A stretch of 64,000 nt of DNA, from the NCBI RefSeq assembly GCF_947623445.1, contig NC_135245.1, forward strand, positions 2,239,501 through 2,303,500, given 5' to 3'. The stretch is from Clavelina lepadiformis (lineage: Eukaryota > Chordata > Ascidiacea > Aplousobranchia > Clavelinidae). Positions 1-64,000 of the stretch are shown in pieces. How positions within the stretch are numbered: the first letter of the stretch is position 1; each line of letters opens with the position of its first letter. The notes below the pieces were generated by a model, which saw only the letters and a program-made list of their open reading frames with translations, was not told the origin of the DNA and searched no databases. Position numbers and translations under genes: made by a program.

Positions 1-707
1 ATAAAAAAACTGATACTTTTTTATGCAATGTGTGAAGCAAAACTTAAGTTCATTGATAAAGTTACTAATTATTATTATCATTTGTAATATTTTGCTTGTG
101 TCATACAAAATCTTAAATGATATATATATTAAATTTTGGGCTGAGTATAAGCACTTCACCGGTATAAATATCACGGTTTTCCCTCTGATATACTTGTTTT
201 CCCCAAGAGCAAGTACGTTCATTTTACAAACGTTGGACATATATGTTTAACGAACAATTGTATAGTAAATCGGGTCACCAAAGTACAATATTTTGCGCAA
301 AAAATTTAGGTCGCGGCTTAAGAAGAAGCAGCTTGAAAGCACTGGTTTAGACAAATCCGGCAAACATAGAATAGTAAAGGATTATGGAGAGTTTCCAGGA
401 GGAGATTTGTGATGTTGAAGTGAGGGTTAAAAACATTAATTTACAGGTTTAACTGTCTGTTTAGTTCCTGAACATATCATTTGTACTGTGTAGTGATTTT
501 TTATACTCAATTAGGATATTGCTTTGATAAAGAACGATGTTATAGTATGAAAGTATATATATAGTTAGTGCTTTAACAGGAAATTAAAAGGGCTATGATC
601 CTTGCTGCTTTAGCTGTCAAACTTGCAACTAAGTGTCACTTACAAGTGATATCAACTCTACAACTAAATTCTACTGACAAATTGCAAAGTTTTAAACCAA
701 CACTCAC

Positions 708-3700
708 TGACAGACGCTGTCTAAATTGTTCCCGTCACTACAAGCGATCGTCCCATCGATTAGATTATCTCGTGGTGGCTCGCAGGTAATGGCACGGCAT
801 GCCGGGGCAGTATCCGTCCATCTGCCGTTGTCAGCTGAGCGGAAAAACAAGAGTTTGAAATCGATAATAACACTAACTCCCACTAGCATATATGCTATAT
901 TGGGCTGGTTAAACAGCATAGGTGTTACGATTGAAGTGAGAGTACATGATATGTGCTGTTATATACTTTTGAATCGTTATTCATCATCTATCGTTCTGAC
1001 AATGTAACGAAAGATTAAAGGTGAACGAACAATCAACTTTATTACCGCATGTTGTCTGTGGACTCCCAGCGCGGAAATGTCCTCGGTCGCAAACGAAACT
1101 GCATATGCTGCCGAAATTATTTTCGTCACTGCAACTCACACGTCCATTAGCAGGCGAAGATTGCGGCGGAAGACAAAGCGTAGCTGAAATATGTCGTAAA
1201 GAATAAAGTTTTTATTCGATCTAATACTTTTGAGCAATAAATATTGGAAAATCTCCAATTAAAGTTGAATATTTAACTCTTTTTGGCGAATCGCGCTATA
1301 ACTCATAGGAAAATTGGATTAATTTGTTTAAAAAATGGGTAAATTTTGCCACTTACTTTAAATTACCTACGTAATGTCTGATTGCAAATAAATTAGTCAG
1401 AGAGGAAGATTTTCTACCAATAACATTGTACGATATGATTCAAAAACAAACTTTGATCGTTGTTTCAAACAAGCAAATGGTTTCACTAAAAAATCGAAAG
1501 CATTTCCATTCAATTTAAAACATTGATGAAGGATAAAATTCAAAAACAGAATTGTTAAAAAGAATTTAAATTTGCATAACTTTAAAAACGTTTAAGAACA
1601 AAATACTGCCAAACGAATGTAATTATTTTCTCTATACGTAAGCAAAAAATCTTTAGGCGACTGATGGCTTTGGATCCATTTCAGTAACATTTCAATATGG
1701 CAGGCAATCTTTATAAACTGTCATGCATGCAGCAAAAATTTTTGATTAATGGCTTAAATGACTACCTTTTGCCAAACGTGCTTTGAACATTGAAAGACCA
1801 ACACGATATTTGGCGGTTAAGATTACCAACTAGTTAAATACATTACAACGTGATGCAAGTGCGTGAATAAAATATGGAATAACAACTTTTAAAAATATTA
1901 CTCACGTTCACAAATTGGCACCGGCCGGTCAAAACGTACCACGTCATCATCCACGAGACCGCACGTACTGCTGTCATCACCACGAAGCTCGTATCCTTTA
2001 GAGCAAATGAGATTTGCATGACAAGCAGTAAATGCTTTTCCGTGACCGGATTATGAAACAAACAAACCTCTGTTGCAAGTGAAGCTGCAAGTGGTTCCAA
2101 TTTCTCTTCCTGAAGTCGTATCACATGACATTTGTCCGAAAATTGGTGCGCGGAGACGGTCGCATAAGGGTTCGCCGCCTAAAAAAATAAAAGCGTAGCT
2201 GAAATATGTCGTAAAGAATAAAGATTTTATTCGATCTAATACTTTTGAGCAATAAATATTGGAAAATCTCCAACTAAAAGTTGAATATTTAACTCTTTTT
2301 GGCGAATCGCACTATAACTCATAGGAAAATTGGATTAATTTGTTTAAAAAATGGGTAAATTTTGCCACTTACTTTAAATTACCTACGTAATGTCTGATTG
2401 CAAATAAATTAGTCAGAGAGGAATATTTTTTACCAATTAAATTGTGCGATATGATTCAAAAACAAACTTTGATCGTTGTTTCAAACAAACAAATGGTTTC
2501 ACTAAAAAATCGAAAGCATTTCCATTCAATTTAAAACATTGATGAAGGATAAAATTCAAAAACAGAATTGTTAAAAAGAATTTAAATTTGCATAACTTTA
2601 AAAACGTTTAAGAACAAAATACTGCCAAACGAATGTAATTATTTTCTCTACGTAAGCAAAAAATCTTTAGGCGACTGATGGCTTTGGATCCATTTCAGTA
2701 ACATTTCAATATGGCAGGCAATCTTTATAAACTGTCATGCATGCAGCAAAAATTTTTGATTAATGGCTTAAATGACTACCTTTTGCCAAACGTGCTTTGA
2801 ACATTGAAATACCAACACGATATTTGGCGGTTAAGAATACCAACTAGTTAAATACATTACAACGTGATGCAAGTGCGTGAATAAAATATGGAATAACAAC
2901 TTTTAAAAATATTACTCACGTTCACAAACTGGCACCGGCCGGTCAAAACGTGCCACGTCATCATCCACGAGACCGCACGTACTACTGTCGTCACCACGAA
3001 GCTCGTATCCTTTAGAGCAAATGAGAATTGCATGACAAGCATTAAATGCTTTTCCGTGATCGGATTATAAAACAAACAAACCTCTGTTGCAAGTGAAGCT
3101 GCAAGTGGTTCCAATTTCTCTTCCTGACGTCGTATCACATGACATTCGTCCGAATCTTGGTGCTCGGAGACGGTCGCACAAGAGTTCGCCGTCTAAAAAA
3201 ATTAAATTTTGCAAAATCATTTTTTATTTTTGAATATTCTTTTCGCAACAGAGACCCCATTTTAATTTAGTTATATGTTTTGTTTATGTGCGCTTAGAAG
3301 AAATATAAGTAAGTTAGCTGCAATTCGTACAAAAGTATATATTATTACAATTTGAGTCATAAGTCGATTTTCGGATTATTTTTGATCAAATTATTCTGCT
3401 CAGTCAAACCTTCTCCATTTTAGTTTCGTTCAACTCACGTCTTCACTCTCAATTTCGACTAACCTAAGCATCCGAGTTCCGGGGAATTACATAGGTCGGT
3501 GTCACAACAACATCGGCAAACTGAGCTCGGCGTTTTGCTGTTGCACTGGCTTGGTTGCCAGGCAGCTCGAGGATTCTTTAAAAGTATGAATAAGGCGATC
3601 ACTTTGTATTCCACGAAAACACGAAAAACTTAATAAAAATCAGCTTGCTACAGTTGGCCTATGTATGACTTAATACAATCAGTTGACGTACTTCTAAATT

Positions 3701-5218
3701 AATTATTGCATTATGTTTATTGGAGATAGTTCACCTGAATGAAGTTGTTGTCACATGCCAAAGCTTGTTTGCATCGCTTGGTAATTCTCAAACCCTGTGC
3801 ATCTCTTCGCACTTCGTTTTGACAAGCTTGCTATAAGTTTACACTGATAGTAAAGTATGTAGCTATAACAATACTCTTTTTACAGACTTTATAAGAGCTG
3901 CTATGATTCAACGAATATTACTGTGCATTACAAGCCAATCTCGAACATTTGCTGCTCTAACAGGATAGGACTACAGTCTTCTAACACATACCGTAACTAC
4001 TGCATAATACCAACAGCTCCAACGGCTGTCACGAGTTGTTGCATAACTAATATTACACGATTTAAGTGCGTGTAAAGAAGTTAGCAGATAGCAGATGCAA
4101 ACGTTACCTCGTAGTAATTTTAAATTGCGGAAATATATTGTATCATGCGGAAATATATTGTAAATGGTATCAGAGACTGAGAAAAGTCTCTCCTTATTGC
4201 ACACGCCCCTGTTGCTTGCTCAAGTTCGGATAGACTTTATTTTAGTTCTTTTTTTTAATTTTTACATCGTATTGCCCTAACTTTTATATGTTGAAGATCA
4301 TAGTTCGCTCATCAATTTCTTAAGAGTATTGCAATGGTAGCGTACCTGCTGAGCTTAACGCTTTAACCGACAAATATTTGTTAATTGGCTTATAAACTAA
4401 AACACTATCAAGTCACCTGATTCGCTTGACATCTTTGCTGTCTTCCGATTCTTTGGCAAGCTTCGTTGCTTGGTTGATTGTCGCAAATCCAACAAATCAA
4501 TCCTGTAAACACAAAAATGCTACCCACTATATACTCCACAATCAAGGAATGTTTTCTTACTATACAAAAGTTCTATTACGCTTTCAAGTTGATTTTTGTT
4601 ACAGTATTTAGCATTGCGTGAACAATCGTTTCAAACGAGTTTGTTTAACTTTTGTCAAACATGAAAATTTGAATTGTTTCATCACAAAATGTTGTTGACG
4701 AAACTTGTTTTGTTTTTTAAATAAGTTTTTTATTCAAAATTTTGAAGGTGAGTTTTGGCAACAAAGTTATTTAATAATGAAATGTTTGACAAAATATGCA
4801 CTAAAAATGTGAAATATTGAAAGATTTCAGTTGCGATATTAACAAGAAGGTGTTTAAATAAAGTTATTAAAGTTATTAAAGCTATTTTAAAAGTTATGAA
4901 CAAAACTTAATTCAAACAGCACTAACAGAAAATGCGTAAAAACGCGAAATAGAGTTCTTTTATTGTTCCGGATGATCCGATAAAAAATCATCAATTTTTA
5001 AATATGGAGAAACGTAAGAGGTAAAACTGTTTTTATTTCGTTATCAAATATTTAATAACTATTGCTTGACATTTATTACTTGTATTATAACGTATGTCAA
5101 ATGCTATATAATCGTTATGTAGATATTTATTCACTTTAAAGCACGTACCTTCGGCTCGATATGCTGACAACCAAAAATAGGCCAAAAAGCCAACGAGTAG
5201 TAGATAAAGTTTTGCCAT
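708..5218 (-). CDS. Gene A: secreted three-finger/sushi/(VWA) protein, 5' part only; 3' end lies off the left edge
   Basis: Exons in transcript order, assigned from splice sites and homology to B and C: 5149-5218 (signal peptide, starts [17 protein letters not shown]), 4417-4502, 3735-3830 and 3464-3575 (three-finger domain ending in the Ly6-type CCCDTDLCN signature), 3082-3192 + 2920-3009 (sushi 1), 2068-2178 + 1906-1995 (a duplicated copy of sushi 1), 1046-1183, 708-834 (next modules). The last visible exon ends in phase 2 at a GTGAGT donor, so the gene continues leftwards; by homology the missing part should hold more sushi modules and the VWA domain. An upstream in-frame Met exists, but the chosen Met gives the better signal peptide and has counterparts in genes B and C. 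A TATA-like box lies about 60 bp upstream. Expected to be secreted; molecular partner unknown. Confidence 0.8.
1175..2189. repeat. Tandem duplication of a sushi exon pair in gene A, copy 1 (~1,015 bp)
   Basis: 1175-2189 is near-identical to 2190-3204 (offset about 1,014). It contains both exons of one sushi module and their introns, plus the acceptor and first 9 bases of the next exon. Gene B has this segment once. The junction sits in an A-rich stretch near 2180-2192. The exon pair is phase 1 at both ends, so the duplication adds one whole module in frame. Confidence 0.9.
2190..3204. repeat. Tandem duplication of a sushi exon pair in gene A, copy 2
   Basis: Partner of 1175-2189. The copies differ by scattered substitutions and a 2-base length change in a TA repeat, so the event is recent. 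Its left edge carries a non-functional fragment of the following exon (2190-2198) with its acceptor; splicing there would meet a stop within a few codons, so it is a potential decoy site. Confidence 0.85.
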
Positions 5219-6256
5219 TTCGCACAAAGATTTTGCTACAGTGTGCACAACTGAAAGCAGAGCATTGAGTCGAAGTTTAAATACCCCATCCCAACAGAAT
5301 TAACATTTCACAAACCTTAAATATTTTTAGAATATCTTTTTGTGTCCAGACATTTGTCGTGGTCTTTGTTGAAAAATAGTAATAAGCGAGCAGAACTTGT
5401 GGCCAAAATAAATTGGAGTCGGAAGAGCTTTGATTTATGCAAATTGCTCTTCAAAGACGTCAATGACATTTTGTGATCGTGTTGTCGCTTCGTGTTATAA
5501 CGCCTCATGGCCAGTTATATATATCTGCATTATTCGTTGATGCTGTGGTATTTTCATTAAATAGTTGAAATACATCATATAGGAGTAGTATAATGCTTTA
5601 CATTTTGGTTACATTTCTCATATTAATTCCCCTTAATTACTTTCTATACTTTCAGTCTGTTAAAAAAGATTTTCCATTTATTTTTAGCTTTTTTGACCAA
5701 AAATATTACAGGAAGCATATCATAAGGTTTCGCTGTTACAACAGAAGCTCTGTTTTTTAATTACAATTCTACGCTATATTACTCACGCTGGTTGACTGGA
5801 CCTTAACTTAATTCATGCTTCGTTTTTTCTTAAAGTTACTAAACGAGTGATTAACAACTGTCCTCATAAAAGGTGTTCATTAAGCGAGCGAGTTGCGTCG
5901 TTCACAAAAACAGCAGGACCTGGCTTATGAGCAAAAACAATTGCTGGTTTGCAACTTTCTGATGCGAGGTTATCTTGTACGCACGTGAACTTCACACAAC
6001 AATTTTATTTAAGTTTTTTTTATTACATTTCACTATTCCAGAAAACATGATTTAAAAATGCGGTGTATTATCCATGTTCGAACATATTGACACATAAATT
6101 AACGAATAGTCTATATTATAAAATTTACAACTCCAACAGGTTGTCAAAGGGCAAAATATTTACTTTTGATTTCTTGTTTGATTGAAATAATAATATAGGC
6201 GGGATGTCATGATAATGAACATCAAAAACAACAAGTGCTATGTCGCTAAGTGGAGT
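5219..6256. other. Spacer between genes A and B
   Basis: About 1.0 kb with the gene A promoter on the right side and the gene B 3' UTR on the left. Minus-strand AATAAA hexamers near 6,004-6,024 are candidate poly(A) signals of gene B, some 240 bp past its stop. No other gene is seen. The spacer is almost unchanged between the two duplication copies (compare 15,881-16,914), which argues for recent duplication, not functional constraint. Confidence 0.6.
5276..5283 (-). promoter_or_regulatory. TATA-like box of gene A
   Basis: TATTTAAA read on the minus strand, 58 bp upstream of the gene A start codon. The same motif at similar distance precedes B and C, and TATAAATA precedes D. Confidence 0.5.
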
Positions 6257-9200
6257 TTAGACTGGTCTTGGATCGTCAGCGCACGGATCGCCACAGATCC
6301 TATCGCTTAGAAGGCCAGAGAAGGCTTGATCAAGACCTTCGAAACCTCCTTCTGCAATGATGAGGTTATCTTCCACCCCAGCGATATCGAGCAACTGGTC
6401 TCTATCCAGTGAACCACGTGGTGGAACAATACCAAGGGCGTAGGTCTAATTTGAAAATATTTTGTTAGATTTAATTGTAAATCATTGTAAATCGTTGAAT
6501 TATTTATAAATCTATATTTGATTAATGTTGTAGTGCTCAACTTAATAACCACATGGTGAATAAAGTCAAGTTTTTTAAAATAAACACTTTCGAAAACACT
6601 TCGCAAACTCACCAAAACTCCGCTATTTCGTAAGTCGTTTGCAGCTTCTGTTAGAATGTCTCCATCTTGCGCTCTCCCGTCGGTAATTACCAACATAACA
6701 TTTCTTACACCAGGTCTGTCTCCGTTGGCTTGGTTAAATATGACGTCTCTAGCGTGCTCTAATGCTTGTCCAGTCCTTGTACCTGCAGCAAACATCAACA
6801 ATTTAGTTTGATTGTCAAGCTTTTATTAAGTCAAGGAATTTAAAGGTTTTAACTGGTTGTCATAGTAATTCCGTTCTTTTGGACGTAATCACGTGTTTTG
6901 CAAAGTTTTGCAAAACTTCACAGAAACAAAATCCGTTTATACCTCGTCCGTCATACGGGATTGCGTCAAATGCTCTCAGGAAAGCGTCTTGGTCTTCAGG
7001 GAAATCATTGAGAAATATTTGGGTAGCAGTGTCGACAAGAGCGTTGTAACGGAATACTGACATTCGTGCCGCATCCGTAGCGAGAGTAAAAGAGCTGTTG
7101 TGATTGATATATGGAAAAATTTTAAATGATTCCAAACTCAAAACTTTTGACGAAAAGCAAAGTATTGTCACAACATTTGCATGAACTTGATTTTATATGG
7201 TTATGCAACTTTTACAGGTGAAGTAAACACTAAACAGCTTCCAACCTCAGAATGTTTCTCACGAATTGCTTCATTGTTAACCAGTTGGCTCCTCCAATAG
7301 ACGAAGACGAATCCATGACGACGACAAAGTCCATTTGCGCAAATGGAGGGCAAGGACCTAAAAAATAAACTTGTAGCTAAACTGCAACAACTAGATTTTT
7401 ATGGTTTAAATTTAGAGGCAATTGGTAAACAATTTTGCTGATAATGCGACTAGTTATCCACAGCACATTTATTATTCACACTGTTGCTCATTGCGATAAA
7501 GTTGTCAGATTTTCAATGATAAATAATCATGTCACTTACGGGCACAACATGGCCTTGGTATACTCCAGGTGCTATCATTGAGGCACGTGTTCTCGAAAAG
7601 GTCTGGAGGAAAGAGACTGTAACCATCGGCAGTACATTCAAAGACGCAGTTGTTGTTTGCCAAAGTACCGTCTCCGTCACACCTAACTTCGCCATTAAGG
7701 AGTTCTTGCTCTAGGCACCGGTTGGCTGCATGGACATTTTACGATTTAACTTTAAAAAGAGTGTCCAGACGATCAACACAGACCTAAATTTCTTTTGCTG
7801 ACAACCGTGATATAGCTTGTGTAAACGTTTTACTGTGTGGTATAATCTTCGCCGCACAAAATCAAACCATTATACAGGTCACAAAGCAAGCTTGCGCACG
7901 GGATTTAGCAAATGGTGAGGTTTCGTACTTACGTTGGCAGACGGGTGCTGGATTATCCCAAACGTATTCGTCTTCACCGTCTTGCACACAAGTTGTGAGT
8001 AAAGTTCCAACTCTGGTGTGGAATGGGTCACAACCGTACTCACAAACAGATCCCAGCAAATTGCCATTGTCGCATACCATGAAACCGTTAGCTGGGGCCG
8101 GGGGTGGATCACTGCAGGTTATTCCTTAAAAAACTCCCTTATTAGCAATTCCATCACATTCAAATGTGAAACTGCAGGAAAAGTGTGACAGGATCGAGTT
8201 TAGCTGCAAATCGCTGATACTAGCAGTCAGTACTCAGTAGAAAAAACGTAATTTTCAAACCTTTATTTTTCAGTCAAATTGTTCCTAATGTGTTTATGTA
8301 AACTTACTTCTGCACTCTGGCGCAGGTTCAGTCCAAACACCGGTGGCGTCGCCATCTCGATCATCCCGGCATGTAGAGGTCGGGGAGCCGATGAGATCCA
8401 AGTTTTCACCGAAACATTCAAAGGTGCAAATGCTTCCTGCTCTGTTCTCGCTGGTGCAAGAAGCAAACCCGTTAACGATTTCCGTGAAAGGTGGCTCGCA
8501 GGTTATCGCTAAAAAAGAAATGCGGTATAGTAATGATCAGCTTTGCACTGGATACGACTGTCTTTACATTTTTTGAACTGCTTTTATGATAAAAGTCCAC
8601 CAACTGACTAGCAACTGCAAGCACGTTGGTGCAGCTACTATAGGTCGCAGTATGACTTACGTTGGCATGTGGCAGGAGGGTTTGTCCATTCTCCCAAACG
8701 ATCGTTTTGAGCGTCGTCACGGCACTCGGTTATCGGTTCACCCGATACGTAATAGTTACGATCGCAGATATATCTAAAGGGAAGAAAATTTTAGTTTGTT
8801 TACAAAAAACGTGTTTATGCAGCATATTTAGCTCATAGTCTACACCAACTTGGGGTTTTAAAAGTCAGCATTACTAGATAGGGCAGGCAATAAAGATAAC
8901 AAATGCAAAATCATCCCACCTGCACTCGCTTCCAAGATTGTTTGCATTGGAGCAACCGACAAAGCCGTTCTCAGGATTACTCTGGGGCGGTAAGCACACG
9001 ATTGGAGCGCACATAGGAGCCGGGCTGCTCCATACGCCTTCAGAGTCGCCATTGAAATCATCTTCACAAACAGAAGTTGATGATCCATCCAGATAAAATC
9101 CATCCAAGCAAGCGAATCTGTAAAAACGTTTCAAATTAATTAACAATATTTTACGACGTTGTAGTTGTAGAAGCCTATGAAACATGATGATCTCCTTACT

Positions 9201-12200
9201 CGCAAACACTTCCACCGACGTTGCCATTGGAGCAATCAACGCTCCCGTTTCCTGGAGCTACGTGAGGTGGAGGACAGGTTATTGGCCTGCAAACTGGAGC
9301 CAGAGAACTCCATTCGCCAAACTGGTCACCATTGTTGTCATCGATGCAAATTGACTCGGGCGTTCCGTCCAAGTAGTAGTTTGGATTGCAGGAGAATCTA
9401 TAACAATTGCAAGCGACGTTAAAATCAGATATGGAGCAATCAAGTTACGTGAAATAGATTGACATTTTCAATACCATAATATGTTAAGTGCATTAATTTT
9501 TGGGTTAATTAAACTAACTATATAAACCGTGCTGTTAATTTTACCTTGTGATTTGACTTACTCGCAAATGCTGTCTAGGTTATTTAAATCAGAACATTGG
9601 ACCAAACCAAATTCCGGATCGCTGTGGGGTGGTAAACAAATTACTGGGACGCAGGACGGCGTCGGATTGGTCCATACGCCTTCAGCATCTCCATCACCGT
9701 CATCAACGCAGGTTGAAGTTTCGGCGCCATTCAAGAAGTTACCTTCATTGCAAGAGAACCTGCGTAAAAATTACGGCGTTAGTTAACGTTGTCTTAACGT
9801 TACACTTATTACAAATCTCAAAGCAATAAGCGATTACCGGCATTCGCTGTTCAAGTTGATGCCACTGCTACAGACAACGGCGCCGTTTTCAGGTGCGTCA
9901 AGTGGGGGAGGGCAAGTTATGGGTGTGCAGAACGGAGGAGGTTGTGTCCAAACTCCAAACACGTTACCGTCGCCATCATCAACACAGGTTGAAGCCACTG
10001 GACCTTGAAGGGAGTAGCCTTGGTCACAAGCAAACCTGTAAGGAAAGTAAGTCTTTAATGATAAGAAAACTATTCGTCTTATAAACTACCACTTTACAGA
10101 AGTTACAATTGTTTTAATATTTAAACATGAGTAAGAAAATCAACAGAATAAGTGTAAAGCAAACTATAAACAAAATTAACCAACGTGTATAATTAACATT
10201 TGTACTTGTGCGAACACAATAAACAAACAAGTGTAGCAGTCTCTATGAAATAAGCGTACTAGCGAATAAGCAAAGTACACACAGATGTTCTGTACTAACA
10301 AACAAAAACACTTCTGCCTTCAGACATATTGGAAATTAGTGGCAGAGGCAAGATGTAGTATTCACCTGCAAGTGCTCCCTTCGTTGATTGCATCGCTGCA
10401 ATCCTGGACACCGTTCACTGGCGTGTCCAGTGGCGGAGGACAAGTGATGCGGAGACAAATAGGTGCAGGAGCAGTCCAAACTCCTTCAGCATCACCGTTA
10501 CCATCATCGACGCAAACCGAACTTTCAGAACCCTCCAACGAATAACCAGCATCGCACGTAAAACTGTCAAGATAAGTTCTTATAAATCGCTTGTTTGTTT
10601 AATCATTAATCTAAATCTATTAATTAATTTTGAAGCTTGTCAAAGAATATTTTTGTTAATGGTAGTAGGTTTTTAAAGATGTGTAACTCCAGGAAGCTGT
10701 GTTATAGTTGGTAAAGATGAAGACAAAGCGCAATGTTTTGTGCCAAGAGTCTACGCAAGAGAATCTCACCTACAATGATACTTGCTTCACTGATATCGTT
10801 AATGCAAGAAATATTAATATGTGTAACTATAGGTCTATATTGATCAAAACATACCAGGATACGGATCACCAGATCCACCCTTTACTATAGAAAGATCCTG
10901 AACCTCAAAAATTTTTGCATTTATAGACCTATGGTTAACGCGCTTGAGATAACAAATCTTGCAAACGCAAAGCTAATTGAATGCAGTTTATATATAACAA
11001 AACGAGTAACTTTAACTAACCGAGTTATATTAAGAAATGATTTTAACACACTGCTTATAATTTAATACTGTTCTTCTAAAAGCTAAAACTTGAATAGTGT
11101 AAGTTACAGATTTTATTGAACAATTTATAAATCATTTGGTGAAAGAAAAGGTTTATATTGCTTATATATACTTACATGTACTCTGTGACACTTACCGGCA
11201 TTCACTATTCAGATTATTTCCATTGTTACAAGAAACATCGCCGTTCTCGGGCGCTGATTGTGGCGGAATACAAGTAATTGGAACACAAGTTGGCAGACCA
11301 GTACTCCATTCACCCACGCTATCAGCATCAAGGTTTTCGCAAACAGACTCAGTTGGTCCAATCAATGCAAATCCTTCACTGCACTCATATCTGCATGGAA
11401 GGATTTTGTCAACGTGAACAAACAAAAGGTTTTTGAAACAAAATGCTCATAATTTCTGAATTAAACTACTGTATATTTGCGTTTGTTATGGGCACAAAGT
11501 TTTTGTTGAAAGTTTTAAGAAGTCCTTTTATATTTCTTAAACCAACAATTTTCTCACATCTTATGTGATTATGATTGGCCAATCCATTGCCTTATTGCCA
11601 CACCGGTTGGATTTTCTTATTTCTGCAAGAAACCCAAACGCCCCAAAATGAACATACATGATACTGGTCGTGATGACATGACGGAGACATTTGTTATAAA
11701 AAACTGATACTTTTTTATGAAATGTGTGAAGGAAAACTTAAGTGCATTGATTAAGTTACTAATTAATATTATTATTCGTAATATTTTGCTTGTGTGAAAC
11801 AAAATCTTAAATGAAATATATTTTAAATTTTGGGCTGAGTATAAGCACTTAGCTGGTATCAATATCACGGTTCTCGGATATACTTGTTTTCCCCAAGAGC
11901 AAGTACGTTCATTTTACAAATTTTGGACATATATGTTTAACGTACATTTGTATAGTAAATCGGGTCACCAAAGTACAATATTTTGCGCAAAAAATTTAGT
12001 TCGCGGCTTAAGAAGAAGCAGCTTGAAAGCACTGGTTTAGACAAAACCGGCAAATATAGAATAGTAAAGGATTATGGCGAGTTTACAGGAGGAGATTTGT
12101 GATGTTGAGGTGAAGATTAAAAACTTTAATTTATAGGTTTAAATATCTGTTAAGTTCCTGAACATATCATTTGTATTGTGTAGTGATTTTTTATACTCAA

Positions 12201-15200
12201 TTAGGATATTGCTTTGATAAAGAACGATGTTATAGTATAAAAGTATATATATAGTTAGTGGCTTAATAGCAAATTAAAAGGGCTATGATCCTTGCTGCTT
12301 TAGCTGTTAAACTTGCAACTAAGTGTCACTTACAAGTGATATCAACTCTACAACTATATTCTACTGACAAAGAGCAAAGTTTTAAACCAACACTCACTGA
12401 CAGACGCTGTCTAAATTGTTCCCGTCACTGCAAGCGATCGTCCCATCGATTAGATTATTTCGTGGTGGCTCGCAAGTAATGGCACGGCATGCCGGGGCAG
12501 TGTCAGTCCATCTGCCGTTGTCAGCTGAGCGGAAAAACAAGAGTTTGAAATAGAAAATAACACTAACTCCCACCAGTATATGTTTGTTATATTGGGCTGG
12601 TTAAACAACATAGGTGCTACGATTGAAGTGATAGTCTATGAAATGCACTGTGTATACTTTTGAATCGTTTATTCATCATCTATCGTTCTGACAATGTAAC
12701 GAAAGATTAAAGGTGAACGAACAATCAACTTTATTACCGCATGTTGTCTGTGGACTCCCAGCGAGGAAATGTCCTCGGTCGCAAACGAAACTGCATATGC
12801 TGCCGAAATTATTTTCGTCGTCACAACTCACACGTCCATTAGCAGGCGAAGATTGCGGCGGAAGACAAAGAGTAGCTGAAATATGTCGTAAAGAATAAAG
12901 AACCCTTACCATCTAATACTTTTGAGCAATAAAGATTTAAAAATCTCCAACTAAAAGTTGAGTATTTAATTCCTTTTGGCGAATCTCGCTATAACTCGTA
13001 GGAACATTGAATTAATTCAAAAAATGGTTAAAATTTGCCACTTACTTTAAATTACCTACGTAATGATTGTTTTCAAATAAATTAGTCAGACTGGAAGATT
13101 TTCTACCAATGACATTGTACGATATGATTCAAAAACAAACTTTTATCATTGTTTCAAACAAGCAAATGGTTTCACTAAAAACTGGAAAACATTTCCATTC
13201 AATTCAAAACATTAATGAAGGATGGAATTCAAAAACAGAATTTTTAAAAAGAATTTAAATTTGCATAACTTTAAAAACGTTTAAGAACAAAATACTGCCA
13301 AACGAATGTAATTATTTTCTCTACCGAAACAAATCTTTAGGCGACTGATGGCTTTGGATCCATTTCAGTAACATTTCAATATGGCAGGCAATGTTTATAA
13401 ACTATCATGCATGCAGCAACAATTTTTGTTTTGTCATGACTACCGTTTGCCAAACGTGCTTTGGACATTGAAATACCAACACGATATTTGGCGGTTAAGA
13501 ATACCAGCTAGTTAAATACATCACAACGTGTTGTAAGTGCGTGAATAAAATATGGAATAACAACTTTTAAAAATAATACTCACGTTCACAAACTGGCACC
13601 GGTCGGTCAAAACTTGCCACGTCGTCATCCACGAGACCGCACGTACTACTGTCATCACCACGAAGCTCGTATCCTTTAGAGCAAATGAGAATTGCATGAC
13701 ATGCATTAAATGCTTTTCCGTGATCGGATTATAAAACAAACAAACCTCTGTTGCAAGTGAAGCTGCAAGTGGTTCCAATTTCTCTTCCTGAAGTCGTATC
13801 ACATGACATTTGTCCGAAAATTGGTGCGCGTGGACGATCGCACAAGGGTTCCCCGTCTAAAAAAATAAAATTTTGCAAAATCATTTTTTATTTTTGAATA
13901 TTTTTTTCGCAGCAGAGACGTTGTACGTTGTTGTACGTTTTGTTTATGCGCGCTTAGAAGAAATATAAGTAAGTTAGCTGCAATTCGTACAAAAATATAG
14001 ATTATTACAATTTGAGTCATAAGTCGATTTTCGGTTTGATTTTGATCAAATTATTCCGCTCAGTCAAATCTTCTCCATTTTTAGTTTCATTCAAGTCACG
14101 TCTTCCCGCTCAATTTCGACTAACCTAAGCATCCGAGTTCCGGGGAGTTACAAAGGTCAGTGTCACAACAACATCGGCAAACTGAACTTGGCGTTTTGCT
14201 GTTGCACTGGCTTGGTTGCCATGCAGCTCGAGGATTCTTTAAAAGTATGAATAAGGCGATCACTTTGCATTCCACGAAAACGCGAAAAACTCTTAAAAAA
14301 CAACTTGCTACAGTTGGCCTATATGTATTACTTAATACAAACGGTTGACGTACTATTAAAAATATTTATTGCATTACTTTTATTGGAAGTAGTTCACCTG
14401 AATGAAGTTGTTGTCACATGCCAAAGCTTGTTTGCATCGCTTGGTGATTCTCAAACCCTGTGCATCTCTTCGCACTTCGTTTTGACAAGCTTGCTATAAT
14501 TTACACTGATAATAAAGTATCTAGCTATAACAATACTCTTTTTACAGACTTTATAAGAGCTGCTATGATTCAACGAATATTACTGTGCATTACAAGCCAA
14601 TCTCGAACATTTGCTGCTCTAACAGGATAGGACTACAGTCTTCTAACACATACCGTAACTACTGCATAATACCAACAGCTCCAACGGATGTCACGAGTTG
14701 TTGCATAACTAATATTACACGATTTAAGTGCGTGTAAAGAAGTTAGCAGATAGCAGATGCAAACGTTACCTCGTAGTAATTTTAAATTGCGGAAATATAT
14801 TGTATCATGCGGAAATATATTGTAAATGGTATCAGAGACTGAGAAAAGTCTCTCCTTATTGCACACGCCCCTGTTGCTTGCTCAAGTTCGGATAGACTTT
14901 ATTTTAGTTCTTTTTTTTAATTTTTACATCGTATTGCCCTAACTTTTATATGTTGAAGATCATAGTTCGCTCATCAATTTCTTAAGAGTATTGCAATGGT
15001 AGCGTACCTGCTGAGCTTAACGCTTTAACCGACAAATATTTGTTAATTGGCTTATAAACTAAAACACTATCAAGTCACCTGATTCGCTTGACATCTTTGC
15101 TGTCTTCCGATTCTTTGGCAAGCTTCGTTGCTTGGTTGATTGTCGCAAATCCAACAAATCAATCCTGTAAACACAAAAATGCTACCCACTATATACTCCA

Positions 15201-15880
15201 CAATCAAGGAATGTTTTCTTACTATACAAAAGTTCTATTACGCTTTCAAGTTGATTTTTGTTACAGTATTTAGCATTGCGTGAACAATCGTTTCAAACGA
15301 GTTTGTTTAACTTTTGTCAAACATGAAAATTTGAATTGTTTCATCACAAAATGTTGTTGACGAAACTTTTTTTGTTTTTTAAATAAGTTTTTTATTCAAA
15401 ATTTTGAAGGTGAGTTTTGGCAACAAAGTTATTTAATAATGAAATGTTTGACAAAATATGCACTAAAAATGTGAAATATTGAAAGATTTCAGTTGCGATA
15501 TTAACAAGAAGGTGTTTAAATAAAGTTATTAAAGTTATTAAAGCTATTTTAAAAGTTATGAACAAAACTTAATTTAAACAGCACTAACAGAAAATACGTA
15601 AAAACGCGAAATAGAGTTCTTTTATTGTTCCGGATGATCCGATAAAAAATCATCAATTTTTAAATATGGAGAAACGTAAGAGGTAAAACTGTTTTTATTT
15701 CGTTATCAAATATTTAATAACTATTGCTTGACATTTATTACTTGTATTATAACGTATGTCAAATGCTATATAATCGTTATGTAGATATTTATTCACTTTA
15801 AAGCACGTACCTTCGGCTCGATATGCTGACAAACAAAAATAGGCCAAAAAGCCAACGAGTAGTAGATAAAGTTTTGCCAT
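6257..15880 (-). CDS. Gene B: secreted three-finger / 12 sushi / VWA protein, 1109 aa, 22 exons
   Basis: Exons: 15811-15880, 15079-15164, 14398-14493, 14125-14236, 13746-13856, 13584-13673, 12738-12875, 12398-12524, 11196-11390, 10366-10563, 9838-10035, 9562-9759, 9200-9397, 8920-9117, 8661-8773, 8308-8508, 7933-8124, 7540-7725, 7246-7357, 6943-7094, 6613-6782, 6257-6445. They total 3,330 nt and stay open. Order: signal peptide (about residues 1-24), three-finger domain (25-120) with CCCDTDLCN, twelve sushi modules, then VWA with MIDAS motif DSSSS, Thr in GTRTGQAL and Asp in ITDGRAQD, and a short tail ending [13 protein letters not shown]. Sushi modules are of the six-cysteine kind known from selectins. 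No transmembrane segment or protease domain follows the VWA. The gene spans the segmental-duplication junction: its first exons lie in copy 2 and its last 13 in copy 1. Likely an extracellular recognition or adhesion protein; function inferred from domains only. Confidence 0.82.
10770..10815 (-). pseudogene. Truncated sushi exon in an intron of gene B, at the duplication junction
   Basis: The last ~46 bases and GTGAGA donor of an exon homologous to gene C exon 9 (21,443-21,640) are recognisable; similarity ends abruptly near 10,815, where unrelated intron sequence begins. The acceptor and most of the exon are gone, so it should be skipped. Flanking exons 11196-11390 and 10366-10563 are both phase 2 and splice in frame without it. 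It marks the crossover point that created gene B. Confidence 0.75.
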
Positions 15881-16914
15881 TTCGCACAAAGATTTTGCTA
15901 CAGTGTGCACAACTGAAAGCAGAGCATTGAGTCGAAGTTTAAATACCCCATCCCAACAGAATTAACATTTCACAAACCTTAAATATTTTTAGAATATCTT
16001 TTTGTGTCCAGACATTTGTCGTGGTCTTTGTTGAAAAATAGTAATAAGCGAGCAGAACTTGTGGCCAAAATAAATTGGAGTCGGAAGAGCTTTGATTTAT
16101 GCAAATTGCTCTTCAAAGACGTCAATGACATTTTGTGATCGTGTTGTCGCTTCGTGTTATAACGCCTCATGGCCAGTTATATATATCTGCATTATTCGTT
16201 GATGCTGTGGTATTTTCATTAAATAGTTGAAATACATCATATAGGAGTAGTATAATGCTTTACATTTTGGTTACATTTCTCATATTAATTCCCCTTACTT
16301 TCTATACTTTCAGTCTGTTAAAAAAGATTTTCCATTTATTTTTAGCTTTTTTGACCAAAAATATTACAGGAAGCATATCATAAGGTTTCGCTGTTACAAC
16401 AGAAGCTCTGTTTTTTAATTACAATTCTACGCAATATTACTCACGCTGGTTGACTGGACCTTAACTTAATTCATGCTTCGTTTTTTCTTAAAGTTACTAA
16501 ACGAGTGATTAACAACTGTCCTCATAAAAGGTGTTCATTAAGCGAGCGAGTTGCGTCGTTCACAAAAACAGCAGGACCTGGCTTATGAGCAAAAACAATT
16601 GCTGGTTTGCAACTTTCTGATGCGAGGTTATCTTGTACGCACGTGAACTTCACACAACAATTTTATTTAAGTTTTTTTTATTACATTTCACTATTCCAGA
16701 AAACATGATTTAAAAATGCGGTGTATTATCCATGTTCGAACATATTGACACATAAATTAACGAATAGTCTATATTATAAAATTTACAACTCCAACAGGTT
16801 GTCAAAGGGCAAAATATTTACTTTTGATTTCTTGTTTGATTGAAATAATAATATAGGCGGGATGTCATGATAATGAACATCAAAAACAACAAGTGCTATG
16901 TCGCTAAGTGGAGT
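15881..16914. other. Spacer between genes B and C
   Basis: Near-identical copy of 5,219-6,256 (offset about 10,662). It holds the gene B promoter and the gene C 3' UTR, with candidate minus-strand AATAAA hexamers near 16,664-16,682. Nothing else is recognised. Confidence 0.6.
15938..15945 (-). promoter_or_regulatory. TATA-like box of gene B
   Basis: TATTTAAA on the minus strand, 58 bp upstream of the start codon, same as in gene A. Confidence 0.5.
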
Positions 16915-19900
16915 TTAGACTGGTCTTGGATCGTCAGCGCACGGATCACCACAGATCCTATCGCTTAGAAGGCCAGAGAAGGCTTGATCAAGACCTTCGA
17001 AACCTCCTTCTGCAATGATGAGGTTTTCTTCCACACCAGCGATATCGAGCAACTGGTCTCTATCCAGTGAACCACGTGGTGGAACAATACCAAGGGCGTA
17101 GGTCTAATTTGAAAATATTTTGTTAGATTTAATTGTAAATCATTGTAAATCGTTGAATTATTTATAAATCTATATTTGATTAATGTTGTAGTGCTCAACT
17201 TAATAACCACATGGTGAATAAAGTCAAGTTTTTTAAAATAAACACTTTCGAAAACACTTCGCAAACTCACCAAAACTCCGCTATTTCGTAAGTCGTTTGC
17301 AGCTTCTGTTAGAATGTCTCCATCCTGCGCTCTCCCGTCGGTAATTACCAACATAACATTTCTTACACCAGGTCTGTCTCCGTTGGCTTGGGTAAATATG
17401 ACGTCTCTAGCGTGCTCTAATGCTTGTCCAGTCCTTGTACCTGCAGCAAACATCAACAATTTAGTTTGATTGTCAAGCTTTTATTAAGTCAAGGAATTTA
17501 AGGGTTTTAACTGGTTGTCATAGTAATTCCGTTCTTTTGGACGTAATCACGTGTTTTGCAAAGTTTTGCAAAACTTCACAGAAACAAAATCCGTTTTTAC
17601 CTCGTCCGTCATACGGGATTGCGTCAAATGCTCTCAGGAAAGCGTCTTGGTCTTCAGGGAAATCATTGAGAAATATTTGGGTAGCAGTGTCGACAAGAGC
17701 GTTGTAACGGAATACTGACATTCGTGCCGCATCCGTAGCGAGAGTAAAAGAGCTGTTGTGATTGATATATGGAAAAATTTTAAATGATTCCAAACTCAAA
17801 ACTTTTGACGGAAAGCAAAGTATTGTCACAACTTTTGAATGAACGTGATTTTATGGTTATGCAAATTTTAAAGGTGAAGTTAACACTAAACAGTTACCAA
17901 CCTCAGAATGTTTCTCACGAATTGCTTCATTGTTAACCAATTGGCTCCTCCAATAGACGAAGACGAGTCCATGACGACGACAAAGTCCATTTGCGCAAAT
18001 GGAGGGCAAGGACCTAAAAAATAAACTTGTAGCCAAACTGCAACAACTAGACTTTTATGGTTTAAATTTAGAGGCAATTGGTAAACAATTTTGCTGATAA
18101 TGCGACTAGTTATCTACAGCACATTTTTTATTCACACTGTTGCTTATTGGGATGAAGTTGGCAGATTTTCAATGATAAATAATCATGTCACTTACGAGCA
18201 CAACATGGCCTTGGTATACTCCAGGTGCTATCATTTAAACACGTGTTCTCGAAAAGGTCTGGAGGAAAGAGACTGTAACCATCGGCAGTACATTCAAAGA
18301 CGCAGTTGTTGTTTGCCAAAGTACCGTCTCCGTCACACCTAACTTCGCCATTAAGGAGCTCTTGCTGTGGGCATCGGTTGGCTGCATGGACATTTTATGA
18401 TTAAACTTTAAAAAGAGTGTCCAGACGATCAACACATATATAAAGTTTCTTTTGTTGACAACCGCGATATAGCTTGTGTAAACGTTTCACTGTGTGGTAT
18501 AATTTTCGCCACACTAACTCAGACCATTAACAGGTCACAAAATAAGGTTGTGCATGGGATTTAGCGAATGGTAGGATTTCGTACTTACGTTGGCAGTCGG
18601 GTGCTGGATTATCCCAAACGTATTCGTCTTCACCGTCTTGCACACAAGTTGTGAGTAAAGGTCCAACTCTGGTGTGGAATGGGTCACAACCGTACTCACA
18701 AACAGATCCCAGCAAATTGCCATTGTCGCATACCAAGAAACCGTTAGCTGGGGCCGGGGGTGGATCACTGCAGGTTATTCCTTAAAAAAAACCTTATTAG
18801 CAATGCCATCACATTCAAATGTGAAACTGCAGGAAAAGTGTGACAGGATCGAGTTTAGCTGCAAATCGCTGATACTAGCAGTCAGTACTCAGTAGAAAAA
18901 ACGTAATTTTCAAACCTTTATTTTTCAGTGAAATTGTTCCTAATGTGTTTATGTAAACTTACTTCTGCACTCTGGCGCAGGTTCAGTCCAAACACCGGTG
19001 GCGTCGCCATCTCGATCATCCCGGCATGTAGAGGTCGGGGAGCCGATGAGATCCAAGTTTTCACCGAAACATTCAAAGGTGCAAATGCTTCCTGCTCTGT
19101 TCTCGCTGGTGCAAGAAGCAAACCCGTTAACGATTTCCGTGAAAGGTGGCTCGCAGGTTATCGCTAAAATAGAAATGCGGTATAGTAATGATCAGCTTTG
19201 CACTGGATACGACTGTCTTTACATTTTTTGAACTGCTTTTATGATAAAAGTCCACCAATTGACTAGCAACTGCAAGCACGTTGGTGCAGCTACTATAGGT
19301 CGCAGTATGACTTACGTTGGCATGTGGCAGGAGGGTTTGTCCATTCTCCCAAACGATCGTTTTGAGCGTCGTCACGGCACTCGGTTATCGGTTCACCCGA
19401 TACGTAATAGTTACGATCGCAGATATATCTAAAGGGAAGAAAGTTTTAGTTTGTTTACAAAAAACGTGTTTATGCAGCATATTTAGCTCATAGTCTACAC
19501 CAACTTGGGGTTTTAAAAGTCAGCATTACTAGATAGGGCAGGCAATAAAGATAACAAATGCAAAATCATCCCACCTGCACTCGCTTCCAAGATTGTTTGC
19601 ATTGGAGCAACCGACAAAGCCGTTCTCAGGATTACTCTGGGGCGGTAAGCACACGATTGGAGCGCACATAGGAGCCGGGCTGCTCCATACGCCTTCAGAG
19701 TCGCCATTGAAATCATCTTCACAAACAGAAGTTGATGATCCGTCCAGATAAAATCCATCCAAGCAAGCGAATCTGTAAAAACGTTTCAAATTAATTAACA
19801 ATATTTTACGACATTGTATTTGTAGGAGCTTATAAAACATGATGCTCTCCTTACTCGCAAACACTTCCACCGACGTTTTCATTGGAGCAATCAACGCTCC

Positions 19901-22900
19901 CGTTTCCTGGAGCTACGTGAGGTGGAGGGCAGGTTAGTGGCCTGCAAACTGGAGCCAGAGAACTCCATTCGCCAAACTGATCACCATTGTTGTCATCGAT
20001 GCAAATTGACTCGGGCGTTCCGTCCAAGTAGTAGTTTGGATTGCAAGAGAATCTATAACAATTTCAAGCCAAGTTACAATCAGATATGGAGCAATAAAGT
20101 TACATGAAATCGATTGACATTTTCAATATCATAATTAGTTGAGTAAATTCTTTTTTGGGTTATATAAGCTAACTTTAATTAACCCATGCTGTTAATTTTA
20201 CCTTGTGATTTGACTTACTCGCAAATGCTGTTTCGGTTATTTAAATCGGAGCATTGGACCGAACCAAATTCCGGATCGCTGTGGGGTGGTAAGCAAATTA
20301 CTGGGACGCAGGACGGCGTCGGATTGGTCCATACGCCTTCAGCATCTCCATTTCCGTCATCAACACAAGTTGAAGTAACGGCGCCATTCAAGAAGTTACC
20401 TTCATTGCAAGAGAACCTGCGTAAAATTTACGGCGTTAGTTAACGTTGCCTTTACGTTGCACTTATAAGAGATCTCAAAGCAATGAGCGATTACCGGCAC
20501 TCGCTGTTCAAGTTGATGCCACTGTTACAGACAACGGCGCCGTTTTCAGGCGCGTCAAGTGGGGGAGGGCAAGTTATGGGTGTGCAGAACGGAGGAGGTT
20601 GTGTCCAAACTCCAAACACGTTACCGTCGCCATCATCAACACAGGTTGAAGCCACTGGACCTTGTAGGAAGTAGCCTTCGTCACAAGCAAACCTGTAAAG
20701 AAAGTAAATCTTAATTATTGGTGTATTTAAAAAATTAATGATAAGTAAACTATTCGTCTTATAGACAAAGTTACAGAAGTTACAGCTGTTTTAATACTTA
20801 AACATGAGTAGGAAAATGAACAGGATAGATGTAACGCAAACGATAAACGAAATTACCCAAGGTTAATAACTAACGTTTGTACTTGTGCGAACACAATAAA
20901 CAAACAAGTGTAGCAGTCTCTATAAAATTAGCCTGCTAACGAATAAGGATAGTGCAGTCAGACGTCCTGTATTACAATCAAAAACACTTCTGCCTTCAGA
21001 CATATTGGAAATTAGTGGCAGAGGCAAGATGTAGTTTTCACCTGCAAGTGCTCCCTTCGTTGATTGCATCGCTGCAATCCTGGGCACCGTTCACTGGCGT
21101 GTCCAGTGGCGGAGGACAAGTGATGCGGAGACAAATAGGTGCAGGAGCAGTCCAAACTCCTTCAGCATCACCGTTACCATCATCGACGCAAACCGAACTT
21201 TCAGAACCCTCCAACGAATAACCAGCATCGCACGTAAAACTGTCAAGATAAGTTCTTATAAAATAGCTTTATTGTTTAATCATTATTCTAAATCTATTAA
21301 TTAATTTTGAAGCTTGGAATGTTTTTGTTAATGGTAGTAGATCTTTAAAGATGTATGACTCCAAGAAGCTGTGTTATATTTGGTAGAGCTGAAGACAAAG
21401 CGCAATGTTTTTGTGCCTAGAGTCTACGCAATAGATTCTCACCTACAAATACTTGCTTCACTGATACCATCAGTACAAGAAATATCTCCATTTGTCGGAG
21501 GAAGAAGCGGCGGTGGACAGGTGATTCGTCTGCAGATAGGAGCAGGTTCGCTCCACGCGCCGAACCCGTCTCCATTTCCGTCATCTTCACACACCGATAT
21601 CGGTGAGCCAATCAGAGCAAAACCTCCGTCACATTGGAATCTGAAAGCGGCAATTGGTTCTTATTATATAGGGTAGATCAGTTTGAACGCGTTCTGTGAC
21701 TTCAGTTTGATCAAACGGGACGACGACGAGCAAGCATTTGCGACTTACGTGCAATCGCTTGCCAAGTTGTTATCATCGCTGCAAGAGACCGCGCCGTTGA
21801 TGGGATCGCGATGTGGGGGTATGCAAACAATCGGGAGACACCTTGGAGCGTCGTCTGACCAATTGCTGTCATCACCTGCAGATGCACCAAGATTAACTCA
21901 TATTGTATTATAAGCTGGGCCTTGATCGCACGCACAGCTTTGCTGTGATATTTCAAATCTCAAATATTGAAGCAAAGCTAAATGTAGTGTAGACTTCATA
22001 AACAGACAACTTAAAAAAATTTCTTACGGCATGTTGTTGATGGGCTTCCACTGAGAGAGAAACCTTGGTTGCACACGAAGCTGCAAACACTGCCGACTCT
22101 GTTTGCATCAGTACAGTCGACCAAACCGTTAGCTGGCGCACGTTGTCTCGGATTGCAAGTTGTTGCTGATACGGAAATGTTTAATTAAGACAATTAACCA
22201 CGATTTAGCTAGTTACATATTTAAGTGATCGAAATGTGGCAAATTAACTTTTTCCAAAACGCAAAACGTGATTTGAAGAATTGCAAAATCGTGCTTAACA
22301 TATGAATGAGTTTCCAAGGCGATATCGTGCATGCTTGCCCAAAAAGCTGCAATATCATGGTTTCCATTACAGCACACGCACGATAGACCAAGCCCAAGCC
22401 AAACCATGTGCTTTATTTAGAAATAATGATAAGTTTCAAAATCGAAATTTTTACTTGGAAAGGTTTCAAAACGTGTTTATTTGAACAAAGGGCGACACGG
22501 GTCTCGAGAAAATTAAAAATGCAAAACGTGCGATCAATTATCAATTAACCCATGCGCTGTTTAAAGCCTGCATTTGGCTTTACATAAACTCAGTGTATTT
22601 TTAAGCGATTGGCTCATGCCAAACGTTGATGCTAAATACATTCATGATTATTAACGTTGAAAGCTTTGCATTCTTCACTGCACACAAGTTGTTCTTAAAA
22701 CACTAATGAAATTTTATAAAGTTCTTTTCAGTCAACGTGCCAGCTGGTTGCCCCGCCAAATGACGCATGTGTGCTACAAATACGATGAACACTAAATTAA
22801 AAAAGGCGCTATTTATTCATCAGAAAATTGTAACTTACGTTGGCAGGTCGGGGTGGGTCGGTCGAACTCAGCCAACTGCTCACCCAACGTAACACATTCG

Positions 22901-24613
22901 CTGGCCTCATCACCAACCAGTCGGTATCCTTAATCAAAAATGAAAGTTTAAACGTCAATTTGTAGCGACTGTGGAGAGTTAACATAACAATGATAGAAAA
23001 GGTATCATCAAATATTATTAACACCAAGATCATTAGTAACTAAATCAATTTTAATTGAAAACTTCAATGATACAAACCTGGGTTGCACGTGAATGCACAG
23101 TTAGTGCCAACTTCTCTTCCTGATTGGCTGTCACATTCGATCTGGCCGAAGCGAGGTGCTCTGATGGCATCGCACCTGGGTTCGGCGTCTATAACAAAAC
23201 ATCGAGAAAACTTGACCAGATATATGAACACGGTTTTTATTTTTAAGACATGTCTCTGGTTTAACCAAAACCTTGTAAAATACGCAATGTTGTTGTTGTT
23301 TTTGTTGGTTACATTTTAGAAATTATGTCTTGCCATCTTCTATAATCTATACTAACCTAAGCATCCGAGTTCCGGGGAATTACATAGGTCGGTGTTACAA
23401 CAACATCGGCAAACTGAACTCGGCGTTCTGCTGTTGCACTGGCTTGGTTGCCACGCAGCTCGAGGATTCTGTATTTATAAAAATTATCTCTAAATTTTCG
23501 ACATACGACAATATAATGTAATTTATAATGCATGTGTAATCTATTCAGTCCTTCGAGGTAGCATCAGCAATGGTTTACCGCCTAAATGTTCTTTATATAC
23601 ATCTACTCCAACTGCGCATTTCTATTTAAAATTTCACCTGTACAAAGTTGTTGTCACATGCCAAAGCTTGTTTGCATCGCTTGGTAATCCTCAAGCCCTG
23701 TGCATCTCTTCGCACTTCGTTTTGACAAGCTTGCTAAACATCAATCAACCACAAAAAATACGACGTTTAGGGCCATTTTCCTATTTTTTGAGCTATTCGA
23801 AGACCACGCAACTTGCATAACATCGTGAGAAAATTTCTTGTCCCTCGAAATAATTGACCTATTACATTATACTCTGCACGAATTCATACGTTCACTCATG
23901 AATTATAATGCGTGCGTTATACGTCGGTAGCTCAAGTCAGGTTGATTATTATGGAACAATGTGATGCTTGAAGCAATTGGGATAACGAAGCATTGTTACT
24001 GTAATATAATGTTTATTTTACATATAATGTCAATTAAATTTGCGGATTAACGAAAAAAATGTCAATTTTGTCGCTAACAAATGCAGACATCCCCCAACTT
24101 GTACCTCATTCCTTTGACATCTTTGGCTTCTTCCATTTCTTCGGCAAGCTCGATTGCTTGGTTGATTTTCGCAAACCCAACATTCCAAACCTAAATATTA
24201 ATTGCAATTATATACCATTAATATATGGGAGCGTAAAATGAAATTTTTTTTGGATAAATGTTATAAATTTCTTAAAATGTGTTAAAAATTTCAGACATTT
24301 TGCAGCTTTTACCAATAATATCTGAGATTATATATCAGCCAAGTACAAAGCTTTGTAAATTGTATAAGCCTACAACGATTTTAAGTTTATATACGCGAAT
24401 AGTGCAAGTCTTCTGTATAAAAATATTGCATCATGGTGAAAAGCAATGCAGTTAAATGTAACACTATACAAGAACGGATTTACCAAATAGCTAAAATTAC
24501 AAAACTTTAATTTTTCAAAATTTTCATCCTCACTTCGACGTACCTTCGGCTTGAAGAGCAGAAATCCAAACGTAACCCAAAAAGCCAACCGCTAACAAAT
24601 AAAGTTTCACCAT
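16915..24613 (-). CDS. Gene C: secreted three-finger / 12 sushi / VWA protein, 1110 aa, 22 exons
   Basis: Exons: 24544-24613, 24105-24190, 23638-23733, 23357-23468, 23078-23188, 22839-22928, 22028-22165, 21749-21875, 21443-21640, 21042-21239, 20495-20692, 20219-20416, 19855-20052, 19575-19772, 19316-19428, 18963-19163, 18589-18780, 18196-18381, 17902-18013, 17601-17752, 17271-17440, 16915-17103. They total 3,333 nt in frame. Signal peptide [20 protein letters not shown]; three-finger domain ending CCCNTDLCN; 12 sushi modules; VWA with intact DSSSS, GTRTG and ITDGRAQD; C-terminus as in gene B. Exons 9-22 are almost the same as in B apart from exon 9; exons 1-8 are clearly diverged, as expected if only the 3' part lies inside the duplicated block. 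Most mid-gene exons are 198 nt, phase 2 to phase 2, each coding the second half of one sushi and the first half of the next. Role inferred as for gene B. Confidence 0.82.
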
Positions 24614-27600
24614 CTTGCTCAAACTTTTCCTTTGAACAAGATAAATGAAATGTTAACACACCACTTCTGTTTAAATAGCGTAAACCCGGCGTCTGACATT
24701 TTCAATTCTCCGAATTAATCTAAGAAAACTTTCTAAAGCCCATGACGTAACTGAAATGTACGTCCCGACCGAGACGAAAAAGACGTGAGACGCCTTGACA
24801 AAGCGTAGAGGAGACCCAGTCTGTAAAATTTAAATTTGTTGTAAGCTTTCATTATAGAATTGGCGACCGACGTGTCATAAAATTCTGCTTTGTGATTTAA
24901 TTAAACTTTGGGGACTGATCTTATCCTACAGTTGCTCGCGATTTTTCATTTTTTGAATTGATTTTGCTTTAGGCGGGTTTGGTTAATTACCGTTCAAGCG
25001 ACACATTATTTTCACACCGACGTCTGAGTCGTGAGGAAAAGTAAATACACCATTACGCTAAAAATAACTTCAACAAACAAATTCTGCTAAAGATGTTTTT
25101 ACAATAATCAGTTTTAGGCGAAATCAATTTATGAGAAACACCGATAAATCAATTTACACATTTTCCATGTCATGCCATGTCTGTCCATAAAGCAAAATTT
25201 CGTGTCTGCTTTACGTATTTGCCGACGTTAATTTTCCTTCAGCGTGGCGGATGCATAACCATGTATATTTAGCCCGAACGACTAAAAACTATGTTACTTC
25301 AAAACTACTTAAACATTTAAGGGATAAAGCACCGAATTCTGTAACGTCACATAAAAACCAACGTATGGTTTATACCGGATATGCTACAAAGGTGACGAAC
25401 ACAAATACGTAGTTGTACTAATAGCATATACGTAACCAGTAACTTATGCCGCTTTAAGAAATTCATTACTCATCAATTGTCATCAATGACAGATGGTTTT
25501 CAAACAATCCATTAATATATTAGTGATGTCACCTTCCTTACAATAAGATAAAAGCAGTGTTTCATTTACTTTTTTTTATTTTATAAAACCATCAAAAAGT
25601 GATATTTACAACTGAGCTGTAACAAAAAGGAAAATAGTCATTCGTTGATCTTGTAACCAGCTTCTGGGGCTGTTGTAGAATTTGGTTACATATAGTTTTG
25701 CCATTGTAGTACGTTTATGAACGTTTTCTTGTATATAAGGGCCACTGTAAAATGATGCTTAATCGTTGTAACGTATATTTATATAAAGCATATTTAGAAG
25801 AGTATTTACTGCATAAAATGCAAAACGATTCGTAGAAACTTGATCGTTCTACAGCGGCCAAAGTGTTCCAAGCTTTGTTTAGCTTGGCTTTCTGTTCGGA
25901 CGATCGATCTATTCTAATCAAATTGAAAATTGTTTTGATTTTTGTCTGCTTAGCTGCGCGTTGATGTGTTTTTTTCAAACGGCAATAGAGCTGTCATTTC
26001 ATAAAATGACACGAAATTCCAAAAAGTACAGATCCCAGAAAATTGCAATCGCATTTCATGTTTAGTAAATATGGCAAAGAGTCGCTCATTTCAAGAGATG
26101 AAAAGGTCGCGTTTTGGAACAAATACGAAACATTTTGTAAAATTGCCTTAATGGAAAATCCGTTAAAATCGTATGGACAAGTATACTAGGAAAAATCTAA
26201 CAAGAATAGATTGGTGCATGACTTGGTGAACAGAGAAACATTGATTGCTTGACAACAATATCCTTGAAGCATTTCGCCAGTCGACTCGCGAATTACCACA
26301 AATCTGTCAGCGAATTTGCAGTAACGGAAGCTTGTTGAAACCTTTAAAACCTCATTCCGTCCTACTACAATGACGATGTTATTTATGTTTGTTATCGATT
26401 CACTAATAATTATTTTATCAAAGCGACACCGATATTCTTGATAACGTCTAGATCGTGCTGAGGTTCTCACATGAAGTTACTTTAAAATAACTTTCCTAGA
26501 AATAATTATAACTCCAGCAAATTACTTACTTAACAGTGTATTTTAACTACAAGAAGGAGCAAATTGCATTGGCTTCAAGTATTGTGTTCATTTCATAAAC
26601 CAATTAACCTAATACTATTACTGTATCAGCAACGTTAGCATTTCTATCCACATATTGACCACATTTAATAAAATGTTTTTGGCAGTTCTTGTTTTCCTTG
26701 TAGTAAAAAGCTTGTGATGTTCATGTTTCGAAGCAAATATTTGTTAACGATGTTGGCAATTCTTTGCAGCTGCAAAAAATAACATACACAAAAGTGGAGA
26801 GCTTCTAAAGCTGTTTTAAACCAAGTAACGTCTTTTTATGCGACTGTTCCCTGGATTCTGAATCATTACACACTTTTAAAATATATATATCACATGGTGG
26901 CAGGGTGCATGCAAAACGAATCTTAAAAACTTGTCTGAAAGCCAAATTACTACGATATTTTATTGTTTAAGCTTCTGTTTAAATGGTTATAAGAGATCTA
27001 AGTTTTTACATCGCCGAATTGTATCGTCACATGTCGTCAAGACAATTTTCATTGCCGATGCCTTCGGTGTTTGTCGTCATAATACAATCTGAACTTTGTA
27101 GCATGAACATAAACTAATGTAATGACACAGGTCCTTATATTTGATTCTTACTAAGAAAAAAAGTTCAAAAATCGTGTTTCGAAATGGAAAATGTATTTCT
27201 TGTTTAATAAACGAGCAATATAAATCTACATGTGCTTTCTTCATGATAAATGATACAAATCTTTCTTGTTTTTTTATGGAAAGAAAACAAAACTTTTAGC
27301 AAAATTGAGTTGAAGGAACGTGCGTGAGAAATGATAGAGCGAATAATGAAGAACAGAGATGCGCAGATGAATAACTTTACAGTAGCTGCGATTAATGTTT
27401 TTTAAAATTTGGCTTTAGTGACCTCTCAGAAATTTCAAGAGCGCTCAATTTTTCAAGACCAACTGCTGATTTGCCGCTGTAGTTACAGACGTACAAATGT
27501 TGATAAATCTTTCGGAGAAATTTAAGCTACCGTTTCGGTCCCCAAAAACACTTTAAAACACTGGCTGCTATAGTAATAAGTATTATACATTTTAAAATCT

Positions 27601-27615
27601 TGCTGGAATTTTCAC
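24614..27615. other. 3.0 kb spacer between genes C and D
   Basis: AT-rich with no domain I recognise. Two minus-strand open stretches (25,715-25,978 and 26,186-26,470) have no recognisable family, no clear splice partners and ordinary AT-rich composition. The gene C promoter is at the left end. No repeat shared with the rest of the window was seen. Confidence 0.5.
24670..24677 (-). promoter_or_regulatory. TATA-like box of gene C
   Basis: TATTTAAA on the minus strand, 57 bp upstream of the start codon. Confidence 0.45.
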
Positions 27616-30600
27616 TTATATTGATCTAGGATCCTCAGCACAAGGATCGCCACAGATCTGTTCACTAATTTGATTGGACAGAAGCCCGGTGAGACCTTCG
27701 AAGCCGCCCTCTGTAATGATGACGTTATCCGTGTTACCGGCGATGTCATTCAGTTGGTCCAAGTCGAGCCCACGGCGAGGTGGCACGACGCCAAGGACGT
27801 AAATCTATTGACGAAGCATAAGTTAAGCAACTGATCCTACGTCTCCTGCTGATTCCATTGTCAACGAAATAGGGAAAATGGTTTGAAATTAATCGTACGT
27901 AAACTGTTATAATGTCATAAGGCTATGACATTGACGAAATCTACGTCGTCTACAACAATAATATCGTGAGGTGAGCGACTTAAGTAATAAAAGTTGCCGA
28001 AGGTCACGACCCTACAGCTGATTCTGCATTTAAAGCAAAAGCAAATTTTAGTGCCTTTCAGTAAGTACGTATAATCCATTCTTGCAATAGCAGTGTTGGT
28101 ACACCGCTTACCACAACTCACCAAAACACCGTCATCTCGCAAACTTTGAGCAATACCAGCAACATCGTCTTGAGCCCTTCCATCTGTAATTACCAACATG
28201 ACATCCCTAACATCGGGCCGATTTCCGTTTCCAGCCGCGAAAATGACATCCCTTGCGTGGCGGAGTGCGTTGCCTGTTCTGGTGCCTGGGACAGAACAAC
28301 CATTACTCAATTAGTTCCGTTCATTTAGAACAAAGACTTTGTTAAGCCATCAAACCAGTCACGTACCCCTTCCATCGTACGGGATGTTATCGAAAGCGTT
28401 AATAAAGGCGGCTTGATCGTCAATAAAGTCACTCAAAAGAATCTGAGTATCCTCGTCAACTGCCCTGTTGTAGCGGAAGACAGACATCCTGGCCGCATCA
28501 TTCGCCAACGTGAATGAGCTGTTAAAAACATAAAAATATAAATTTTCGTTATTTTGCAGCGAAAGCAGAATCATCCAGTTTTGACTCCACTCGAGAGGTC
28601 AAATTATTTATTAGCAGCGGAATAGAATGTCAACGCTATACAGCTTTAGGGCACTCTTTTATTTGAATTCTCAATTCTTAATAAATCTTAATTGAGCAAT
28701 GAACCATACTGTATTAGCTACACCATGCGGTGAACTCAATTTGTGGTATCATATATAGAGCGATACACACGCTTACAATCACATCGTTAGTGTATTACTT
28801 TAAAATTGTTCTGACAAAATCAGTCATTGTTATCCAATTTAAATCTCCAATGGAAGATGACGAGTCCATAACAACAACGAAATCCATGACAGCAAACGGT
28901 GGACACGGTCCTATAACGAAGATAACCATTATCAATTTTCAATCAATATCTTACTATAATACCTGAATATTTCACAAACATGAATTATTTTAAGGCATTC
29001 GGATGGCCAAGTTCCGTTAGGTAATTTATATTCCACTAGATAGCTTACTTCTGCAACAAGGTCTTGGAATAGACCAGGTTGTATCATTGAGGCAAACGTT
29101 CTCGTCCAAACCAGGCGGAAAGAGCTCATAGCCAGCATCAATACATTCAAAGAAGCAGGTTGTCTCCGGGTGAGTGCTGGATTCCCCTTCACATACCACC
29201 TGCCCACGCGGAAGAATCTGCTCCGGACATCTGTTCGCTGAATAACGGATCAAGTCATAATGCATGATGTCTTGATGTGTAAGGTCAAACGACATACGGC
29301 AATGAAGACGACAAAATCAAAATATTTTATAGAAATATTTTTATAGAATATTTCTACTGCACAGAACTGCACTTACGCTGGCAGGAGGGTGGAGGGTTGT
29401 TCCACGATCTCTCTCCGTTTGATCCAGCAACGCAGGTTGTGAAGAGCGGACCGATCCTAGTGTGAAATGGATCACAACCGTACTCGCAAGACGATCCCAG
29501 GCTAAATCCCGGCCCGTCTCCGCAAACTATGAAGCCATTGTCAGGCGCGGGCGGCGGATCGGGACAGGCGTTAGCTAAACAAATAGTTTGTTTCATAATC
29601 GGTTGGAAAGTTTAGCGAAATAACTTCTTGCAACCTCTCGAAAAATAAATATTTTGTTTATGTCTGCAACCTTGTGTCATTTTTATTAACATAGAAAACT
29701 TAATACCTCGGCAAAGGCTAGGAGGCTCCGACCACTCTCCAAACTGGTCATCGTTGCTATCATCCACACAAGTCGTTGTTCCACTTCCAACCAAATCAAA
29801 GCCAGGATCGCAGGTAAAACTAGACAATGCAACAGAGACAAGAGGAAAATCAAGTACAACTGTTTTGTGATACAATTGAATCCAGTTTGTATTGGCAGTC
29901 ATAGACACACTATACTCACGTGCAAGTGCTTCCAAACAAATTGGCGTTGCTACAGAAGACCAATCCATTCTCGGGGCTGTCCTGGGGTGGAATACAAGTG
30001 ATAGGGAGGCAGGTTGGAGGCGGATCACTCCACTCGCCTTCGGCATCTAGGTCTCCATCATCCCGGCAAATTGAACTCTGGGATCCCAGCAAAAAGAAAC
30101 CAACGTCACAAGAGAATCTGTTACGTCGCAAAAGTAGAAGTTAAACATTACGGTCACGGTTCTTTTTAATTAAAATAGTTATAAAAATATCTTTATTTGG
30201 GCTGTTTTCCAATTTAAAAAGGGTAAAACACCGCTTTTTAAGTAATAAATATAACACTCAATGTTCACGGTAATAAGGTTTTATTAGAAGGATAATTATC
30301 GAACCCGTATACCTGCATTCGCTTCCGTCGAAATTGTCGTTTGAGCAAGCAACGCTACCATTATCGGGGTCAATGTGGGGCGGGGGGCACGTCAGTGGGA
30401 CGCAAACTGGGGGCAGAGAACTCCATAGACCTTGAACATCGTTGTCAAAATCATCTTCACAGATTGACACTGGTTCGCCTTGCAAAGCGTAACCCTCATC
30501 GCACGCAAATCTAACCGAAAAAACGATCCATGTAAATCAAGTTTAGGTTTTCCCTAGGCCGTATAGGCAAATGAGACACTTGCCCATGTAAGCGTTCAGA

Positions 30601-33600
30601 AACTTTGGTACAAAACATTTTTTAAAGTAATGTGCTAAAGTATATACATGTAACAACATGCACAATCCGGGACGTGCTTGATTGCATTTGCCTTTTATTT
30701 TACACAGCAATGACCTCCCGTTAAATAAATTGCTTAAACCATGTGAAGAAAATGATACGAATTAGTTTTTAACTAATTATAACGTTTACCGGCATCGACT
30801 GTTTTGCAAATTTCCATCGCTACAGGCAACTTGGCCATTTTCGGGATCTGTATGCGGAGGTGGACATGTAACAGGAGCGCAAGTGGGCGCTGGAGCGCTC
30901 CAAATTCCCTCTCCGTCGTTATCAAAATCATCTTCACAAACCGAAGCCGGAGAACCTTGCAAGAAGTAGCCCGCATTGCAGGTAAAGCTAAAAAATATTT
31001 TGGAGTGATGTTTGATTGTTGTGCTTATATATTTCCGTGCAACAAGTCTTTAAACAATGACAGCAATTCCATGTTATAAATGGTAATTGTCTTTTCACTG
31101 TCTTACTAGTTAACTAGTTTGGTATAACTACAGTTTATTACATGACATCTGTCAAATCACTTTGATTGACATGTCAACTTACTCGCAAACACTGTTCAGG
31201 AAATTTCGGTCAGAGCAGGAGACTACTCCGTTTGCAGGCGGAATATGCGGAGGAGGACATCTGATCCGGATGCAGAACGGAGGTCTATTGTCCCACTCAC
31301 CATTCCCTCCTAAGTAAAAATCAAGAATGTTGCTGGGACCACGAGCTAATATGTGGAACCGGGCAATACATACAACTTATCACTTGTTTTTAATAAGCAG
31401 TTTTTTCACATTGGCTTAACTAAAACGCTGTTAAAAAGAGCATTTACGTGAATTTCAAACAGCAGTCTTAGTACAGCTGGTAACCGCAGCATAATTGCTG
31501 AATATTAAATTGTTATGATTGCGTAATGAGAAGTTATACCGCAGGTTGTTGCGTCATTTCCGCTCAAGTAGTACCCTTCGTTACAGGTGAAGTCACATAC
31601 GCTGCCGATGTTGTTCCTGTCGCTGCAAACAACGTCTCCGTTAGATGGCGCACGTTGACCAGGTTGACAAGCAAGAGCTGTTGAGTAAACAATTTGAGAA
31701 AGAATTTATTAAGATTCTTTTCATTTTACTTAAGACATTCTTGTGGGTCCTGCTGGAAACGATTTCAAAATAAGATCTTGGCCAAAATTTGTGTTATTTC
31801 TTTGCTGCATACCACCACACGTTGTTTATAAGTCGTGATTCATTCATAGCGATTTACGGCATTTGCAGAGCACGAACAATGGGCTAAAATGTAATTTAGG
31901 CCGGAAATCAAAACAAAAAACCACCAAACCTATCATACGAGGCATGTTTTTAATAAACGACGACTTTTTGTTTACTGCAGCGTCGATCACGACACCTTAA
32001 GCCAAGTGTTCTGGTACCTGGTGCCAAAAGGTCTATTAAGCAAGGCAAAAAGAAGAAAAACGTGTTTAATGATCACTTCAGGATATCCTGTCGTCCTTAA
32101 GATGATTATTTACATTCAGATATGTTACTGCGAAACCATTTTAACTCATTAAGTCGTGGTTGTTTTTATAAGGGCATTCGAAATTCCGTTATTGTTTAAA
32201 TATAAAGTTAAAAAGGTGCTATCACGTACGTAACGTTTCCAGATATTTGTGAATCTCGAAATGATTGAATTATTGCCTACATTGCACCTTAATCACAGTT
32301 AAACTGCATTAAACCTCAGAGCTTGATATAATCAACACTTCAAGCCTAATTCATAAGATGTCGAACACATCAATGTGTCCTTCAAACGTTTAACTACAAC
32401 AAGATTGGCAAAATAAGGGTTTTCAAGTTGAGATAATTGTGATAATAATGGATACAATAATCAATTGGATGGCTATGATTGCAGTGAAATTGATTTGTCC
32501 GATTGAAAAAAACTCTAGCGTTAAAGTTTTTCATTAAACTTATATGTGTAACAGGATGTTAAGACGACTGCTTGTGTATAGTATTTGTACGGGTTTTTGT
32601 AGACTTTTGCAAATTTTACTGTAAGTAAATTTAAAATTTGCCCATAACTGGCTTTTTAAAGCTTCTTTCCGAACAGCCAAATCGTGTTTAATTCTGTTGG
32701 TATTTTGTGAAGATACTAAATTTAGTTCTAAAAAATAGTTGTCAGTAGATTCTACAATTTACGATAAAAACGATTTTAACGGTGCAGATTTTAACGGTGT
32801 ATTTGCAGTTCGTTGCAGAGTATTTTCTTTTCAACTTTTGTGTGCTACAAAAATTGACTGCGTCGCAACAACGTCTGTAAATTGGAGACGTTAACAGTAA
32901 AAACCAACAAGAGCATAACAACACAGCTTGGTCAATTATAAGTTGACTTTTTATCTTTTAAATGTTAAACAGAGAAAACGTGAAGGCCTGAAATTGATAC
33001 AAATATTAATAACGGCTTTGATTCAGAAGTTAGCAATTTTTACTCACATCTACAGACGGGGGGTGGACGATCAAACCTCGCCTCTCTTGTACGTCTATTC
33101 ATCGCACATGTGGTGGTGTCATCACCAAACAATTCATAACCTTTTCAAAATAGAGCAATTGCATTGGTTGTCATGCAAATAACGCGATCAATAGATAGAG
33201 AAACTACACTTCGACATCAAGAAATAATACAAAGATAATAATTAGATGGGCAGAGGCGGCAAAAAGCAACTCTTTTTACCTTCGTTACAGGCAAAGTTGC
33301 AATTTGTTCCAACAGAAGTACCCGGCTGGTTGTCGCATTCCACTGAACCAAAACGCGGTGCCCGGGCAGGGTTACATTGGGGATTTCCTGCAAGAAATAT
33401 GGGCGTAGTTTTTAGTAAAAATGAAAGCGATTGTATTATAAAGACGATGTAGAAAAAGATATAAGTTTGATCTCAAGGCAAATCTTTAACATGAATCAAA
33501 ACTAACAAAAAATTAGTCGATTATATATTATATAACATATAGTTAGGCCTACAGAAAAAACGAAATATCTCATGGCGTTATTTTTTTATCCGAACAGGAG

Positions 33601-34525
33601 AACTGCAGAAGCGTAGAAACGCTGCAGTCCATTATTTTACGTTTTACTCATATAAACTTGAAAGCAAAACAACAAAAAAGAAAATTAACTCGTTTATAAA
33701 ACCGACGAACTTACGATTTAGGCACCCCAACAAGGGTCTATTGCAGCGGTCAGTGCTGCAGCAACAACGACAAACAGAGTTGTCGACTCCTCCATTGCAT
33801 TGGCTAGGCATCCAAGCGGAACGCGGGTTCTAGAAATTAAAACAATCTTTTACTACTTTTAGCTAGGCTTACAGGAAATGGTTTTCGGAACATTTTATTT
33901 AAATACAGTGTATAAGCTAAAATAAACATGTAACTTGAAACTAGAGACCACTAGCACCTCACCTGCACAAAGTTGTTGGAGCAAGCAAGACCTTCTTTAC
34001 ATCTTTTTCTCACCAAAAGACCAAATGAATGTCTTCTGACTTCGGTTTGGCAAGATTGCTAAAACAATATATTTGTTTGACCGATCAGATTTGTTGATGA
34101 CCACTATAGCTTTTGACACGTTCTCTTGCCCGCTACGAGCTTGTCAAAATGCGATTTCTCTATCGTTCTAACACAGAGAGAGAAGATTTCTACTGTAAGT
34201 AATTTTAAAACTTGCTTCGTTTGACCGGCACATTTGAAGTCTTCCATTTCTATGACAGTCTCTGTTGCTCCGTTGATTTTCACAAGTAAAACAGATCAGA
34301 CCTGCAAACGTTAACACACATATGCTGGTTATAATCGGTTGCTTAAAGCTTGAGCTGCACTTCTGATAACAGCAAATAACCAGAGTTACCAAATTTTCAA
34401 ACAGAATCGGGGATGGTCATAGCTACTTTTTCATACGTTTTCTACAAAGACGAACCTTGTGCAAAAAAGGCAGAGTTCCAAGCGTGAAGAAGAATTGTTA
34501 ACGAGATCACAAACAACGATCTCAT
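27616..34525 (-). CDS. Gene D: secreted three-finger / 8 sushi / VWA protein, 847 aa, 18 exons
   Basis: Exons: 34456-34525, 34216-34301, 33963-34058, 33715-33829, 33280-33387, 33048-33140, 31540-31677, 31183-31309, 30790-30987, 30313-30510, 29920-30117, 29707-29819, 29377-29574, 29049-29237, 28799-28910, 28367-28518, 28122-28285, 27616-27804. They total 2,544 nt in frame. Signal peptide [16 protein letters not shown]; three-finger domain ending CCCSTDRCN; eight sushi modules; VWA with DSSSS, GTRTG and ITDGRAQD; tail [13 protein letters not shown]. Compared with B and C it lacks three tandem 198-nt exons and the single-exon module preceding the last two, and it is the most diverged member. The intron after exon 2 appears to use a GC donor (GAA|GCAAGT), which I judge more likely than an exon extension. 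Spacing and orientation match a head-to-tail family. Confidence 0.8.
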
Positions 34526-37014
34526 TCTATCGACCCTCAGTTTAAGATACTTCTTCTTTCTTTCGACCAAATGATGGTTTGGGATGACTGCTCCGCAAAC
34601 ATCCTGTATTTATATGCCAGTGACAAAAGGTTTGATCTTTGCGACTCCGCAAAAGGGTGGTGATTTTTTCCTAAGTTTGTCCCCAAAAAGGTGAATGGAA
34701 AGGTTGCATCCATTTAAAGAACAGATAGTATGTTTGAATAATAATAAGACATCCCGAGAAACTTCACGATTTATGGCTATACGTCTGGCAGCGTGCGCTT
34801 GTTCAAGCAGCTAACCCATCATGTTTTTGTGTTTATTCACGTAAAGTCGCCAATACGTCTTTGTTCTTGATAGCAGAGCCTTTAAATTTACGTGGTAGCC
34901 CTATATATCTGGAAATGTGGAGAGAATGTGAAAGAGAAATTGTAACAGCGTCACAACGAGAAATTGCTTCAACAAAGCTCACCACAATTTAGGCTCCTTC
35001 TCACGTCTAAGGGCGAACAGGGCGGCGCCTATCCCCGTTTAAATAACGGTTCGCTCATGTAAGTCACAACAGGTGGCTCGTCCACTGGTAGCTCTGCGTG
35101 TTAGACTTCTGGCTCCAACTGTACGCCGAGTGTCAGGCTGGAAGGCAGAAGGTAGAATGTTTAATTTTTGGTATGTCCCGGCGCGGATTCTATTCGCAAA
35201 AGTCTTGTTCGTCATTCGTTTACCATCACACCGTTTCCACATCTATTGGGTAATTATATAAGTTTCAAATAATTGTTTCACATAGATAATTGATAATTTC
35301 TTGAACATAGTTTGTCAAATATTTATAGAATATAATCTAATTAAGAAAAACACGATTATATCATTGATGTTTCATATAAAACCTTTGCTATATTGCCAAC
35401 AAACTTTTTGGCCAAATAACGTTTTGAACAACCACCAATGAAATTGCTTGACTTTGTGCCAAACGAAGGACATTAGTGAAAGTTGTCTACAGCATGAAAG
35501 ATCAGCATCTACCCGACATCACTTTATGACATCTTTGAAAATATTGATAATTAATCCAATCTGGCAAGCTTTGAATGTTTCCGAACCATATGTAGAAGCT
35601 TTTGTTGTAATATTGACTGAAATGATCAAAGCTTGCAAGAGGAGTTACTGAATCTACGTCATAATAGGTTAACCAAGTCGTTGTATGCATAACCGACTGT
35701 GTGGCGTGATAACACGTGAAGGTTTTCCGGGGAAGTTCTCACGCAATTTTTGTAATAAGGTACGGCAAAAAGTTTACAAATAAATCATGTCTAAACGTTT
35801 CACGATGGCCAAAGTAATATCAAAACATAAGACTAACAATAAAAATAACACTTTGTTAAAGATACTTGCTATGATAATACCTCTGATGTATAAAAAAAAC
35901 AAAATTAATCTCCACGAGATGGCGCAAAAGAGTCAATTTTGACAAAATATTCAATAATCTAATAATCTAGTTGTAGAGATCTTGATGGTTCATATTCGTG
36001 GTCATCTCATCATAAGCTCATTTCTCTTTGACCAGCGACAAGTTGTGCTTGCGACAGACTTCATTAATGACACGTAGACACATCATTAGACACATAATAA
36101 TGCTTGATGTCTCGACCAAAACCTATCCGCTATGAGGCTATATAACGACCATTTCTTTAATATTTTAAAACATCGTTACAAAGAGCTGCAGCAGTTTGGT
36201 TTGCGACCCATGACTATATAGCTATAGCAGCTATAACCAAAACAAAAAACACAAACGAGGTAAGTAGAAGAAAACGTGATCAGCCGTGAGACTGTAGGCT
36301 GTCAAGCATGAGCGTGTATACTCGCAAAGGGACTAAAAAGTGAAAGTTGTTTGGCGTAAAATGGCGAATTTCACCTTGATTTGAAGGAAAATGAGTTGAA
36401 AAATTCAACGTGCGTGAAGACCTAAAACGTTAATTGCTTGACCACTGCTTTTGCGGTAGCTTCATCTTTGTCGTTCGCACATTCTTTTTATTTATGCAAG
36501 GAGTCGCCCGTTTTCTAGGATCTGCAGTAATGCAAAACTGCTTTCTATACCTTGCCTGATTTAATCAGCATTCAGTCCAACGCATTTTTGGTGGAGAGGT
36601 CATGATACTTTAATATCATTAGCGATGTGCTCGTTTTGTGTTTAAAATTGTTTTCAAACGCTGTGCTAACTATTTGGTTGTGATTAATATTTTTATTTAC
36701 TTTTAGATGACGTATGTTTGACAACCAATTTCAACCGTGGAATGCGTTGTAGTTTTTGTGTCACACAAAACTGTCTGGCTTTAACAGTGCTAAAGGTTGT
36801 GATGCTTTTGAGTAGTTGCGTTTCTGAAAAAATTCATTGTTTGAATTCATCAATACATTGTCGCTTTAACAACAAAATTTTAGCTTGATGACTACCCTGA
36901 CTGACTAGTTAGTATTTACAGGTCTACTAATTATTATAAGCAAATAAATTAGTTTCTGACAATTCAGCTTCCGTTTCTTATCGTTTAACTTAACAGCTGC
37001 TACTAAAATAGACT
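34526..37014. other. 2.5 kb spacer between gene D and the actin region
   Basis: No gene recognised. A patch at about 34,990-35,245 is visibly more GC-rich than its surroundings and open in both directions over about 60 codons, but matches nothing I know. The rest is AT-rich. The gene D promoter is at the left end. Confidence 0.45.
34607..34614 (-). promoter_or_regulatory. TATA box of gene D
   Basis: TATAAATA on the minus strand, about 82 bp upstream of the gene D start codon. Confidence 0.5.
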
Positions 37015-37020
37015 TTTATT
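37015..37020 (-). promoter_or_regulatory. Poly(A) signal of actin 1
   Basis: AATAAA on the minus strand about 100 bp past the stop codon. Confidence 0.6.
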
Positions 37021-37118
37021 TGCGACAAGTTAGATTCTACGCCTTACAACCATATATATACACAAGCAATGTGCCAGTAGCGGATTTCAGCAGTACCACA
37101 ACATTTTGCAATGTAGGA

Positions 37119-40045
<2,927 letters not shown>

Positions 40046-40051
40046 TTTATT
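40046..40051 (-). promoter_or_regulatory. Poly(A) signal of actin 2
   Basis: AATAAA on the minus strand about 95 bp past the stop codon of actin 2. Confidence 0.5.
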
Positions 40052-40144
40052 TTAACTGAAACTTACTTTGCACAAACAATATTTTATATGGATGTGAACA
40101 CATTAACAACTTTTGAATCTTTAAAAGCAATTAAGACCATTGTA

Positions 40145-41747
<1,603 letters not shown>

Positions 41748-43506
41748 TATAATAATTGTGGTTTATTTCTGTTTCTGATACAATTCTAAATTGTAGTTTT
41801 GTCTAAAAACCATTTTAGTTGTAATGAATTTTTTTTAAAAGATTTTGTTAAACATTGTTTTTACTCCACCTGTTAAATCTGACGTAATCAGGATATCCAG
41901 TGACGTTTCGTTAATTAAGTCGGTAAATCTTGAGCGCTCTCTTGTGGCAAGAAGTAAATTCTAAATCACTTATATTGCTAAATAGCACTTAAGTATACGT
42001 TCAGGTATCTTTGCGCGTTTGAAGTATTTGAAAATCTGCTACAAAATCTAAAACGTAAGCAATGGATTTAGTTGATTCAATCATGGCTATTGTGCTGCAC
42101 GTGTCTAAATTAGAAATGTTTGTGGGTATTAAATATACTTGGTAGGCTTCCACAAATCGTGTGAGATTATTTAAATTTCCAAAATACCTTCAATACCCAT
42201 AGCATTCCATACGCGCTCGAAGATAAAAAAGAAAAAATTATTTTAATAATTGAAAATTCTAAAATTTTTCAATATTTTTTTACCCATACAAAAAGATAAA
42301 CTTTAACGGAAATTTACCTCTCCACAGAGCCCAAGCTAAACAATAAGCAGCAACTTATTGCGCGGCTACAAAATTGCTAAACAGTCTCAAACTGAACCTT
42401 ACGCGAGCTCTGCTGAACGTTCGGAGCTCTAGCCTTCAGTATACTGAAACGATTATAAGCCACCTTCTAAACACATTCGATCTGGTTTCATACGCTACGT
42501 CAGCGCCGTATTAAGTATCTTTTTCTTCAAATAAAGCTCCTCACTGTTATAGCGCGACTCTTATATCCTCGATTATATGATATTACTGTTAAGTGAGGTT
42601 TTTTTTCTGGAAACAGCCATTGTGAATATTGCTGAATTGTTACGTAGCCTTTAGTAAGCACAACGCTTAGCTCTCTGGCATGCGTGAATGAGTTGAGATG
42701 TGTATCCACTGCCCGTATGCTACTGTCCAATAATTATCCAACTATGCAAAATTACCGTAAACGTTTTATTTGTATGTTTAATTCTATACGTAAATTAAAA
42801 CTTGAAACTGAAGTTATTGTTCGTTTGCTTAGTACAGTCCAAAGGAGAATTAATTAGAGTCAGTGACTCAACTCGAGTCACTTTATGCAACTACTTGACT
42901 TGATTCAAACCTCAATTTATTATATTGCACATAGGACTTGACTTGACTCGAATTACTTCTCGTTGATTAGGATTCAGCATTAAAGTAAAAACCTTTTTTT
43001 TCTTCAAAACACGTCAAAATAGAATAAACGAAATTTTCGTCTGCATACGTGCCTGAAACAGTAAAACTAAGCACCTTGGCAAAATCTTCATACCATCAAT
43101 CCTCAAATGTTTCTTGTTGAAATAAACGGTATTTTGGCGTTTGATATGGCTTGGTTTTAAATGTGAAGTGGCTTCATTTGACTCGAGTCTTGTTTACCAA
43201 ATGACTCGACAAAATCCGAGTCACTTCTTTCAAAAAACTTGGCTTGACTTTCGACTCGAGTTTGACGACTTGGTTACACAGTCACGCAAGCTTTAAAGTT
43301 GAAAGTGTCAGCACAACATTCATTAAAATAGCGATTTGGAATAATATAATAGATTGATTTCATTGTTGCTTTTGCGATGTAAAAACGTCTTTACCATAAG
43401 ATATCGAAAAACAACAGAAACTTTTGTGAGACTTTTAACTTCAAGGACAAATACTGTATAGTCTGAGGCCTCAGTCTGCGTCAATTTATTTTCAATTGAA
43501 TGGTTG
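41748..43506. other. Spacer between actin 2 and the actin relic
   Basis: Contains the actin 2 upstream region and a candidate MITE (42,857-43,283). No gene recognised elsewhere. Confidence 0.4.
42857..43283. mobile_element. Candidate non-autonomous DNA transposon (MITE) with GACTCGAGTC-rich ends
   Basis: Both ends are dense in the palindrome-like ACTCGAGTC and in GACTTGACTTG repeats arranged as imperfect inverted repeats (left CAGTGACTCAACTCGAGTC; right, on the other strand, GTCGTCAAACTCGAGTC). About 427 bp, no coding capacity. No clean target duplication found, so the boundaries and class are uncertain. Confidence 0.35.
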
Positions 43507-43858
43507 AAAATGTCTTCGATGGACAATGGACGGATATCTTTCGTTGTATGCGTCTTTAGAAATCCAATATGGAAATGTTGGAAAGGGAAACGAGGATGGA
43601 TCTTCCAATTTAGACGGCGTGTTTTCGTTCTTGAGAGTCAACGACCTTAAACTTTATGGTCGGTGGTGCAAAGGCAGTAATCTCTTTTAGAATGCCATCG
43701 GAATATCTTTTAATTTTATTGAAAGTTTAACGTATGAGATAATTTCATTACAAGGAAAACTGACACCAAGAATTTAATCAAATGAATGCGTCTCTCTGAA
43801 GGAAATGGAAATCGCCAAGCAAACAAGATTGAACCGCCGTTGAGCACCACCGTTTGTA
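43507..43858 (-). pseudogene. Decayed actin fragment (parts of exons 6 and 5), array unit 0
   Basis: 43,507-43,702 still aligns with actin exon 6, including a relic of the SIVHRKCF end, but has in-frame stops and length changes. 43,813-43,858 matches the last codons of exon 5 (relic of [13 protein letters not shown]). Similarity then jumps directly at about 43,859 to sequence that in intact units lies about 840 bp upstream of the actin start codon, so exons 1-4, most of exon 5 and the proximal promoter were deleted. The oldest-looking copy in the window. Confidence 0.75.
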
Positions 43859-44293
43859 TGTTTATTCTTAACTATTTCTATCACGTGATTTGGCACCCCA
43901 GTTAAATATAAAGATCGTGCGCTTCTTGGAAGGGTTTGCTAGTCGGTGTCTGGCTGTGAGCGATTAAATGTGGCGTTTCAAAGACCATCAGTTTGTTTTA
44001 TTAGCGTGATAACGCTACACAGTGTTTAGTTACTCGCAATTAAGTGTGTTGCGGTTCATCATAAACGTGAAATTAAACCTGGCTACATGAACGAGAAAAG
44101 TGGTCCAGCTTTGATCACACCGAAACCGTTGTCTGTCACTATTGGCTGGAAATCGTCACTCATAACCATCAACAAGTGGGATGCATTGTGTTATGATTTT
44201 CAAACAAACTTCGGTATTTCGCTTGTAAAAACGCCTGTTAAAATGTATACTATAGTGATAATTAATTGGTATAGTAGATAGTGTTTAAAAATC
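43859..44293. repeat. Distal flank of actin array unit 0
   Basis: Homologous to 50,195-50,643 and its counterparts in the later units, but more diverged. Includes a plus-strand AAATATAAAG motif and an open stretch beginning at 44,087. Ends where unrelated sequence containing the hAT element begins. Confidence 0.7.
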
Positions 44294-45425
44294 TTTGATT
44301 TCTACAGAAAACGTATGAAACAAACTCAGCAACCTACAGTATGTACTTGTCATTATCTGAACCTTTCATTTCGTTTACAAATTGCTCTGTGTCTATAAAA
44401 AAATTGCTGCAAGTTTAAAATGTCTACTTTCATTTAACCTAACTGTATACAACGTCACTATCTTTGCGATTGTGTAGCTATAAGTACCATTATATAGAAG
44501 GCTTCTGGCATACACCATATAACAAATACGAACTTTAATCCTAAACGTTTTTAACGCGATCCTATCAGACAATTCCACAATAGTCATTCCATTATGACCA
44601 CACTGAATAAAAGGACTTTTGTTGACGGCAGCAAAGTGATATAGGCTCACAATCTTCACAAAGCAGACCACTTCTGCCAGATTTAATAAGAAAATTCACA
44701 AGAAATAACATTTCAGCAAGTTACTCAAAAATGTCTTTGGTGTTAGACTCTTTTTACTTCACGCAACAAGTTGGAATTTTAACAACCACACCACTGGCAA
44801 AAATTTTCAATCTGCAAGTTCACAATAGATTATATCTTAGAGTAGACTATTCTTAGAAGGAAAATGAAACAGAATTATTATTGCCATTTTACAAATGCAG
44901 AAAATTGATGAAGTTCACCAGAAAGCGTGATTAAATCAAGGAAGTAAATAAAAAAAATTGTTTTATTTTTAGTGAAACTGTAAACTGAAACTGTAAAACT
45001 TGGTCATTGCCAACATGAAAAAATAAAAGCAATCTCGAACTCACACCACCCAGACACGTTGACTATATGCTTGCGCAATTGAAATATGCCAAACAGAAAG
45101 ACGCTAATTACTACTAGAGAGAGTTGTACGCGTTCTTAGAAAACACAAATGCCCAAGGAAGCAAACAAAATTTACGAAAACAAACACGGTTATATAACAC
45201 AAGTCGTTTCAAAACTTAAATGAATAATACCAATACACAGTACATTATGGTCCAAAATTTACAAATTACAAAGATTCACAAAATTTACATCTACGTCATC
45301 AGTCTGTCACAAGCAAAATGACTTCATGAGATTCTGATGTTTTAGGTTTTCGTTTTGCTGTTTATTTGGAACTAAATGTTTTAAATAATATGAATTTGCC
45401 TGCATTTTCTCATGCGACTAGAGTC
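44294..45425. other. Unique sequence interrupting the actin array
   Basis: AT-rich, with no similarity to the array units and no recognised gene. Together with the hAT element and 46,596-46,857 it separates unit 0 from unit 1. Confidence 0.4.
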
Positions 45426-45636
45426 CAGTGTGTTTCTCAACCTTTTTAGCCCACGGACTATTTCCCATTAGCATAAGTATTCGCGAACTCAGGTAATAAG
45501 AATAAAAAATAAGTTAGTTCAACACTTAAACAGTAACACAACACAAAAAAAAGCAGAAGCAGTTTTTTTATTGGGCACATTTGCAATGTAAATCTCAATT
45601 AGAACCTTGAAAATTACGACCTTTGCTCAACCTGTC

Positions 45637-46245
45637 TCAGTGAGAACCTTGTCCCTGAACTTGTTTCACAAGTTTGTCGGAATCAGGAATTATAGTCGTC
45701 AACGCACATCTGATATCGTCTTCTGGTTAAAGTTCATTCCGGTACTTGGTTTTAACCATAGCCAATGTTGAAAATCCAGCTTCACGCAAGTACATGTTAC
45801 GTTGTTTTACGCTTGATTTGCATTCGCATGCAGTCTTGTCTGCCTTCGCATGGAAGCGCGACTTGTCGATTTCTCGAGCAATTATCCAAGCAACAGAGAA
45901 AGAAGCGCGCACTGCTTTGTTGTGAGAGTAAACTAATCTTCCCCAAGCGGTTGGGTGATCAAAGCGACTTCTCTTTACCTGATATTCTTTTTCTTTAAAC
46001 ACATCAAGAGGCTTGTTGACGAATTTTTCTATTTTCGGTTTCGAATTTTTCGAATTTTTCGAATTTTTCGGTTTCGAATTTTTCGGTTTGCTTCTAGGTG
46101 TCCACGAAGTTTTGCTTCAGCTGTGTGCTAAGACTTTTAAGCACAACACACACTGTGGCCTAACTTCACCATTTACCTCGACCGAAGTAAATCCAAGCGT
46201 CAATTAATCATCATTATATGCAAACACCTGCTTTCGTTTTGCCAT
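45637..46245 (-). pseudogene. hAT/ZBED-type transposase remnant
   Basis: The 5' end begins MAKRKQVFAYNDD, followed after a stop by a BED-finger relic (FTSVEVNGEVRPQCVLCLK, with the Cys-x2-Cys pair). The 3' end has the conserved hAT C-terminal segment EAGFSTLAMVKTKYRN and, after another stop, DIRCALTTIIPDSDKLV and QGQGSH. The dimerisation/catalytic middle is missing. Residue patterns are those of ZBED-type domesticated and mobile hAT transposases. Not functional. Confidence 0.75.
46026..46090. repeat. Short tandem repeat, TTTCGAATT/TTTCGG units
   Basis: About six imperfect copies of a 9-12 base unit built on GAATTTTTCG, inside the hAT remnant between its two coding relics. Confidence 0.7.
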
Positions 46246-47681
46246 GACTAGATATTACATTAAGTTTTAAAATATTTTAACTTTTCGCCACCAACAATGC
46301 CTAATCTGGCTTCCTATGCACAGACATTTGCGAGCATAACCTGGTGTGACGTGCGCAGGTGAAATCGCATTGCGGGAGATGGAAAGAAACAAAAAAGGCG
46401 CTGACACTTGGGAACTCTTTTTAAAAGGAGAAAAAAGTATCTCTTGCGACCTCTACTTTTTGAGGCGAAAAGCCGTCGCGAAAATTATGACCTATGCCTA
46501 ATTTAATTATAGACAGTAAATTAATGGGCTTGCGGACTCACAAAAATCTTACGCGGACTCAAATGAGTCCGTGGACTCGGGGTTGAGAAACACTGGACTA
46601 GACCATTGTAGAAAGCGATAGAATTTCACATGTTTTTGCCATCTTTTCTATATCAAGGCTATAAATTATAAGAAGTTTTCGTAGAAAACTATCAGAACAA
46701 ATAACAATTACCTATCGAACTTATTGAAATATCAAATATCTTTCCAACAATCTATTGAATGTCCAAGCTACATTAATACATAAATATGATCATATTGTAA
46801 CTTTACAAAGCAACACCGGTTTTTATTTGATTATCGGTCGTGTGTTAACTGTTTAATATTGCTTTTTCTTTTTTTACTTCTATGTCGAGCTATAGACATA
46901 TACTTTAGTTTTGGACGTTGTTTAAGGTGTTTTTTTATTACAGCAAATGTTCATGCACCTTAATAGCCTCTATTTGAAAACACTAACTGCACAACGTAGT
47001 GCAACGTTATACTCGATCGTAATTGAAACGTTTGCTTTCTGGCAAACATCATAAATCTAAGAACAGTTCAAAGTATGAATCTTATTTTGCTTAGAGCAAA
47101 TGCAAAATTGAAACGAACCATGTGAATGGTTAAAAAAGGTGATTTGTAAAGACATTTTGCTGTGACGTTGCTTTACAGCTACAATTCTACGTCACTTTTA
47201 CAAGTTTATAGCCGGTAGTGAAATGCAGGCAGGTTGTTTCAATCTTAACAGTTTTCCTTTTCTGAAATTTTCAAAATTCGGGGCGAAATTTTTGACTTTG
47301 ACCAGATTCTTAGACGCACAAACTGTTGACGTCATCAAAGAAATGAATTGTTTAAATGGAACGAAATTCATAACTTTATAAAAAATACAACAAACAAAAC
47401 TTCCATCCTATTTCAAATTAACCATAATTTGCTTTGAAGGAAATATGGCGCAACACAAATACAGAAGAAAAAATCCCCAGAAGAGAAAAATTTCGTGTTG
47501 ATGAGTATGTATTGCCAGGCGAAGCAGACGGTGCCCTTTGCAGTAAATATACCGAGCTCTTCTCGCCAATTTCACTTAGGATAATTATAATTCATAGGAC
47601 CGTGTGTAACTTCTTTTAGCGGCAATTACCGATTACAAATGATGCCCAGTAGTAACAGGTTAGTATAAACTGACATATGCT

Positions 47682-47687
47682 TTTATT
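47682..47687 (-). promoter_or_regulatory. Poly(A) signal of actin 3
   Basis: AATAAA on the minus strand, about 125 bp past the stop; conserved in all four units. Confidence 0.65.
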
Positions 47688-47810
47688 GATGGAGTATAAT
47701 TAAAATCCATATACAAAGGAAAGATTTCATAAAACCATGCAAAATAAGAACGCAAATATTTCGATGCTCCATGGTAAACTTGTAGAGAATGGATGGTAAC
47801 AGTATCGCAC

Positions 47811-49368
<1,558 letters not shown>

Positions 49369-49679
49369 TCAAAAACCTTTATCAGATACGTTTTCAACAA
49401 GAGCAAGGGCTTAAGTAACTATTCTGTCTGCGGTTCAGAAAAACATTTTTATGTTAACGGTTTGTGAGTTGAACATTCATTCGATTTTGTTTACATTTGT
49501 ACAACGAGTCTTCATCCTGTAGAACAAAAACTTTGTCAACGAAATGTTTTTCTAAGTGAGCTTAGCTCTGATTAACCTTTTTACTCGGGTGTTTATACGG
49601 AATGCGACCAAAGAATACGGTAAACCGCTCCGACCTTGCCAATCTCCAAACTGCGCGCTTACATTGCATTGCTGGTGCA

Positions 49680-49692
49680 GATATATAATAAG
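49680..49692 (-). promoter_or_regulatory. Candidate TATA region of actin 3
   Basis: TTATTATATATCT on the minus strand, repeated at about 53,484, 57,284 and 60,932. It is the best TATA-like sequence upstream of the start codon, but the 325-bp distance implies a long or spliced 5' UTR that I cannot confirm. Confidence 0.3.
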
Positions 49693-50230
49693 CTTATTTA
49701 CGCCTAGATAGGTATAAATGTATTAATTTTTGACGTTTCAAATTACAGTTTCTGGCTTCGTAGAACATTACAAAGCAGTAAGGAAACGCATCATACTTCT
49801 CTTTAACATGTGACTCTTTACGTGGAGAAAATGTCTAATTTTCATACAGTGCATCACCCGTAGATACGATGTTTTGCGTAATAAGTCTGGATGGAAAGAC
49901 GGCAAGTAACAAGTCAAAATGTAATAAAAGAATTTTTTGTCTGTAAATACGCATGGAACAGTAAAACGAAGCAACTTGGTAAAACCTTCATACCTTCAAC
50001 CTTCAAATGTTTCTTGTTGACATAAACGGTATTTTTACATTTTGGAAACAAACCCAAGGCTGGTCAACACCGAAAATGGAGGGTCAGGTGACACGTGTGT
50101 TATGTACTTTGTTCCTCACGTGTTGCGTAGTTGCTTATCATCGTGTTTTCGTTTGAAGCGTTTTTACCAATTAGCAGCTTTTGCGTGTTTGTTCTTAGCT
50201 ATTTTACTCACGTGATTTGTCACCCTCTTT

Positions 50231-50240
50231 AAATATAAAG
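50231..50240 (+). promoter_or_regulatory. Conserved plus-strand AAATATAAAG motif in the distal flank
   Basis: AAATATAAAG is kept in units 0-3 (also about 43,904-43,913, 54,035-54,044, 57,834-57,843). It could be the core promoter of a plus-strand transcript or a relic of a gene captured by the duplication. Confidence 0.3.
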
Positions 50241-51247
50241 GTCGTGCGCTTTTTAGACGGTTTTTTTAGCCGGTGTCTGGCTGTGAGCGATTAAGTGTGG
50301 CTTTTCAAAGACCATCGGTTTGTTTTATTAGCGTGATAATGTTACACTGTATATAGTTACTCGCAGTTAAGAGTGTTACGGTTCACCGTAAACGTGAAAT
50401 TAAGCCTGGCTACATGTACGAGAAAAGTTTCGTTACACTTGGTCCATCTTCACCGGCAAACCAGTTTTGATCACACCGAAACTATTGTCTGTCACTATTG
50501 GCTGGAAATCGTCACTCATAACCTTCAACAAGTGGGATGCACTGTGTTATGATTTTCAAACAAACTTCGGTATTTCGCTTGTAAAAACGCCAGTTAAAAT
50601 GTATACTATAGTGATGATTGGTATAGTATGTAGTGTTTAAAAATGTAGCTTTTTTAAATTGCTTTTTCTTTTTTTACTTCTATGTCGAGCTATAGACATA
50701 TACTTTAGTTTTGGACGTTGTTTAAGGTGTTTTTTTATTACAGCAAATGTTCATGCACCTTAATAGCCTCTATTTGAAAACACTAACTGCACAACGTAGT
50801 GCAACGTTATAATCGATCGTAATTTGAAACGTTTGCTTTCTGGCAAACATCATAAAACTAAGAACAGTTGAAAGTATGAATCTTATTTTGCTTAGAGCAA
50901 ATGCAAAATTGAAACGAACCAAGTGAATGGTTAAAACAATAGCTGATTTGTAAAGACATTTTGCTGTGACGTTGCTTTACAGCTACAATTCTACGTCACT
51001 TTTACAAGTTTATAGCCGGTAATGAAATGCAGGCAGGTTGTTTCAATCTTAACAGTTTTCCTTTTCTGAAATCTTCAAAATTCGGGTCGAAATTTTTGAC
51101 TTTGACCAGATTCTTAGACGCACAAACTGTTGACGTCATCAAAGAAATGAATTGTTTAAATGGAACGAAATTCATAACTTCACAAAAAATACAACAAAAA
51201 AACTTCCATCCTATTTCAATTTGACGATAATTTGTTTTGAAGGAAAT

Positions 51248-51424
51248 ATGGCGCAACACATATATACAGAAGAAAAATTCCCCAGAAGAGACAAAATTCG
51301 TGTTGATGAGTTTGTATTGCCAGACGAAGCAGACGGTGCCCTTTGCAGTAAATATGCCGAGCGCTTTTCGTTAATTTCAATAAGGATAATTATAATTCAT
51401 AGGACCGTGTGTAACTTCTTTTAG
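51248..51424 (+). other. Small open frame in the array spacer, best preserved in unit 2
   Basis: Starts MAQHIYTEEKFPRRDK and runs 58 codons. In units 1, 3 and 4 the same Met is followed by a 2-base length change that closes the frame after about 16 codons, while the distal part stays open in another frame. No family recognised. Looks like the first exon of a gene copied into the unit, now without constraint; existence of a product is doubtful. Confidence 0.3.
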
Positions 51425-51486
51425 CGGCAATTACCGATTACAAATGATGCCCAGTAGTAACAGGTTAGTATAAACTGACATATGCT

Positions 51487-51492
51487 TTTATT
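51487..51492 (-). promoter_or_regulatory. Poly(A) signal of actin 4
   Basis: AATAAA on the minus strand about 124 bp past the stop. Confidence 0.65.
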
Positions 51493-51615
51493 GATGGAGT
51501 ATAATTAAAATCCATATACAAAGGAAAGATTTCATAAAACCATGCAAAATAAGAACGCAAATATTTCGATGCTCGATGGTAAATTTGTAGAGAATGGATG
51601 GTAACAGTATCGCAC

Positions 51616-53172
<1,557 letters not shown>

Positions 53173-54216
53173 TCAAAAACCTTTATCAGATACGTTTTCA
53201 ACAAGAGCAAGGGCTTAAGTAACTATTCTGTCTGCGGTTCAGAAAAACATTTTTATGTTAACGGTTTGTGAGTTGAACATTCATTCGATTTTGTTTACAT
53301 TTGTACAACGAGTCTTCATCCTGTAGAACAAAAACTTTGTCAACGAAATGTTTTTCTAAGTGAGCTTAGCTCTGATTAACCTTTTTACTCCGGTGTTTAT
53401 ACGGAATGCAACCAAAGAATACGGTAAACCGCTCCGACCTTGCCAATCGCCAAACTGCGCGCTTACATTGCATTGCTGGTGCAGATATATAATAAGCTTT
53501 TTTACGCCTAGATAGGTATAAATGTATTAATTTTTGACGTTTCAAATTACAGTTTCTGGCTTCGTAGAACATTACAAAGCAGTAAGGAAACGCATCATAC
53601 TTCTCTTTAACATGTGACTCTTTACGTAGAGAAAATGTCTAATTTTCATACAGTGCATCACCCGTAGATACGATGTTTTGCGTAATAAGTCTGGATTGAA
53701 AGACGGCAAGTAACAAGTCAAAATGTAATAAAAGAATTTTTTGTCTGTAAATACGCATGGAACAGTAAAACGAAGCAACTTGGTAAAACCTTCATACCTT
53801 CTACCTTCAAATGTTTCTTGTTGACATAAACGGTATTTTTACATTTTGGAAACAAACCCAAGGCTGGTCAACACCGAAAATGGAGGGTCAGGTGACACGT
53901 GTGTTATGTACTTTGTTCCTCACGTGTTGCGTAGTTGCTTATCATCGTGTTTTCGTTTGAAGCGTTTTTACCAATGAGCACTTTTTGCATGTTTGTTCTT
54001 AGCTATTTTAATCACATGATTTGGCACCCTCGTTAAATATAAAGTTTGTGCGCTTTTTGGAGGTTTTTTTAGCCGGTGTCTGGCTGTGAGCGATTAAATG
54101 TGGCTTTTCAAAGACCATCGGTTTGTTTTATTAGCGTGATAATGTTACACTGTATATAGTTACTCGCAGTTAAGAGTGTTACGGTTCACCGTAAACGTAA
54201 AATTAAGCCTGGTTAC

Positions 54217-54444
54217 ATGTACGAGAAAAGTTTCGTTACACTTGGTCCATCTTCACCGGCAAAACCAGCTTTGATCACACCGAAACTATTGTCTGTCACT
54301 ATTGGCTGGAAATTGTCACTCATAACCTTCAACAAGTGGGATGCACTGTGTTATGATTTTCAAAAAAACTTCGGTATTTCGCTTGTAAAAACGCCAGTTA
54401 AAATGTATACTATAGTGATGACTGGTATAGTATGTAGTGTTTAA
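54217..54444 (+). other. Open frame in the distal flank, faintly fibronectin III-like
   Basis: Starts MYEKSFVTLGPSSPAKPA and includes SVTIGWK; the pattern P-x2-P, then S-x-T-x2-W is reminiscent of the first strands of a fibronectin type III domain. The matching frame is open in unit 0 (44,087-44,281) but broken by a one-base deletion in units 1 and 3 (about 50,460 and 58,065). Not under clear constraint; probably a gene fragment carried along by the duplications. Confidence 0.25.
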
Positions 54445-55288
54445 AAATGTAGCTTTTTTAAATTGCTTTTTCTTTTTTTACTTCTATGTCGAGCTATAGA
54501 CAAATACCTTAGTTTTGGACGTTGTTTAAGGTGTTTTTTTTATTACAGCAAATGTTCATGCACCTTAATAGCCTCTATTTGAAAACACTAACTGCACAAC
54601 GTAGTGCAACGTTATACTCGATCGAAATTGAAACGTTTGCTTTCTGGCAAACATCATAAATCTAAGAACAGTTGAAAGTATGAATCTTATTTTGCTTAGA
54701 GCAAATGCAAAATTGAAACGAACCAAGTGAATGGTTAAAACAAAAGGTGATTTGTAAAGACATTTTGCTGTGACGTTGCTTTACAGCTACATTCTACGTC
54801 ACTTTTACAAGTTTATAGCCTGTAATGAAATGCAGGCAGGTTGTTTCAATCTTAACACTTTTTCTTTTCTGAAATTTTCAAAATTCGGGGCGAAATTTTT
54901 GACTTTGACCAGATTCTTAGACACACAAACAGTTCACGTCATCAAAGAAATGAATTGTTTAAATGGAACGAAATTCATAACTTTATAAAAAATACAACAA
55001 ACAAAACTTCCATCCTATTTCAAATTAACCATAATTTGCTTTGAAGGAAATATGGCGCAACACAAATACAGAAGAAAAAATCCCCAGAAGAGAAAAATTT
55101 CGTGTTAATGAGTATGTATTGCCAGGCGAAGCAGACGGTGCCCTTTGCAGTAAATATACCGAGCGCTTCTCGCCAATTTCACTTAGGATAATTATAATTC
55201 ATAGGACCGTGTGTAACTTCTTTTAGCGGCAATTACCGATTACAAATGATGCCCAGTAGTAACAGGTTAGTATAAACTGACATATGCT

Positions 55289-55294
55289 TTTATT
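55289..55294 (-). promoter_or_regulatory. Poly(A) signal of actin 5
   Basis: AATAAA on the minus strand, same relative place as in the other units. Confidence 0.6.
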
Positions 55295-55417
55295 GATGGA
55301 GTATAATTAAAATCCATATACAAAGGAAAGATTTCATAAAACCATGCAAAATAAGAACGCAAATATTTCGATGCTCGATGGTAAATTTGTAGAGAATGGA
55401 TGGTAACAGTATCGCAC

Positions 55418-56977
<1,560 letters not shown>

Positions 56978-59086
56978 TCAAACACCTTTATCAGATACGT
57001 TTTTAACAAGGGCTTAAGTAGCTATTCTGTCTGCGGTTCAGAAAATCATTTTTTATGTTAATGATTTATGGGTTGAACATTCATTCGATTTTGCTTCATT
57101 TGAACAACGAGTTTTCATCCTGTAGAACAAAAACTTTGTCAACGAAATGGTGTTCTAAGTGAGCTTAGCTCTGATTAACCTTTTTAATCCGGTGGTTATA
57201 CGGGCTGCAACCAAGGAATATGGTAAACCGTCCCAACCTTGCCAATCTCCAAACTACGCACTTACATTGCATTGCTGCTGCAGATATATAATAAGCTTAT
57301 TTACGCCTAGATAGGTATAAATGTATTAATTTTTGACGTTTCAAATTACAGTTTCTGGCTTCGTAACACCTTACAAAGCAGTAAGGAAACGCATCATACT
57401 TCTCTTTATCATGTGACTCTTTACGTGGAGAAAATGTTGCATTTTCATACAGGGTATCACACGTGGAAACGATGTTTTGCGTACTAAATCTGGATGGAAA
57501 GATGGCAAGAAACAAGTCAAAATGTAATAAAAGAATTTTTTGTCTGTAAATACGCATGGAACAGTAAAACGAAGCAACTTGGTAAAACCTTCATACCTTC
57601 AACCTTCAAATGTTTCTTGTTGACATAAACGGTATTTTTACATTTTGGAAACAAACCCAAGGCTGGTCAACACCGAAAATGGAGGGTCAGGTGACACTTG
57701 TGTTATGTACTTTGTTCCTCACGTGTTGCGTAGTTGCTTATCATCGTGTTTTCGTTTGAAGCGTTTTTACCAATTAGCAGCTTTTGCGTGTTTGTTCTTA
57801 GCTATTTTACTCACGTGATTTGTCACCCTCGTTAAATATAAAGGTCGTGCGCTTTTAAGACGGTTTTTTTAGCCGGTGTCTGGCTGTGAGCGATTAAGTG
57901 TGGCTTTTCAAAGACCATCGGTTTGTTTTATTAGCGTGATAATGTTACACTGTATATAGTTACTCGCAGTTAAGAGTGTTACGGTTCACCGTAAACGTGA
58001 AATTAAGCCTGGCTACATGTACGAGAAAAGTTTCGTTACACTTGGTCCATCTTCACCGGCAAACCAGTTTTGATCACACCGAAACTATTGTCTGTCACTA
58101 TTGGCTGGAAATCGTCACTCATAACCTTCAACAAGTGGGATGCACTGTGTTATGATTTTCAAAAAAACTTCGGTATTTCGCTTGTAAAAACGCCAGTTAA
58201 AATGTATACTATAGTGATGACTGGTATAGTATGTAGTGTTTAAAAATGTAGCTTTTTTAAATTGCTTTTTCTTTTTTTACTTCTATGTCGAGCTATAGAC
58301 AAATACCTTAGTTTTGGACGTTGTTTAAGGTGTTTTTTTATTACAGCAAATGTTCATGCACCTTAATAGCCTCTATTTGAAAACACTAACTGCACAACGT
58401 AGTGCAACGCTATACTCGATCGAAATTGAAACGTTTGCTTTCTGGCAAACATCATAAATCTAAGAACAGTTGAAAGTATGAATCTTATTTTGCTTAGAGC
58501 AAATGCAAAATTGAAACGAACCAAGTGAATGGTTAAAACAAAAGGTGATTTGTAAAGACATTTTGCTGTGACGTTGCTTTACAGCTACATTCTACGTCAC
58601 TTTTACAAGTTTATAGCCTGTAATGAAATGCAGGCAGGTTGTTTCAATCTTAACACTTTTTCTTTTCTGAAATTTTCAAAATTCGGGGCGAAATTTTTGA
58701 CTTTGACCAGATTCTTAGACACACAAACAGTTCACGTCATCAAAGAAATGAATTGTTTAAATGGAACGAAATTCATAACTTTATAAAAAATACAACAAAC
58801 AAAACTTCCATCCTATTTCAAATTAACCATAATTTGTTTTGAAGGAAATATGGCGCAACACAAATACAGAAGAAAAAATCCCCAGAAGAGAAAAATTTCG
58901 TGTTGATGAGTATGTATTGCCAGACGAAGCAGACGGTGCCCTTTGCAGTAAATATACCGAGCTCTTCTCGCCAATTTCACTTAGGATAATTATAATTCAT
59001 AGGACCGTGTGTAACTTCTTTTAGCGGCAATTACCGATTACAAATGGTGCCCAGTAGTAACAGGTTAGTATAAACTGACATATGCT

Positions 59087-59092
59087 TTTATT
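59087..59092 (-). promoter_or_regulatory. Poly(A) signal of actin 6
   Basis: AATAAA on the minus strand, same relative place as in the other units. Confidence 0.6.
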
Positions 59093-59215
59093 GATGAAGT
59101 ATAATTAAAATCCAGATACAAAGGAAAGATTTCATAAAATCATGCAAAATAAGAACGCAAATATTTCGATGCTCCATGGTAAACTTGTAGAGAATGGATG
59201 GTAACAGTATCGCAC

Positions 59216-60620
<1,405 letters not shown>

Positions 60621-61299
60621 TCAAAAACCTTTATCAGATACGTTTTCAACAAGAGCAAGGGCTTAAGTAACTATTCTGTCTGCGGTTCAGAAAAACATTT
60701 TTATGTTAACGGTTTGTGAGTTGAACATTCATTCGATTTTGTTTACATTTGTACAACGAGTCTTCATCCTGTAGAACAAAAACTTTGTCAACGAAATGTT
60801 TTTCTAAGTGAGCTTAGCTCTGATTAACCTTTTTACTCCGGTGTTTATACGGAATGCGACCAACGAATACGGTAAACCGCCCCGACCTTGCCAATCTCCA
60901 AACTGCGCGCTTACATTGCATTGCTGGTGCAGATATATAATAAGCTTATTTACGCCTAGATAGGTATAAATGTATTAATTTTTGACGTTTCAAATTGCAG
61001 TTTCTGGCTTCGTAGAACCTTAAAAAGCAGTAAGGAAACGCATCATCCTTCTCTTTAACATGTGACTCTTTACGTGGAAGAAATGTTGCATTTTCATACA
61101 GGGTATCACACGTAGATACGATGTTTTGCGTATTAAATATTGTTTTTTCTTGCAGCGGTTGAGTTTTCAATTGTTGTACTTTCAGTAATTAATTCACAAC
61201 TCGTTTGTTTTGTTCTTTTTAGGCCAATCAATAACTGCAGTCGGTCTCTAAAATTCGTAATAATTATTTTGTACAACCGAGCACGAAAACCCTTTAAAC

Positions 61300-61506
61300 C
61301 AGGCCTGCACAACTCAAAATGAAAAAGGGCCGCATAAGAAAAACTATTTTTCGCCGGCCGCTTTCTAACATTGATGTAAGCATTGTAACGTGTATACAAT
61401 GCGATATAGTCCAATAAGAGATATCGCTGGTTCAGGAAAAAATGAAATGTTGTTACATCGAGGGCCACATTAAAAGGCCGCGCGGACCGTATGTTGTGCA
61501 GTTCTG
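61300..61506. mobile_element. hAT-type MITE, 207 bp
   Basis: Terminal inverted repeats CAGGCCTGCACAAC and CAGAACTGCACAAC, with GGCCGC/GCGGCC motifs just inside, flanked by an 8-bp target duplication ctttaaac (61,292-61,299) / ccttaaac (61,507-61,514), 7 of 8 matching. Too short to code. The TIR type and 8-bp duplication are typical of the hAT superfamily. Confidence 0.8.
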
Positions 61507-61514
61507 CCTTAAAC

Positions 61515-64000
61515 CAAGCCTTGGTAATCCCAACAAAAGCTTGAAAAATTATATGTACACTTCCAATTGCCAACTGTCAATAGAAATATCAATACGGTGA
61601 CATTTCTTGAAGGGACCGTAAGACACTTATTGCGTGAAAGTGAAAACGACATAAGTTTTAGTCAACTTCAACTACGTCATTGCACCGTAACAATATTGAA
61701 AAATGACCGAAATAGCTTCCAAGAAAGCCTAGCTGTTTTTATTGTTTTTAGACGGTACAAGATACTAGATGTTACTATGTGTCTTGTTTTTGATGCTCTA
61801 GTAAACGCTTTGGATTCGTTGAGCATGTTTTATTAATTCTCTACGCTTGCCCTAACAGCATAACAGCATATATGCGAAGCACGTATCGTGTTTGCTCAGG
61901 AAACTGCTGGTTTCATGTTTTGAGCTGGCAGCTTCCGCTACGTTTCACCTCTAATTTATCAACTGAAATTAGTACCATATTTGGTAATGTTTTCGTACTC
62001 AATGCGTACCGTTAATTTACCAAATAAGGTAATTACTCTGATGTCTTCGACGCATCCGGCATTTTACGCAGCATACTTTGTTAGGCCCACTCCTAACATT
62101 TTAGATTTCAGTATAAAAATCTTTAATCTTATTCAATTTCATCTGCCGAATCGCTCGCTTTCGGTATTGTTCTTTGGCTTAACTAGGCTCTATTGTGTGC
62201 TGGTACTTTAGCCTACTGTCGCTATAGACAACAGAGGGCCTTTTTGTCTATATTTTTATTCTAAATTGAATTGAAAATTGAACTCTAAATGTCTAAATTG
62301 AACGTTTGGCATTTTATGTTGCTGGTATGACATTTGGCATCTTAGCATAAACGTGCGTGGGCAAAAATTTACTTAATGCCAAGCCGAATAAGTTGTAAAA
62401 TTCTTACTTGGCAGATCTTCTCACATTTTTGTTGGTGTTTCTACTGCAGCAAAGATGCATAATTTTTCTCAACAAATAAGGCAACGTTTTTAGCCAATCA
62501 TGTCTCGAACCCAATTAATTATACGCAAACGGTTTTGCCGAACGCTACAAAATGTACTAATGTGACGCCATTCTGCAATTGCGCAAAGCAAAAAAAAATA
62601 GTGATCACGAGAATTCTTGGTTTGAATTTCAAAAAGGAAATCTTGCTGCTTTTCTCAACAAAATATAGACGAACGACGAACTAAGGCAGGATAGGGCGCT
62701 GGCTGCAAAACAATGCGTCACTTGACACAAAGATGTCCTTGAACACACCACGCCATTGAGCCAGCACCTTGGAAAAGGCCACATGCTCAAAGAGTGAAAT
62801 TAATTTACACAAGAAACGGCTTATGCTACACACTCAATATTCCTTAGGTCTTATAAACAAACTCCTATTGTCTGGCCCGTGGAAATGAAAAGCATTATTT
62901 GATTAATTAAAATTTAAGATGCAACTTATACAATGCAGTTGCTTGCGTTAAAATATAAAGGTATGCTTAAAGCAAACATACATTATGCGTCACAGGCTGA
63001 AAAGAGATGACAGCCAACCATTTCCTATTTCGGCGTTTCTGACTATGGCTGCTCCAAAAGCATATATAGACAATTTAGTTGCTGTTTCAACCAAGCTTTG
63101 TCTATTTTTGTCATGCATGGATGAAAATAACATCTAACCCCATAACGACAAATGCATGATTTTGTCTGTAATAAACTTATCATTTTCAAGGAAGCACTGC
63201 TTTGAGATAACTTTATCGAATGTACAATAATTCAACAGTTTGGCACGCCATTTAAATTTGCAGGTACAAAAGAATATGCAAAGGTTCTGGCTTGACGTAC
63301 CTGGCACCTGACATTCACCCAAGTCCTGATGGTACGTAAGAATACAAGTGGCGCTGCAATGTTATGGAATATCTGCATTAAATGAAATATTGGTCTGCAG
63401 ATGTGCTGTAGGCTGTATATTAACACCGTTGAAAACTTACTGCATGCAGACAAAGCCTAGAAGCCTTGAATTGGAATTGGACGAAGCCTTAGAATTAGAA
63501 AGAATGGAAAACAGTCTTTCAGGCTTATGTAAATCAATGATGAATAACACATTCAACGTACATCGCCTGGCAAACCTTTCCAGCAAGCTTCTCATGCATT
63601 TAGGAAACGCCCGTTTGCTTAATTAATCGGGAGCGTGACAATTGCGTTTAAGAGCGGCTCAAATTATTGCCTTATATGGTGATCAATGCTGGCTTCAAAC
63701 CATGCGTAACATGAAGTAGCAGCGGAAACGCTTAGTGATTAGCCAAGCAACAAAAGGCACAACAAGCTTCCTTACTCATCAGAAGCTCCGTGTTTTGTAT
63801 AGGCGGAGGACCTTAAATTTACAGTAGTGTAAAGAGCAGCCTATTCACAGTTTCGATCAAAATGTATATCAAGAAATTAAGCATGGACTGGAAAGTATAG
63901 CCCGAACGTAAACAGTAGAAGCAGGCAGTTATATTGTAATTCCATTTTTTATGATTTGTAGTCAGTAAAATATAAAGTAAGATTCATTGTCAAACTTTCA
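61515..64000. other. Right-end region without a recognised gene
   Basis: About 2.5 kb, AT-rich, with scattered short open frames (for example 61,567-61,836 and 63,348-63,626, both plus) that I cannot assign to a family or connect by convincing splice sites. No homology to the actin array. Confidence 0.4.

What the first reader, a model, noticed from the sequence alone, without database searches (positions are those of the whole stretch)
708..34525. Tandem family with a three-finger / multi-sushi / VWA architecture
Four adjacent genes encode signal peptide, one Ly6/uPAR three-finger domain, 8-12 or more sushi modules and (in B, C and D) a C-terminal VWA with intact MIDAS, with no membrane anchor. 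Each domain family is known, but I do not recall this order as a described protein class: factor B has sushi-VWA-protease, SVEP1 begins with VWA. A young array of such secreted proteins is what one expects of a rapidly evolving recognition, immune or gamete-interaction locus, perhaps analogous to sushi-rich proteins of tunicate allorecognition. Domain calls are read from sequence; the role is inference.
Basis: partly seen in the sequence, partly recalled or inferred. Interest (0 to 1): 0.85.

Follow-up and report, generated by a model that had tools for sequence, protein, structure and literature searches.

The report
Secreted three-finger, sushi and VWA proteins
A sea-squirt chromosome carries a run of related genes for secreted proteins that join a three-finger (Ly6) head, a rod of sushi modules and a metal-binding VWA head; the same design recurs at many other places in that genome and looks like an undescribed class of extracellular linker proteins, whose job is not yet known.

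Summary
On the minus strand at 708-34525 lie four tandem genes. B (22 exons, 1109 aa), C (22, 1110 aa) and D (18, 847 aa) are intact: signal peptide, one Ly6/uPAR (LU) domain, 12, 12 and 8 sushi modules, C-terminal VWA with intact MIDAS, no membrane anchor found. A is a truncated, frameshifted copy without VWA. Contig lengths identify Clavelina lepadiformis, chromosome 6. The array belongs to a genome-wide family: 23 of 42 LU places have a VWA within 20 kb downstream on the same strand (random placement: mean 0.09, maximum 2 in 1000 trials), and 19 genes (16 outside the window) show LU, sushi, VWA in order. LU exons are bounded by phase-1 introns; at one locus LU sits beside EGF and VWA. LU is LYPD1/LYPD6-like; VWA resembles collagen VI, byssus matrix protein and integrin alpha-1, not factor B. 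B is a hybrid of A-like 5' and C-like 3' halves. Ka/Ks is 0.035-0.27 by segment where measurable, so rapid diversification is not supported. Best reading: secreted two-headed extracellular adaptors built by exon shuffling. Tissue and partners are unknown; other tunicates could not be searched.

The parts
27616..34525 (-). Gene D: 18 exons, 847 aa; signal peptide, LU, 8 sushi, VWA
33715..34301 (-). Gene D LU domain, exons 2-4 (34301-34216 with GC donor, 34058-33963, 33829-33715)
29049..33387 (-). Gene D sushi exons (8 modules)
27616..28910 (-). Gene D VWA, four exons, MIDAS intact
16915..24613 (-). Gene C: 22 exons, 1110 aa; signal peptide, LU, 12 sushi, VWA
23357..24190 (-). Gene C LU domain, exons 2-4
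18196..23188 (-). Gene C sushi exons (12 modules, counted from exons shared with B)
16915..18013 (-). Gene C VWA, four exons, MIDAS intact
6257..15880 (-). Gene B: 22 exons, 1109 aa; signal peptide, LU, 12 sushi, VWA; hybrid of A-like 5' half and C-like 3' half
14125..15164 (-). Gene B LU domain, exons 2-4
7540..13856 (-). Gene B sushi exons (12 modules)
6257..7357 (-). Gene B VWA, four exons, MIDAS intact
708..5218 (-). Gene A, truncated: signal peptide (5218-5149), LU (4502-3464), sushi exons to 708; continues left of the window with a frameshift; no VWA
1906..3192 (-). Tandem copy of the first sushi of gene A (3192-2920 and 2178-1906)
2190..10814 (.). Tandem duplication unit, copy 1 (3' half of B plus 5' part of A), 95.6% identical to copy 2
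12867..21485 (.). Tandem duplication unit, copy 2 (3' half of C plus 5' part of B)

Best explanation
Genes B, C and D encode secreted, two-headed extracellular adaptors. Shown by sequence: a signal peptide, an N-terminal three-finger LU domain of the LYPD1/LYPD6 type, a rod of sushi modules, and a C-terminal VWA whose MIDAS residues are intact, with no anchor found. Shown: they belong to a dispersed family of at least 19 genes in this genome with the same order, both ends conserved and the sushi stretch varying widely in length; predicted introns before and after the LU domain and before the VWA are nearly all phase 1. Inferred: the VWA binds a matrix or cell-surface ligand through a divalent metal ion, the LU domain binds a second protein partner, and the sushi rod sets the distance, so the protein bridges cells, or cells and matrix (tunic, vessel, blood cells or basal matrix). 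Inferred: the class arose by exon shuffling of an LU module next to sushi and VWA, then spread by duplication; in this array unequal crossing-over made B as a hybrid of two neighbours and left A as a remnant.
For: Intact spliced models B, C, D. Sushi and VWA by Pfam in B and D and in 3 of 3 paralogs scanned whole. LU profile to LYPD1/6/6B. VWA best to collagen VI alpha-3, byssus PTMP1 (7e-26) and integrin alpha-1; no factor B or C2 among the 50 matches at E 0.001. Of 15 locus groups fetched because LU and VWA hits lay close, 13 hold 15 genes in the order LU, sushi, VWA, one more does with VWA exon 2 undetected, and one is an EGF mix; no profile hit on the opposite strand in these groups or the window. 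Census at E 0.01: 23 of 42 LU places with VWA downstream, random mean 0.093, maximum 2 in 1000 trials, 0 with VWA on the opposite strand within 20 kb. MIDAS DxSxS 19 of 19, threonine loop 19 of 19, TDG aspartate 18 of 19, the last in a shortened hit. Intron after LU phase 1 in 14 of 15 called (16 LU ends seen), before LU in 11 of 11 called, before VWA in 13 of 14 called; same in B, C, D. Hybrid B: introns 1-8 are 44-59% identical to C, introns 9-21 87-100%.
Against: No transcript, protein, expression or binding data; splice sites are predicted and several models are split or fused. The LU domain is weak against Pfam: 5 of 6 paralog LU domains scanned alone pass no cut-off. LU and VWA distances across the 19 genes are only weakly correlated (Spearman 0.249, 178 of 2000 permutations as high), so descent of both ends as one gene is not shown by that test. 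19 of 42 LU places have no VWA downstream and 35 of 58 VWA places no LU upstream. The profiles were partly built from the same loci, so detection there is partly by construction, though order is not. A divergent copy at C7:19091 has lost the TDG aspartate. That the VWA binds matrix is inference from relatives.
Confidence: 0.6

Rival explanations
1. The array is a polymorphic recognition locus (immunity, allorecognition or gamete interaction), in which the proteins act as secreted recognition molecules and diversify by recombination and selection.
For: Tandem array, hybrid gene B and remnant A show recombination; the 5' sushi part of B and C is strongly diverged (Ka 0.41, synonymous sites saturated). 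Sushi-bearing proteins are tied to polymorphism in other ascidians: fester and FcoR (passages), vCRL1 (passage). [quoted passage not shown]
Against: Ka/Ks 0.035 (A/B signal plus LU), 0.15-0.18 (A/B sushi segments), 0.26 (B/C sushi exons 10-18), 0.12 (B/C VWA), 0.27 (B/C signal plus LU), 0.33 (B/C whole); end domains conserved across the family; no anchor or signalling tail found; the passage read says vCRL1 was shown not to be involved in self/nonself recognition.
Confidence: 0.22
2. The proteins are LYPD-like signalling modulators: the LU head acts on receptors (as LYPD1/LYPD6 relatives act on nicotinic receptors or Wnt co-receptors, recalled) and the sushi-VWA part only places it in the matrix.
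For: Closest solved relatives of the LU domain are LYPD1, LYPD6, LYPD6B.
Against: The third-loop signature shared by the family is not visible in the LYPD1 alignment; no receptor data; LYPD proteins are GPI-anchored single domains (recalled).
Confidence: 0.12
3. Degenerate complement factor B/C2 relatives that lost the protease.
For: Sushi followed by VWA is the factor B core (recalled).
Against: No factor B or C2 chain among 50 PDB matches of the VWA at E 0.001; no protease match in B or D; an N-terminal LU and 8-12 sushi do not fit three sushi modules (recalled).
Confidence: 0.03
4. Separate neighbouring genes for LU, sushi and VWA parts, joined wrongly by prediction.
For: No RNA evidence seen.
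Against: One open frame through 18-22 exons with standard splice sites; the gap between last sushi exon and first VWA exon is 182 bases in B and in C; the same order recurs at many loci and no LU place has a VWA on the opposite strand within 20 kb.
Confidence: 0.03

Closest known systems
LYPD1 / LYPD6 / LYPD6B (Ly6/uPAR family)
   Same: LU domain; profile E 2.6e-7, 1.2e-4, 7.1e-4 against their solved structures
   Different: Those are single-LU proteins (recalled); here LU is fused to sushi and VWA
Mussel proximal thread matrix protein 1, collagen VI, integrin alpha-1 I domain
   Same: Best VWA matches; MIDAS
   Different: No LU and no sushi rod in these (recalled)
SVEP1
   Same: Secreted, many sushi, one VWA (recalled). 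A Ciona gene is annotated with the SVEP1 name (KH.C4.450, passage); whether it has an LU domain is unknown
   Different: VWA is at the N-terminus and EGF/pentraxin present (recalled); here VWA is last and LU first
Complement factor B / C2
   Same: Sushi then VWA (recalled)
   Different: No protease, VWA not closest to factor B, LU present
Ascidian sushi proteins fester / FcoR / vCRL1
   Same: Sushi modules, ascidian; fester and FcoR are multigene families (passages, passage)
   Different: Fester and FcoR have Ig and transmembrane parts; no LU or VWA named in the passages read
Oikopleura house oikosins with CCP or VWA
   Same: Tunicate secreted matrix proteins with sushi or VWA domains (passages)
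   Different: No LU named in the passages read; not compared by sequence

Membership tests
Ly6/uPAR (LU) domain | Sequence match to the family | tested here: met
   PF00087 above cut-off for 3 of 3 window LU domains scanned (B, C, D) but for only 1 of 6 paralog LU domains; profile to LYPD1 2.6e-7
Ly6/uPAR (LU) domain | Conserved cysteines ending in a CC....CN motif | tested here: met
   Fourteen cysteines and the terminal CN invariant in 13 of 13 aligned copies
Ly6/uPAR (LU) domain | Three-finger fold | not tested
   Spliced proteins did not fit the stated rule for structure prediction, so none was sent
VWA with MIDAS | DxSxS, T and D metal-site residues | tested here: met
   19 of 19, 19 of 19, 18 of 19 genes; a further divergent copy at C7:19091 reads TQG in place of TDG
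Sushi/CCP | Pfam Sushi above cut-off, repeated | tested here: met
   12 and 8 stretches in B and D
Complement factor B/C2 | Trypsin-like protease after VWA | tested here: not met
   No such match in B or D at E up to 1; the protein ends just after the VWA
SVEP1 | N-terminal VWA with EGF and pentraxin | tested here: not met
   VWA is C-terminal; no pentraxin match and no EGF match above cut-off in B or D (cEGF in D at 13.5 bits, cut-off 26.6)
Allorecognition receptor | Membrane-bound, highly polymorphic | tested here: inconclusive
   No hydrophobic stretch typical of a membrane span outside the signal (best 19-residue mean 1.17, at the VWA start of D); no GPI predictor was run; polymorphism not testable on one haplotype

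The most novel reading that the evidence does not exclude
In this tunicate the LU (three-finger) domain is a true mobile module: carried on exons bounded by phase-1 introns, it has been combined with sushi and VWA in about 20 genes and with EGF and VWA at another locus, founding an undescribed class of two-headed secreted linkers in which a sushi rod of very variable length separates two binding heads, used as an extracellular adhesion or recognition repertoire.
Probability: 0.4. Interest if true: 0.75.

Novelty: new variant of a known kind. Interest (0 to 1): 0.6.

Why it matters
[quoted passage not shown] A tunicate family that mixes LU with sushi, VWA and EGF in many genes is a clear case the other way, in the sister group of vertebrates. 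It also gives a set of genes whose length varies by exons between two conserved ends, so the idea of a molecular spacer can be tested directly. If the proteins prove to be tunic or blood-cell adhesives, they add a class to the tunicate matrix; if they prove polymorphic, a new recognition locus.

Tried and rejected
Factor B relationship: rejected on VWA matches and lack of protease. Separate genes: rejected on frame, intron sizes and recurrence. Positive selection: Ka/Ks gave no sign, but few sequences were compared and synonymous sites are saturated for B/D and for the 5' sushi exons of B/C. Co-descent of LU and VWA by distance correlation: inconclusive. First census (26 of 46) included some weak LU and VWA rows that I had picked partly because they lay near each other; I replaced it with uniform E 0.01 cut-offs (23 of 42) and rest claims on that. 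Both lists were typed by hand; those searches score only the best candidates, so counts are lower bounds; the length used for C2 came from the paper, not from a call on the genome. The 15 locus groups read in detail were chosen because an LU and a VWA hit lay close, so they are not an unbiased sample. Pfam PF16975 against the genome found nothing, nor did its control genomes, so it says nothing. tRNA and Rfam scans of the window: none. The acidic sushi loop was looked at only in passing. Other tunicates could not be searched with these tools.

Papers: PMC10884593, PMC3390340, PMC12065747, PMC9265791, PMC6600238, PMC7407461, PMC8704543, PMC12212465 and PMC8495957 were seen as found passages only; all others as search listings and abstract starts. 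The statement that the architecture was not found in print rests on searches (one search was for the organism) of one open-access library.

Full report
Source. The window is contig C6, 2,239,501-2,303,500, of a 209.06 Mb genome in 95 contigs. The lengths seen for C1, C3, C4, C6, C7, C8 and C9 (28.78, 25.73, 25.07, 20.77, 20.45, 19.51 and 15.73 Mb) and C5 (24.62 Mb) fit, to 0.01 Mb, the chromosomes of the same number of Clavelina lepadiformis kaClaLepa1.1 (PMC10884593, passages). C2 was not seen; the paper gives 210.1 Mb in 102 scaffolds, slightly more than held here. So this is an ascidian, chromosome 6.

What is there. A translation of the minus strand shows cysteine-rich open stretches across 0.7-34.5 kb. 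Models from a simple exon-chaining script, then set exon by exon, give four genes. B, C and D read through 22, 22 and 18 exons with no internal stop. Introns are GT-AG, but for a GC donor after D exon 2. In D, exons 4 and 5 are 33829-33715 and 33387-33280. Each begins with a hydrophobic signal-like stretch; no other 19-residue window exceeds a mean hydropathy of 1.17, and that one lies at the start of the VWA of D. A has the same kinds of exons with one extra copy of the first sushi, ten exons in the window, then leaves it; the next exon is frameshifted, and a tblastn search of 40 kb further left finds no VWA exon (one 13-residue stray at E 0.29).

Domains. Pfam reports 12 sushi stretches and one VWA in B, 8 and one in D; C has the same exons as B. 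In whole proteins the LU domain reaches no Pfam cut-off; scanned alone it passes PF00087 in 3 of 3 window genes scanned but in only 1 of 6 paralogs. A profile of 13 LU copies from this genome matches LYPD1 (2.6e-7), LYPD6 (1.2e-4) and LYPD6B (7.1e-4) among solved structures. The VWA (sequence of gene C) matches collagen VI alpha-3, mussel thread matrix protein PTMP1 and integrin alpha-1 and alpha-2; no factor B or C2 is among the 50 matches at E 0.001.

A family, not just an array. Searching the genome with LU and VWA sequences gives, at E 0.01 and after joining exons, 42 LU places and 58 VWA places. Of the 42 LU places, 23 have a VWA within 20 kb downstream on the same strand (20 of 38 outside the window); 11 have one upstream on the same strand, as tandem copies would give; none has one on the opposite strand. 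Placing LU at random gives a mean of 0.093 and a maximum of 2 in 1000 trials. 19 LU places have no VWA downstream and 35 of 58 VWA places no LU upstream, so both domains are also used elsewhere. Fifteen groups of loci picked for such pairs were read with profiles made from the family. Thirteen groups hold 15 genes in the order LU (three exons), sushi, VWA; a fourteenth shows the order with VWA exon 2 undetected; one (C7:15315) is a mix of VWA, EGF and LU. Two further loci hold partial or variant versions (C7:19091, C5:6497). With B, C and D this makes 19 genes. Sushi-exon hits, which are not the same as modules, range from 1 to 28. In the models the sushi before the VWA ends in a double cysteine in 14 of 15 genes (my reading of that output; the exception is C8:17099).

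Exon shuffling. In the models the intron after the LU domain is phase 1 in 14 of 15 cases with a called boundary (16 LU ends seen; the exception, phase 0, is at the EGF-bearing locus), the intron before it in 11 of 11 called, and the intron before the VWA in 13 of 14 called. B, C and D agree. Sushi modules in the middle of B and C are cut by phase-2 introns, so that 198-base exons each hold the end of one sushi and the start of the next. At C7:15315 LU lies directly after EGF modules, twice within one predicted exon (EGF by Pfam). A review doubts that LU is a mobile module (PMC6600238, passages); this family speaks against that, at least for this animal.

History of the array. Window 2190-10814 matches 12867-21485 at 95.6%, and -1100 to 2192 matches 10599-13870 at 91.7%. 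The breakpoints lie inside genes: B shares its 5' part with A (signal plus LU Ks 0.10) and its 3' half with C (Ks 0.035-0.055), while B and C introns 1-8 align at only 44-59% and introns 9-21 at 87-100%. The simplest account is a hybrid made by a tandem duplication of about 10.7 kb. Ka/Ks by segment is 0.035-0.27 where measurable, and 0.33 for B/C as a whole; the 5' sushi part of B/C (Ka 0.41) and all of B/D have saturated synonymous sites and cannot be judged. In a tree of LU plus VWA, B, C, D and a gene 0.45 Mb away on C6 group together (support 0.93; A, lacking VWA, was not included).

How it probably works. Conserved heads at both ends, an intact metal site and a spacer that varies by exons suggest a secreted bridge: VWA to a matrix or cell ligand, LU to a second protein. 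Matches to collagen VI, byssus PTMP1 and integrin I domains lean to matrix. Binding, partners and tissue are inference. A recognition role remains possible but has no positive support here.

What is new. Nine searches of an open-access library for the architecture listed no paper that describes LU-sushi-VWA; two of them returned no paper at all. Ascidian genes with sushi and VWA annotations do exist, for example a Ciona gene under the SVEP1 name and a Botrylloides blood-cell marker; whether these carry LU I could not test. Subscription journals and database annotations were not covered. Each domain is known; the combination and its scale are the novelty.

Noticed in passing
window 37119-60955 (minus), continuing to about 83 kb right: Tandem array of actin genes; six minus-strand copies inside the window, four of them (49326, 53130, 56932, 60578) spaced 3.6-3.8 kb, then plus-strand copies from 64052 on (Pfam Actin 5.8e-85 for one predicted copy).
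   Followed up: partly
window 1-36000, minus strand: 22 of 26 sushi second halves carry a loop with three or more acidic residues, such as DDGNGDAEG, between the third cysteine and the tryptophan, against 3 of 28 in eight other sushi loci; among family loci it is common only at C6:1786 (5 of 8). It resembles a calcium-binding loop (recalled).
   Followed up: partly
L034-L035 (C7:15315001-15330000): VWA, EGF, LU and sushi-like exons mixed in one locus, with LU directly after EGF in one predicted exon twice.
   Followed up: partly
C3:20733781-20802120 (+) and C3:20983393-20992757 (-): Eight weak single-exon LU-like places in an array with no VWA found near them, possibly ordinary Ly6-type genes.
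   Followed up: no
C8:18.6-18.9 Mb: Very dense sushi hits with apparent large duplicated blocks about 79.4 kb apart, judged from coordinates.
   Followed up: no
left flank, window -1316 to -3471: Further sushi exons ending in a stop without VWA, including a 471-base direct duplicate at 98.7%; perhaps a remnant of an older member.
   Followed up: partly
L046 (C5:6497501-6503500): Variant order LU, sushi, VWA, sushi, VWA, sushi.
   Followed up: partly
flanks at window -38394 to -15589 and about 85-94 kb: Neighbouring predicted genes: a HOOK-like coiled coil on the left (Pfam HOOK 28.2 bits, under its cut-off of 35) and an EF-hand plus C1 protein on the right.
   Followed up: partly
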